Positions 1-64,000 of a stretch of 64,000 nucleotides of DNA are shown one piece after another. The position numbers were made by a program, and so were the translations under genes. Source of the stretch: Halichondria panicea (taxonomy: Eukaryota > Porifera > Demospongiae > Suberitida > Halichondriidae); the NCBI RefSeq assembly GCF_963675165.1, contig NC_087380.1:1070303-1134302 (forward strand), read 5' to 3'. Below the pieces are notes generated by a model that searched no databases, was not told where the DNA came from, and saw only the letters and a program-made list of their open reading frames with translations. The number at the start of each line of letters is the position of its first letter. Position 1 is the stretch's first letter.

Positions 1-231
1 ACACTGAAGGTACAGGAAAGGTGATTATGAAGGTCATATATACATAACCTACTAAAGGTCAAAGGTCCCCTAACAATATACACTACATACTCACAAACAA
101 TAAACGTAAAGGTCATTTGAACGACAGATTGCTTAGTCATAATTATGCAGAACAAAGGATGTACACACTCGAGGTCAACTAGCTACAGAGTACATTATCC
201 TGTTAGTAATTTGACTACACAGTACATACCA

Positions 232-393
232 TATACATGTAGCTGATAATTTCCGGGGGGGGGGGGGGGGGGACAAAATATTCGTGGTTTTCGTGGTTGG
301 AGCTCTGGCCACGAATATTTTATCCACAAAGTGACTAAATATTGCTCAACTTTCAAATGTTTTCCCCCCGAAAATTACCGGCTACATGTATAC
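232..393. mobile_element. Short inverted-repeat element (MITE-like)
   Basis: The ends are inverted copies of each other: the left end reads TATACATGTAGC followed by GATAATTTCCGGGGGG, and the right end is its near reverse complement with a CCCCCC run. The interior holds a second inverted pair around CGTGGTTTTCGTGG and CCACGAATATTTTATCCAC. It has no coding capacity. Related sequence with the same TTCGTGG blocks lies at 26900-27090. The class is unknown; it is probably a non-autonomous DNA element. Confidence 0.55.
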
Positions 394-479
394 GGTTACT
401 TCTATAGCCATAGAACTGTACTGGAGGTATTAATATTCAAAAAGCTCTTCGAATTTAAAGTATAAGAGTATAATCTCAC

Positions 480-547
480 CTCCCTGGCCTCTCTCCGGAG
501 AGCTTGTTCCTCGTGACGTAGTGCTCTGTTCATGTCTCCACCAGCTT
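480..547 (-). CDS. Possible internal exon of an unidentified minus-strand gene
   Basis: On the minus strand a 68-base open stretch is bounded by a good acceptor (TGTGTTTGTCCTGTGCAG) and a good donor (GTGAGA). In the preferred frame it encodes a charged, helix-like peptide rich in E and R (AGGDMNRALRHEEQALRREA). No neighbouring exon could be joined with confidence, so the gene is not identified. The start codon of its parent would lie somewhere between here and about 2.3 kb, back to back with MED26. A chance open stretch remains possible. Confidence 0.3.
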
Positions 548-1343
548 CTGCACAGGACAAACACACACACACACACACAGAGTTAATACATTGATACTCA
601 ATACTATATACATGCATCTCTGGGTGTAGTGGTTCATTCTAAACAGGCCACCATTCTTTATAGTGTGACAGACACACACAGTTTACTGTATACAGGGAAT
701 CAGGAAAAACACACACACACACACACAAAGCTTTCACAGGGAATGATATAACCAGTTGACTATGTTCCCACAGTTTCCATACGGTATTATAATTACTAGC
801 CAATTATGTTACACAGCAACAAAACTTGGAATTAAGTGAATGACTACCTTTGAACTTAAGTACTAAAGAGCCTAATAGCCTAATGAGGTGAAGCAGCTAC
901 AAAGGTTAGGGGGGGAGAGAAGCTTCACATGAATGAATGCAGTCTACTGAAAGGCAGCCAGGAGGGAGACAAGAGGAAGACAGGGAGACAGGGAGACAGG
1001 ATACATTTGTATAGATATAAAACGTACAACTTCTGGAAGTGTAGGTAAGGAAGTGGATGAACACTAATCAATTAAAAAGTTGTCTGAAATTGATGAGTGG
1101 GGGTTCAAATAAGCTCAATAAGCTCAGTGGGAATGCTGAGGCTACGATAAGTGCCAAATAGGTTGGAAGTCATAATAATGCATCTAGAATGTGTATGCAC
1201 AAACACACATGCACCGCTATACACACAATGACAACAGTGAAATTCCTCCAAGGGTAAACTCCACTGAACTTAACCAAAACTTCCCTTTAAAGAGCCGCTA
1301 CCATATTTGAATTGTACAAGGCATGTGCATTTAGCTTTTACAG

Positions 1344-1440
1344 AGCTTGTACTTAGCTTGTACTTAGCTTGTACTTCGCTTGTACTTCGCTTGTACTTCG
1401 CTTGTACTTACTTACTTGTAGCTTGTACAGAGCTTCAGGC
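1344..1440. repeat. 11-base minisatellite
   Basis: About seven tandem copies of GCTTGTACTTA or GCTTGTACTTC, degrading at the right end. Confidence 0.8.
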
Positions 1441-2524
1441 ACTTTAATACAATGCTCCAGATTGCTTTGCTGATACCATGCACATGCGCTAAGGAGAACT
1501 ATCTTATCACTATAATCAATCATACATGCCTAAGAAATTAAGTCTGGTGACCAACTGTTGATTAAGCTGAAAACAACACCATAACAAAGCTAAGGTACGT
1601 CACATGAATTAAACCCCAATTATCATATCATATAGCGGGCGGACGATATCTTTTAGAACATTTTTATCTTAATAATTGTCGTATCATTAAAACACCATTC
1701 TCCATGGATAGCAATTTTTTATCTACTGAGCCATGCAACGTGTGTGCATCCAACAAAGTGCATAGAACCTCATAATTTTATAGGGTAACTCTACACCACT
1801 GCACACGCACTTACTGAGCTCTCTATTGAATGCAGGCTAGGACGGTGCAGCTCAGTGGATCGACCAGAGAAGATACTGCCCTCAATGTAAAACGGTAGCC
1901 TCTACACAGGCTCTCCTTTTTCTGTTCTTTATCACAATCGTTCAATAAGATAAAATACTGTATTATTCGTTCAATGAGATAAAATACGGTATTAATTGGA
2001 GGAATAAAGAAAGAAATAGACGTAAAGTTAGGAAAAAGGAGAGCCTGTATCGGGAAGTCGCGTGAGGGTAGAAGGGTGGTAGAAGGGTGAAAATGAGCGT
2101 GGGCATACTGAGCTAGAGATGTTGGACTGCCCACGCAGAGGTCTACGACTAGTAAAACTTTGCCTGCTGCAAGCTGGACATGGACTTGGAACTGGAAGTT
2201 TGCAAGCACTATAGCTAGCTCTATACCTTAGGCTTAGCTAGATGATCTACTAGTCTAGATTGTGTGTTTAGATTCTATCACTATTACCTTTTCTTGTGTC
2301 TTTCTACATGCTATAGTAGAATAGCTTAGTCATCATTATCATATAGCAGGTAGCTACTGCCACCAGAGCTGGCCACGCTGGTTCTCTGATCTGACTTGCA
2401 GCACAGCTTGGTGGTTGTCTCAGTGCAGTACAGTACAGTCTTACTCGGAATGCGTGGGAGAATACCTTACGTCACGATTGTGGGCTACATATCGCCCACG
2501 TTCATAAAAATCCTTGTGGATCAC

Positions 2525-2660
2525 GCGATTTCCCAAACCAGGCCTTACGTTTTCTTAACTGTACGCCCATTTCTTTCTTTGCTGCCTCACTATGTCTTTC
2601 TTATGTTTATGGATGAACAGTGACAACAGCAAGAAAAAGTAAGGCCTGGGAACGAGGCTA
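2525..2660. mobile_element. TAGCCTCG-family element (uninterrupted copy)
   Basis: The right end reads AAGGCCTGGGAACGAGGCTA, the reverse complement of the family terminus TAGCCTCGTTCCCAGGCCTT. The left part carries a degenerate inverted match (CCAGGCCTTACGTTTTCTT). The interior matches 29222-29400 in reverse orientation, and at the homologous point it lacks the 49-bp insertion seen there. It therefore serves as the empty site for that insertion. Confidence 0.6.
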
Positions 2661-2777
2661 GTAAAACGGCTTATCAAGATGCATGGAACGATACTCACAT
2701 GACATGCGCTGAGTTAGGAACAGAACGGGGTACACAGGAGGTCAACAGGACGACCTTGCTGACAGCAACAAGATGCC

Positions 2778-3033
2778 ATGCCTCAGTCTAGTGTTGAGGA
2801 GCTTACCGACCGCCTAGTAGCAGCCATTGACCCTCAGGGACATGTAAGTCTGAGAGATTACATTGCTTCGTGATCTTAGGGGGGTCAGGGATCTCTGAGT
2901 CTATTTTATTACTATCTGTGTGGTCCACCTTGTCCATGTGGTTCATGGCTTTACGATACACATATTATTAAAGACTGAATTTCGATTGATTGTATATACA
3001 CGTTTGTCTGCGTAAAGAACACATTTTGTACCA

Positions 3034-3085
<52 letters not shown>

Positions 3086-4949
3086 ACACACAACACACCC
3101 CCCACACACACACACACACACACACCCACACACACACACACACACACAACACACCCACACACACACACACACAGGTTAAGGACATGGCAATCGTGAGTGA
3201 GGTTGTGACAATGTTGGAGACAATGCACATCACTGCCGAACACCTCAAGGTAAAACAGAAACTGAATTACCGTCCCCAATATATAATTATAATAATCTTT
3301 CTCATATCTCCATCCAGGCCACTCGTCTGGGGAAACACATCAACAATGTTCGTAGACAATTGACCGAATCAAACAAATCTCTCGCTAAGCGGATGAAAAC
3401 TCTGGTCAAATCATGGCAGCAATTACTCCAAGCCCGGCCCTCGGTAATGAATGGACTGCCTCCCACCCCCCAGCGAACGTCCACCCCTACAAATCCCTCG
3501 AGGGCCAGCTCCCCCCTTGCACTTTATACCACTGCCAGCCCCACACTAGCCTCTCCAGCTAAGAAAGAAGAGCCGACTTATTCACCTGTCAAACCACACG
3601 ATGCTAGTAAACTCACGATTACCAGTTCTTCCCCACAAACTGTCAGAGAGCTGTTCTCTGAGGGAGAGAAAGTTACCAACGGTGCACTAGCACAAGGAGT
3701 GGCCTCAGACCCAGCTAAGAATCGCAGAAAACTGTTGAAATTGTTATCTAAAGTAAAGAAGCCAACACCACAACCAGCTGCAAGTGCTGGACCTACTAAT
3801 ATTAGTCATGTGACTCCAACGACTTCTGCCACCACTGCAGAACCTAGCTCTAGTAATCAACCCATTAACACATTCACAAATAATAACTTTATATCGATTG
3901 ATGATGAGAACGGGAGTAGTACTTCTAATGGACGAGATGTATCATTGAAACCAACACCTCCGCCTGTAGAAAATGAAGATTGTTCGTCTTTACGTGTTTG
4001 TCTCCCAAGGGGCACTATTCCAAGGACCCCGCAGACCTCACGAAAAACTGTTCATAAAAGGCATAAACGATTAAAACAAGACGTACTTGATTCTTTGAGT
4101 GTATCACTGCCTAGAAACTTAATCAGATTAAAATCCCAACAAATTCCGCCAATTACCTCCGCTGATTCACTTAACATGGAGACTACTACTTTTGTTGTCA
4201 GTATACCTATCAAGTACTACACGAAAAAGAACCACTACTCAAGCGGTAAGAAGATGAGAGACACTGTGGCAGTCCTAGAACCACCTACTGTGCCTGTTCG
4301 ATCCATTAGCCCTGCCAATCCTTCACGGAAGACTCTTGAGGTTATTCTACCTACTGTGCCTGTTCGATCCATTAGTCCTACCAATTCTTCACGGAAGACT
4401 CTTGAGGTTATTCCACCTACTTTGCCTGTTCGATCCATTAGTCCTACCAATTCTTCACGGAAGACTCTTGAGGTTATTCTACCTACTGTGCCTGTTCGAT
4501 CCATTAGTCCTGCCAATTCTTCACAGAAGACTCTTGAGGTTATTCTACCTACTGTGCCTGTTCGATCCATTAGTTCTGCCAATTCTTCACAGAAGACTCT
4601 TGAGGTTATTCCACCTACTGTACCTGTTCGATCCATTAGCCCTGCCAATTCTTCACGGAAGACTCTTGAAGTTATTGAGCAGCCTCAAATTTTAAGAATG
4701 CCTCACAAAACATTAAATAGTGATACTCAAGAGTCAGAACCGATGGAAGTGGATGATGTTCCACAGACCACTACCGAGGCTGCGTTGGATAACACTACTG
4801 TGAACAATCAAACTAGTCATGAGGATAAGGAGCCTTCCATTGAACTAAGTAAATACTGTTATACTGAACCTGTTTCTAGCAGCGAACTAACCTCAGTGAT
4901 GCTATTACCTTATGTATACATTGATGGTATTACTGATGAAAGTTTCTAA
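2778..4949 (+). CDS. MED26: Mediator complex subunit 26
   Basis: Three exons (2778-2843, 3175-3249, 3318-4949) join in phase 0 to give 590 residues. Residues 1-85 form the TFIIS N-terminal/LW helical bundle, recognised by TRLGKHINNVRR and LAKRMKTLVKSWQQL, which align with the vertebrate MED26 block (TRLGKLINDVRK, LAKRAKKLLRSWQKL). The C-terminus carries the short MED26-like ending LLPYVYIDGITDESF. MED26 is a nuclear Mediator subunit that recruits elongation factors to RNA polymerase II. The middle is low-complexity, Ser/Thr/Pro-rich and includes six tandem 22-residue repeats. A CA microsatellite runs directly into the acceptor of exon 2. The ATG at 2778 was chosen over one at 2773 because only the former is in frame. 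Confidence 0.92.
3034..3173. repeat. CA microsatellite in MED26 intron 1
   Basis: About 140 bases of almost pure CA dinucleotide with CCC interruptions end exactly at the acceptor CACACAG of MED26 exon 2, so the repeat itself supplies the pyrimidine-poor acceptor tract. Confidence 0.95.
4281..4676 (+). repeat. Six tandem 66-base coding repeats in MED26
   Basis: Six exact-length 66-base units encode a 22-residue repeat of the form PPTVPVRSISPANSSRKTLE followed by VI. Copies differ by a few substitutions (P/L, A/T, R/Q) and there is no indel. Each unit presents an SP dipeptide beside basic residues. Confidence 0.95.
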
Positions 4950-5149
4950 TTAATTTTTGATGAAAATTGATAATTATATCGTTGCTTTTAATTGTGTCTT
5001 TTGTGTCAATCTGTTATCACATTCTTCGCTAATTATTATTATTATATTGACAATTGTACAACATGACAGATTCACAATAAACGGTACGAGCATGAGGAAT
5101 AGAACTGCACAAATCTCATAAATAAATTGTCCACTAGAAATAGTCAAAG

Positions 5150-6583
<1,434 letters not shown>

Positions 6584-8134
6584 ATGGGTTGCTGCTGCTC
6601 CAAAGATGACCGTATAGTACCGAACAATCCTTCACAGGATAGCAGTGGTGACCCCTTACTACATTCTCCTATTGATCCTCCTGACAGTGAAGATCTTGGG
6701 CATGATGTGACCACTGAAGAATCAAGAGTAGCTGAAATAATTCTAGAGGCTGGAAACAACTCTCATCTTGTTGGGATTGTATATTCTCCTGCATCCGAGA
6801 CACACAAGTGTGCATACTGCGACAATCCAAATGGTGATTTATACGATTATTTCCACGTATTTTCTTCAATGTCTTGTACGCTATTTGAGGAATTTTTTGA
6901 GGCCGGTTGGTGGAGGACGGGAAAGGTTGTGTTTCGACCACGATTCGAAGTCGTCTGCTGTCCTGGGTATGCTACACGATTGCCAGTCGATGATTATACT
7001 CTCACAAAAAAGCATCGACGAGTGATAAGAAAATGGGGAGAATTTTTGAAAAATGGAGATCTCCAGTGGGAGGAAAGAGAATTGGCCTCTAATTGTGAAA
7101 ACGTTCTAGTGCATGTTGACAACGAGACAACCACAGACGCTGTCCAACCCACAAAAATGAACACCAAAGCGAAACCTAAGAAGGTCGTTAGATCTGGTGT
7201 AGGCCCTGACCCAAGCAAACCACCATGTAAGAAATCAAAGGAACGAAAAGCCAAACGTTTCAAATCGTCAAATAAACCACAAGAAGCTTCGTCAGAAAAA
7301 GAGCCGAATTCAATCCTATCTCTCACTCAGTTTATCAATCAAGAAATTCCGTCTGCAATGACTGGCCTCAAGCATAGATTTGATGTGATGCTTGTTCCTT
7401 GCTCTCTGACCAACCCTGTACTCATATCCACTGCACAAAGAGCCTATCATTTGTATGAGAAACTACAAAACGTTGTCCATACTGGAAAATCTCGATTCGA
7501 ATCATTGGAGCAGTTTTTGCAAGGATTCTATGATTCTTGTTTGGGTAATGACAGGAACCAAGGAACACCTCAGGGAAGCTTTCACCTTCAGTATTACCTC
7601 GATCGGGAATTAGTCATGTACAGTATTGTCGATATCACACCAAGTTATTTCGTGTCAGTGTACTTCATATACGATCCTGATCTACGCTTTATAAGTCCTG
7701 GAATTTTCACGTGTTTGTATGAGATGTCTTTGGTGCAGAAGTTAAAACAAACTCTGCCAAATATGAAGTACTACGGTCTCGGCTATTACAATCCCTTTGA
7801 TGACAAGGCTTCTTACAAGAGACAGTTCAAACCACAACAAGTATTGTGCAACGAAACAAATGTTTTTGTGAGTTTGGAATCTGCCACTCCAAAAATTCAG
7901 GCCAAGAAATATTGTCGACTTGTTGATGAATCTGTTCCTGAGAAGGAGGGTCGAAGTGCAAGCATTGATATGGTTTCTGTGTTAAAGAAAAGCGTTCCGT
8001 TGGGTCGATTCAGAGCATTGCCGGAGGAAGAAGTGGAAAGATACAAGCAGAGTCTGACACAGTTTGTCTGTGAAGCAGGAAGCAAAGCCGCACTTCAATG
8101 CAATGTGGACCTATTTGACAATTATAAAGATTAG
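6584..8134 (+). CDS. ATE1: Arginyl-tRNA--protein transferase (ATE1)
   Basis: A single open frame of 516 residues, close to the usual length. ATE1 transfers arginine from Arg-tRNA to N-terminal Asp, Glu or oxidised Cys, feeding the N-degron pathway. The N-terminal domain shows CAYC (76-79) and CC (125-126), the cysteines that bind an iron-sulphur cluster in studied homologues, plus GWWRTGKVVFRP. The C-terminal catalytic domain shows GSFHLQYYLDRELV, SVYFIYDPDL, YYGLGYYNPF and KYCR. Two oddities stand out: the gene has no intron although its neighbours are intron-rich, and a roughly 50-residue N-terminal extension begins MGCCCSKDD, a textbook myristoylation plus palmitoylation signal. An in-frame TGA at 6563-6565 supports this start unless there is an upstream exon. 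Confidence 0.94.
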   Translation: MGCCCSKDDRIVPNNPSQDSSGDPLLHSPIDPPDSEDLGHDVTTEESRVAEIILEAGNNSHLVGIVYSPASETHKCAYCDNPNGDLYDYFHVFSSMSCTLFEEFFEAGWWRTGKVVFRPRFEVVCCPGYATRLPVDDYTLTKKHRRVIRKWGEFLKNGDLQWEERELASNCENVLVHVDNETTTDAVQPTKMNTKAKPKKVVRSGVGPDPSKPPCKKSKERKAKRFKSSNKPQEASSEKEPNSILSLTQFINQEIPSAMTGLKHRFDVMLVPCSLTNPVLISTAQRAYHLYEKLQNVVHTGKSRFESLEQFLQGFYDSCLGNDRNQGTPQGSFHLQYYLDRELVMYSIVDITPSYFVSVYFIYDPDLRFISPGIFTCLYEMSLVQKLKQTLPNMKYYGLGYYNPFDDKASYKRQFKPQQVLCNETNVFVSLESATPKIQAKKYCRLVDESVPEKEGRSASIDMVSVLKKSVPLGRFRALPEEEVERYKQSLTQFVCEAGSKAALQCNVDLFDNYKD

Positions 8135-8312
8135 TTTTTTGTATGTTTTATGGCACATTTTTATGACTTTGTATATACATTAATAATTTTGTTTGCATAA
8201 TCCATTGTTGCCATGACAACAAATAGGTGTGCTTCAATAAGAAAATGTGACACTTGCTCCAGAATTAAATTGTAGTCTTTTTTCCACCTCTAGTTAGCTA
8301 GCTCTGGAGAGA

Positions 8313-10983
8313 ATGAATTGGGATTCCAGATTTGCATCCATTGTGAAGGAGACAGAGCAAAATCTTGCAAAAGTGAAGGTAAAGAATCTAGCTAGCTAGA
8401 TCTAGCTATATCATAATATAATTTTTATATACATCCCTATGTGACTATAGCTAGCTGCATGCTGGTGAAGTACACTGCGTAATTAACTGGTACGTTTTAT
8501 ATACACCTCCTATATTTCTCGGCTATAGTCTCAGCTACGGAGTCCCCTAACACTCAGAAGGTCTGGTGTCACACCTCCAAGTTATGCTAACCTGGTCGAT
8601 TCACCGATGAGCCCTCACATCACTCCTGGTATACTAAAGGAGACAAGAGGAAGAGAAGCACATCGACGTCGCAGTGTGAGCTTTGATCTCGGCTCTTCGG
8701 CTGGGGGTCAAGGGTCAATCACACAAGGCGGAGGGGCTGTGATGTCCTTACTCACCACGAGAATTAAAGACCAGCAAAAGGTGTCATTTTTTATCGTGTT
8801 ATGTGTACTAATAATGCACACTCAAACAAAACCTGCTAATCTGTTAAATGAGTGGCACATTTATTCCAGTTATTCCGAGCATTTAAAACATTTCTGGAAG
8901 CCATTGTATGTCATATTTACACCCCTAGCCTCGTCCCCAGCATGATCCACGTAGTAAGACGCTCCTTCTACCTATTTATGGGCTTCTGATAATTATCCTA
9001 AGCTCCTTTTATACCTTCTATAGCCGTTTATATGTCATATTTAATACTCTGCCTCAATATGACTAACTACACGCATGCAGGAGATCCTCAGCCTGCAAGA
9101 ATCCCTGGCCTCACTGCAGAGGTCCCTCCAGCAGCAGGAGAGGCAAGTACAGTCAGTTAATGTGGAGCTGAAGAAGCTACAGAGCAACAGACCAACCAGC
9201 ACTGTCACTGACACACAGTTCCAACAGGTAATTGACTGCTTGATGCTCCCCCCTCCCTATGGTTGTGCATGGGTACTTAGTAGCCCTACCCCTCCCCTCC
9301 TTCATATGGTGATACAATACTGTTTGTACGTAATAACCTAGCACTGGACTGTTCACACGCACACAACTGCACACTAAATAAACTTTATTCCTATCGCAGT
9401 TCAAGCTACAAGTGAGGAGGGAAATGGATGACTTCAAGAGCAGACTCTCGTCCTCTCATTGGAGCAACTCTCCTGGCAGCCACTCAGTGCAAGCAATAGC
9501 TCAAGAACTACACACCAGGTACACTACACACCAGGCACGCTACACACCAGGCACGCTACACACCAGGCACACACTACACACCAGGCACACTACACACCAG
9601 GCACACTATACACCAGGCACACTACACACCAGGCACAATACACACCAGGCACACTACACACCAGGCACAATACACACCAGGCACAATACACACCAGGCAC
9701 ACTACTCACACTCACACATGTCGCATCATCATGGACCATTGTTGACTTGTTCTCATTCATACAGCAAGAGGTTGTTAAGAGGTGACATTGAGAGTATGCA
9801 GGAAGACATCTCATCTCTAAAGTCTAAACTCAGTAAGTACCATACTCCTCCACTCTTTTCGTGCTTTTCATAATTAATGCTACCCTTGTTTTCACCCACA
9901 CACACACACATGTGTAGGGTCTTATGAATCTGACATAGGACTGGTTGGTACTAGCGTGAGGGACATGGAGAGAAAGCAAGACAGGCTACAGAAGGTATTA
10001 CACAAAGTCACCTACAGTTTGCATTATTTAAATGTGTTTGCTTGCCTAGACTGTGTCTGGACTGCTAGAGTGGCGACAGGGGGAGGAGGTTGGTAGGAGC
10101 AGACACACTAGCTCAGTACAAGACCACAACTCTCAGTTACAGAGAACAAAGTAAGTACAATCAATAGTAGCCTCAACCCCAGGCCCTTATAATAATATCT
10201 ATTCCTTGTGGCCTGGAATCAAGGCTAGTATACAATGGTACAATCAGGAGCGCATGAATGGCCTTTCGGCAACTATCTTTGACTGCCCATAATTTGAGTC
10301 GGATTTAAAACTAAAATATGCATTCAATAGCTCTAGGGAAACCTATTTGTACTGTAGTTCATGTGTACATAATTATATGCAGGCAGTTGATGTCAGACCT
10401 TCAGTCTCGACTCTCCCTACTGGAGCACAAGTCATTCCTAGGACCGCAGCAGCGTGACTCCACTCTGCTCACTGCTGACCTAGACCCACCCTCCCAGGCC
10501 ACCAACCTCAGCAGTAGCTACCCTCTCTCCACTGGCACCAAATCTCACTCTTCCAGCGCCCGAAATCTGTTCTCCTCCTCTGCCAGAGGGTCTGGAAATA
10601 ATAACTCTCCCAGACCAAGCTCGTCTGTTCGATCACCTCATGGATTGTCATCTTTGTCGAGGGATTATTCTTACAAGAGACCTTCGACAAGTCGGCGAAA
10701 TCCTCTACATACGACAAGTCCGCTGTGGGGTCAGAGTTCAAGAGGGGGAGTGTCTGATGACGAGGACACGTTGGACGGTCTGAGCGTGCTTTCGTCGGAG
10801 AGTGGTGCGGGACTAGAGCTGGATCACGGTGAGTGTGTGTGCGGGACTAGACCTGGATCACGGTGTGTGTGCGTGGGTAGACCCATTAATTCCAAACTCC
10901 AAACTTTTTTCTCCTGTACAGATCTCTCCTATGATTACGACCTGTCACCTTCGACCTCTATTCTCGATGTTGGATCACTTTAA
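8313..10983 (+). CDS. Unrecognised coiled-coil protein
   Basis: Nine exons (8313-8378, 8529-8780, 9081-9227, 9400-9518, 9765-9832, 9918-9994, 10050-10150, 10383-10828, 10922-10983) join in frame to 445 residues. I do not recognise the family. Residues 1-100 contain a basic Ser-rich patch (AHRRRSVSFDLGSS). Residues about 105-290 have heptad-like Leu/Gln/Glu spacing typical of coiled coil (LSLQESLASLQRSLQQQERQ, DIESMQEDISSLKSKL, LMSDLQSRLSLLEH). The C-terminal third is Ser/Arg-rich and ends in an acidic segment. There is no signal peptide or membrane segment. It could be a cytoskeletal or centrosomal scaffold, but that is inference from composition only. Introns 4 and 8 are multiples of three without stops, so their retention would keep the frame. 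Confidence 0.75.
9505..9712 (+). repeat. Minisatellite starting at a splice donor
   Basis: Twelve copies of a roughly 16-base unit (ACACACCAGGCACACT and variants) start at the last bases of exon 4 of the coiled-coil gene (CACACCAG then GTACAC). Later copies read CACCAG then GCACAC, that is, the donor GT became GC. The whole 246-base intron (9519-9764) is open in the host frame. Confidence 0.9.
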
Positions 10984-11253
10984 ATCTGTCGCACGTTTCA
11001 AATTTTCATTCACCAGAACAATCACTAGAGACCTGACTGATCGTTAGCTGTTCTCTCTCATTTTTTGTGCAATGCATTTTTTCACTTACTGAGATACTTT
11101 TGTTATCTCTGTGTGATATCTGAATGTGGTAATTTCTGTGGGGACCAGATGGCTGTGGGCATGACATCAGGGCTGAATGTATACAAAAGCCATTGTGGCT
11201 ACGTTGACAATTAACTAGGACTATAGGACTAGACTTTCACTGAAGGGCAAGCA

Positions 11254-14200
11254 ATGGAGAGCTCCATGCTGTGTGTCCTCCTTTGCCTGCTGTGCCTGCA
11301 GTCAATATCTGGACAGGATCCGGAGTATTGTGAGACCAGATACAATATCTAGCCATAGATACTATAAATTACTGTAATTTATAGTATCTATGGCTAGATA
11401 TCCAGTGCATTGCCTATATACAAGGACACTCAAATACCTGCTTGCAGTAGCTAGCTGGAGTGTGTGTGTGTGTGTGTGTATGGTAGCTACTAAAGTTGGC
11501 TGTGTAATTGTACGTATAACGTATACACTGTATAATTATATCATAGATTATATTCTGTGTTCCATCGTACAGATTTAACGCTGAACGGAGATGTTATCAC
11601 GAACCACTCGCTGGTCAGTATGGAGAGGATTGGGGAGGGGCTTGAAGCGTTGCACTGTATGACCCCTCATCGGCCGTGTTGCCGGGAGGGGTCAATAGGA
11701 GAATGGTACTATCCAAACGGGACTGCAGTGAGTGATGTATCTGTAGGTTAGGATAATGATATATAGCACATTAATTAATTTGCGAATTAAAATCTTTAAT
11801 TAATTAGCCTTTGATCTTTGATTTCATTAGTGCCATAGAACCGAGATTTATTAGCGTGCGTATGCACTTCACGTCTTGTGGTGCTCATACTGGCCAAGTC
11901 ACCTGATCCCTTTAGCACAAAGCCAAGATATACATCCACCATTGATATACTGTATAGTGGGTTATTTTCGTGCGGTGAAAATGTTCGTTTTTAGAGCACT
12001 AATCCGAAAATTAGAACTGCAAAATTATTATGCGTAGTAGGCTTTATTCTGAGCTGTAGAATTAATTGGACAGTTTATACGCACTGTCGAATATTACCCG
12101 CTATACAATACCTAGTAATTAAATGTTGTTGCTTTTGGTTATGTATAATTCGCAGGTCCCTAACAGAGCTCAGTTCCATAATCTATACCGTAACCGTAAC
12201 AACGAGGGCAGTGTGATACTCAATCGTAGGAACAACCGACTGGGTCCACACGGCAAGTACAAGTGTGTCATACCCCAGACTGGGAACAATAACGAGTCTA
12301 TCTCACTGATCGTGGGCATATACAGCATCTTGGGTAGGTACCACACACACTATACTGTGATACTATTGACCTCATGTCCTACGCACGTAAATTGTAGATC
12401 CCACTTGAGTACATAACAGGGAACTATGAGCTGTAATAGTTCGTGGTAACTATAGATTGGTTGAGGATACAAATGATGTAATGTTGTAGCTTTGTTAGCC
12501 AATGAAATGTCTATTACATACCATCCCTCCTCCCCGTACAGCGTATGTAAGACGTGCAGGCTCTACACTATCTCTACATTATTACTTACTTACTTAGTCA
12601 GTCAGACAAAGTGCGGTGAAATGTTGAAATATATAGTGCTAATTCATTAAAACGTTCTCATGAAGAGACATACAAACAGAGAAGAGGCTAAATAAACGAT
12701 CTGTCCAGCCAGTTTCTTGATGTGGCCTTTCCCTGCAGAGATATAACAGTTTGAACATGCTTGTCCCCCCTCTCTCCGTACAGCATACCCTAACATCTAT
12801 TTCCAGCCAATCTCCCTGCTCAATGCTGTGCCTGGCTCTCGAGTGTCCTTCTCTGTACGTTCCAGCAATGCTCTTAAGTATCGCTGGGTCTACAACGAGG
12901 ACGTGTACCTCAAGGAGAGTGACAAGTATCGCGGTGTCAACAGCAACACTTTGGAGATTGTCGATGTGAGAGAATCGGACGAGGGAGAGTATCACTGTGT
13001 GGTGGAGAAGGAGCTGAGTGTGTCCTCCCATGTGGCCACTCTCACTGTCTGTGAGTCTGCATTGGCAGGGTGTCATACAGGGGGGGGGCAGGGGATAACC
13101 TTGTGTGTGTCATAGGGGGAGGGAGAGTATCACTGTGTGGTGGAGAAGGAGCTGAGTGTGTCCTCCCATGTGGCCACTCTCACTGTCTGTGAGTCTGCAT
13201 TGGCAGGGTGTCATACAGGGGGGGGGCAGGGGATAACCTTGTGTGTGTCATAGGGGGAGGGAGAGTATCACTGTGTGGTGGAGAAGGAGCTGAGTGTGTC
13301 CTCCCAGGTGGCCACTCTCACTGTCTGTGAGTCTGCATGGGCAGGGACATAGTTCTCAAGGAAAATTACTACCCCCTGCGTTTAATTCACAATGGTTTAG
13401 TGACTCTTTCAGCTGCCATAACTTTCAAATGATGTCATCAAAGTTCATAGTATTTGCCAATTTGATCTCATACCATGGATTAGCCCGTGGTCCAAGGCCG
13501 AAAAATGCCAAATTAGGGCCCCAAAAAATTTTGGATTGAAACATATCATTTGAAAGGTCTGTTTCTAAACTTTCAGAAAAAAAATTATTTACATTGGATC
13601 AACGGTACTAGAGTTAATAGCTGTTGAAAGATATTCAACTGCCCCGTTCAATCAATGGTTCGACGATTCTTTCAGCTGCCATAACTTGAATTCCGTGGAT
13701 CCCATATGACATTTTTTAGGATTTTCTGAAAGCTTAGAAAAAAGAAGATCATATGGTGTCATCAAAAATCATATTAGAGAGATAAAAGTATTTGCCAATT
13801 TGGCGATACCATGGTCCAAGGCGGAAAAATGTCAAATTAGGGCCCTGACAAAATTTTGGATTGAAACATATCATTTGAAAGGTCTGTTTCTAAACTTTCA
13901 GAAAATCGTTAAAATTTTTACATTGGATCAACGGTACTAAAGTTAATAGCTGTTGAAAGATATTCAACTACTCAATGGTTTGACGATCCTTTCCGCTGCC
14001 ATAACTTGAATTCTGTGGATCCAATGTCAAATTTTTCAGGAATTTCTGAAAGCACAGAAAAAAAGAGATCAAATGGTGTCATCAAAAATCATATTAGAGA
14101 GATAAAAGTATTTGCCAATTTGGCGATACCATGGATAATAGCCCATGGTCCAAGGCCGAAAAATGTCAAATTAGGGCCCCAAAAACATTTTGGATTGAAA

Positions 14201-14950
14201 CACATCATTTGAAAGGTCTGTTTCAGATAAATCATAAAATTTTTGACATTGGATCAACGGTACTAAAGTTACGGCTGTTGAAATAATTATGTTCAACCAC
14301 CCCCGTTCAATCAATGGTTCGACGATTCTTTCGGCTTCCATAACTTGAATTCCGTGGATCCAATGTCAAATTTTTTAAGATTTTCTGAAAGCTTAGAAAA
14401 AAGGAGATCAAATGATGTCATCAAAAATCATGTTTGAGAGATGAAAGTATTTGCCAATTTGGCGATACCATGGTCCAAGGCCGAAAAATAGCAAATTATG
14501 GACCTAACGAAATCTTGGATTTAATAAACACACCATGTAAAATTTTACCCCCACCCCGCCCACACACACACAGTGGATCTACCAGTCATCACGGAGCAGC
14601 CAGTGAGTATCTTCAACCTTCTGTCTGGTCAAGATGCCACTTTCACTCTCACAGCCTCGGGCATGGATCTCTCCTACCAGTGGCAGTATGCTGATGGATC
14701 ACCACTGCAGCAGAGCCACGATGGAGTGACCACACCCACATTAACGATACGAGGAGTGACTGGAAAGGATATGACATCATACCAGTGTGCTGTGAGCAAT
14801 GATGTTGGGACAGTCCTCTCTATTCAAGTCAACCTCACCTTGTGTAAGAATTACTCTAACACAATTGTCCTCTTTCTTATGTATGGTCCCGTTTCTTCTA
14901 CACTCCATTCTACACTGTGTACGTTAAGACTAGATTTTAATACCCCCCCC

Positions 14951-14987
<37 letters not shown>

Positions 14988-17196
14988 CAATCTCCGCTAA
15001 TAGAAGTACAACCTGAGCACATACTTGACACACAACCAGGCCGAAACGTCAGCCTCACACTACTAGCCTCGGGCGGAGACCTGACCTACCTGTGGCAGTA
15101 CGCTGATGGGTCTTCACTCAGCGATGGTTACGAGGGAGTGACCACACCCACTCTAACGATATTAGCGGTGGAAGAGGCGGGATCTTATCTCTGTGCAGTT
15201 AGCAATCTTGTCGGCACTGTGTTCTCAAATACAGTCAATGTTACTGTAATGAAAGGTAAGAATTGAAACACACATACATGCAACAAACGTACCAAATATT
15301 AAGGCTAATTTGTCTTAATTTCAAAGGCTTACCCTGCCCCTCCCCCTACAGTTCCAGTGCAACCAGTGACCTCTCTGAATGCTACTCCGTCTATCACTTC
15401 AGTCCACCTCTCCTGGACCCCCTCTCCACAAGACTACCTCTTATTCCAAGTCATCTACCATCATCTCGCGTTCCCAGGTGAGCAAACTTTATATAGCTAT
15501 AATTATATACAAACATGTACTGCAGTGATGTGCATGCATGCCCACAATCTAGTGATGGCTATATGCAATCCTCAACGCTTCTTTCAGATAGTAAACTAGA
15601 CTTAAGAGATTGTTAATTTTAATTATTTTTTGTCTAGGGATGGTTAGTACCAACCACCACTGCGACCAGACCACACCCACAGTACTGTACTGTACATGTC
15701 TCGAAGTTTTCTTGTCCTAAATGTTATAACTGTTGTTGGATGGATCTTTTATCTGCAGATCTCACTACCGTGGTTGAGGTGGAGGAACCTCGTTACACTG
15801 CCGTGGGTTTATTACCGAGGGGGCGGTATCAGTTCAGTGTGCGGCAGATGAGGGGAATTGTGATGAGTGGAGCTGTGAGTGTGGACGTCAAACTAACAGA
15901 AAACATACGTGAGTCAGCATGGAACCATCAACTCTCCTCCAAATAATAATAAATGTATTTCCTCAATCAAGCGAATTATTTGTATTTTCTATCACCTTTA
16001 TAATTTTTGTTGGCTTATAACCCCTCCCCCCACACACACACACCCGCCCACACAGCTCCAGTCCAGGCTGTTACTGTGGAGGTCCTAAACGTGTCGTCCA
16101 TTGTCGTATCGTGGGACCCCCTCTCCCCATTACCAGGGTGGGACATATCGTACTACCAGGTGGACGTCACTAGCTTCACAACAGGCACACCCTCACAGCA
16201 TATACACGCCCACATGGAGAGAACGACCAATGGGAACACGACGTCGGCCGTAGTCGTGAGCAGTGACTTGCAGATGGTCGGAGGTGTGGATCTTGTGACA
16301 GAAGTGAGGGGTGTGCTTGATGTGGGGGTGGATGGTGTGGGGCTGATGGAGGGGGAGATAGCAGTTAAGAGGACTCTCTTGGAACCAGGTTTGTAGCAGT
16401 CAAGGATTGTAATCCATCCCATGCATTTGTGTGGCAATAACTAGTATTAATTTTACCACAACTTATTGATAATTATTATGCAGTGTGTTTTAAATACCTC
16501 ATTTCAATCTTATTTTATGAATTTAATTCTATATATCGATTATGTCAGCTAGGCCAATTGTTCAGAACTAAAAAGTATTTGTGCTGATGGTACTATATTT
16601 TTACTTTTCTCCTTCCCCCCCCCCCCATGCAGAGAAGACTGCCTTCCAGTTGGTGCTCGGCCCTATTGACTACTGCATCTCCTGGACGGTAAGTACGGAT
16701 ACATACAAATGTGTTCAGTAAACCATATCCATTTATATTCATTGATTGTGTACTGATTTTTCAGGACGAAAAGACGTTTGAAATTCGGAGCAATATTCGC
16801 ACTGAACTTGTGAAAGTGATCTCTGAAAACTGTCAGTGTAACTTCAGCATCAACTCCATATCTCCCGGAGTCTTCAGTTGTCGTCAGTCAGCAAATTCTG
16901 TCACTTACCGTAGCTCAGTTATTGGTCTCGACTCGGACCAGTTTGTCTCGATGATTGACCAATGGGTGAAGACGGGAACGGCTGCCATGGTGATACGATC
17001 GTTCTTTGTGGATGTCCGCAATTACGAGGAGTGTCCTGTACAGTTAAAGTCGATATTGGACCCAGAGTGCACCGTTAACGAACAGGGGTCGGCTGCCTCC
17101 AGGACATTAATCACGAGCGACCCAGCTGTTATTAACTGTGTGAACAGCTGCATGACTGACTCTAGTACTGTGTCTCTTTGCGTGCATAATCCATGA
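11254..17196 (+). CDS. Secreted CC-Ig / Ig / FN3 protein
   Basis: Eleven exons (11254-11329, 11573-11727, 12156-12333, 12784-13050, 14574-14843, 14986-15255, 15352-15477, 15759-15908, 16056-16388, 16633-16688, 16765-17196) give 770 residues. The order is: signal peptide (MESSMLCVLLCLLCLQSISG); a CC-Ig domain with CMTPHRPCC, WYYPNGTA and YKCVIP, related to that of the receptor array; three Ig domains (exons 4, 5, 6), of which exon 4 lacks the usual first Cys but keeps DEGEYHC, while exons 5 and 6 have W and Y.C but likewise no clear first Cys; two FN3 modules (exons 7-8 and exon 9, each with SW and WD type strands); and a cysteine-bearing C-terminal region (CQCNFSINSISPGVFSC) that may be SEA-like. 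No transmembrane helix is seen, so the product is probably secreted. Most introns are phase 1. Confidence 0.85.
11345..11401. repeat. Perfect 57-base palindrome
   Basis: Two 28-base arms (ATATCTAGCCATAGATACTA continuing TAAATTAC, then its exact reverse complement) flank a single central T. It lies 15 bases after the first splice donor of the Ig/FN3 gene. Confidence 0.95.
11951..12107. mobile_element. Short inverted-repeat element in an Ig/FN3 intron
   Basis: The ends TGTATAGTGGGTTATTTTCG and CGAATATTACCCGCTATACA are imperfect inverted copies. The interior is AT-rich and non-coding. The termini resemble those of 27757-27961 (TATAGCCGGTATATTTCG). Confidence 0.55.
12981..13350 (+). repeat. 138-base tandem repeat covering an exon end and its donor
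   Basis: Copies start at 12981, 13119 and 13257 (period 138). Each includes the last 70 bases of Ig exon 4 and the donor GTGAGT; the third is cut short near 13350. Copies 2 and 3 are nearly identical to the exon, so the duplication is recent. Confidence 0.92.
13370..14545. repeat. Tandem array of about 325-base foldback repeats
   Basis: Four units (the first partial) have the motif TTGGATTGAA or its equivalent at 13531, 13856, 14190 and 14515, giving periods of 325, 334 and 325. Each unit is itself an inverted repeat: the left arm (CATAACTTGAATTCCGTGGA, TCCAATGTC, TTTTCTGAAAGCTTAGAAA) is matched by the reverse complement of the right arm over about 95 bases at roughly 75 percent by eye. It lies in intron 4 of the Ig/FN3 gene. 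Confidence 0.85.
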
Positions 17197-18531
17197 TATT
17201 GTGTGCATGCCTGTCCAACATTTCGTTAGCACTGCACTTGTTTTTGTAAAGTGTTAAAGATCATGTGTTGTATTCACCGTAATTACTAAAGCACACCTGC
17301 TGAACTTTCTCGTACAGTTGTATGTTAATTTGAAAATGTTTTGTTTGAGTTCACATTGGAATGTATCAGGGTGGTATATGGGTAGCGAGAAGAATCCATG
17401 TGCTGGAATGTGTGTGTGAGGTGTGTACTACTCGCTGCATGTCGTGTGAGGTGTGTGCAAAGTGCATGTGGGGTACTCGCTGCATGCATGTACGTGTGTC
17501 TGCATGCATGGTATCTCGCTGCATGCATGTGCTGGAATGTGTGAGGTGTGGTACTCGTTGCATGCATGTGTGTCTGCATGTATGCATGGTACCTCGCTGC
17601 ATGTCCTGGAATGTGTGAGGTGTGGTACTCGTTGTATGCATTTTGTGTGATTGCCAGAGATGTATTATAGAGCAAGGCGTAATTGACAGCTAGTGTATGG
17701 GGGCAGCCATTGAATCCCAACACACACTCACCAATGCACTGTGTACTGCACACACATGGCCTGAAGCACTTATTGCATGTCTTCTTCAATATAGAATGTC
17801 AGTGAGAAATTTGCATATGATAGTGCTACACTCAGATATCTACAAGAACAGAACTGATGGTATAGTCTCTGATATAAGTTAGAGCAGTTTGTTGTTGTAG
17901 ACAGGACTGGTAGATTTGTTAAGAGGTTTTCATTACCTTCTGAAGTGGTTTTGATTGATGAGCCCTAGACTGCTAAGTCGACTGAAGAGGTAAGGATTAG
18001 ACATGATAATAATAAGCAGTAATAGGAATATAATATACCTCTTATTATCCACTGCTAATGTGGTAATTAAAGAAGCCTAGTCTTGTAATTACACAATTCA
18101 ATATCATAATTATATAAAATGATGTTCTGATGTGTACAAGCTTTGTGGTTACAAATGCGTGGGTAGCTCAGCTAGCAATTTAGCAAACTAAATTTAATGG
18201 AGTAGTTTTCTCTTTCTGTACGAAGTCTGCTAGCTGGGAGAGAACTCAGCTATGTTTATTGACATGGGACATGCATAGACACTTGCATTACTGACAGCTA
18301 GCACTATGCAAGCTGTCAAAAAGTGTTTAACACATGGTGTGGTGAATGTCCCACCTCCCTCAGAGCCGGCATTAACACTGTTGTTTGAAATACTGGCCTC
18401 TACAAATAAGGCTGGAACATCAGAGGAAACCGTAAACTGTTTGAAGCATTAGTTTTTTCAACTCTCAAAGGCCTTTGCTTAATTTTCTAACAAGTTTGAA
18501 GCCCCTCAGCTAAGGATTCAAAGAGAATTTT
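17197..18531. other. Intergenic region before the homeobox gene
   Basis: I see no gene here. A complex minisatellite occupies 17361-17640. The remainder, 17650-18531, is AT-rich and should hold the promoter of the homeobox gene. Confidence 0.5.
17361..17640. repeat. Complex GCATGCATG / GGAATGTGTGAGG minisatellite
   Basis: Irregular tandem copies of a 35-60 base unit contain TGCTGGAATGTGTGAGGTGT and TACTCGCTGCATGCATG. Open frames across it are repeat artefacts. Confidence 0.8.
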
Positions 18532-20064
18532 ATGGATCCGTCAATTGTCCAAAGGAAGCCTACAGCTACTATCCATCATGGTCCAGCTCCTGTTGCTGAC
18601 AGTGCTGCTACTGAGCAGGAGATCAGTGCTGGTGAGTGGAGGGCTCTAGAATATAAAGCATACCTGAAACTAATGCAAATGGTTTTGTTAGCTGCATTAT
18701 CAGGCTAATTATAGCTGCAATGGCTATGAGTGCATTGTCTTTGCAACCTTGTGCAGGTTTCCAGACCGATTTCAGTGTCACCAATCGTCTTCTGCCCACT
18801 GTAGGCTATGGGAACGGCTCTCCAAAACAACAAGACCGACTTCCTCCTCCACCTCCGGCGTGGCAGCCTTCCGAGCAGGACCCAAACTACAGCTCCTCAC
18901 AGCAGCCATGGACTGGAGCTCCTAATACATACTACCCCTATTCCGCTGAGTCTTCTCTCTCCACTCAGAGCAGATACTGCACCTCAGGAGCAATGCAATA
19001 CTCTTTGGCAGAGAAAATTCGAAAGAGTGCCGGAGATGTTCCACTTCATCACGAGTCGACTTACTTTGCAGAAAGCTACTCCAATCCTCATGTGAACTCC
19101 CTTGATCCTGTTTCGATAAAGGGGGAACCAAATAGCCCCGCCCCCAAGAGTGGAGGTTCCAACAGCACAACCAGTAAGTCTCAATCACTTTCAATTTTGC
19201 AGTAATTTGTTAATTTTTATCCTGAGTTAGTCTGTAATAATTAATATGCAGAAAATTGGAATTTTTTTGTAGGTGACAGGGACTCTGGTATTGCACGATC
19301 TCGGTCAGGGACAGTTGAGCCTCTTGAAAATGATGATGGCATCATTGGCAGCGGGATAGACAGTGAATCAGACTCCACCAAACACTCACCATCACAGCAT
19401 GACAAGGATTACATCCACGAGCCAAAGAAACCAAAGAGAACAAGAACAGCTTTCAGCAACATGCAGCTTGACCAGCTGGAATACGTCTTTGAGAATGTCT
19501 CGCAGTATCCCGATGTATTTGTACGCGAGGAGCTCTCCAAACGTCTCGGAATTAAAGAAGACAGAATTCAGGTGAGAGGGAAAAACTGAATTCTCTACAG
19601 TTTTAGTGCCATAAAATTATGTGCAGGTCTGGTTCCAGAACAGGAGAGCTCGGTATCGGAAGCAAGAGCGTACTGGAAGCAGAAGTTGCAGAAGCCGTTA
19701 CAGAGCCCGTAGAGTGCAGAAGATGATTCAACAAACCCAATCGGCGGCTGCCTCTGCTGCAATGTATTCCAACTTCTCTGTCCCTTCCACCACGGCTACT
19801 TCATTTGTTCTACCGTCTCCGGGGGCACTCTCCCCTTATATGTCGAGCTTCCCATTTCCCGGGGGTTTCCCGACAATCTCGACCTCTCAAGCAAGCACCT
19901 CTGTGAGCAATACCGGTGCACTACCAGGATTTCACAGCCTCAGGCCGTCCCTCGCCCCCGCACTCCCCTCGTACATGGCCGCCACTGGAGTAGCTAGGAC
20001 CACCACTCAACCATCAGCATACGACACAATCTATAGCGGAACAGTTGTCACTTGTCAAAAATAG
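18532..20064 (+). CDS. Paired-like homeobox transcription factor
   Basis: Four exons (18532-18631, 18757-19173, 19273-19571, 19627-20064) give 417 residues. The homeodomain spans about 226-286, from RTRTAFSNMQLDQLE to VWFQNRRARYRKQE, with Gln at canonical position 50 and Asn at 51. The intron falls between canonical residues 46 and 47 (Q then VWF), the position typical of paired-class genes, so I call it paired-like. No paired domain is seen. The loop between helix 1 and helix 2 (FENVSQYPD) has one residue more than usual (for example FERTHYPD). Downstream is a basic stretch (RSCRSRYRARR) and a Ser/Thr/Ala-rich C-terminus. It is expected to act as a DNA-binding nuclear regulator. Confidence 0.93.
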
Positions 20065-20457
20065 TGATTGCATGTGCATGTAATTAATACATTCATTGTG
20101 TGGTCATGAAGACAATTAATGTACATTTGTTTCGCTCTACATCATTATTGATGTGACATAATACATGTGCACTATAATTGTATTATTTTTGATGGGTGTT
20201 AATTATATTCATAGTTGAGCTATTAGCCTGCCCCTTTGTCCTGAAAATAGGGGAATACCCACTGACATATCATGTGGCATGCAGCCTATGTCTTTAGCGT
20301 CTGGTGTCACCGTAATTATAATTATATATTAATTATAGCGAACAAATCAATTCAACACAGGGTTCACAAGAACACACTAAAGAGCATGAAGTTAACTACA
20401 TGATAATATAACAACTCTATTATAATTATATATAATTATAATTATGTCTGTCCATGA
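20065..20457. other. Convergent 3' ends of the homeobox gene and FCHO
   Basis: This is a 393-base AT-rich gap between two stop codons on opposite strands, with repeated AATTATA motifs. It should contain both 3' untranslated regions and polyadenylation sites. I see no gene. Confidence 0.6.
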
Positions 20458-23296
20458 TTAACTAACTTCTGCGGCATACTTTCCAGAGCCACACTTAAAT
20501 TTGAGGAGTGACACTTTATAGGCAGTGCCACAAAGTTCTAGGTTCAGTCCGGAGAGAGTGGCTCCTTCACACTCGAAGCCCACGCCAGCTGGTACAGGGA
20601 CAGACGGACCGTCAGACACGTCGAACTTGGCATGGAGAGATGAGCTCGACTCTGTGCATGTGTGGTGTGTGTGGTGTGTGTGTGATATGTGTGATATGTG
20701 TGATGTGTGTGTGTGATGTGTGTGATGTGTGTGGAGGGGGGCATACTTATAGTACCAAATTAATGCTTACATGTACATGTATAATTATATTGTGTGAAAA
20801 ACAAACTGAAAAATGTTAAAGCAGCAAAATTATAAATTGTAGCTACTGTAGTTAGGTACTTTTTACAGTACCATTCTTTACCCACCACCCTCACAGCCTC
20901 AGTACATGTATACTAAACAAACACAATTATGGTCACTAAACGTACCTTGTCCTTGTGTCGGAGGCACTGTGGCTATCTCCCACACCATCTTGCTCTGCTC
21001 TGGGTTCCAATTGCCATTTGGTTTTGAGAGAGCGTTCTTCACAGCTCCGCCAAGAGGGACAGTCACTGACAGCTTGTTGAGAGGTTTGGTATCTCCACTC
21101 ACCGTCTTCATAACAGCCGAGCGGTAGGTGTAGTCCAGTCGGAAGTTAGTGACGCTAGCCTCACACTTCCAATAACAAACAAGCTTCAGAGGGAGATGGG
21201 AGGGGTCTGGCAACTTGACCTACGCGTGTGTGCGTGTGGATGGGGGTGAATCTTTGAATGGCTATACATTGTAACTCAAGTTTGGAAGGTCCAATCTCAA
21301 AAATGTTATGATTTTATGAACGCCCACTTCAAGCTCTATCAGATAGTGTGTTAAAATCAAAGTTCATTTTTCGGGGCCAATTTCGGAAAAAAACCGTGGG
21401 CTATAGGTGGGGGAAAATGCCAAATTTGGGTCCGATCGAAATTTGTGAGCTAAACATTCTATATAAAAGAGCTTTTTCTAAGCTTTCAGAAAATCATAAA
21501 AGTTTTGAGAATGGACAAACGGAACTCAAGTTATGGCCAATCAAAGGCAGAGCAGTACTACAAAGACTCAGGCTTATGCTATTAAGACAGTAGTACAACT
21601 GTACAGTTACCAACATTGTGTACGTGTATGTACAGTGCTTGTGCACACACTTAGAGCTTCTGTTATGAGTAATCTAACACGATGTGTTCACACATATACC
21701 TCGTATTTAAGCAACTGAACATTGTAGAATGGAGAAGAGTGTTTCTCCTTCATTGTCTGAAGCTTTGACAACAAGGCCACCATGTCAAACGTGTATCGAT
21801 CACCCTCATTCCTGTCGTGTAGTATCGTGTTGAACAAAACAATTAATAATCACATGGATGGATAATTGAAACAAGTCCTGCTGCTATCTATAGTGCCCAA
21901 TGTACGTACATGTAACTGACACATCAGACAATGAACATCTACAAGTATATAATGTAATATGGTGAAAATACCTACATGTACAGTAACAAGAGTTGTCTAT
22001 AATTATTCTCTTGACAATAATTGTAGCAGGAAACCTTAGACACAGTTAATCAAGCTCTCCTCATGCGGTCACACCACTCACCTCTTGAGTAGATATTGGT
22101 TGTGTAGAACTCTCTCCACGGACTCCACGTTGCTCAGGTTGAAAGAGAGAGGCTCACTGGAACTAAGAGTACCCAGGTAGTTGGAGGGAAACGACATCAC
22201 CACCTCACCACTCACTTTAGACACACACTTACTGACATCAGTGCCGTGGAAAATGGCATTACAAGTCTCTCTGAAAGCAATGGCTAGTGGGACTGCAGGC
22301 TTGGAGTTAGTGGCCGCATCCGTGGGGCTAGCGGTGGCAGAACGAGTGGTGATAGCCAGAGGGGAGACCACTCTCAGCTCAGACGACGCACTAGGTGTAC
22401 CACCGTTTCTTTTAGGGGTGGTGGGGCTGGACCGCCGTGGAGAGGGCAAGATCAGAGGGCTGAGGACAGCAGTGTCTTTGTGTTTCTCAGCGGCGGTTGG
22501 TTTTGGAACTGGTTTAAAAACTTGAATATTACCGTAAATGTGTTCCGGGGACGACCCGTTGCTAGGGAGAGCGTTGCTAGGCTGTGGTTGTTGTAGAGAC
22601 GGCTCGGGTGCCACTATTTTAGGAAGGGTGGGCGTGGCACTTGCTGTGGAAGTATTGGAGGGCGTGGAACCTCTCCTCGGGGTGGGGATTGGTTTCAAGG
22701 ATTTAGGGGCTTCACTCGACACACTCCACGGAGTCAGGGTCTCTATAGCAACAAGATAATTATAATGACCTTGCTAAAATCAGACAGAGCATCGTATATT
22801 TGTATGGTACATAACAGAATGACATTTGGCCTCTACATTAACAATGTTAGCATGAAGTTTATTATTACTTTAACAACATACTGTAATGTACATACAGCAG
22901 AGAATTGTAGTCTCTATGTATACATGTAGGAGTCATTCTTAATGTCACTCCTGATACATGCAATTGATATTCTGTGTTCAATTAACTGTGTTGAGTTGAT
23001 TGTTGCCATACCGTGATGCGGATAGTTAAGAGAGTAAGGGATATTGGAGAGAATGGGAGGACATACGTGCCCTCCAAGCAGAGAAGGGACTAACCCCACT
23101 TCAGAGTAACTAGGTACTGTTAGCTCACGTGTAAGGTCCTCCCCTCCACCGAGGAGAGGTGGTGGGAGGGAGGATACTGGTTGAAGGGGGGAGGGGATGC
23201 CATGTACCACGCTACTCCCAGACAGTATTAGGTCTATGTCTATCAGAGAGGTCACACTCGCCCTGGGAGGAGGAGGAGGCAAAGAAAGAGTTTGCA

Positions 23297-23380
<84 letters not shown>

Positions 23381-24955
23381 CTCACTGTGCACTGGTGTTG
23401 CTGGCTGTGGAGCTTTCCCTACGAGAGCTTGGGGGTGTGGCAAACACTGGGAAGGGGAGGGGCAAGAGTAAATAAAAAAAAAACATAACATAAAGTATAA
23501 TTATCGCGAAGATTATTCTACCCTCCATAGGTAGCCCGTGGGCTTATACTCAACGAACATTCACCCTCAAAAGGTGGCCCCTGGGCTTATACTCACTATT
23601 TAGGGACTGTGAGCTGGTAGCCTTCCTCATGCCTGGGCTATTGCTGCCTATCTTGAGGCTCATCACAGAGGCCTTGATGTCGTCCACCGTGGCCGTGTCC
23701 ACAGACCTCTCTTTTATCTTGATCTTCTTAATACGATTTTCTGGCTCTGGAGGGAATGGAAGCACAAGTTGACCACTGCTTTAACGTATGTATGGACTGG
23801 TACACGCGCTCGTATATTACACAGCTAAAAGAGTAAGAAAAAATAACTACATTAAATACAGTGATGTACCTAAAATGCTCGAAGTGGTGGCTATTCAATT
23901 CAATCTCTTCTTTCATTAGCGTAATAATTATACAGGCCTAGGAGGTTATTTTTGTTTAGAGATCTAATCACTACTGACCATTGTGGGTCCATCCCTGCAC
24001 ACACTAAAAACACACACACACACACACACACCATCGTCCGAGAAACTGTCCGAGTCAGATTCTTGTTTGTCAGCGTTCCCTGAAAACATTCCGATGTGGG
24101 AGGCGTGCTCAGGGCGAATAGAGTAGCCTTCCTCATCCACCTCAGGGAGAGGCTACAGAGAGGGGGTGTGGCAATGTAGTCATGGTAACCTGATACAACC
24201 TTTGTGAGCATTAAACATAAAAATTAAGCCAACTTTGCGAGTGCTAAGATTGCAAAAAGAATACATATACTCTATAGTGGTATTTGTACGATATCACGAT
24301 CCTACCAGATCCCATAAGTTAGATTTCAAAGTGTCAGATTTATGGATCTCGTTTTTCACTCGCAAAACATTTATGACTGACCTCGGTGGGTGGACCACCC
24401 TCAGCACTGGCCATGGCAGACGCATTCTTCTTTCTCTTTGATTTCAGGAAACCCTTCAAACCCTTCTCTCCCTTGGCTACACAGTGGTGGTATACAGTCA
24501 ATTAAACACAATGATCATATTATTGTTATTACAGTAACCCAAGATTGTGGCTAATAGCAACGAATGTGCAAGTACCAGCAAGGACACACCCATGACTACA
24601 ATAGCTGACAATAACCTGCTATACGCCAGTTACAATGTTACGTAGTTGTCTACGCTAACACACACAACAATGCAAACACACATCCCCAGTTAACCTACCA
24701 ATACTAGATTACACACTCACAATATACTTGTCTATACAATAACAATGATTGCCCCCACCCAGTTATCCTACACTTTTATAGACTCTAGACTAAATGGACT
24801 CACAGTGTGTCCTGGGGTTGGTGTGTGTGGGGGAGGTCACGTCCTCAGCTGAGGCACTCGGAGGTATGGACTTGCCAGGGACCTCCAGAGCTGTGAACTT
24901 GTACGGAACTAGAGAGTGAGAGAGTGAGAGAGAGAGAGAGTGAGAGAGTGAGAGA

Positions 24956-25011
<56 letters not shown>

Positions 25012-28000
25012 GAGAGAGAGAGAGTGAGAGAGAGTGAGAGAGAGAGAGAGAGTGAGAGATGGGGTAGACACCAGAATTACGAACAACACACACCAGTAAC
25101 TGTATTAAGAGTCATGCTTGTACTTAAACTCCATGTGTAAAGAATGTGCTTCTACATGTGTGTATATAGAAAATCTAATTCACAATCAATACAGTGCACA
25201 AATACTGCAATTGGATCCGTTGATTGCCTGGCTTCCACACTCTCTCTCTTTGCCCCCTTTACTACAAACACCGCCCCTTCACCTGGTCTGTCTCGCCCTG
25301 TCCCCTTGCTACTGACCAGCTCAGTTAGTAGCTTCTCAACTGAGAATATATCCAGCTGCTCGTTGACCTTTCCATACACACGTTCTGTACGAAGGTGGTG
25401 GGTGTCCTGAGTCTGTGGTGTGTGTGTGTGGGCGTGTGTGTGTAGGTGGTGTACTGTAGAGACACAGACTACATGTACAGTGTTGAGGACACTTTAAGTT
25501 GTGAAATATATTGACAAAGAAAAAGAAAAAGGTTAGACCCTTAAAATGCAATATTATGGTCAATCGACATAATGGTATCTTATGCACACACTCGGTAATT
25601 AAAACACATTATCTGATAGGCCTTTCAAACATGCAGCTACTAATTTTTAACTAGTTTTGAGATAACAGACATTCCTAACTCAATATATCAGCCATACAAG
25701 TACTGAGCCATGGACTGTACTAGCTTGTACAGGTAACCAACCACCAATGTATATACTGCAAGACTCTATACTAAATAGAATGTCACTCACCTTGGCTATT
25801 TTGATAACAAAGGTGGACATCTGTGCCAGGTGCTCTTCCTCGAGAGACTCGAACTTTTGGCACGCCTCTTTCATCTTGAGCTGGAAGTCCATCACCTGTT
25901 CACACTGACGTCTGGTGGCAGTCTGGTGATCACTCTCTAAAGGGGGGGGGGGGGGGGGTGAGTCATCTAGTAGCTATAATATTACAACCCTTTTCAACTC
26001 ACTTGAAATGCAAACCTTATAATATGTATTAGAGAAAACACAAGCCAACCAGTGTACACAGTGGGACCACACTATAGGCTATGTACACTAGTCTACACAC
26101 TTGAGGTCAACTAGAGTAGTATTTTGCTTTTACTTTCAAGCGAGGTGAATTGTACATTGTAGGAACACCAGTAGCTACCATTATATGCTGTGCACACACA
26201 CACTATACACACGAACCTTCATACAGTAGGCATCAATAGCTGATGTGCATGCTGACTTACTCATGGTCTCCATCCAAGCCTTGGCCTGATGTAAGCGACT
26301 CTCAAGCTGGAGAAACAGAAAGAAACAGAGACAGAGAGTTAAAACAATACACTGGAAGCAACTCCAGTACACCACAGGAACAAAGCCAACCAAAAACCAA
26401 ACTACTTATAACCCAGGTGGCATAAAAGATTTCCTACTCTTATAACCCCAACAGTAGGTACTTACGTTAGGCTTGGCAGGATCAGCTGCCTTCTCCTGTT
26501 TGGCAACAGCCTTGGCTAGATGCTCCACACTTTGCTGGTACTGTTTCTTGGTCCTCTGGATACCTGATTCTGTTCCCTGGAATGCTAGTAGGGACTCCTG
26601 GGCCTGCTCTATCTCTCCCTTCATCTAAGAGGGGGGGGGGTATAGTACAGGTAATATAAACAGAACACGGTCACACTCAGCGTACATGTGAAGCGTACAG
26701 GTCCAAAATTATACATACACGTATGCACAGGCTATAAAAAGATAAACCAAAACCACAGAAAACAAACCAACGACTACTATAACCCGTGGCCGCCCACGCG
26801 CCTCGGGTTAACAAGCTAGAGAGAGAGTCTGATGTCAAACCATCACAATGTCATTCACAGTGACAATCACGATCTCTATAGAGACCTTCTGGATGGTTTA
26901 ATGAGAACTATTTTCCAACGAAGGGATAAAACATTCGTGGTTAAGCAATTATTTTCGTGGTAGTTGCTTGCACTGCAGATAAAGGTAGTCAAAGTCGCTT
27001 CATTCGTGGGTAAAATATTCGTGCTCAGAGATTCAACCACGAAAACCACGAAATGTTTGCCCACCGAAAATTCCCCGCTATACGGTACACCCACTCACAC
27101 CTACTCAACTTACACTGCTCTTGAGTTTGTCCTTCTGTGAGGAGTTGTATTCCAGTATCTCTTTGTTCAGCTCCATGAGCATCTTGACAAACTGCCCGTG
27201 AATGTCACTCAACTGATGGCTCATTTCAGTGAGGACCTCCCACAGAGGGGCAAATCCACTGCAGGGGGTCCAATGTACATTCTAAATATACATGCATAAT
27301 GTAGTACCAGCGAGGGCTTGTATTTCAAGTGAAGTGTGTATCCTTTGCCATGTAGCAACCTGTTCCACGCATCATACAGTATCATGTGACTCCCCCCACA
27401 CACCATACAGTGTCATGTGACTCACCCGAGTGTGATGCCGGAGATGTGCTGAACAAACTTGTGTGTTTTGGACAGGCCCTTACAATAGCCATCCTCCACA
27501 GAAATCCTGTACCAGTACCAAAGACCCAGTCAACACAGCACAAGCTTACTACTATACATACTGTACAACATCATTGTGTGCACAACGTAATTTTTCACAA
27601 GGTAAAAAATGCAATTAAGAGAAGCTGTTGTGAATGTAACATGTGTAATTGTAGGAAATGTGCCAGCTATGACAACAAGCACTACGCTATCAACAACATA
27701 AACAAGCAGTTACGCAATACTGTACACATGAAGATCACATACATGTACATTGTACATACCGTATAGCCGGTATATTTCGAGGGTATAAACTTTCGCGGAT
27801 TGACCGTTAGAAAGGTTTTCGCGGATCTAATTTCGCGGAATAGCAGCCTTTCTGCAGCATGCATGCATGCGATATTACATTCGTGGGTATAAATGTTCGC
27901 GGTACATGCTTAATCAGCGAAAACTGTATACCCTCGAAATATACCCGCTATAAATACGGTAGAAATGTCATTATTGTCATTACATGTACATACAATTCCA

Positions 28001-28340
28001 GTCAATGAACTAACACAGACACACACTGTTACTTTCAGTCTCACCTTTGATTGACGTACTCGGCTAATTCTTTGCTGGCCACCATACCTGCCTTCATGTT
28101 CTGTAGGAGGACCTCGTAACCATGGTTACCCTCGCCCTGTCAGCGAAAAGACGTATTTACAGCACGACATACTCCACAAAACATTGTCTACTTGTTAGAC
28201 TAAATATGGTACTCCCTGAACAATTGTTTTACCTTCGATATTACAATCTAATTGTCCAAGGACATTATATAGTAACTATTCTTATGGCGCTGATATTATG
28301 GTTGACATACCCAGAAATTTTCTTCAAATTTGGATACCAT
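20458..28340 (-). CDS. FCHO: F-BAR endocytic adaptor (FCHO1/2 family)
   Basis: Eighteen exons, 5' to 3': 28340-28311, 28136-28045, 27506-27426, 27258-27114, 26624-26466, 26306-26261, 25936-25791, 25406-25283, 24908-24804, 24476-24382, 24152-24032, 23746-23597, 23446-23386, 23262-23012, 22742-22082, 21811-21700, 21219-20946, 20651-20458. They sum to 948 residues. Residues 1-275 are the F-BAR domain (start MVSKFEENFWG, later SSKGTGRDRPG). The middle holds DEEGYSIRPE and an acidic Ser/Asp cluster, then a Pro/Ser-rich linker. Residues from about 683 form the mu-homology domain (AIAFRETCNAIF, FYNVQLLKYE, VCYWKCEASVTNFRLDY, WNPEQSKMVWE, ending SGKYAAEVS). FCHO proteins bend membrane and nucleate clathrin pits. 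An acceptor at 28384-28385 suggests an upstream untranslated exon. Confidence 0.93.
21285..21585. repeat. Diverged single copy of the foldback repeat
   Basis: It shares AAAATGCCAAATTTGGGTCC, CTAAGCTTTCAGAAAATCAT and GGAACTCAAGTTATGGC with the tandem array at 13.4-14.5 kb, and it also folds back on itself. It sits in an FCHO intron (21220-21699). Confidence 0.7.
23301..23378. repeat. GT microsatellite in an FCHO intron
   Basis: An almost pure GT run begins a few bases past the donor of FCHO exon 13 (minus strand CA). Confidence 0.95.
24912..25068. repeat. GA/TC microsatellite forming an acceptor tract
   Basis: About 155 bases of GA with GTGA interruptions. On the minus strand this is CT repeat running straight into the acceptor CTCTCTAG of FCHO exon 9, an unusually long pyrimidine tract. 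Confidence 0.95.
26900..27090. mobile_element. Degenerate TTCGTGG-rich inverted-repeat element
   Basis: Inverted blocks (ATTCGTGGTT and AACCACGAAA, TTTTCCAACGAAGGG and CCCACCGAAAATTCC) and a right terminus CCGCTATACGGTA match the composition of 232-393 and the terminus of 27757-27961. It lies in an FCHO intron and is non-coding. Confidence 0.4.
27757..27961. mobile_element. MITE with TACCGTATAGC termini
   Basis: The termini TACCGTATAGCCGGTATATT then TCGAGGGTATA and their near reverse complement (TATACCCTCGAAATATACCC, GCTATAAATACGGTA) bound 205 bases. The outermost TA could be a mariner-type TA target duplication. It has no coding capacity and lies in an FCHO intron. Confidence 0.7.
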
Positions 28341-29221
28341 GGCAACCCTTCGGAGTAGTGGGTGGTTGGACAGAACTATATACCTGAAATGAAAAACATT
28401 GAAAATGTAGTAAAATCATTCATCAACAAGCATATGGTATTATAACGTAACCACAAAAACTATGCTCCAATAGACACACTGATACAATATTAATGTGAGG
28501 TTAAACCAATTGCGTAAGACACTAGCACTGTACAAGCTTGATCATATCACTGTACAAGCTTGATCGCGTTTCTAACTATTACGAATTGCGTACAAAGCAT
28601 GGGAAAATGGGAGCTCAAGCGAATTATGTGAACATTTGCAATATGCAATCAAAAAAACGTTGCATTCGAAACCTGATAAACGGTATCTATGTACATACAA
28701 ACGCCACCGTTTAAGGACATTATAGTCAGCTAGCTGAAGCTTCTATATAGCATACACTGTACACTATAGTGATAGAACAACCACAGAGCTCTCATGTACG
28801 TGTGAGTGTATGTGTGTGTTCATGTACACATCAGTGTGGGGGGTCTATTCTGATACATACCTAACTGTTGTACCAAGTTGGATCACTTGTATAGTCGAAT
28901 ATACTGAAGACAGGAGCAATCAATCAGCCTCTCAGTTGTCCAGGGAAAGCCACCAGTCCAGCAGAGCATGCAGTCTTCCGTCCGGAATCTTTAGGCCCTA
29001 GCTAGCTAGCTAGTGGTGCCACCTTTGGTTACTGTTCACTGTGTACTATACTATATATACTGTGTGTGGTGTGTGACGGCTAGTTAGTCTCGCAAGCCAC
29101 GCCCTTTTATTATGTATAAAATTTAGACAAAGATCGTCGGTAAAACAAACGCAGGTAACACGCAATTGAACTTTGACCTAGAGTAGAGATTATTACAACT
29201 CACGGATGTAGGATGCAGTTA

Positions 29222-29400
29222 GCCTCGTTCCCAGGCCTTACTATTTCTTGCTGTTGTCATTGTTCATCCTAGCCTCCTTCACAAGGCCTAAACAATTAGC
29301 GGCCTGGAATCGAGGCTATGTTCATCCATAATTAATTAAAGGTAGAAGACAAAATGAGGCAGAAGAAAGAAATGGATGTACAGTTAACCGAGTGTCACCT
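29222..29400. mobile_element. TAGCCTCG-family element with a nested insertion
   Basis: The left end TAGCCTCGTTCCCAGGCCTT and the interior (CTTGCTGTTGTCA, GAGGCAG, AAGAAATGG) match 2525-2660 in reverse orientation. The copy is interrupted at 29270-29318 by a smaller relative. The right end is degraded. Confidence 0.65.
29270..29318. mobile_element. 49-bp nested MITE with 9-bp target duplication
   Basis: The element begins TAGCCTC and ends GGCCTGGAATCGAGGCTA. It is flanked by TGTTCATCC at 29261-29269 and 29319-29327, and the homologous copy at 2.6 kb has a single such site. Confidence 0.9.
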
Positions 29401-29648
29401 GCTACATTAATGTAGCCTACTGCCACTTTCATGCAGTCTGTTGCGTGCGCAGCCGTTGCCTCGTATGCAGCCAGGCTGTCTGTCCAACCACTTTGTTTTT
29501 TACTTGTATAGGATCTCTTAATCTTTTAACGTGTGTGTACGTGCATGCATTATTATAATTATACACGCATAGAGCATACCACAGGTATACGATGGCTCAG
29601 TATACTACATGACATTATGAAATCTCCCACCGGCGGTATATATACACT

Positions 29649-29740
29649 TAGCCTCGATCCCAGGCCGAGTTTTGCTTTTATAACTAGTTGTTCGCCTGTA
29701 GCCGTTATAAAAGTGAAAACTCGGCCTGGTATCGAGTGTA
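29649..29740. mobile_element. 92-bp hairpin member of the TAGCCTCG family
   Basis: Arms of about 35 bases (TAGCCTCGATCCCAGGCCGA then GTTTTGCTTTTATAAC, and its near reverse complement) surround a 19-base loop. The flanks ATATACACT (29640-29648) and ATATATACT (29741-29749) are a 9-bp duplication with one mismatch. Confidence 0.85.
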
Positions 29741-29970
29741 ATATATACTCAGTCTCCCCCCCCCCATGTAGTTATAGCAAGATGGTATATAATAATAGCC
29801 ATAAATACATTATTACACTAATAAAGTGACATCTTCTACACTATATATAAAAAGCAAAACATGCCGAGATTCATTTAAGAAGCTTGCAGCTATAAACATC
29901 ACATCAAATTATTGTGAAGGCCTAGGGAGGGGCTGATATTGTATGTAACTAAAACAAGTCATGTGATAAA

Positions 29971-31781
29971 TCATATTCCTCCAGCAGTTGGAGCCTCACG
30001 CCCACTCACAGTCGAGTAGGCATCATTCTGTGTGTAGCTGTAGTCACCTTTGACCTCTCTGGAGCCTGGGATCTCCTCGTAAATGGCAGGGACAGTCTCG
30101 TAGATAGTAGCTGCACTTTGACCCTGGTCAGTAAGGGAGATATCTCGAGGAACAGTCCTGTGTGTGGAGAGAACACTTAGTAGTAACTTGTCATAAAAGC
30201 TTTCACTTTGTTTAGTGCTTGTTTACACTGAATAAAGTGTGTCTACCTAAAACAATAACACTCTACACAAACCACTTTGAACAAGCTCTCACATTTCCCC
30301 TCCTCTCTTGCATCTGAGCAATAAATGTGTATACGTACATGCACACAGTGTGATAATCATTTCAGCTTGTCTTACCTCCAGCAGCTGCAGGCCCCGACAA
30401 TGATACCCACCACAATGACAGCGGCTAGAATGAGTAACACAATGACTACACCTGCCACCACACCTCCTGTGCTGCTAGTTCCACCAGGGCCTGTGGGGAG
30501 GTTGCTAGTGATGAATTCAGTCACTGAAACACAACATATGATAATTATTATACAGTAAAATTAAGGATGAGAACACAGACCCACTTACCTAACTGCACAC
30601 AGAATGTCACATCTACTCCAGTATTGTCAGGAATCACACAGCAGTAGGAGCCAGTGGGGCCTGACACATACCCTCGACGATGGAGTCTGAGTGCACCTGT
30701 ATCTCCAACACTGTACAGTAGATCTGTGTCCGAATCAGTACTATGAATATCCGGACTCCTTGTGACAGCTGTTCCATTCGGTAGTAGCCAATATCCTAAT
30801 CCATTGGCACTATTGGGATTATCTTCTCCTGTACAGCAAATAGTTGAGTCAGTTCTGCAAGTCAATACAGTCTCAGTGGTATCTCCGATGGTCTCTATGG
30901 CAACCTGTGAGTTATTAGCAGCATAGTTGGTGGTTCCCATGGAGACGTAGACAGGAGGTACTGTGGGGGTGGGGGATTGTAACTGTGTTAGAGTTCATTG
31001 TACTAGCTTACATTGACAAGTGAGAGCTGACCCACTCCAGGTCCCATCATTCTGACAAGCTCTGACACTCCCTCCAGTGAGAGTGTAGCCATTGTCACAA
31101 GTGTAGGTAGCAATGGCATTAATAGGTCTGCTGTCAGCAAGTCCATCAGTGTAGGTAATGACTCCATTCATTAGTGGTGGTAAATCAAAACAAGTTCCTG
31201 AAATAGTGAACATACATTCAACAATAATAAACAGTACAACTTTAATTCCACTCACGCTGACAAGTTGGAGTTGACCCACTCCACACTCCATCACTCCCAC
31301 AAGTCCTCACTGACACTCCAACAAGACTGAAGCTATTGGTACAAAAGTGAGTAGCTGTAGCACCTACTGGTCTGTTGTTAGTTGATCCACTGTTGTAGAC
31401 TATGCCTCCATTGGTGGGGGTGAGGTCAGAACACAGCAGCACAACTGGGGGGGAGGGTGGGAGTGGTTAGTTATTATCTGTGGCTAGCAATACAGACTGA
31501 GGGTTTAAAATGTGTTTTATACACTAACCATAAGTTGGAGTTTCTGTCGTCAAAACATACGTAGCCATTGCTTCTTCAGTGGTGGCCATGGTGGTAGCTT
31601 CTTCAGTGGTAGGCAAATTGACTGGAGCAGTAACTAGGTGTATATGAAAGATACATTAAAATAATGATATATAACTAACTGCTAGAAACAGATTATCAAC
31701 TAGATTACATGGCTGTCCCCAGCAGGTGGACACAGCACACAACAACAACAGCAGCAGAAGCAGAACACCTTGAGTCTCCAT
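29971..31781 (-). CDS. Sushi/CC-Ig transmembrane receptor A
   Basis: Exons 31781-31709, 31633-31529, 31444-31256, 31197-31012, 30960-30589, 30523-30376 and 30157-29971 sum to 419 residues. The order is signal peptide (METQGVLLLLLLLL), a Thr/Glu-rich stalk with two TTEEA repeats, two sushi domains (RTCGSDGVWSGSTPTCQ type), a membrane-proximal CC-Ig domain (LTCRTDSTICC, WLLPNGTAV, GSYCCVIPDN), a transmembrane helix (VVAGVVIVLLILAAVIVVV) and a 62-residue tail. The tail holds TIYETV (fits the ITSM pattern T.Y..V), IYEEI, YSYTQN and YSTV. It is the shortest member and the only one with the stalk exon and with a helix not followed by RYKRGGKM. It has the conserved upstream box. A cell-surface recognition or signalling receptor is inferred. 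Confidence 0.85.
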
Positions 31782-32208
31782 TGCTTCTTTCCAGAGACAT
31801 AGTCTAGTTATCTGTTAGAGAGTTGTTCCATTAAGGATCTTTACCCACTCACATGGAGTTCCCAGGCAGATATTTTTCTGATATACCAGAAAACCATAGT
31901 CTATGTTGTACCAAATTAGGTGAAAAACATTGTGAAAGGGAGGGGCTGATAAAGTACTTACCTTAAGGTGACGTATTTTCGCGTGTATTAATTAATTTCT
32001 GCTATTTCTGCGAATAAGTAAAATCGCAAAAATTAGTACTCGCAAATAATTGGCCGCCCTCTTGTTTAGATCGACATTAATTTTCGCAAAAAATTATACT
32101 AGCAAAATGTACAAAACTGTAAAACGCAAACAAATCTACCTGTGAAAATATGTATATCTGTGGTTTGTACAAACACTTATTTTCTACTTGAGTCATGTGA
32201 TAGTTCAG
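31782..32208. other. Intergenic region A/B
   Basis: This stretch holds the receptor A upstream box (31822-31858) and, at 31970-32150, AT-rich sequence with several TTTTCGC / GCGAAAAT blocks that may be a decayed inverted-repeat element. No gene is seen. Confidence 0.5.
31822..31858 (-). promoter_or_regulatory. Conserved upstream box, receptor A
   Basis: On the plus strand it reads GTTGTTCCATTAAGGATCTT then TACCCACTCACATGGAG. It begins 41 bases upstream of the start codon. Confidence 0.6.
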
Positions 32209-34745
32209 TTATTGTATTCCTCCAGCAGCAGGAGCCTCACGCCCACTCACAGTCGAGTAGGCATTGTTCTGTGTGTAGCTGTAGTCACCTTTGACCTCTT
32301 TGGAGGCTGGGATCTCCTCATAAGTGGCAGGGACAGTCTCGTAGGTAGCGGCTGCACTTTGACCCTGGTCAGTAAGGGGGATATCTCGAGGAACAGTCCT
32401 GTGTGTGGAGAGAACAAATGACTTTATAGTATTATGACAACAAATACTTTCAGTTTGTTTAGTCCATTGAAGCTTGTTTACACTGAACAAAGTAACTATA
32501 ATGACACTCTACACAAACCACACAAACCACACAAACAAACTCACATTTTCCCTCCTCTCTTGTACCGGAGCACTAGGTAGGTCACCATCACTACACCAGT
32601 TACTATAACCACCACTGCTACCAGGGCCACCACTCCTCCCACCACAGCACCAGTGTTGTCACTCTGGGGGCAGGGAGAGCTAGTAGAGGCTGTCATGGAA
32701 TGTATGGAATTAGCATTATGAGGAAAGGAAGGACTTCAGCCACTAAATGAACAAAGCTTATTTACGTACCATACCTAACTGCACACAGAAGGCTTGGATG
32801 ATCATTATTGTTAATCTATTAGAGTACATTGTGTACTTACATTGACAAGTGAGAGCTGATCCATTCCACAATCTGTCAGCTCCACACACTCTGATAGCAG
32901 TGCTGGTAGTGGAGGGTACGTATCCATTCAAGCAGATCTGTGTAGCCATGGTTCCCTCTAGTCTGGGGGTGGTAGCTTGACTGTAGATGATCACTCCATT
33001 GGCTGGTACAGTGAGGTCAGGACAGGTAGTCGGTGGAGGTTCAGTGGGTCCTGCATAAGTTGAATCAATGAACTCAAGTGGTGGAAGTGTACACAACTCA
33101 CCTTGACAAGTTGGAGTTGACCCACTCCAGCTCCCTCCACTCACACAGACCCTGGTAGTGTCCCCTCCAGTGAGAGTGTAGCCATTACTACAGCTGTAGG
33201 TAGCTCCAGTGTTCACTGGTCTGTTGTCAGGGGATCCACCATTGTAGGAAACCATCAGTGTGGGTAATACTAGATCAGAGCAGGTTATCTCTGTACGAGA
33301 AAATAGGTACCAACAAAAGAATAGTTGACACTCAGTACCACTTACGCTGACAAGTTGGGGGTGACCCATTCCAGATCCCTCCATCCACACAGACCCTGCT
33401 GGTACCTCCAGTGAGAGTGTAGCCAGTGTTGCAGGAGTGCACAGCACTAGTGAGGAAAGGTCTGTTGTTAGTGGATCCAGTACTGTACATAATCATCCCA
33501 TTGTTCAGTGATGGTAAGTCAGAGCAGTCAGCTGTATGGGAGATGATACACTCAACAAACAAACAGTACAAAGTCCATTCCACTTACGCTCACAAGTTGG
33601 AGCAAACCCACTCCACACTTCATCACTCCCACAAGTCCTGGTGGTGCTGCTGATTCCATTGAGAGTGTAGCCAGGGTTACAGGTGTAGGTGGCCACAGTG
33701 TCCACTTGTCTGCTGTCAGGGAATCCACCACCTCCATAGTCAATGTCTCCATTTGCCAGTGAGGGTAGGTCAGAGCAGGTTATCACTATGGGAACAGGTA
33801 CACACTCAACGTACACAATATTACACATTCAGTCATTCCTTACTCTGACACACTGGAGCTGTTGTTGAGCTCCACTCTCCATCACTCCCACAAGTCCTCA
33901 CTGACACTCCAACCAGAGTGTAGGGAGGGAAGCAGCTGTAACTGGCTGTAGCTCCCACTGGTCTGTTGTTAGTGGATCCACCAGCATAGAGTATGCCTCC
34001 ATTAGAGATGGTCGGGAGGTTATCAGAACATGTGACTGAAGTAGGTGCAACTGCAAGAGGAGGGGGGGGCAAAGGTTATGAGGATAATGGAACTAGGAGA
34101 GTTGTGATGGTTTCAAGAACTTATGAAGATGAACGTGTACACACATGCTGGCTGATATAAAACACAGAAGTAAGACAATGATACTCACTCACCCAGGTTG
34201 GCACAGAGGGTCATATCTCCTCCAGTAGTTGGTACAGTACAACAGTAGGACCCAGTTGGAGTGACAGGGTTGTTAGCCTCTCTACGAGCCAGTCTGATGA
34301 CCTGAGGTGCCTTCCTTAGAACGTAGAACTGCTGTCCAGCAGTCGCTGAGGCACTATTCCACAGTATCACACTCCCATCAGGATACATCCACTGTCCTAG
34401 TCCTCCATTACCATTGTTGTCATTGTTTCTACAGCAGGTAGTGAGGTCAGTGTGACAAGTGAGAGATGGAAGACCACCAGTAGCATCCTCTCCAATGGTA
34501 GTGATGAAGATCTCAGTATTGTCAGTGGTGATACTAGGACCAGATCCCAGTGTCAGGTAGACTATGAATGGTTAGACCATAGATTAAGGAATTATACAGA
34601 GCTCATAGGTATCACCAATAGCAGTAAACCAAGCTAGTTGAGATATCACACTCAGGATATCTAGCTTATCAACTAGATTACCTTGTCCCCAGCAGGTGGA
34701 CACAGCACACAACAGCAGCAGAAGCTGAACACTTTGAGTCTCCAT
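32209..34745 (-). CDS. Sushi/CC-Ig transmembrane receptor B
   Basis: Exons 34745-34682 (signal), 34561-34193 (N-terminal CC-Ig), sushi 34050-33844, 33785-33588, 33531-33346, 33290-33102 and 33050-32841, transmembrane 32689-32545, tail 32398-32209; 585 residues in frame. The N domain shows LTCHTDLTTCCR, WMYPDGSV and GSYCCTVP. The helix is VVGGVVALVAVVVIVTGVVM followed by the stop-transfer RYKRGGK. The tail has TYETV, TYEEI, YSYTQN and YSTV and ends GGIQ. The membrane-proximal CC-Ig exon is missing. A remnant of its last 30 bases (near 32769-32801) remains in the intron, and genes D and G share the same remnant, pointing to a common ancestor. Confidence 0.85.
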
Positions 34746-35184
34746 TGCATGCACAACCTTCCTTGTCTCTGTTTGGTTAATATCTGTTTGGAAATTGTTT
34801 CATTAAGGATCTTTACCCACATAGAACAAAAACGGCCAAGAACAAATGGCTTGTTAATGTACATGTATGTAGGTGCTGTTTGTGTCAAAAACCCTACTAG
34901 TAAACTTTCTATGACCTTTATGTTATGATGGCCGCAGTGCAGGGCACCGTTTGTGACAATTAAAGCGTCACACGTAAATCAGCCGATACAGTGAAGAGCA
35001 TTTTCATGTACATTAAACTGCACATGGTGTTTTGTACCCCATTATGGAAAACCATCAAATTTTTGAGGTGAAACACATTGTGAGAAGGGGAGGGACTGAT
35101 GAAGTATGTATAACTGTGTGCTCTGTACAAACTAACAAATAAAATTCAAGACATAATTACTTTCTACTTGAGTCATGTGATAGT
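34746..35184. other. Intergenic region B/C
   Basis: This holds the receptor B upstream box (34795-34820), the segment ATGGCCGCAGTGCAGGGCAC (34928-34947) that recurs between several genes of the array, and the 3' flank of receptor C. No gene is seen. Confidence 0.5.
34795..34820 (-). promoter_or_regulatory. Conserved upstream box, receptor B
   Basis: Core ATTAAGGATCTTTACCCAC (plus strand), 50 bases upstream of the start codon. The CACATGGAG end of the box is not conserved here. Confidence 0.5.
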
Positions 35185-38100
35185 TCAGTTATTGTATATT
35201 CCTCCAGCAGCAGGAGCCTCACGCCCACTCACAGTCGAGTAGGCATTGTTCTGTGTGTAGCTGTAGTCACCTTTGACCTCTCTGGAGGCTGGGATCTCCT
35301 CATAAGTGGCAGGGACGGTCTCGTAGGTAGCGGCTGCACTTTGACCCTGGTCAGTAAGGGAGATATCTCGAGGAACAGTCCTGTGTGTGGAGAGACAAGT
35401 AAACTTTGTACATAATTATAGCAATTTGTCATAACAGCTTGTTTAGTCCATATAAAGCTTGTTTACACTGTTCAAACAAAGTGCTACTTAAACTAATGTA
35501 CACAAACCACACAAACCACTTTTGTGTCTACTTAAACCAACTCACATTTTCCCTCCTCTCTTGTACCGGAGCACTAGGTAGGTCACCATCACTACAGTGA
35601 CTGCAATCACCACCATTGCTACCAGGGCCACCACTCCTCCCACCACAGCACCAGTGTTGTCACACTGACAGAGAGAGGTCTCATCAGTAGAGGCTGTAAT
35701 GGAATGCATTAGGACATGCAACCTAACAATAATAGCTTCACTTACTTGTAGTGGAGGGAGAGGTAGTGATGACTTCAGTCACTGAAACACGGCATAATCA
35801 AATGATGAGAACACAGACCCACTTACCTAACTCCACACAGAAGGCTTGGATGACCCCGGTATTGTCAGGAATCACACAGCAGTAGGAGCCAGTGGGGCCT
35901 GACACAGACCCTCGACGATGGAGTCTGAGTGCACCTGTATCTCCAACACTGTACAGTAGATCAGTGTCTGAATCAGTAATGTCCAGACTCCTAGTGACAA
36001 CTGTTCCATTCGGTAGTAGCCAATCTCCTAATCCATTATCACTATTGGGATTATCTCGTCCTGTACAGCAAATAGTTGAGTCAGTTCTGCAAGTCAATGC
36101 TGTCTCAGTGGTATCTCCGATGGTGTCTATGGCAACCTGTGAGTTCACAGCAGCATAGTTGGTGGTTCCCATGGAGACGTAGACAGGAGGTACTGTGGGG
36201 GTGGGGGATTGTAAGTCTGTTAGAGTACATTGTACTAGCTTACATTGACAAGTGAGAGCTGATCCACTCCACAATCTGTCAGCTCCACACACTCTGTTAG
36301 TGCTGGTAATGGAGGGTACGTATCCATTCAAGCAGCTCTGTGTAGCCACGGTTCCCTCTAGTCTGGGGGTGGTAGCTGGACTGTAGATGATCACTCCATT
36401 GGCTGGTACAATGAGGTCAGGACAAGTGGCTGTGGAGACAGCACAATGTATTAACCATCAACACACTAGCTTGTACTCCTTACCTTGACAAGTTGGAGGT
36501 GACCCACTCCACACTCCATCACTCCCACAAGTCCTGGTGGTGCCTCCATTGAGAGTGTAGCCAGTGTCACAGGTGTATGTGGCCACAGTGTCCACTGGTC
36601 TCAGACTAGCAGTCCCCATATTGTAGCCAATCATTCCATTGATTGGCACAGTGAGGTCAGGACAGGTGGTGGGTGGTTCAGTGGGTCCTGTGTTCACTGT
36701 ATCAAGAAAGGTGAAGCAACTGTTAAGATGTAGTGGAACTCACATTGATAGGTTGGAGCTGTTCCACTCCAGGTGCCATCATTCTGACAAACTCTGAAAC
36801 TCCCTCCAGTGAGAGTGTAGCCATTGTCACAAGTGTAGGCAGCAATGGTATTAATAGGTCTGCTGTCAGCAAGTCCATCAGTGTAGGCAATGCCTCCATT
36901 CATTAGTGGTGGTAAATCAGAACAAAATCCTGAAAATTACAATCATTCAAAACAAACAGTACCGAGCCCGTCCACTTACGCTGACAAGTTGGAGTTGATC
37001 CACTCCAGGTCCCATCATTCTGACAAACTCTGAAATTCCCTCCAGTGAGAGTGTAGCCATTGTCACAAGTGTAGGTAGCAAAGGTATCAACAGGTCTGCT
37101 GTCAACAAGTCCAGCCTCATAGGTAATGCCTCCATTCATTAGTGGTGGTAAATCAGAACAAGTTCCTGAAATAGTGAACAAGTAAACAGTACAACTTGAA
37201 TTCCACTTACGCAGCTGACAAGTTGGAGGTGACCCATCCCAGATCCCTTCAGTCACACAAAACCTGGTGGTACCTACACTGAGAGTACCTCCAGTGAGAG
37301 TGTAGCCAGGGTTACAGGAGTATGTAGCACTAGAGCCGAAAGGTCTGTTGCTAGGGGATCCACCACTGTACATGATCATCCCATTGATCAGTGAGGGTAA
37401 GTCAAGGCAGTTAGCTGTATGGGAGACGTTGCACTCAACAAACAAACAGTACAAAGTCCATTCCACTTACTCTGACACACTGGAGCAAACCCACTCCACA
37501 CTCCATCACTCCCACAAGTCCTGGTGCTGCCTCCATTGAGAGTGTATCCAGTGTCACAGGTGTAGGTGGCCACAGTGTCCACTGGTCTGCTGCCAGGGGA
37601 TCCAGCACCCCCATAGTCGATGTCCCCATTTGTCAGTGAGGGTAAGTCAGAGCAAGTTATCACTATGGGAACAGGTACACACTCAACGTACACATTATTA
37701 CACATTCAGTCATTCCTTACTCTGACACAGTGGAGCTGGTGTTGAGCTCCACTCTCCATCACTCCCACAAGTCCTCACTGACACTCCAACCAGAGTGTAT
37801 GGACCAAAACAAACGTAACTGGCTGTAGCACCCACTGGTCTGTTGTCAGTGGATCCACCAGCATAGGTTATGTCTCCATTAGTGGGGGCCGGAAGATTAT
37901 CAGAACATGTGACTGCAAGAAAGGGAAAAGGTTATGAGCATGATACAATGGAACTAGGAGAGGTGTGATGGTTTCATGAACTCATGAAAGGAGTGAACAT
38001 ATACATACTTAGACTCGCTGGCCAGTTCCATCATCACTTCTTGAGGATTGGGACTGGTCAACTGCAAATCAACGAGTTGTTCTCATTACCGAAATCGGTA

Positions 38101-39130
38101 ATGACCAATCACAGTGCAGAAGCAATGTCATGTGACATACTTCGCCCACGTAATTCGTTGTAGCTGGGCTGGGTCTTATGTTGTGTTAGATAAACCACGG
38201 GACATAACCCACATTCACTTGATAGTTACGCAACTTTGGTCAACCACACAAACCACAATATGATGTCATGCAACTAATTAAAATTCCACTAGAACAGATT
38301 TTGGCAGTTGACCAGTCCTAATCCTCAAGAAGTGATGATGGGACTGGCCAGCGAGTCTAATACATACTATAGAGGGCCATTTGTGACAAAAATGGGTAGT
38401 AAATGTAAATTAAAGAAAAAGCACGTTCAGTAAACGCGTCTAGGAAACGCGTATTGCCTATCTACACATGTAGGAAATGCATTATGCGTATAGACTCGAA
38501 GGAAATACGTTGTGAGGCCCCTAGCCTCGACTCCAGCCCCTTCAACAGTGGCGCTTTTCCCTGCGGCCTGGAATCGAGGCTATGAGGCCCCATTCAGATG
38601 AAGCAAGGGTCAGAGGTCAAATTAGAGGTCAGCTGGCACTGGCCAAGGGTTTGGTGTATCTCGATCTCGCGCACACAAGTACTTCTAGGCCAAGGGGGAA
38701 TTCCAATGTGATCAATTGCTATCAGGTGACTTGAATAGGAGGCAGCAATTTTACATGCGGTTGAGCAGGATAAGATGAGATAATGGATGTGGTTAAAATA
38801 ATGGTTTTGTAGCTTGTACAGTGACGTATTATACATTCCATTGTGGCATGAGTTCACGTAAAGAGTGCTCAGACGTTCCTCCTTGAGAGGTGCGGCTGAT
38901 TCACGAGATCTAAGATTAACGGTAGTCTTGCGGATCATACTTGAACTGATTTTGGTAATTCAAAGTATGGCCAGTGAGACTAAGATTAAGGGGTACGCTT
39001 TAATATATGTTCGTACATCTATGCTAGTTGAGATATCACAGCTAGGATTACCTTGTCCCCAGCAGGTGGATACAGCACACAACAGTAACAGCAGCAGAAG
39101 CTGAATACCTTGAGTCTCCGTTGCAGCCAT
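35185..39130 (-). CDS. Sushi/CC-Ig transmembrane receptor C
   Basis: Exons 39130-39052 (signal), sushi 37912-37721, 37662-37471, 37414-37211, 37165-36980, 36929-36744, 36696-36484 and 36429-36244, CC-Ig 36192-35827, a 12-residue linker 35781-35746, transmembrane 35693-35546, tail 35380-35185; 727 residues in frame. There is no N-terminal CC-Ig domain, so the signal exon splices directly to sushi. The usual start ATG is ACG here, but an in-frame ATG nine bases upstream (MAATETQG) restores a start. The sushi exon at 36744 has Tyr for its last Cys (PTYQ). The tail ends GIYNN instead of GIQ. Intron 1 carries a 350-bp element, and the usual upstream box is absent, replaced by a hairpin element. 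Confidence 0.75.
38010..38359. mobile_element. 350-bp terminal-inverted-repeat element
   Basis: Terminal inverted repeats of about 60 bases, with three mismatches by eye, start TAGACTCGCTGGCCAGTTCC. An exact 9-bp target duplication ATACATACT lies at 38001-38009 and 38360-38368. The interior is non-coding. The TAG.CTCG terminus and 9-bp duplication ally it with the TAGCCTCG family. It lies in intron 1 of receptor C. Confidence 0.93.
38522..38582. mobile_element. 61-bp TAGCCTCG-family MITE
   Basis: Termini TAGCCTCGACTCCAG and CTGGAATCGAGGCTA, with an exact 9-bp duplication TGAGGCCCC at 38513-38521 and 38583-38591. It is also in intron 1 of receptor C. Confidence 0.92.
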
Positions 39131-39190
39131 GCACAACCTCTTCCTTATCTCTGTTCGGAAATTTTAATATCTGTTTATAACTCCTATATG

Positions 39191-39299
39191 AGCAGAGTTC
39201 AAACGTGGGCGGATGAATGTGCATGACAGTGCATGAAATTTCTATTTTTAGCACTTCATGCAAATGCACACATTCATCCGCCCACGTTTGAACTCTGCT
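39191..39299. mobile_element. 109-bp hairpin element at the C/D breakpoint
   Basis: Near-perfect 31-34 base arms (AGCAGAGTTCAAACGTGGGC then GGATGAATGTG) surround a 40-base loop. No target duplication is obvious. It sits where the receptor C upstream box and the receptor D tail exon should be. Confidence 0.85.
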
Positions 39300-39491
39300 A
39301 GCTACGTGTACTGATAGTGGAGTTGCATGCCCTCTCTTCTTTTATACGCCCTTGATATTACTTAGTTAGTAATTATGACAATAAATACTTTCAGTTTGTT
39401 TAGTCCATATGAAGCTTGTTTACGCTGTTCAAACAAAATGTGTCTACTTAACTAATAACACAAACCACACAAACCACTTTAAACAACTCAC

Positions 39492-42400
39492 AGTTTCCCT
39501 CCTCTCTTGTACCGGAGCACTAGGTAGGTCACCATCACTACACCAGTTACTATAGCCACCACTGCCACCACTCCTCCCACCACAGCACCAGTGTTGTCAC
39601 TCTGGGGACAGGAACAGCCAGTAGAGGCTGTAATGGAATGTATGGAAATAGCAAAAAGGAGCAGGACTTCAGCCACTTATTGCACAAAGCTTATTTACGT
39701 ACCATACCTAACTGCACACAGAAGGCTTGGATGAGAGTATATTGTGTACTTACATTGACAAGTGAGATCTGCTCCACTCCACGATCCGTTAGATAGACAC
39801 ACTCTGGTAGCAGTGCTGGTAGTGGAGGGTACGTATCCATTCAAGCAGATCTGTGTAGCCATGGTTCCCTGAGGGTGTGGTGAGGTACTAGAGCTATAGA
39901 TGATCACTCCATTGGTTGGTTCAGTGAGGTCAGGACAGGTGGTGGGTGGAGGTTCAGTGGGTCCTGCATGAGTTGAATCAATGAACTCAAGTGGTGGAAA
40001 GTGTGCACAACTCACCTTGACAAGTTGGAGGTGACCCACTCCAGCTCCCTCCATTCACACAGACCCTGGAGGCATCCCCTCCAATGAGAGTGTATACCCA
40101 TTACTACAGCTGTAGGTAACTCCTGTATCCACTGGTCTGATGTCAGGGGATCCACCATTGTAGGAAACCATCAGTGTGGGTAAATCAGAGCAGGGTATCT
40201 CTGTACGGGAATAGGTACATTCAACAAAAGAATAGTTAACACTCAGTAACACTTGAATAGTGAACATACATTCAAACCGTATAAATCTTACGCTGACAAG
40301 TTGGAGCTAACCCACTCCACACTCCACTCCCACAAGTCCTGGTGCTGCCTCCATTGAGAGTGTAGCCAGTGTCACAGGTGTAGGTGGCCACAGTGTCCAC
40401 TGGTCTGCTGTTAGTGGATCCACCACCACTATAGTTGATGATCCCATTTGTCAGTGAGGGTAGGTCAGAGCAGGTTATCACTATGGGAACAGGTACACAC
40501 TCAATGTACACACTATTACACATTCAGTCATTCCTTACGCTGACACACTGAAGCTGTTGTTGAGCTCCATTCTCCATCACTCCCACAAGTCCTCACTGAC
40601 ACTCCAACCAGAGTGTAGGGACCAAAGCAGCTGTAAACAGCTGTAGCACCCACTGGTCTGTTGTCAGTAGACCCACTAACATAGGTTATGGCTCCATTAG
40701 AGATGGTTGGGAGATTATCAGAACATGTGACTGAAGTAGGTGCAACTGTAAGAGGGGTAAATTATGACAATAGAGAGTTGTATGGCTTCATGAACACATA
40801 CACATAAAACCATAGATAGTAGAGGAGAGGGATTGGAAACGCATACGTAAATGCCCAGCCCATGCGTGTCACGGTTAAATTTCTTCCTTTCCTGCCTCCG
40901 TCACTAGAAATTGACCTTTGTCCTATGATAATTTTAGTATTTTAATCTTTAACAGCCAAAAGACAGGCAGGAAGGCTACTACTGACTAGCCAGAAAGAGA
41001 CATGAGACAGGCAGGAAGGCTACTAGGATCAAGTTAGGCTACTAGCTTCCATTCGTGTTTCAGAAGTTAGTATTAGAGGAGTTTTCGCCATTGTATGAAA
41101 TAGTTTACAGTGGGATCAGACACAGTGTTAATAGAAGTTCAAGAACATGTTAACTTCTCTTTTATAGATCTAGATCATAAACAATTCATTATACAAACAA
41201 TTTAACATAATTATTGTATGTCTACTCGTGATGTAAAGACAGAAATAATGATGCAATTTTCTTGAACGTCCTCTTTGGTATATAGTGGTTCAGTGAACGT
41301 GCTACAGTCTGCCGATGTAAACTCTGAAGAAGCATCATCAGATGCACACAATCTGAGATTAAAAACAGTATCAGTTTGAGGTAACAGTTACCTTGGGTCT
41401 TCCACAACTGACACTTCCGTCGTTTATTCTCTCATAACTCTTCCCCAAAAAACTTGCCGATCCATTCGTATAACTACAAATAAAGTGTACAATAGCATGT
41501 AGTAACATTAAAGGGTCACTTCTAGCCTATATACATTTGCTACTTCAACACCTACACTTCCACAAAATCCCACAAGTGAAAGTCATGAGTGTGATAATAA
41601 ATTTGTCAGCAAATACTACCATGGAGAGTCAATCACAAAGTTGCTACATTTAAAAAACACTTAACATACCACTGTACTTGTCTTCAATCTCAAACAGGCT
41701 GTACTTCTTTTTGGAGAGATAAAAAAATCCCACAATCCTCAGCCAGTCAAGGAAAGCTTAAAAAACTCATGAAACTCCTTTAGTAGACACTTCTAGGTTA
41801 AGGTTACAACTATACTAGGTACTAAGAGCATAGTACTAACTGGCATAGCCCTGTGCAATATCCCTGAGGCCAAGGCACTTCTCTGTCCTTCTAAAAAGAT
41901 GCCTTGCTTCAGTTACCGCTACAGCATTGCGTGGGCGTAGGCGAGACACGGATGGGCCGAAATTGTACTGAGTCCCACGCATGCGTTTCCAATCCCTCTC
42001 CTCTACTGTCTATGATAAAACACAGCAATTATTGACTCACCCAGATTAGCACACAGGGTCATCTCTCCTCTAGTAGTTGGTACAGTACAACAGTAGGACC
42101 CAGTTGGAGTGAGGGGGTTGTTAGCCTCTCTACGAGCCAGTCCGATGATCTGAGTTAAACCATTCCTGTTAATGTAGAACTGCTGTCCAGCATCATCTGA
42201 GGGACCCTTGCGCAGTACCACACTCCCATTAGGATACGTCCACTGTCCTAGTGCTCCATTACCATTGTTGTCACCACTTCTACAGCAGGCAGTGAGGTCA
42301 GTATGACAGGTGAGAGAAGGGAGACCACCATCCTCTCCAATGTCAGTGATGAGGATCTCAGTATTGTTAGTTGTGATGCTAGCACCAGATCCCAGTGTCA

Positions 42401-42593
42401 GGTAGACTATGAATGGTTAGACCATAGATTAAGGAATTATACAGAGCTCATAAGTATTACCAATAGCAGTAATCTAAGCTAGTTGAGATATCACACTCAG
42501 GATATCTAGCTTATCAACTAGATTACTTTGCTGTCCCCAGCAGGTGGACACAGCACACAACAGCAGCAGCAGCTGAACACTTTGAGTCTCCAT
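39492..42593 (-). CDS. Sushi/CC-Ig receptor D, tail-less
   Basis: Exons 42593-42527 (signal), 42406-42041 (N CC-Ig), sushi 40745-40539, 40480-40292, 40200-40016 and 39963-39754, transmembrane 39627-39492. No tail exon follows: the sequence downstream of the helix exon breaks off into unrelated DNA near 39354. Reading through the last donor gives KRGGKL then a stop, so the gene could still make a membrane protein with almost no cytoplasmic part. The sushi exon 40200-40016 is 185 bases, not a multiple of three (a +2 insertion at GTGTATACC relative to B), so that exon is out of frame unless skipped. A 1.2-kb element sits in intron 2. A CC-Ig remnant lies at 39704-39734. It may be a decoy receptor or a decaying gene. 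Confidence 0.6.
40811..42014. mobile_element. 1.2-kb terminal-inverted-repeat element in receptor D
   Basis: The ends CATAGATAGTAGAGGAGAGG continuing GATTGGAAACGCAT are inverted copies over about 38 bases with two mismatches. The flanks ATAAAAC (40804-40810, 42015-42021) form a 7-bp duplication. Gene I, at about 60288-60300, has the same intron sequence uninterrupted (ACATAAAACACAGCAATT), which defines the empty site. The interior has a direct repeat (AGACAGGCAGGAAGGCTACT twice) and no recognisable transposase. Confidence 0.9.
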
Positions 42594-43241
42594 TGTGGTT
42601 AATATCTGTTTGGAAATTGTTTCATTAAGGATCTTTACCCACTCACATGGAGTGCATTAGAAAAACGTTAAAATAGAATAAAAACGGTCTAGAACAATGG
42701 CTACAACAAAAAAAAGTTCTATGAAAATATATGGAGTGCCATTTGTGTCAACACACACCAATGCTGTAAAAACTGTATGTTTAATGTAAATGCTCATCAC
42801 TGTATCAGTCTCCCGATTACCTAATCGTGCTCACGCTTTACTAGTAAACTTTGTGCACTGTCTATGACATTATGTTATGATGGCCGCAGTGCAGGACACC
42901 AGTTGTGACAATTAAAGCATCAACAGAAGGTGAAGGGTTAAGGTTGCAGTAACACACAGCACGAGGACATTAATCTGGACACCGATATAGTCAAGTGGGA
43001 GGCTGATTTAGAGCTCGATTTAGTAAATCAGCCAATACAGTGAAGAGCATTTTCAAATTAAACTGTACACATGGTGTTTTGGTACCCCATTATTATATTA
43101 CATGGAAAGCCATCACATTTTTGAGGTGAAACACATTGTGAGAAGGGGAGGGCTGATGAAGTACGTATAACTGCACGCTGTGTACAAACTAACAAATAAA
43201 ATTCAAGACATAATTATTTTCTACTTGAGTCATGTGATAGT
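42594..43241. other. Intergenic region D/E
   Basis: This includes the receptor D upstream box, conserved array spacer segments (GGCCGCAGTGCAGGACACC; GGTGAAGGGTTAAGGTTGCA) and the 3' flank of receptor E. No gene is seen. The spacer segments recur at 46.1, 50.45 and 61.1 kb. Confidence 0.55.
42617..42652 (-). promoter_or_regulatory. Conserved upstream box, receptor D
   Basis: Core TTCATTAAGGATCTTTACCC then ACTCACATGGAG, only 24 bases upstream of the start codon. Confidence 0.6.
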
Positions 43242-45793
43242 TCAGTTATCGTATATTCCTCCAGCAGCAGGAGCCTCACGCCCACTCACAGTCGAGTAGG
43301 CATTGTTCTGTGTGTAGCTGTAGTCACCTTTGACCTCTTTGGAGGCTGGGATCTCCTCATAAGTGGCAGGGACAATCTCGTAGGTAGCGGCTGCACTTTG
43401 ACCCTGGTCAGTAAGGGGGATATCTCGAGGAACAGTTCTGTGTGTGGAGAGAACAGATGATATTACTTAGTTAGTAATTATGACAATAAATACTTTCAGT
43501 TTGTTTAGTCCATATGAAGCTTGTTTACACTGAACAAAGTGTGTCTACTTAAACCAACTCACATTTTCCCTCCTCTCTTGTACCGGAGCACTAGGTAGGT
43601 CACCATCACTACAGTCACTGCAATCACCACTGCTACCAAGCCCACCACTCCCCCCACCACAGCACCAGTGTTGTTACTTGGGGGACAGGGAGAGCTCTCA
43701 TCAATAGAGGCTGTAATGGAATGTATGAACTGCAATGACAACCCACCAGCTGCTAGTACCAACCTAACACAATACATGCTGCGCTCATCTCAATAATAGT
43801 ACCCACTTACTTGTAATGGGAGGAGAGGTAGTGATGACTTCAACAATCACTGAAACACAGGATAATGCAGGATAAGGATGAGAACACAGACCCATGGCCA
43901 CTTACGTACCTAACTGCACACAGAAGGCTTGGATAACCCCAGTGTTATCAGGAATCACACAGCAGTAGGAGCCAGTGAGGCCTGACACAGACCCTCGACG
44001 ATGGAGTCTGAGTGCACCTGTATCTCCAACACTGTACAGTAGATCAGTGTCTGAATCAGTAATGTCCTGACTCCTAGTGACAGCTGTTCCATTTGGTAGT
44101 AGCCATTCTCCTAATCCATTGGCACTATTGGGATTATCTTGTCCTGTACAGCAAATAGTTGAGTCAGTTCTGCAAGTCAATGCTGTCTCAGTGGTATCTC
44201 CGATGGTGTCTATGGCAACCTGTGAGTTCATAACAGCATAGTTGGTGGTTCCCATGGAGACGTAGACAGGCGGTACTGTGGGGGCGGGGAATTGTAACTC
44301 TGTTAGAGTTCATTCTACTAGCTTACATTGACAAGTGAGAGCTGACCCACTCCAGGTCCCATCATTCTGACATTGTCTGAAACTCCCTCCAGTGAGAGTG
44401 TAGCCATTGTCACAAGTGAAGGTAGCAATGGTATTAATAGGTCTGCTGTCAGCAAGTCCATCAATGTAGGTAATGACTCCATTCATTAGTGGTGGTAAAT
44501 CAGAACAAGGTCCTGAAATAGTGAACATACATTCAACCTTCAACATTCAACATTAAATTCGACTTACGCTGACACACTGGAGCTGACCCACTCCAGGTAT
44601 CCCCACTCACACAAGTCCTCACTGCCTCTCCACCAAGACGGTAGCTATTGTTACAAGAGTGAGTAGCTGCACTGCCCACTAGTCTGTCGTCACGGGATCC
44701 AGCACTGTAGGTGATCATCCCATTGGCCAGTGAGGGTAAGTCAGAACAAGGTATCTCTGCATAGGAGTCGATGCACTCAACAAACAAACAAGTACAAGTC
44801 ATATACTCACCTTGACAAGTTGGAGGTGTCCCATCCCAGATCCCTCCACTCACACAGGTCCTGATGGTATCCCTTCCAGTGAGAGTGTAGCCAGGGTTGC
44901 AGCTGTAGGTAGCTCCAGAAAAAATAGGTCTGTTGTTAGGGGATCCAATATTGTAGCTGATCATTCCATTGGTCGGAGCAGTCAGGTCAGGGCAGGTGGT
45001 GGGTGGTTCAGTGGGTCCTGTGTCCACTGTATAGGGAGTGACATCATCCTCAACATTTACTTCACAATCAGTAATGTTATTCTTCACTGATTACGTGTGT
45101 ACACTCACGAACACAAACTGTACAAGAGTTACAGAGCTCACCTTGACAAGTTGGAGGTGACCCATTCCAGCTCCCTCCACCCACACAGACCCTGGTGGTA
45201 CCTCCATTGAGAGTACCTCCAGTGAGAGTGTAGCCAGTGTTGCAGGAGTACACAGCATTAGAGAGGAAAGGTATGTTGTTAGTGGATCCAGCACTGTACA
45301 TAATCATCCCATTGGCCAGTGATGGTAATTCAGGGCAATTACCTGTATGGGAGACGATACACTCAACAAACAAACAGTACAAAGTCTATTCCACTCACGC
45401 TGACAAGTTGGAGCTGACCCACTCCACATTCCATCACTCCCACAAGTCCTGTTGGTGGTGCCTCCATTGAGAGTGTAGCCAGTGTTACAGGTGTAGGTGC
45501 CTGTAGCACCCACTGGTCTGTTGTTAGTAGACCCACCAGCATAGGTTATGGCTCCATTAGAGATGGTCAGAAGAATATCAGAACATGTGACTGGAACAGT
45601 GGTAGATATAGAGTAGGAACGATTATGATACTGCATAACAGTACACACAGAGCTATACTCCTATAGACGGAACCGATGACATGTTAGAATGTAGCTATTA
45701 ATCAACTCTAGATAGATTACCTTGCTGTCCCCAGCAGGTGGACACAGCACACAACAGAAACAGCAGCAGAAGCTGAACACCTTGAGTCTCCAT
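43242..45793 (-). CDS. Sushi/CC-Ig transmembrane receptor E
   Basis: Exons 45793-45721 (signal), sushi 45590-45399, 45342-45142, 45026-44811, 44756-44568 and 44512-44327, CC-Ig 44275-43910, linker 43849-43811, transmembrane 43710-43563, tail 43437-43242; 601 residues in frame. Like C it lacks the N-terminal CC-Ig domain; unlike C it keeps the upstream box. The CC-Ig domain shows LTCRTDSTICC, WLLPNGTAV and GSYCCVIPD. The tail ends GIYDN. Its 3' two thirds are nearly identical to receptor F, including introns, implying a recent tandem duplication of about 3.2 kb. Confidence 0.85.
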
Positions 45794-46472
45794 TGCATGC
45801 ACAACCTCTTCTTTATTAATGGTTAATATCTGTTTGGAAGTTGTTCCATTAAGGATCTTTACCAACCCACAATCAACAGACAGACGTTAAAATAGAATAA
45901 AAACGGCCCAGAACAATGGTTATTCTATGAAAATTATAGGTGCTGTTTGTGTCAAAACACCAATATCGTATGTTTAATGTGGGCTCACACTTTACTAGTA
46001 AACTTTGTCTTATTAGTAAAACCAGTATAGGATTGACAGTGGGTTTGCCTGTGTTTAGTAAAATTTTGACATTATGTTATGATGGCCGCAGTGCAGGGCA
46101 CCAGTTGTGACAATTAAAGCATCAACAGCAGGTGAAGGGTTAAGGTTGCAGTAACACAGCTAGTGCGAGGATATTAATCTGGACAATGATATAGTCAAGT
46201 GGGAGGCTGATTTAATAAAGCTTGAGCTCAATTTAGTAAATTGGCTGATACAGTGAAGAGCATTTTCATGTAAATGAAACTGCACACATGGTGTTTTGAC
46301 ACAAACGTACCCCATTATTATATTACATTGAATGCCATCAAATTTTTGAGGTGAAACACATTGTGAGAAGGGGAGGGGCTGATGAAGTACGTATAACTGT
46401 GTGCTCTGTACAAACTAACAAATAAAATTCAATGACATAATTATTTTCTACTTGAGTCATGTGATAGTTCAG
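45794..46472. other. Intergenic region E/F
   Basis: This contains the receptor E upstream box, the recurring spacer segments (GATGGCCGCAGTGCAGGGCA and GGTGAAGGGTTAAGGTTGCA) and, near the F tail, GTGAAACACATTGTGAGAAG, also shared between genes. No gene is seen. Confidence 0.55.
45841..45870 (-). promoter_or_regulatory. Conserved upstream box, receptor E
   Basis: Core TTGTTCCATTAAGGATCTTT then ACCAACCCAC, 48 bases upstream of the start codon. Confidence 0.55.
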
Positions 46473-49400
46473 TTATTGTATTCCTCCAGCAGCAGGAGCC
46501 TCACGCCCACTCACAGTCGAGTAGGCATTGTTCTGTGTGTAGCTGTAGTCACCTTTGACCTCTCTGGAGGCTGGGATCTCCTCATATGTGGCAGGGACGG
46601 TCTCGTAGGTAGCGGCTGCACTTTGACCCTGGTCAGTAAGGGGAATGTCTCGAGGAACAGTCCTGTGTGTGGAGAGAACAGATGATATTACTTAGTTAGT
46701 AATTATGACAATAAAAGCTTTCAGTTTATTTAGATCCATATGAAGCTTTTAACAGTTAACTGAACAAAATGTGTCTACTGACACGCTACACAAAACCACA
46801 CAAACTACTTTTACAAACTCACATTTTCCCTTCTCTCTTGTACCAGAGCACTAGGTAGGTCACCATCACTACAGTCACTGCAATCACCACCACCATTGCT
46901 ACCAGGGCCACCACTCCTCCCACCACAGCACCAGTGTTGTCACTCTGACAGAGAGAGCTCTCATCAGTAGAGGCTGTGATGGAATGTAAGAACTGCAATG
47001 ACAACCCACAAGCTGTTAGTACCTAACACAATACATGCTGCGCTCATCTCAATAATAGTACCACTTACTTGTAATGGGAGGAGAGGTAGTGATGACTTCA
47101 ACAATCACTGAAACAGGATAATGCAGGATAAGGATGAGAACACAGACCCATGGCCACTTACGTACCTAACTGCACACAGAAGGCTTGGATGACCCCAGTG
47201 TTATCAGGAATCACACAGCAGTAGGAGCCAGTGAGGCCTGACACAGACCCTCGACGATGGAGTCTGAGTGCACCTGTATCTCCAACACTGTACACTAGAT
47301 CAGTGTTTGAATCATTAATGTCCAGACTCCTTGTGACAGCTGTTCCATTTGGTAGTAGCCATTCTCCTAATCCATTGGCACTATTGGGATTATCTTGTCC
47401 TGTACAGCAAATAGTTGAGTCAGTTCTGCAAGTCAATGCTGTCTCAGTGGTATCTCCGATGGTGTCTATGGCAACCTGTGAGTTCATAACAGCATAGTTG
47501 GTGGTTCCCATGGAGACGTAGACAGGCGGTACTGTGGGGGCGGGGAATTGTAAGTCTGTTAGAGTTCATTGTACTAGCTTACATTGACAGGTTGGAGCTG
47601 ACCCACTCCAGGTCCCATCATTCTGACATTGTCTGAAACTCCCTCCAGAGAGAGTGTAGCCATTGTCACTGAAGGTAGCAATGGTATTAATAGGTCTGCT
47701 GTCAGCAAGTCCATCAGTGTAGGTAATGGCTCCATTCATTAGTGGTGGTAAATCAGAACAAGGTCCTGAAATAGTGAACATACATTCAACCTTCAACATT
47801 AAATTCGACTTACGCTGACACACTGGAGCTGACCCACTCCAGGTACCCCCACTCACACAAGTCCTCACTGCCTCTCCAACAAGACGGTAGCTATTGTTAC
47901 AAGAGTGAGTAGCTGCACTGCCCACTAGTCTGTCGTCACGGGATCCAGCACTGTAGGTGATCATCCCATTGGCCAGTGAGGGTAAGTCAGAACAGGGTAT
48001 CTTTGCATAGGAGTCGATGCACTCAACAAACAAACAAGTACAAGTCATATACTCACCTTGACAAGTTGGAGGTGTCCCATCCCAGATCCCTCTACTCACA
48101 CAGGTCCTGGTGGTGCTCCCTCCAATGAGAGTGTAGCCAGGGTTGCAGCTGTAGTTAGCTCCAGAAAAGATAGGTCTGTTGTTAGGGGATCCAATATTGT
48201 AGCTGATCATTCCATTGGTCGGAGCAGTCAGGTCAGGGCAGGTGGTGGGTGGTTCAGTGGGTCCTGTGCTCACTGTGTAGGGAGTGACATCATCCTTAAC
48301 ATAACTACATTTACTTCACAAATCAGTAATGTTATTCTTCACTGATTACGTGTGTACACTCACAAACACAAACTGTACAAGAGTTACAGAGTTCACCTTG
48401 ACAAGTTGGAGTTGACCCACTCCAGCTCCCTCCACTCACACAGATCCTGGTGGTGGTACCTGCAGTGAAAGTACCTCCAATGAGAGTGTAGCCAGTGTTG
48501 CACGAATGTGTAGCACTAGAGCCTAAAGGTCTGCTGTTAGTGGATCCAGCACTGTACATAATCATCCCATTGGTCAGTGAGGGTAATTCAGGGCAGTTAG
48601 CTGTATGGGAGACGATACACTCAACAAACAAACAGTACAGAGTCCATTCCACTCACGCAGACACAATGTAGCTAACCCACTCCACATTCCATCACTCCTA
48701 CAAGTCCTGGTGGTGTCTCCATCAAGAGTAAAGCCAGTGTCACAGGTGTAGGTGGCCACAGTGTCCACTGGTCTGCTGTTAGTGGATCCAGCACCACCAT
48801 ATATAGTCAATGTCTCCATTTGTCAGTGAGGGTAGGTCAGAGCAGGTTATCACTATGGGAACAGGTACACACTCAACGTACACATTCAGCCATTCCTTAC
48901 TCTGACACACTGGAACTGACCCACTCCACACTCCATCACTCCCACAAGTCCTGGTACTGCCTCCATTGAGAGTGTAGCCAGTGTTACAGGTGAAGGTGGC
49001 CACAGTGTCCACTGGTCTGCTGTCAGTGGATCCAGCACCACCATAGTCAATGTTCCCATTTGTCAGTGAGGGTAGGTCAGAACATGTTATCACTATGGGA
49101 ACAGGCACACACTCAACGTACACAATATTACACATTCCTTACTCTGACACACTGGAGCTGGCCCACTCCACTCTCCATCACTCCCACAAGTCCTCACTGA
49201 CACTCCAACCAGAGTGTAGTCACCAAAGCAGCTGTATCTGGCTGTAGCACCCACTGGTCTGTTGTTAGAGGATCCACCAGCATGCCATAGGTTATGGCTC
49301 CATTGGTGGGGGCCGGGAGATTATCAGAACATGTGATAGTAGGTGCAACTGTAGGAGGTGAAGGTTATGCAATGAAACTGAGCAAATTTGATCGGTATTA

Positions 49401-50145
49401 AAATAATTACGTGAGTAATAGATGCGGCGCATGTACTTCATAACCTCTGACCTTTTAGTCTTGACCTATGTAGATCTACTGTGCTGGTACCAAGCTATAC
49501 TGAAACTAGCCATGGCACCAAGCTAGTTATTCAAGGCGCGACTAGGTAAGGTAGCTTGAGATAAGGGGATGCTCCAATACTCGTGCTTCCTACTCCCCTG
49601 CACTCACCCAGGTTAGCACAGAGGGTCATATCTCCTCCAGTAGTTGGTACAGTACAACAGTAGGACCCGGTTGGAGTGAGGGGGTTGTTAGACTGTCTAC
49701 GGTATAGTCTGACGAGCTGAGGTGCATTCCTCACAATGTAGAACTGCTGTCCAGCAGCCACTGAGCCACCATTGTTCAGTACCACACTCCCATCAGGATA
49801 CGTCCACTGTCCCAGTGCTCCCATACCATTGTTGTCAGCTTTACTTCTACAGCAGGTAGTGAGGTCAGTGTGACAGGTGAGAGAAGGGAGACCACCATCC
49901 TCTCCAATGTCAGCGATGAGGATCTCAATATTGTCAGTAGTGATACTAGGACCAGATCCCAGAGTCAGGTAGACTATGAGGTTAGACCATAGATTAAGGA
50001 ATTATACAGAGTTCATAGGTATCACCAATCTAAGCTAGTTGAGATATCACACTCAGGATACTAGCTTATCAACTAGATTACCTTGTCCCCAGCAGGTGGA
50101 CATAGCACACAACAGCAGCAGAGGCAGAACACCTTGAGTCTCCAT
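46473..50145 (-). pseudogene. Sushi/CC-Ig receptor F, probably damaged
   Basis: Exons 50145-50082 (signal), 49973-49608 (N CC-Ig), sushi 49348-49143, 49092-48901, 48852-48657, 48600-48397, 48272-48057, 48002-47814 and 47765-47583, CC-Ig 47531-47166, linker 47107-47069, transmembrane 46973-46823, tail 46662-46473. Two sushi exons are out of frame by comparison with paralogues (206 bases with a +5 insertion near 49284, and 196 bases with a +4 TATA insertion near 48803). The acceptor of sushi 48002-47814 is AA instead of AG. The last sushi has lost a Cys codon (ATFSDNG for ATFTCDNG). All affected exons have symmetric phase-1 borders, so skipping would restore the frame; otherwise this is a pseudogene. 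Tail and membrane exons are intact. Confidence 0.6.
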
Positions 50146-50807
50146 TGCATGCACAACCTTCCTTATCTCTGTTTGGATAATATCTGTTTGGAAGTTGTTC
50201 CATTAAGGATCTTTACCCACCCACATGGAGTTAGGACGTTAAAGTAGAATAAAACGGCCCAGAACAATGGCATTTTGTTGTAAATTTTCTATCATATACA
50301 CATGTACCTGAACTGAATGTAAAAACTGCATGTTTAATGTACATGAATTACTGTTTGATCAGTCTCCCGATTACCTAATCGGGGTCATCCTTTATTAGTA
50401 AACTTTGTGCGCTGTCTATGACATTATGTTATGATGGCCGCGCAGTGCAGGGCACCAGTTGTGACAATTAAAGCATCAACAGCAGGTGAAGGGTTAAGGT
50501 TGCAGTAACACGGCTAGTGTGAGGACATTAATCTGGACAACGATAGAGTAAAATGGGAGGCTGGTTTAGTAAAGCTTGATTTAGACGGTAAATTGGCTGA
50601 TACAGTGAAGAGCATTTTCATTAAACTGCACACATGGTGTTTTTACACAAAAAGGTACTCCATTATTATAATTATTACATTGAAAACCATCACATTTTTG
50701 AGGTGAAACACATTGTGAGAAGGGGAGGGGCTGATGAAGTATGTATAACTGTGTGCTCTGTACAAAGTAACATCAATATTTTCTACTTGAGTCATGTGAT
50801 AGTTCAG
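50146..50807. other. Intergenic region F/G
   Basis: This holds the receptor F upstream box, the shared spacer segments (near 50430-50510) and the conserved 3' flank of receptor G. No gene is seen. Confidence 0.55.
50196..50230 (-). promoter_or_regulatory. Conserved upstream box, receptor F
   Basis: Core TTGTTCCATTAAGGATCTTT then ACCCACCCACATGGAG, 51 bases upstream of the start codon. Confidence 0.6.
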
Positions 50808-53800
50808 TTATTGTATTCCTCCAGCAGCAGGAGCCTCACGCCCACTCACAGTCGAGTAGGCATTGTTCTGTGTGTAGCTGTAGTCACCTTTGACCTCTCT
50901 GGAGGCTGGGATCTCCTCATAAGTGGCAGGGACGGTCTCGTAGGTAGCGGCTGCACTTTGACCCTGGTCAGTAAGGGAGACATCTCGAGGAACAGTCCTG
51001 TGTGTGGAGAGACAAATAAACTTGTACATAATTATAGCAATTTGTCTTAACAGCTTGTTTAGTCCATATAAAGCTTTGTTTACACTGTTCAAACAAAGTG
51101 CTACTTAAACTAATGACACAAACCACAACTCACATTTTCCCTCCTCTCTTGTACCGGAGCACTAGGTAGGTCACCATCACTACACCAGTTACTATAGCCA
51201 CCACTGCTACCAGGGCCACCACTCCTCCCACCACAGCACCAGTGTTGTCACTCTGGGGACAGGAACAGCCAGTAGAGGCTGTAATGGAATGTAGCATTAT
51301 GAGAAAAGAAAGGACTTCAGCCACTAATTGCACAAAGCTTATTTACGTACCATACCTAACTGCACACAGAAGGCTTGATGATCATTATTGTTAATCTATT
51401 AGAGTACATTGTGTACTTGCATTGACAAGTGAGATCTGCTCCACTCCACGATCCGTTAGTTAGATAGACACACTCTGGTAGCAGTGCTGGTAGTGGAGGA
51501 TCCGTATCCATTCAAGCAGATCTGTGTGGCCACGGCTCCCTCTAGTCTGGGGGTGGTTGTTGGACTGTAGATTATCACTCCATTGGTTGGTACGGTGAGG
51601 TCAGGACAGGTAGTCGGTGGAGGTTCAGTGGGTCCTGCATGAGTTGAATCAATGAACTCAAGTGGTGGAAAGTGTACACAACTCACCTTGACAAGTTGGA
51701 GGTGACCCACTCCAGCTCCCTCCACTCACACAGACCCTGGTGATGTCCCCTCCAGTGAGAGTGTAGCCATTACTACAGCTGTAGGTAGCTCCAGTGTCCA
51801 CTGGTCTGATGTCAGGGGATCCACCATTGTAGGAAACCATCAGTGTGGGTAATACTAAATCAGGGCAGGTTATCTCTGTACGGGAATAGGTACATTCAAC
51901 AAAAGAATAGCTAATACTCAGTACTACTTACGCTGGCACACTGGAGCTAACCCACTCCACACTCCATCACTCACACATACCCTGATGGTACCTCCATTGA
52001 GAGTGTAGCCAGGGTTACAGGTGTAGGTAACACTAGAGCTGAAAGGTCTGTTGCCAGGGGATCCAGCACTGTACATAATCATCCCATTGATCAGTGAGGG
52101 TAAGTCAGGGCAGTTAGCTGTATGGGAGACGATACACTTAACAAACAAACAGTACAAAGTTCATTCCACTTACGCTGACAAGTTGGAGTTGACCCACTCC
52201 ACACTCCATCACTCTCACAAGTCCTGGTGGTTATGCCTCCAGTGAGAGTGTAGCCAGTGTCACAGGTGTAGGTGGCCACAGTGTCCACTGGTCTCAGACT
52301 AGCAGTCCCCATATTGTAGCTAATCATTCCATTGGTTGGTACAGTGAGGTCAGGACAGGTGGTGGGTGGTTCAGTGGGTCCTGTGTTCACTGTATCAAGA
52401 AAGGTGAAGCAACTGTTAAGATGTAGTGGAACTCACATTGACAGGTTAGAGCTGACCCACTCCAGGTCCCATCATTCTGACAAGCTCTGAAACTCCCTCC
52501 AGTGAGAGTGTAGCCATTGTCAAGTGAAGGTAGCAATGCTATTAATAGGTCTGCTGTCAGTAAGTCCATCAGTGTAGGTAATGACTCCATTCAATAGTGG
52601 TGGTAAATCAAAACAAGTTCCTGAAATAGTCATTCATTCAACAAGTGAACAGTACAATTTGAATTCCACTTACGCAGCTGACAAGTTGGAGGTGACCCAT
52701 CCCAGTTCCCTTCAGTCACACAGATCCTGGTGGTACCTCCAGTGAGAGTGTAGCCAGTGTTGCAGGAGTGCACAGCACTAGAGCTGAAAGGTCTGTTGCT
52801 AGGGGATCCAGCACTGTACATGATCATCCCATTGGCCAGTGATGGTAAGTCACGGCAGTTAGCTGTATGGGAGACGATACACTCAACAAACAAACAGTAC
52901 AAAGTCCATTCCACTTACGCTGACAAGTTGGAGCTAACCCACTCCACACTCCATCACTCCCACAAGTCCTGGTGGTGCTTCCATCGATGATAGCGTAGCC
53001 AGTGTCACAGGTGTGAGTGGCCACAGTGCCCACTGGTCTGCTGTCAGTTGATCCAGCACCACTATAGTCGATGATCCCATTTGCCAGTGAGGGTAGGGCA
53101 GAGCAGGTTATCACTATGGGAACAGGTACACACTCAACGTACACATTATTATACATTCAGTCATTCCTTACTCTGACACACTGGAGCTGGTGATGAGCTC
53201 CACTCTCCATCACTCCCACAAGTCCTCACTGACACTCCAACCAGAGTGTAGCCACCAAAGCAGCTGTAAGTGGCTGTAGCGCCCACTGGTCTGTTGTTAG
53301 GGGATCCACCAACATAGAGTATGCCTCCATTAGAGATGGTCGGGAGATTATCAGAACATGTGACTGAAGTAGGTGCAACTGCAAGAGGGGGGGGGCAAAG
53401 GTTATGAGGATACAATGAAACTAAGAGAGTTGTGATGGTTTCATGAACTTATGAAAATGAACATGTACACATGCTGGCTGACATAAAATACAGAAGTAAG
53501 GCAATGATAATCCACTCACCCAGGTTAGCACAGAGGGTCATCTCTCCTCCAGTAGTTGGTACAGTACAACAGTAGGACCCGGTTCGAGTGAGGGGGTTGG
53601 TAGTCTCTCTACGAGCCAGTCTGATGACCTGAGGTGCCCCCCTTACACTGTAGAATTGCTGTCCAGCAGTCGCTGAGGCTCCATTACCCAGTATCACACT
53701 CCCATCAGGATACGTCCACTGTCCCAGTGCTCCATTACCATTGTTGTCAGCAACACTTCTACAGCAGGTAGTGAAGTCAGTGTGACAGGTGAGAGAAGGG

Positions 53801-54074
53801 AGACCAGCATCCTCTCCAATGTCAGTGATGAGGATCTCAGTATTGTTAGTAGTGATACTAGGACCAGATCCCAGAGTCAGGTAGACTATGAATGATAGAC
53901 CATAGATTAAAAAATTAGACAGACAACACAGAGCTCACACCAATACAATAATTATAGCAGTAAACTAGTTAGCTAGTTGAGGTATCACAATATTATCACA
54001 GGATTACCTTGCTGTCCCCAGCAGGTGGATACAGTACACAACAGCAACAGAAGTTGAACACCTTGAGTCTCCAT
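50808..54074 (-). pseudogene. Sushi/CC-Ig receptor G, probably damaged
   Basis: Exons 54074-54008 (signal), 53885-53520 (N CC-Ig), sushi 53378-53172, 53113-52919, 52862-52674, 52620-52437, 52389-52174, 52117-51932, 51875-51687 and 51634-51421, transmembrane 51278-51134, tail 50997-50808. With eight sushi exons it is the longest in the array. The 52620-52437 exon is 184 bases (a 2-base deletion that also removes a Cys). The 51634-51421 exon is 214 bases (a 4-base GTTA duplication) and its donor is GC instead of GT. Both could be skipped in frame. It shares with B and D the loss of the membrane-proximal CC-Ig exon (remnant 51345-51380). The tail ends GGIQ. Confidence 0.6.
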
Positions 54075-54397
54075 TGCATGCACAATCTCTTCTTGTACAA
54101 GAGATACAGTTATCTGTTTGGAAGTTATTTCATTAAGGATCTTTACCCACCCACATGGAGATACATACTGAGGTTAAAATAGAATAAAAACGGTCCAGAA
54201 CAATATTTATCCATTATCTTATCACTATCCATGCCTTTTATATCCTTTATAGAAAAATATGGAGTGCCATTGTGTCAAAACACCAATGTGTAAAAAACTG
54301 CATTTTTAATGTATAAAAACTCATTACTGTATCAGTCTCCCGATTACCTAATTCGGTTTACTAAATCAGTTATTTTCTACTTGAGTCATGTGATAGT
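54075..54397. other. Intergenic region G/H
   Basis: This 323-base spacer is shorter than the others. It has the receptor G upstream box but lacks the GGTGAAGGGTTAAGG spacer segment, so part of the usual intergenic block was deleted. Confidence 0.5.
54125..54160 (-). promoter_or_regulatory. Conserved upstream box, receptor G
   Basis: Core TTATTTCATTAAGGATCTTT then ACCCACCCACATGGAG, 51 bases upstream of the start codon. Confidence 0.6.
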
Positions 54398-56900
54398 TCA
54401 GTTATCATATATTCCTCCAGCAGCAGGAGCCTCACGCCCACTCACAGTCGAGTAGGCATTGTTCTGTGTGTAGCTGTAGTCACCTTTGACCTCTCTCGAG
54501 GCTGGGATCTCCTCATAAGTGGCAGGGACGGTCTCGTAGGTAGCGGCTGCACTTTGACCCTGGTCAGTAAGGGGGATATCTCGAGGAACAGTCCTGTGTG
54601 TGGAGAGAACAGATGATATTACTATTAGTAGTAATTATGACAATAAAAGCTTTCAGTTTGTTTAGTCCATATAAAGCTTGTTTACACAACAAAGTGTGTC
54701 TACTTAAACTAATGACACAAACCACTTTAAACCAACTCACATTTTCCCTCCTCTCTTGTACCGGAGCACTAGGTAGGTCACCATCACTACAGTCACTGCA
54801 ATCACCACCACCACTGCTACCAGGGCCACCACTCCTCCCACCACAGCACCAGTGTTGTCACACTGACAGAGAGAGCTCTCATCAATAGAGGCTGTAATGG
54901 ACAACCCACAAGTTGTTAGTACTAACCTAACACAATACATGCTGTACTCATCTCAATAATAGTACCACTTACTTGTAGTGGAAGGAGAGGTAGTGATGAC
55001 TCCAGTCACTGAAACACAGCACAATACAGTAACAGGATGAGAACACAGACCCACTCACCTAACTCTACACAGAATGTCACATCTACTCCAGTATTATCAG
55101 GAATCACACAGCAGTAGGAGCCAGTGGGACCTGACACAGACCCTCGATGATGGAGTCTGAGTGCACCTGTATCTCCAACACTGTACAGTATATCCGTGTT
55201 TGAATCAGTAATGTCGAGACTCCTAGTGACAGCGGTTCCATTCGGAAACAGCCAATCATTGGCACTATTGGGATTATCTTGTCCTGTACAGCAAATAGTT
55301 GAGTCAGTCCTGCAAGTCAATGCTGTCTCAGTGGTATCTCCGATGGTGTCTATGGCAACCTGTGAGTTACTAGCAGCATAGTTGGTGGTTCCCATGGAGA
55401 CGTAGACAGGAGGTACTGAGGGGTGGGGGATTGTAACTCTGTTAGAGTTCATTGTACTAGCTTACATTGACAAGTGAGAGCTATTCCACTCCAGGTCCCA
55501 TCATTCTGACAAGTTCTGAAACTCCCTCCAGTGAGAGTGTAGCCATTGTCACAAGTGAAGGTAGCAATGGTATTAACAGGTCTGCTGTCAACAAGTCCAC
55601 CAGTGTAGGTCACGGTAATGACCCCATTTATTAGTGGTGGTAAATCAGAACAAGGTCCTGAAAATGAATAGTGAACATACATTCAAACTGTATAAATCTT
55701 ACGCTGACACACTGGAGCTGACCCACTCCACACTCCACCACTCCCACAAGTCCTGGAGCTGGTGTTGAGCTCCACTCTCCATCACTCCCACAAGTCCTCA
55801 CTGACACTCCAACCAGAGTGTAGGGACCAAAGCAGCTGTACTCAGCTGTAGCACCCACTGGTCTGTTGTCAGTGGATCCACCAGTATAGGTTATGCCTCC
55901 ATTAGTGGGGGCCGGGAGATTATCTGAACACGGGATTGGAGGAACTGCAAGAGGAGATATGGAAAGCGCATGATACAATAGAACTGCATAGAAAAGTTGT
56001 AATGGTTTCTTGAACTCATGAAAGGGATAACACATACAAATACTAGGTGGGTACTGAGGGAGGTGGCTGAATACTGAATACTGACAAATACGGCGGTCAC
56101 AAAAATGTGGCATTGTATACATTCCCTGAGATCAATTCAAATTTTGTATATCAGTATCAAAATTCAAATTCTAAGCGAGTATTTAAATATATGATGCATG
56201 TGCTTCATAACCTCTGACCTTTTAGTCTTGACCTATGTACTGTGCTGCTACCAAGCTAGCTAGCTATAGCCCTGGTACCAAGAGAGGAGCGACTAGGTAT
56301 GGTAGCTTGAGATAAGAGAGTGCTCCAGCACCCATGCTTCCTACTCCCTTGTACTTACCTAGGTTAGCACAGAGGGTCATATCTCCTCCAGTAGTTGGTA
56401 CAGTACAGCAGTAGGACCCGGTTGGAGTGAGGGGGTTGGTAGTTTCTCTACGGTTTAATCTGATGACCTTACGAGTATTCTTATTAATGTAGAATTGCTG
56501 TCCAGCATTATTTGAGGCACCATTCCTCAGTATCACACTTCCATCAGGATACGTCCACTGTCCTAGTGCTCCACTACCATTGTTGTCACCACTTCTACAG
56601 CAGGCAGTGAGGTCAGTGTGACAGGTGAGAGAAGGGAGACCAACATCAGCATCCTCTCCAATGTCAGTGATGAGGATCTCAGTATTGTTAGTAGTGGTGA
56701 TACTAGAACTGGATCCCAGAGTCAAGTAGACTATGAATGATTTATAGACAGAGCTCACAGGTATCACCAAGATATAGCTAACCTAGTTGAGATATCACAC
56801 TCAGGATACCTAGCTTATCAACTAGATTACCTTGTCCCCAGCAGGTGGACACAGCACACAACAGCAACAGCAGCAGAAGCTGAACATTTTGAGTCTCCAT
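54398..56900 (-). CDS. Sushi/CC-Ig transmembrane receptor H
   Basis: Exons 56900-56831 (signal), 56730-56359 (N CC-Ig), 55944-55703 (sushi, chimeric), 55657-55466 (sushi), 55415-55059 (CC-Ig), 55008-54973 (linker), 54891-54741 (transmembrane), 54593-54398 (tail). The membrane-proximal CC-Ig is shortened by three codons (SANDWLFPNG). The 242-base sushi exon carries two consecutive sushi C-termini fused at GGAGCTGG and is out of frame by two bases; skipping it would leave a complete frame with both CC-Ig domains and one sushi. The tail ends GIYDN. A clear upstream box is not seen; only a degenerate GTAAAGATCGTTAATCGAAC lies near 56953. Confidence 0.65.
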
Positions 56901-57163
56901 TGCATATGATTGCATGCACAATTTGCAACCTCTCTTATGTCCATCTCAGATGGTAAAGATCGTTAATCGAACAACTTCCTTACACACGATTGTTGTCTAA
57001 AAGCCATTGACATTTTTATTTTATTTTTTGAGTTGAAACATAATTATTGTGAGAAGGAGAGGGGCTGATGCGTAAATATCTGCACGCTGTGTAAAAACTA
57101 AAAATACAAACTATACAAAAATAAATACTTTATACTTATTGAGTCATAATTATGATAAATCAG

Positions 57164-60100
57164 TTATTGTATTCCTCCAGCAGCAGGAGCCTCACGCCCA
57201 CTCACAGTCAAGTAGGCATTGTTCTGTGTGTAGCTGTAGTCACCTTTGACCTCTTTGGAGGCTGGGATCTCCTCATAAGTGGCAGGGACGGTCTCATAGG
57301 TAGCAGCTGCACTCTGACCCTGGTCAGTAAGGGAGATATCTGGAGGAACAGTCCTGTGTGTGGAGAGACAAATAAACTTTGTAGTAATTTGTCATAACAG
57401 CTTGTTTAGTCCATATAAAGCTTGTTTACACTGTTCAAACAAAGTGCTACTTAAACTAATGTACACAAACCACACAAACCACTTTAAACCAACTCACATT
57501 TTCCCTCCTCTCTTGTACCGGAGCACTAGGTAGGTCACCATCACTACACCAGTTACTATAGCCACCATTGCTACCAGGGCCACCACTCCTCCCACCACAG
57601 CACCAGTGTTGTCACACTGAGCACCGACAGAGCTCTCATCAGTAGAGGCTGTAATGGAATGTATATGAACTGACAACCCACAATAATTATGTCACCAACC
57701 TAACACAATACATGCAGTATCCATCCCTCCACTGGTAGGCACCACACAGCAGTAGAGACCACCAGGAGCAGCAGCTGTTCCACTCATCATCAGACTGACA
57801 CTCATCTGATCTCTGCTAACATACAACGCTCCATCCTCCATAATAACAGAGCCATTAGGATAGTACCAATCTCCAGTGTTCCCCTCACAGCAGCCAGCAA
57901 GGTCAGTATGACAGACGAGGCCACTCCCATCTCCCACGGTGGACAGAGGGATCTCAGAGAGCCCAGACAAGTAGTTGGTGGAGGAGAGGGACAAGTACAC
58001 AGGGGGAGGGACTATGGGGGGGTCGTGATAATATATATAGCCACATTGCAAAAATGACCGCTTACTCTGGCAAGATGGTGAGGTGCTCCAGTTACCAGTA
58101 CTCAAACATGTGATGGTTTCAGAGCCAATCAGAAGGTATCCAGTGTCACAGGTGAAGGTCGCCTCTCCTCCGATTATTGTGCTGGTTGGTTGTCCGGGAG
58201 ATCCGTTGTCAATAGAGGGAGGGGGGCCACAGGAAACTGTCAACAAGGATATTTAGTATTTGCTATAACTATTAATTTTGTCCTCACCTCGACAAGTTGG
58301 AGGTGACCCATTCCATGTTCTGTCATTCTGACAAACTCTGACACTGTCTCCATTGAGAGTGTAGCCAGTGTTGCAGCTGTGTGTAGCTATGGTGTTGATA
58401 GGTCTGATGTCAGTGGATCCACCATTATAAGAAATGGCTCCATTAGGCAGAGAGGGTAAGTCAGAACAGATTAGTATCTCTGTATGCATAGGAATATATA
58501 TACTCAGCAAATACAGCACAAGTATTTACTTACGTTGACAAGTTGGAGCTGACCCACTCCACACTCCATCACTCCCACAAGTCCTGGTGGTGCCTCCATT
58601 GAGAGTGCAGCCAGGGACACAGGTGTAGGTGGCCACAGTGCCCACTGGTCTCGGACTAGTAGTCCCCGTATTGTAGCTGATCATTCCATTGGACGGAGCA
58701 GTGAGATCAGAGCAGGTGGTGGGTGGTTCAGTGGGTCCTGTGTTCACTGCAATTATCGAGTGTGAGATGCATAACTTAACTATACGTTAACTTGACGTAA
58801 TTATTTCTAACCATAAATTTGATTCCATTGGGTTTATGCGTATAAGTCCATACGGTATAGACTCTCGTTAATATGGTCACCCTTGGGACAGTGCAGCTTG
58901 GCCGAAATAGCGAGGTGGCTATATTTCAGGAAATAATCACGACTAAAAAATGACCCTACCTCAAATCTAAATGCGGTTCTGTCTCAAGGATAATGAATTG
59001 TTATGCTCTCAACTTTATCTGCCAAACCACAGCACAAACGTCATATCCGGCCGTAATAAATGTCATGATACATTAAAACCTAGTTTGGGGCAGCCAGCTG
59101 GTCAGTATAATACAGAATAGCGAGTGGTAATTTTTGTGCAGTAAACATCTAGCTAGCTATCTGTGCCAAACCAAATGCCGTTAGGCCATGCAAGTTAGTT
59201 TGTAGTTTCTCAGGCCCTCGAAGTTAAAGTTAAATATTATGTGACCTCAAATTAGAGGCACTAAAAGAAAAAGGATAAATTTGTATGGGTTTTTGGTCAT
59301 GAATATAATTATGACTAAAATTAAATTATGCACTTCCACTTATTGAGGAGGTTAGGGGTGTTTTCAATTAAAATTATATGAATATCATTATCATAATCCG
59401 GTTGCTATTTTAGGAATGATACCCTGAGAAACTACAAATTGACTTTGTGTAGGAGTTACAGAGCTCACCTTGACAAGTTGGAGGTGACCCACTCCAGATC
59501 CTTTCAGTCACACAGACCCTGGTGGTACTAACAGTGAGAGTGTAGCCATGGTTACAGCTGTAGGTAGCACTAGAGCCGACAGGTCTGTTGTTAGTGGATC
59601 CAGCACTGTACATAATCATCCCATTGGCTAGTGAGGGTAGGTCAGGGCAGTTAGCTGTATGGGAGATGATACAGTCAACAAACAAACAGTACAGAGTCCA
59701 TAATTATACGTACGCTGGCAATTAGGAGGTAGCCCATTCCCACTGCCACTCCACACTCCATCACTCCCACAAGTCCTGGTGGTGACTCCATTGAGAGTGT
59801 AGCCAGTGTCACAGGTGTAGGTGGCCATAGTGTCCACTTGTCTGCTGTTAGTAGATCCAGCACCACCATAGTCAATGTCCCCATTTGTCAGTGAGGGTAG
59901 GTCAGAGCAGGTTACTATGGGAACAGGTACACACTCAACGTACACATTATTACACATTCAGTCATTCCTTACGCTGACACACTGGAGCTGACCCACTCCA
60001 CTCTCCATCACTCCCACAAGTACTAGTCCTCACTGACACTCCAACCAGACGGTAGTCACCAAAGCAGCTGTAAGTGGCTGTAGCACCCACTGGTCTGTTG

Positions 60101-60854
60101 TTAGGAGATCCACTAGCATAGGTTATAGCTCCATTAGAGATGGTCGGGAGATTATCAGAACATGTGACTGAAGTAGGTGCAACTGCAAGAGGTGGGGGGG
60201 GGGAGGCAAAGGTTATGAGCATGATACAATGAAACTAGGAGAGGTGTGATGGTTTCATGAACTCATGAAGGGTGAACACACACACATAAAACACAGCAAT
60301 TATTGACTCACCCAGGTTAGCACAGAGGGCCATATTTCCTCCAGTAGTTGGTACAGTACAACAGTAGGACCCGGTTCAAGTGAGTGGGTTGTTAGCCTCT
60401 CTACGGTTTAGTCTGATGACCTGAGGTGCATTCCTGTTAATGTAGAACTGCTGTCCAGCCTGCGCTGAGCCACCATTGCTCAGTACTTCACTCCCATCAG
60501 GATACGTCCACTGTCCCAGTCCTCCCATACCATTGTTGTCAGCAACACTTCTACAGCAGGCAATGAGATCAGTGTGACAGGTGAGAGAAGGGAGACCACC
60601 ATCCTCTCCAATAGTAGTGATGAGGATCTCAGTATTGTCAGTGGTGATACTAGGACCAGATCCCACAGTCAGGTAGACTATCGGCGGAATGGTTAGATCA
60701 TTTATAGACAGAGCTCATAGGTATCACCAAGCTAGGTATGGTATCCTGAGTGTATCACACTCAGGATACCTAGCTAATCAACTAGATTACCTTGTCCCCA
60801 GCAGGTGGACACAGCACACAACAGTAGTAGCAGCAGAACACCTTGAGTCTCCAT
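57164..60854 (-). CDS. Sushi/CC-Ig transmembrane receptor I
   Basis: Exons 60854-60791 (signal), 60677-60312 (N CC-Ig), sushi 60182-59973, 59914-59714, 59654-59469, 58746-58534, 58479-58288 and 58236-58066, CC-Ig type 2 58011-57700, transmembrane 57648-57498, tail 57353-57164. The membrane-proximal CC-Ig is a distinct subtype (LVCHTDLAGCCEG, WYYPNGSV, GLYCCVVPTS). The innermost sushi is the most canonical (CGPPPSIDNG). An in-frame TGA at 60378-60376 interrupts the N CC-Ig exon where paralogues read Pro or Arg; the CGA in receptor G suggests a CpG transition. Skipping that 366-base exon would restore the frame. A roughly 720-base intron (58747-59468) carries no exon. The tail has YLTV in place of YSTV. 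Confidence 0.65.
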
Positions 60855-61400
60855 TGCATGCCTTATCTCTGTTTGGAACTGCTATTTGGTAGTTGTTCCA
60901 TTAAGGATCTTTACCCACCCACATGGAGTGCATAAGACAGACGTTAAAATAGAATAAAAAAGGCCCAGAACAATGACTTTTTTAAAAAAATGCCTGTTTC
61001 ACTGTATTAATTCTCTATAATTATTGTAATGCTTGACGAAATCAGTGTAAACTCATGCGCTCTCTATGACATTTAATATTATGATGGCCGTGCAGTGCTG
61101 GACACTAGTTGTGACAATTAAAGCATCAACAGAAGGTGAAGGGTTAAGGTTGCAGTAACACAGCTAGTGCGGGGATATTAATCTGGACAACGATATAGTG
61201 AATTAGGAGGATAGTTTATCACCCGATACGTACAGTGAAGAGCATTTTCATGACATTAAACTGCATATTATTATTACATGGAAAGCCATCATATTTTTGA
61301 GGTGAAACACATTGTGAGAAGGGGAGGGGCTGATGAAGTATGTATAACTGTGTGCTCTGTACAAAGTCACGAGACATAATGATTTTCTACTTTTGATAGT
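60855..61400. other. Intergenic region I/J
   Basis: This has the receptor I upstream box, the spacer segments near 61085-61160 (GTGACAATTAAAGCATCAAC; GGTGAAGGGTTAAGGTTGCA) and the conserved 3' flank of receptor J. No gene is seen. Confidence 0.55.
60892..60927 (-). promoter_or_regulatory. Conserved upstream box, receptor I
   Basis: Core TTGTTCCATTAAGGATCTTT then ACCCACCCACATGGAG, 38 bases upstream of the start codon. Confidence 0.6.
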
Positions 61401-64000
61401 TCAGTTATTGTATATTCCTCCAGCAGCAGGAGCCTCACGCCCACTCACAGTCGAGTAGGCATTGTTCTGTGTGTAGCTGTAGTCACCTTTGACCTCTCTG
61501 GAGGCTGGGATCTCCTCATAAGTGGCAGGGACAGTCTCGTAGGTAGCGGCTGCACTTTGACCCTGGTCAGTAAGGGGTATATCTTGAGGAACAGTCCTGT
61601 GTGTGGAGAGAACAGATGATATTACTTTGTAGTAATTATGACAATAAAACCTTTCAGTTCCATTGAAGCTTGTTTACACTGACAAAGTGTGTCTACTTAA
61701 CTAATGTACACAAACCACACAAACCAACTCACATTTTCCCTCCTCTCTTGTACCGGAGCACTAGGTAGGTCACCATCACTACAGTGACTGCAATCACCAC
61801 CATTGCTACCAGGGCCACCACTCCTCCCACCACAGCACCAGTGTTGTCACTCTGAGCACCCACAGAGCTATCATCAGTAGAGGCTGTAATGGAATGTATG
61901 AACTGCAATGACAACCAACAAGTCACTAACCTAACACAATGCACGCTGTGTCCCTCCCTCCACTGGTAGGCACCACACAGCAGTAGAGGCCACCAGGAGC
62001 AGTAGCTGTTCCACTCATCATCAGACTGACACTCATCTGACCTCTGCTAACATACAACGCTCCATCCTCTATAACAACAGAGCCATTAGGATAGTACCAA
62101 TCTCCAGTGTTCCCCTCACAGCAGCCAGCAAGGTCAGTATGACAGACGAGGCCACTCCCCTCTCCCACGGAGGACAGGGGGATCTCAGAAAGCCCAGATA
62201 AGTAGTTGGTGGAGGAGAGGGACAAGTACACAGGGGGAGGGGCTATGGGGAGTCGTGACAATAATTACAAAAACAACCGCTTACTCTGACAGGATGGTGA
62301 GCTGCTCCAGTTACCAGCACTCAAACATGTGATGGTTTCAGAGCCAATCAGAATGAATCCAGTGTCACAGGTGTAGGTCGCCTCTCCTCCGATCATTGTG
62401 CTGGTTGGTTGTCCGGGAGATCCGTTGGTAATAGAGGGAGGAGGGCCACAGGAAACTGTTTTTATAACAATTCAGCATAATTATAGCATCTATAGGACAT
62501 ACAGAGTAGCTAGATGTAAAGTGCATCTATATAAAGAATGTACAGAAATATTTAAACACACTGACAGTATCAATATCTTCTATATTGTGTGTACTATATA
62601 ACAAGTTTGTTCCATAAAGTTATAGCGTGTGGGAAGAATGAGTATTGGTACATTGATGTTCGAAATCTAATTGATACCAGGGAGAGACCATTAACTGAAC
62701 GGCTATTGTAAACAATCTCTCTTCTTTCAACCGGTGGGTTGGGAAAGTCTATCATGTCATGTAAAACATTTTAACAAGGTTTACTATTTGCTGTATAATT
62801 ATGTGCTATTTGTTCTCACCTTGACAAGTTGGAGTTGGCTCACTCCATGTTCTGTCATTCTGACAAAGTCTGACCATGTCTCCATTGAGAATGTAGCCAG
62901 TGTTGCAGCTTTGTGTTGCTATAGTGTTGATAGGTCTGATGTCAGTGGATCCACCATTATAGGAAATGGCTCCATTATGCAGAGAGGGTAAGTCAGAGCA
63001 GATTAGTATATCTGTGTGCATGGATAGGCTCAACAAAAATACAGTACAAGTTCATTACTTACTCTGACACACTGGAACTGACCCACTCCACACTCCCCTA
63101 CAAATCCTCACTGCCTCTCCAACAAGACGGTAGCTATTGTCACAAGAGTGAGTAGCTGTACTGCCCACGGGTCTGTTGTTGGTGGATCCATTACTGTAGG
63201 TGATCATCCCGTTGACCAGAAAGAGTAAGTCAAAACAGGGTATCTCTGCACAGGAGTCGATACACTCAACAAACAAACAGTACAAGTCATATATTTACTC
63301 ACCTTGACAAGTTGAAGGTAACCCAGTCCACCTCCCTCCATTCCCACAGGTCCTGGTGGCACCTCCAGTGAGAGTGTAGCCAGGGTTACAGGAGTAGGTA
63401 GCTCCAGAAAAGATAGGTCTGTTGCCAGGGGATCCAGCATTGTAGCGGATCATTCCACTGGTCAGAGCAGTCAGGTCAGAGCAGGTGGTGGGTCCTGTGC
63501 TCACTGTGTATATAGGGTGTGATATCCTTAACATACAATTATATACTCACAAACACAAACTGTACAAGAGCTACATAACTCACCTTGACAAGTTGGAGGT
63601 GATCCAGTCCAGCTCCCTCCACTCACACAGAACCTGGTGGTACCTCCAATGAGAGTGTAGCCAGGGTTACAGGAGTGTAAGGCGCTAGAGAGGAAAGGTC
63701 TGTTGCCAGGTGATCCAGCACTGTACATAATCACCCCATTGGTCAGTGGCAAGTCAGGGCAGTTAACTGTATGGGAGATGATACACTTAACAGTACAAAG
63801 TTCATTCCACTTACGCTGACAAGTTGGAGCAAACCCACTCCACACTCCATCACTCTCACAAGTCCTGTTGGTACTGCTGACTCCACTGAGAGTGTAGCCA
63901 GTGCCACAGGTGTAGGTGGCCACAGTGCCTTCAAGTCTGCTGTCAGGGGATCCAGCACCATAGTCAATGTCCCCATTTGTCAGTGGGGGTAGGTCAGAGC
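61401..64000 (-). CDS. Sushi/CC-Ig transmembrane receptor J (5' end beyond window)
   Basis: Visible exons: sushi from 63815 (running past the window edge), 63766-63584, 63503-63303, 63245-63063, 63011-62820 and 62455-62285, CC-Ig type 2 62242-61931, transmembrane 61883-61733, tail 61596-61401. All seen joins keep the frame. It pairs with receptor I in having the type 2 CC-Ig domain and the canonical CGPPPSITNG sushi beside it. Its tail ends GIYNN, as in C. The first lobe of the tail reads VPQDIPLTDQG. The signal peptide and any N-terminal CC-Ig exon lie outside the window. Confidence 0.85.

Follow-up and report, generated by a model that had tools for sequence, protein, structure and literature searches.

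In paired immune-receptor clusters such as KIR and LILR, related ectodomains are carried on opposing signalling ends, and ITIMs recruit SHP phosphatases. Among invertebrates, the FcoR proteins of Botryllus schlosseri, encoded with fester at the fuhc locus, are described in a review as comprising a signal peptide (SP), a V-type Ig domain, a sushi domain, two membrane-proximal Ig domains of C2 type, a membrane span (TM) and a tail with YxxI/L/V motifs, and as forming large linked families (PMC12065747). FcoR tails bear ITIM or hemITAM motifs, and the genes are encoded in pairs with fester-family partners. In Hydractinia and Podocoryna, duplicated allorecognition genes are clustered on a chromosome, with some lying beyond the main complex (PMC13119343), and the Alr proteins use ITIM/ITAM-type signalling motifs according to the first review (PMC12065747). 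Alr genes exert genetic control of fusion and rejection and show extreme allelic polymorphism. Hydractinia Alr is not known to have a sushi stalk. Here we describe a receptor locus of the sponge Halichondria panicea that, by analogy, appears closest to Botryllus FcoR in layout and to Hydractinia Alr in logic.

The window, that is, the whole stretch of 64,000 nt that was analysed, had been read in an initial annotation as holding a ten-gene tandem array with one strand, one order of parts and one tail throughout. Sequence-based domain and exon modelling rebuilt ten units (A-J) at 29971-64000, all on the minus strand and in the order SP, CC-Ig, 2-8 sushi, second CC-Ig, TM and tyrosine tail, although one CC-Ig is absent from some genes and the tail is present in nine of the ten, D being the exception. 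The array is real but its extent was underestimated, since it comprises 13 genes (units K, L and M lie beyond the window) and occupies positions 1100273-1147482 of the contig that carries it, C4, where it forms a single block within a multi-megabase complex. The units of the window, together with a group of neighbouring exons, are as follows (window positions):

29971..31781, minus strand: gene A; SP, 2 sushi, CCb, receptor-phosphatase (RPTP)-type TM (30378-30461), YxxPhi tail (29971-30157)
32209..34745, minus strand: gene B; SP, CCa (34193-34561), 5 sushi, TM (32545-32689), tail (32209-32398), without second CC-Ig
35185..39130, minus strand: gene C; SP, 7 sushi (a Cys missing from one), CCb, TM, tail
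39492..42593, minus strand: gene D, decayed; SP, CCa, 4 sushi (one broken), TM; tail exon not found
43242..45793, minus strand: gene E (RefSeq P0017); SP, 5 sushi, CCb, stalk exon at about 43812-43841, TM, tail
46473..50145, minus strand: gene F; SP, CCa, about 7 sushi (of which the first and the third are broken), CCb, TM, tail
50808..54074, minus strand: gene G; SP, CCa, about 8 sushi (one with a frameshift, the last truncated), TM, tail
54398..56900, minus strand: gene H; SP, CCa, 2 sushi (of which one is truncated), CCb, TM, tail
57164..60854, minus strand: gene I; SP, CCa interrupted by a TGA, 6 sushi, CCc, TM, tail
61401..64000, minus strand: gene J (5′ end at 65255, outside the window); SP, CCa, 7 sushi, CCc, TM, tail
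11575..17196, plus strand: neighbour exons, read as one gene; CC-Ig-like pieces, I-set Ig, FN3 (below cut-off)

The plus-strand neighbour has a membrane-proximal cysteine domain in common with other members of the complex. Recounting of the sushi domains, partial pieces included and with one J sushi past the window edge, gave the annotated range of 2 to 8 (A 2, B 5, C 7, D 4, E 5, F 7, G 8, H 2, I 6, J 7). The presence of one or both CC-Ig domains per gene was likewise borne out, with the refinement that the two positions hold three sequence types, CCa at the outer position and either CCb or CCc at the inner one (CCa alone in B, D and G; CCb alone in A, C and E; CCa with CCb in F and H; CCa with CCc in I and J). 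Domain matches in the array ranged from E 1e-10 to 1e-83, except for a short fragment of a sushi (3.5e-4), and identity to the query was 88-100% for the nine tails of the window. As the annotation had proposed, tandem expansion and domain turnover go together with pseudogenes beside intact copies: five of the ten units are decayed, D by loss of the tail and a broken sushi, F, G and H by frame-shifted or truncated sushi and I by the TGA in its CCa, while A, B, C, E and J are open and complete, with one sushi cysteine lost in C. Beyond the window, K and L seem intact and M has a broken sushi. An assembly artefact is unlikely, the window being without N, and so are uncollapsed haplotypes of a single gene, because the copies differ at synonymous positions (dS about 0.15 in CCa, 0.14 in CCb and 0.08 in the tail).

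Boundaries in phase 1, a phase imposed on the search beforehand, were located for 85 ectodomain exons of the 13 genes, and the exon phases of the RefSeq models P0002, P0007 and P0017 agree with the rebuilt reading. P0002 corresponds to gene L with one exon more than our model, P0007 to gene K less one sushi, and P0017 to gene E plus the small stalk exon. P0008 terminates within the frame-shifted sushi of gene G, P0021 spans the 3′ part of gene I, and P0001 fuses the gene B ectodomain to the CCb, TM and tail of gene A. NCBI names recall SVEP1, CSMD and complement receptor 1, proteins that have sushi repeats in common with the sponge models; an SVEP1/CSMD identity was rejected, as P0001, P0002, P0003, P0007 and P0017 gave no Pfam match to CUB, VWA, pentraxin or above-cut-off EGF (below cut-off, cEGF matched in two of the five). 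P0002 also has one HRM match over cut-off, overlapping a sushi.

The array is a fragment of a larger complex on C4. Pooling of 450 listed rows of exon matches placed 195 of 222 CC-Ig exons on this contig, between 0.107 and 4.396 Mb and in same-strand blocks (198 of 230 once one further search was added), and stops occurred in 8 of 150 CC-Ig rows among the matches listed. The array tail (tail 1) matched 42 places, 39 of them on C4, and a second tail, tail B, matched 35, all on C4. These results show a modular-exon ectodomain, made of a putatively V-like CC-Ig, a variable sushi stalk and a second CC-Ig, that is joined to differing cytoplasmic endings: at least two conserved tyrosine tails, YETV/YEEI/YSTV in the array and YEMI-x6-YEEV at other places on C4, and RPTPs, as judged from the conserved order of exons. 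Protein searches for relatives, which the annotation had suggested, returned named matches in Halichondria only, besides two matches to short contigs (their sensitivity is that of shared five-residue words), a scan of genome contigs found no relative, and a literature search, mostly of free-access papers, found no description of this complex. At the reach of these searches, the complex thus appears to be without a sequence relative in other named species.

The label “Ig” in CC-Ig rests on the C-W-YxC spacing and on weak PDB profile matches, 11 of 12 of which were Ig domains (best E 0.0015). Pfam gave no Ig match for CC-Ig over cut-off (the best, I-set in CCc, scored 13.8 bits of 23.7), HHalign against local Ig domains returned a probability of 7%, and AlphaFold2 gave no usable model (mean pLDDT 42). 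The IgV domain of TIM (HAVCR) proteins and CC-Ig both have two cysteines at the corresponding place on strand F, and the weak profile matches between them, at E 0.16-0.52, are a lead rather than homology. A V-like fold of CC-Ig is only suggested.

We compared variation in the outer CC-Ig, for which the exon of gene B served as reference in the analysis of hypervariable sites:

34193..34561, minus strand: outer CC-Ig (CCa) exon, gene B

Six cysteines and one tryptophan were invariant in all 58 open CCa exons compared. When sites were picked in one subset and their variation was measured in the other, pN/pS at the cross-validated hypervariable sites reached 2.57 (1.77-3.90) and 2.78 (2.04-3.93) against all-site pS, and only 1.7 and 1.3 against local pS; the remaining sites gave 0.43 and 0.68. 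Across these exons the cysteine frame of CCa is retained, and some 20 of its sites outpace the synonymous average. The overall dN/dS of CCa, 0.83 (0.61-1.16), allows relaxed constraint. The M2a test of positive selection gave a 2dlnL of 126.9 for CCa, but its P values are unsafe because the controls were also significant (tail 24.5; CCb 32.8, on 14 filtered exons) and 755 of 2016 CCa site pairs failed the four-gamete test, which makes recombination likely. Repeated mutation is another possible cause of such failures. The sequences show signs of recombination between units, exon by exon. In Mantel tests, CCa and tail distances gave r = -0.33 (P 0.88) on a small sample of n = 8, and TM and tail distances r = 0.76 (P 0.03) on a sample, n = 12, too small to carry weight.

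The tails are more conserved. The type-1 tail exons of the window are:

32209..32398, minus strand: type-1 tail exon (example, gene B) with YETV, YEEI, YSYTQN and YSTV
at 29971, 35185, 43242, 46473, 50808, 54398, 57164 and 61401, minus strand: homologous type-1 tail exons

The annotation had spoken of kinase-type tail motifs, a wording that the motifs do not bear out: the tail has three core YxxI/V motifs, and a motif scan found no ITIM, ITSM, hemITAM or canonical ITAM in tail 1. Tail B carries YEMI-x6-YEEV, which is ITAM-like but with V. With ITAM defined as YxxL/I-x6-8-YxxL/I and ITIM as S/I/V/LxYxxI/V/L, none of three tails (tail 1, tail B and that of P0011) has either motif in canonical form, and a canonical ITAM/ITIM reading was rejected. 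The tyrosines are nearly fixed (Y of YETV, YEEI and Y of YSTV, 30 of 30 each), tail dN/dS is 0.51, and YEEI presumably suits Src-type SH2 domains as a ligand. SH2 exons gave 71 matches, and tyrosine kinases are also present.

Among the listed tyrosine phosphatase (PTP) rows, 127 of 150 (176 matches in all) lie on C4, 113 of these at 0.09-2.62 Mb. The matches listed contain 35 RPTP units, every one with a PTP exon downstream, and a CC-Ig was located 0.7-1.3 kb upstream in 26, to which a further search added 2 (28 of 35; none seen in the other 7). PTP exons adjoining CC-Ig are placed by match positions, and the catalytic loop was read in two border RPTP exons that have no demonstrated CC-Ig. In P0027, a partial model on contig C1, a single protein combines an incomplete CC-Ig, sushi, TM and I-set with the first part of a PTP. 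The TM exon of gene A is unlike that of the other genes and resembles the TM of P0027, so that gene A joins a P0027-like TM to a type-1 tail; at C4:314461, another phosphatase-type TM precedes a type-1 tail, with a stop inside the matched stretch. Position and exon order thus suggest that related ectodomains also sit on receptor tyrosine phosphatases.

The annotation's statement that no described system has exactly this layout was too strong, as the order SP, CC-Ig, sushi, CC-Ig, TM, with its putative Ig fold, resembles that of FcoR in the review's account (PMC12065747). Core YxxI/L/V motifs in the tail, three of them in the array, and large linked families are further likenesses. The two differ in that FcoR has one sushi and two C2-Ig whereas the array has 2-8 sushi and one inner CC-Ig, in the ITIM/hemITAM motifs of FcoR tails, of which the array tail has none, and in the RPTPs of the same ectodomain, which do not figure in the review's description of FcoR (PMC12065747). 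FcoR also belongs to a different phylum, and no sequence match to the sponge receptors was seen at the level of shared five-residue words. Like Alr, the sponge complex is a cluster of duplicated genes, here seen in one assembly; compared with Alr, it has extra tail types and RPTPs and extends over 0.11-4.40 Mb of one contig. The likeness to KIR and LILR is an analogy, and in the sponge opposition would come from transmembrane phosphatases instead of SHP-recruiting ITIMs.

We consider it fairly probable that the array is one block of a C4 recognition-receptor complex that signals by kinase/phosphatase balance. The outer CC-Ig would bind a ligand that varies and is borne by another cell or a microbe, and would thereby cluster the receptors, a Src-type kinase would phosphorylate the YxxPhi motifs, and SH2 proteins would dock on the phosphorylated tails; phosphatases with the same kind of ectodomain would oppose, the outcome being the balance of two arms, and the repertoire may be renewed by duplication, unequal exchange and gene conversion.

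What such a complex might recognise divides the readings. On a less likely reading, the receptors are pattern receptors for bacteria (food, symbionts or pathogens) that drive Src/SH2-dependent phagocytic uptake or rejection, their diversity tracking microbes and not kin. The hypervariable outer domain would fit, and H. panicea responds to LPS in sushi and Ig genes and in kinase-annotated sushi genes, with individual-specific expression of most pattern-receptor genes, although the same study states that no PRR was identified as differentially expressed and its section 16 does not name the array genes (PMC8242945). Sushi/Ig genes of A. aerophoba respond to microbial patterns in the reported experiments (PMC6208332). 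On the other hand, RPTPs sharing the ectodomain would point more to balance or contact signalling than to uptake. A sponge histocompatibility complex, in which polymorphic CC-Ig receptors or ligands decide between fusion and rejection, is a rather doubtful reading, despite a hypervariable outer domain with conserved tail and RPTP partners, the FcoR-like clustering of V-like Ig and sushi receptors with YxxPhi tails (PMC12065747, as far as the review describes it) and the clustered complexes reported for Hydractinia and Podocoryna (PMC13119343). No match of the 8.7 kb P0006 contig to the reference exceeds about 86% identity, which fits polymorphism but also another species, and the words sushi and immunoglobulin do not occur in the main text of the paper on Amphimedon grafting.

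That the family is adhesive or structural, expanded for tissue cohesion, with a high dN/dS due to relaxed constraint and gene conversion and tails for ordinary adhesion signalling, is improbable. Half of the window copies are decayed, CCa dN/dS is not above 1 overall and the NCBI names recall ECM proteins, but the Cys/Trp frame is fixed in 58 of 58 exons while cross-validated sites reach 2.6-2.8 times all-site pS, stops affect just 8 of 150 CC-Ig rows among the matches listed, and conserved SH2-type tails and phosphatases would be unexpected in matrix proteins. Finally, that the array is partly one splicing unit, exons of one gene being joined to the next gene's ending because ectodomain exons have a common phase 1-1, agrees with the uniform phases and with P0001, yet it is quite unlikely, as P0001 is one gene-predictor model and P0002, P0007 and P0017 are each confined to a single unit.

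Returning to the recognition-receptor complex with kinase/phosphatase balance, a bolder version, which we regard as speculative and on balance unlikely, is that C4 carries a sponge histocompatibility (or self-tuned immune) complex in which a hypervariable ectodomain family is common to phosphotyrosine-tail receptors and RPTPs, identity would be read as kinase/phosphatase balance without ITAM/ITIM pairs, and exon exchange would move sensors between the arms.

Sponges discriminate kin and microbes, and the receptors for this are not known. The review cited above calls invertebrate allorecognition mechanisms “a complete mystery” and notes a lack of conservation among the proteins proposed for sponges, cnidarians and ascidians (PMC12065747). 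A fast-changing sensor on tails and, by position, on phosphatases makes the complex a candidate for self or microbe discrimination in sponges. With its hypervariable domain, its fixed docking tails and its phosphatases, which apparently carry the same sensor, it is a defined complex whose genotypes can be compared with the outcome of grafts. If the two-arm arrangement is true, the pairing of receptors that activate with receptors that oppose, on a single ectodomain, would have evolved independently close to the root of the animal tree.

The array in the window is a fragment of a larger set on contig NC_087380.1 (C4), on which the window occupies positions 1070303-1134302. Whole-genome searches with exons of its cysteine-rich Ig-like domain (CC-Ig), of the outer type (CCa) and the inner types (CCb and CCc), from which the best 150 of 298, 285 and 269 candidates, respectively, were pooled into distinct places, located at least 222 CC-Ig places, 195 of them on C4 (recounted over all 450 rows), where they form long same-strand blocks from 107 kb to 4.396 Mb. 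Among the matches listed, the others lay on C1 (9), C14 (7), C10 (5), C3 (3), C5 (2) and C12 (1). With a fourth, more divergent query, at least 198 of 230 places fell on C4; all these counts are lower bounds, and queries favour copies resembling themselves. Two runs at C4:195-206 kb and 235-248 kb (L019-L024) share one layout, each with two CCa exons and over 30 sushi exons, and look like the product of a large duplication. Directly before the first giant CC-Ig gene, at C4:107103 (L010), lie 200 N, which may be a scaffold gap. The stretch at C4:2.52-2.76 Mb, poor in CC-Ig places, holds a run of tyrosine-kinase exon matches, many interrupted by stops or introns.

Scanning the window with profiles seeded from its own exons, followed by gene modelling, recovered the ten-gene same-strand array of the initial annotation as ten minus-strand units (A-J) from 29971 to the right edge, beyond which three more (K, L and M; L029/L030) bring the total to 13. 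The full unit order is signal peptide (METQ...STCWGQ), CCa, sushi exons, CCb or CCc, transmembrane (TM) exon and a last exon encoding the tail. As annotated, some of the ten units have only one of the two CC-Ig exons, and pseudogenes stand beside intact copies. Open, complete models were obtained for five of the ten (A, B, C, E and J). The tail, described as common to all ten genes, is kept in nine and absent from D. In the 13 genes, 85 ectodomain exons have phase-1 boundaries, a phase imposed in the search rather than a free outcome; gain, loss or swap of such exons leaves the frame unbroken. The RefSeq model P0002 agrees with unit L, and P0007 (unit K) and P0017 (unit E) agree with small differences. 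Other features of the window are:

3201-4949, plus strand, 582-residue ORF with repeated PTVPVRSISPANSSRKTLEV-like units
6566-8134, plus strand, ATE1 (arginine-tRNA-protein transferase), both domains in a 522-residue open frame; lies to the side of the array
18657-20064, plus strand, probable homeobox gene; the last 14 homeodomain positions match at 19615, below the Pfam cut-off
22078-22773, minus strand, muniscin mu-homology domain exon

Related ectodomains carry three kinds of ending: the array's own tail (tail 1), a second tail (tail B) and receptor tyrosine phosphatases (RPTPs), the last judged by exon order and the protein P0027. Tail 1 was found at 42 genome places, 39 of them on C4. Tail B (YEMI-x6-YEEV, YEMV and YENR) gave 35 matches, all on C4, seven of them at C4:122-234 kb within a block of giant genes composed of CCa, sushi, a second CC-Ig, a cysteine-rich membrane-proximal domain and TM, with Ig and FN3 domains in the one checked (C4:130-138 kb). 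A third tyrosine-rich reading frame follows CC-Ig/sushi exons at C4:984130 (L033). Among the matches listed, 127 of 150 phosphatase-domain (PTP) exons (176 in total) were on C4, 113 of them at 0.09-2.62 Mb. With the search anchored on the cytoplasmic I-set exon, we located at least 35 RPTP units on C4 among the I-set matches listed. All 35 are followed on the same strand by a PTP exon, 1.4-5.1 kb downstream, and in 26 a CC-Ig lies 0.69-1.33 kb upstream; the divergent query adds two more (1361847 and 772392), while at seven none of the four queries found a CC-Ig among the matches listed. The joining of CC-Ig to PTP rests on order, strand and spacing rather than unit sequence, together with P0027 (C1), which runs from part of a CC-Ig through five sushi, a TM and an I-set to the start of a PTP. 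Two RPTP exons, at C4:96 and 104 kb, whose known features do not include CC-Ig linkage, encode the enzyme loop VHCSAGVGRT. Off C4, a CC-Ig exon at C12:4399855 precedes a PTP exon at C12:4402123 on the same strand, and another at C10:1716696 lies 1.6 kb before a same-strand tyrosine-kinase domain (C10:1718273), a possible CC-Ig receptor tyrosine kinase.

The TM exon of gene A (30378-30461), also carried by RefSeq P0001, differs from the usual one of the array and resembles the phosphatase TM of P0027 (24 of 31 residues). At C4:314 kb a near-identical phosphatase-type TM, its matched stretch interrupted by one stop, immediately precedes a type-1 tail. Both cases may reflect exchange of exons between the tail-bearing and the phosphatase arm. 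Four-gamete failures in 755 of 2016 site pairs of CCa, 194 of 325 of CCb and 136 of 496 of the tail, partly confounded by repeated mutation, suggest that the units have recombined or undergone gene conversion with one another.

Pooled dN/dS was 0.83 (0.61-1.16) for CCa (25 exons of the type-1 and neighbouring group), 0.57 (0.37-0.89) for CCb (14 exons) and 0.51 (0.31-0.86) for the tail (30 tails). CCa variation was concentrated: sites picked in 16 copies showed a pN/pS of 2.57 (1.77-3.90) in the other nine, and the reverse cross-test 2.78 (2.04-3.93), both against all-site pS and in subsets not fully independent if linked by gene conversion. Against local pS the ratios were 1.7 and 1.3; the remaining sites gave 0.43 and 0.68. 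M2a was preferred over M1a in CCa (2dlnL 126.9), a test that is inflated, because the controls were also positive (tail 24.5, CCb 32.8). Six cysteines and W57 were invariant in all 58 full-length CCa exons of a collection that excluded exons with stops, and the Y of YETV, the entire YEEI and the Y of YSTV were each present in 30 of 30 tails.

We strongly suspect that CC-Ig is an Ig domain: 11 of its 12 weak PDB profile matches were Ig domains, while Pfam and HHalign comparisons fell short of proof and the AlphaFold2 model had a pLDDT of 42. Protein searches with the gene B CCa region (16 matches, 11 whose printed name includes Halichondria), the inner half of gene E (14, two from short contigs) and P0011 (20), which require shared five-residue words and may miss distant relatives, returned no named species other than Halichondria and no sequence relation to Botryllus FcoR or hydroid Alr. 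Further family members are P0023 (3730 bp contig) and P0006 (8741 bp contig; among the 16 matches), the latter matching nothing in the reference at more than about 86% identity and hence another individual's copy or another species.

Our literature search retrieved no description of the C4 complex, for which all genomic results come from one assembly. In the passages of the published accounts that bear on it, the nearest layout is that of Botryllus FcoR, with signal peptide, V-Ig, sushi, two C2-Ig, TM and a tail with ITIM, hemITAM or YxxI/L/V, at 53 loci (PMC12065747), and the nearest genomic logic that of the hydroid Alr complexes (PMC13119343). The relevant passages of an H. panicea transcriptome study describe individual-specific receptor expression and sushi and Ig genes responding to LPS, and do not name C4-complex genes (PMC8242945).

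Tail 1 contains three YxxI/V motifs and, when scanned, no ITIM, ITSM, hemITAM or ITAM; the initial annotation called these 'kinase-type tail motifs', a wording that the scan does not support. YEEI is the textbook ligand of Src-family SH2 domains. SH2 exons gave 71 matches in the genome, and tyrosine kinases are present, three open frames at C2:7.25 Mb holding SH2 and kinase matches. Two SH2 genes lie inside the complex on opposite strands (L072, C4:1810801-1814800; L073, C4:1871501-1875500), and presumably resemble PI3K p85 regulatory subunits, as judged by eye from neighbouring frames. A receptor whose tail carries tyrosine motifs with a hydrophobic +3 residue is read from the sequence, and from there we infer each later signalling step: receptors would cluster on contact or ligand, Src-type kinases would phosphorylate the clustered tails, SH2 proteins would dock on them, and phosphatases bearing an ectodomain of this type may oppose the signal.
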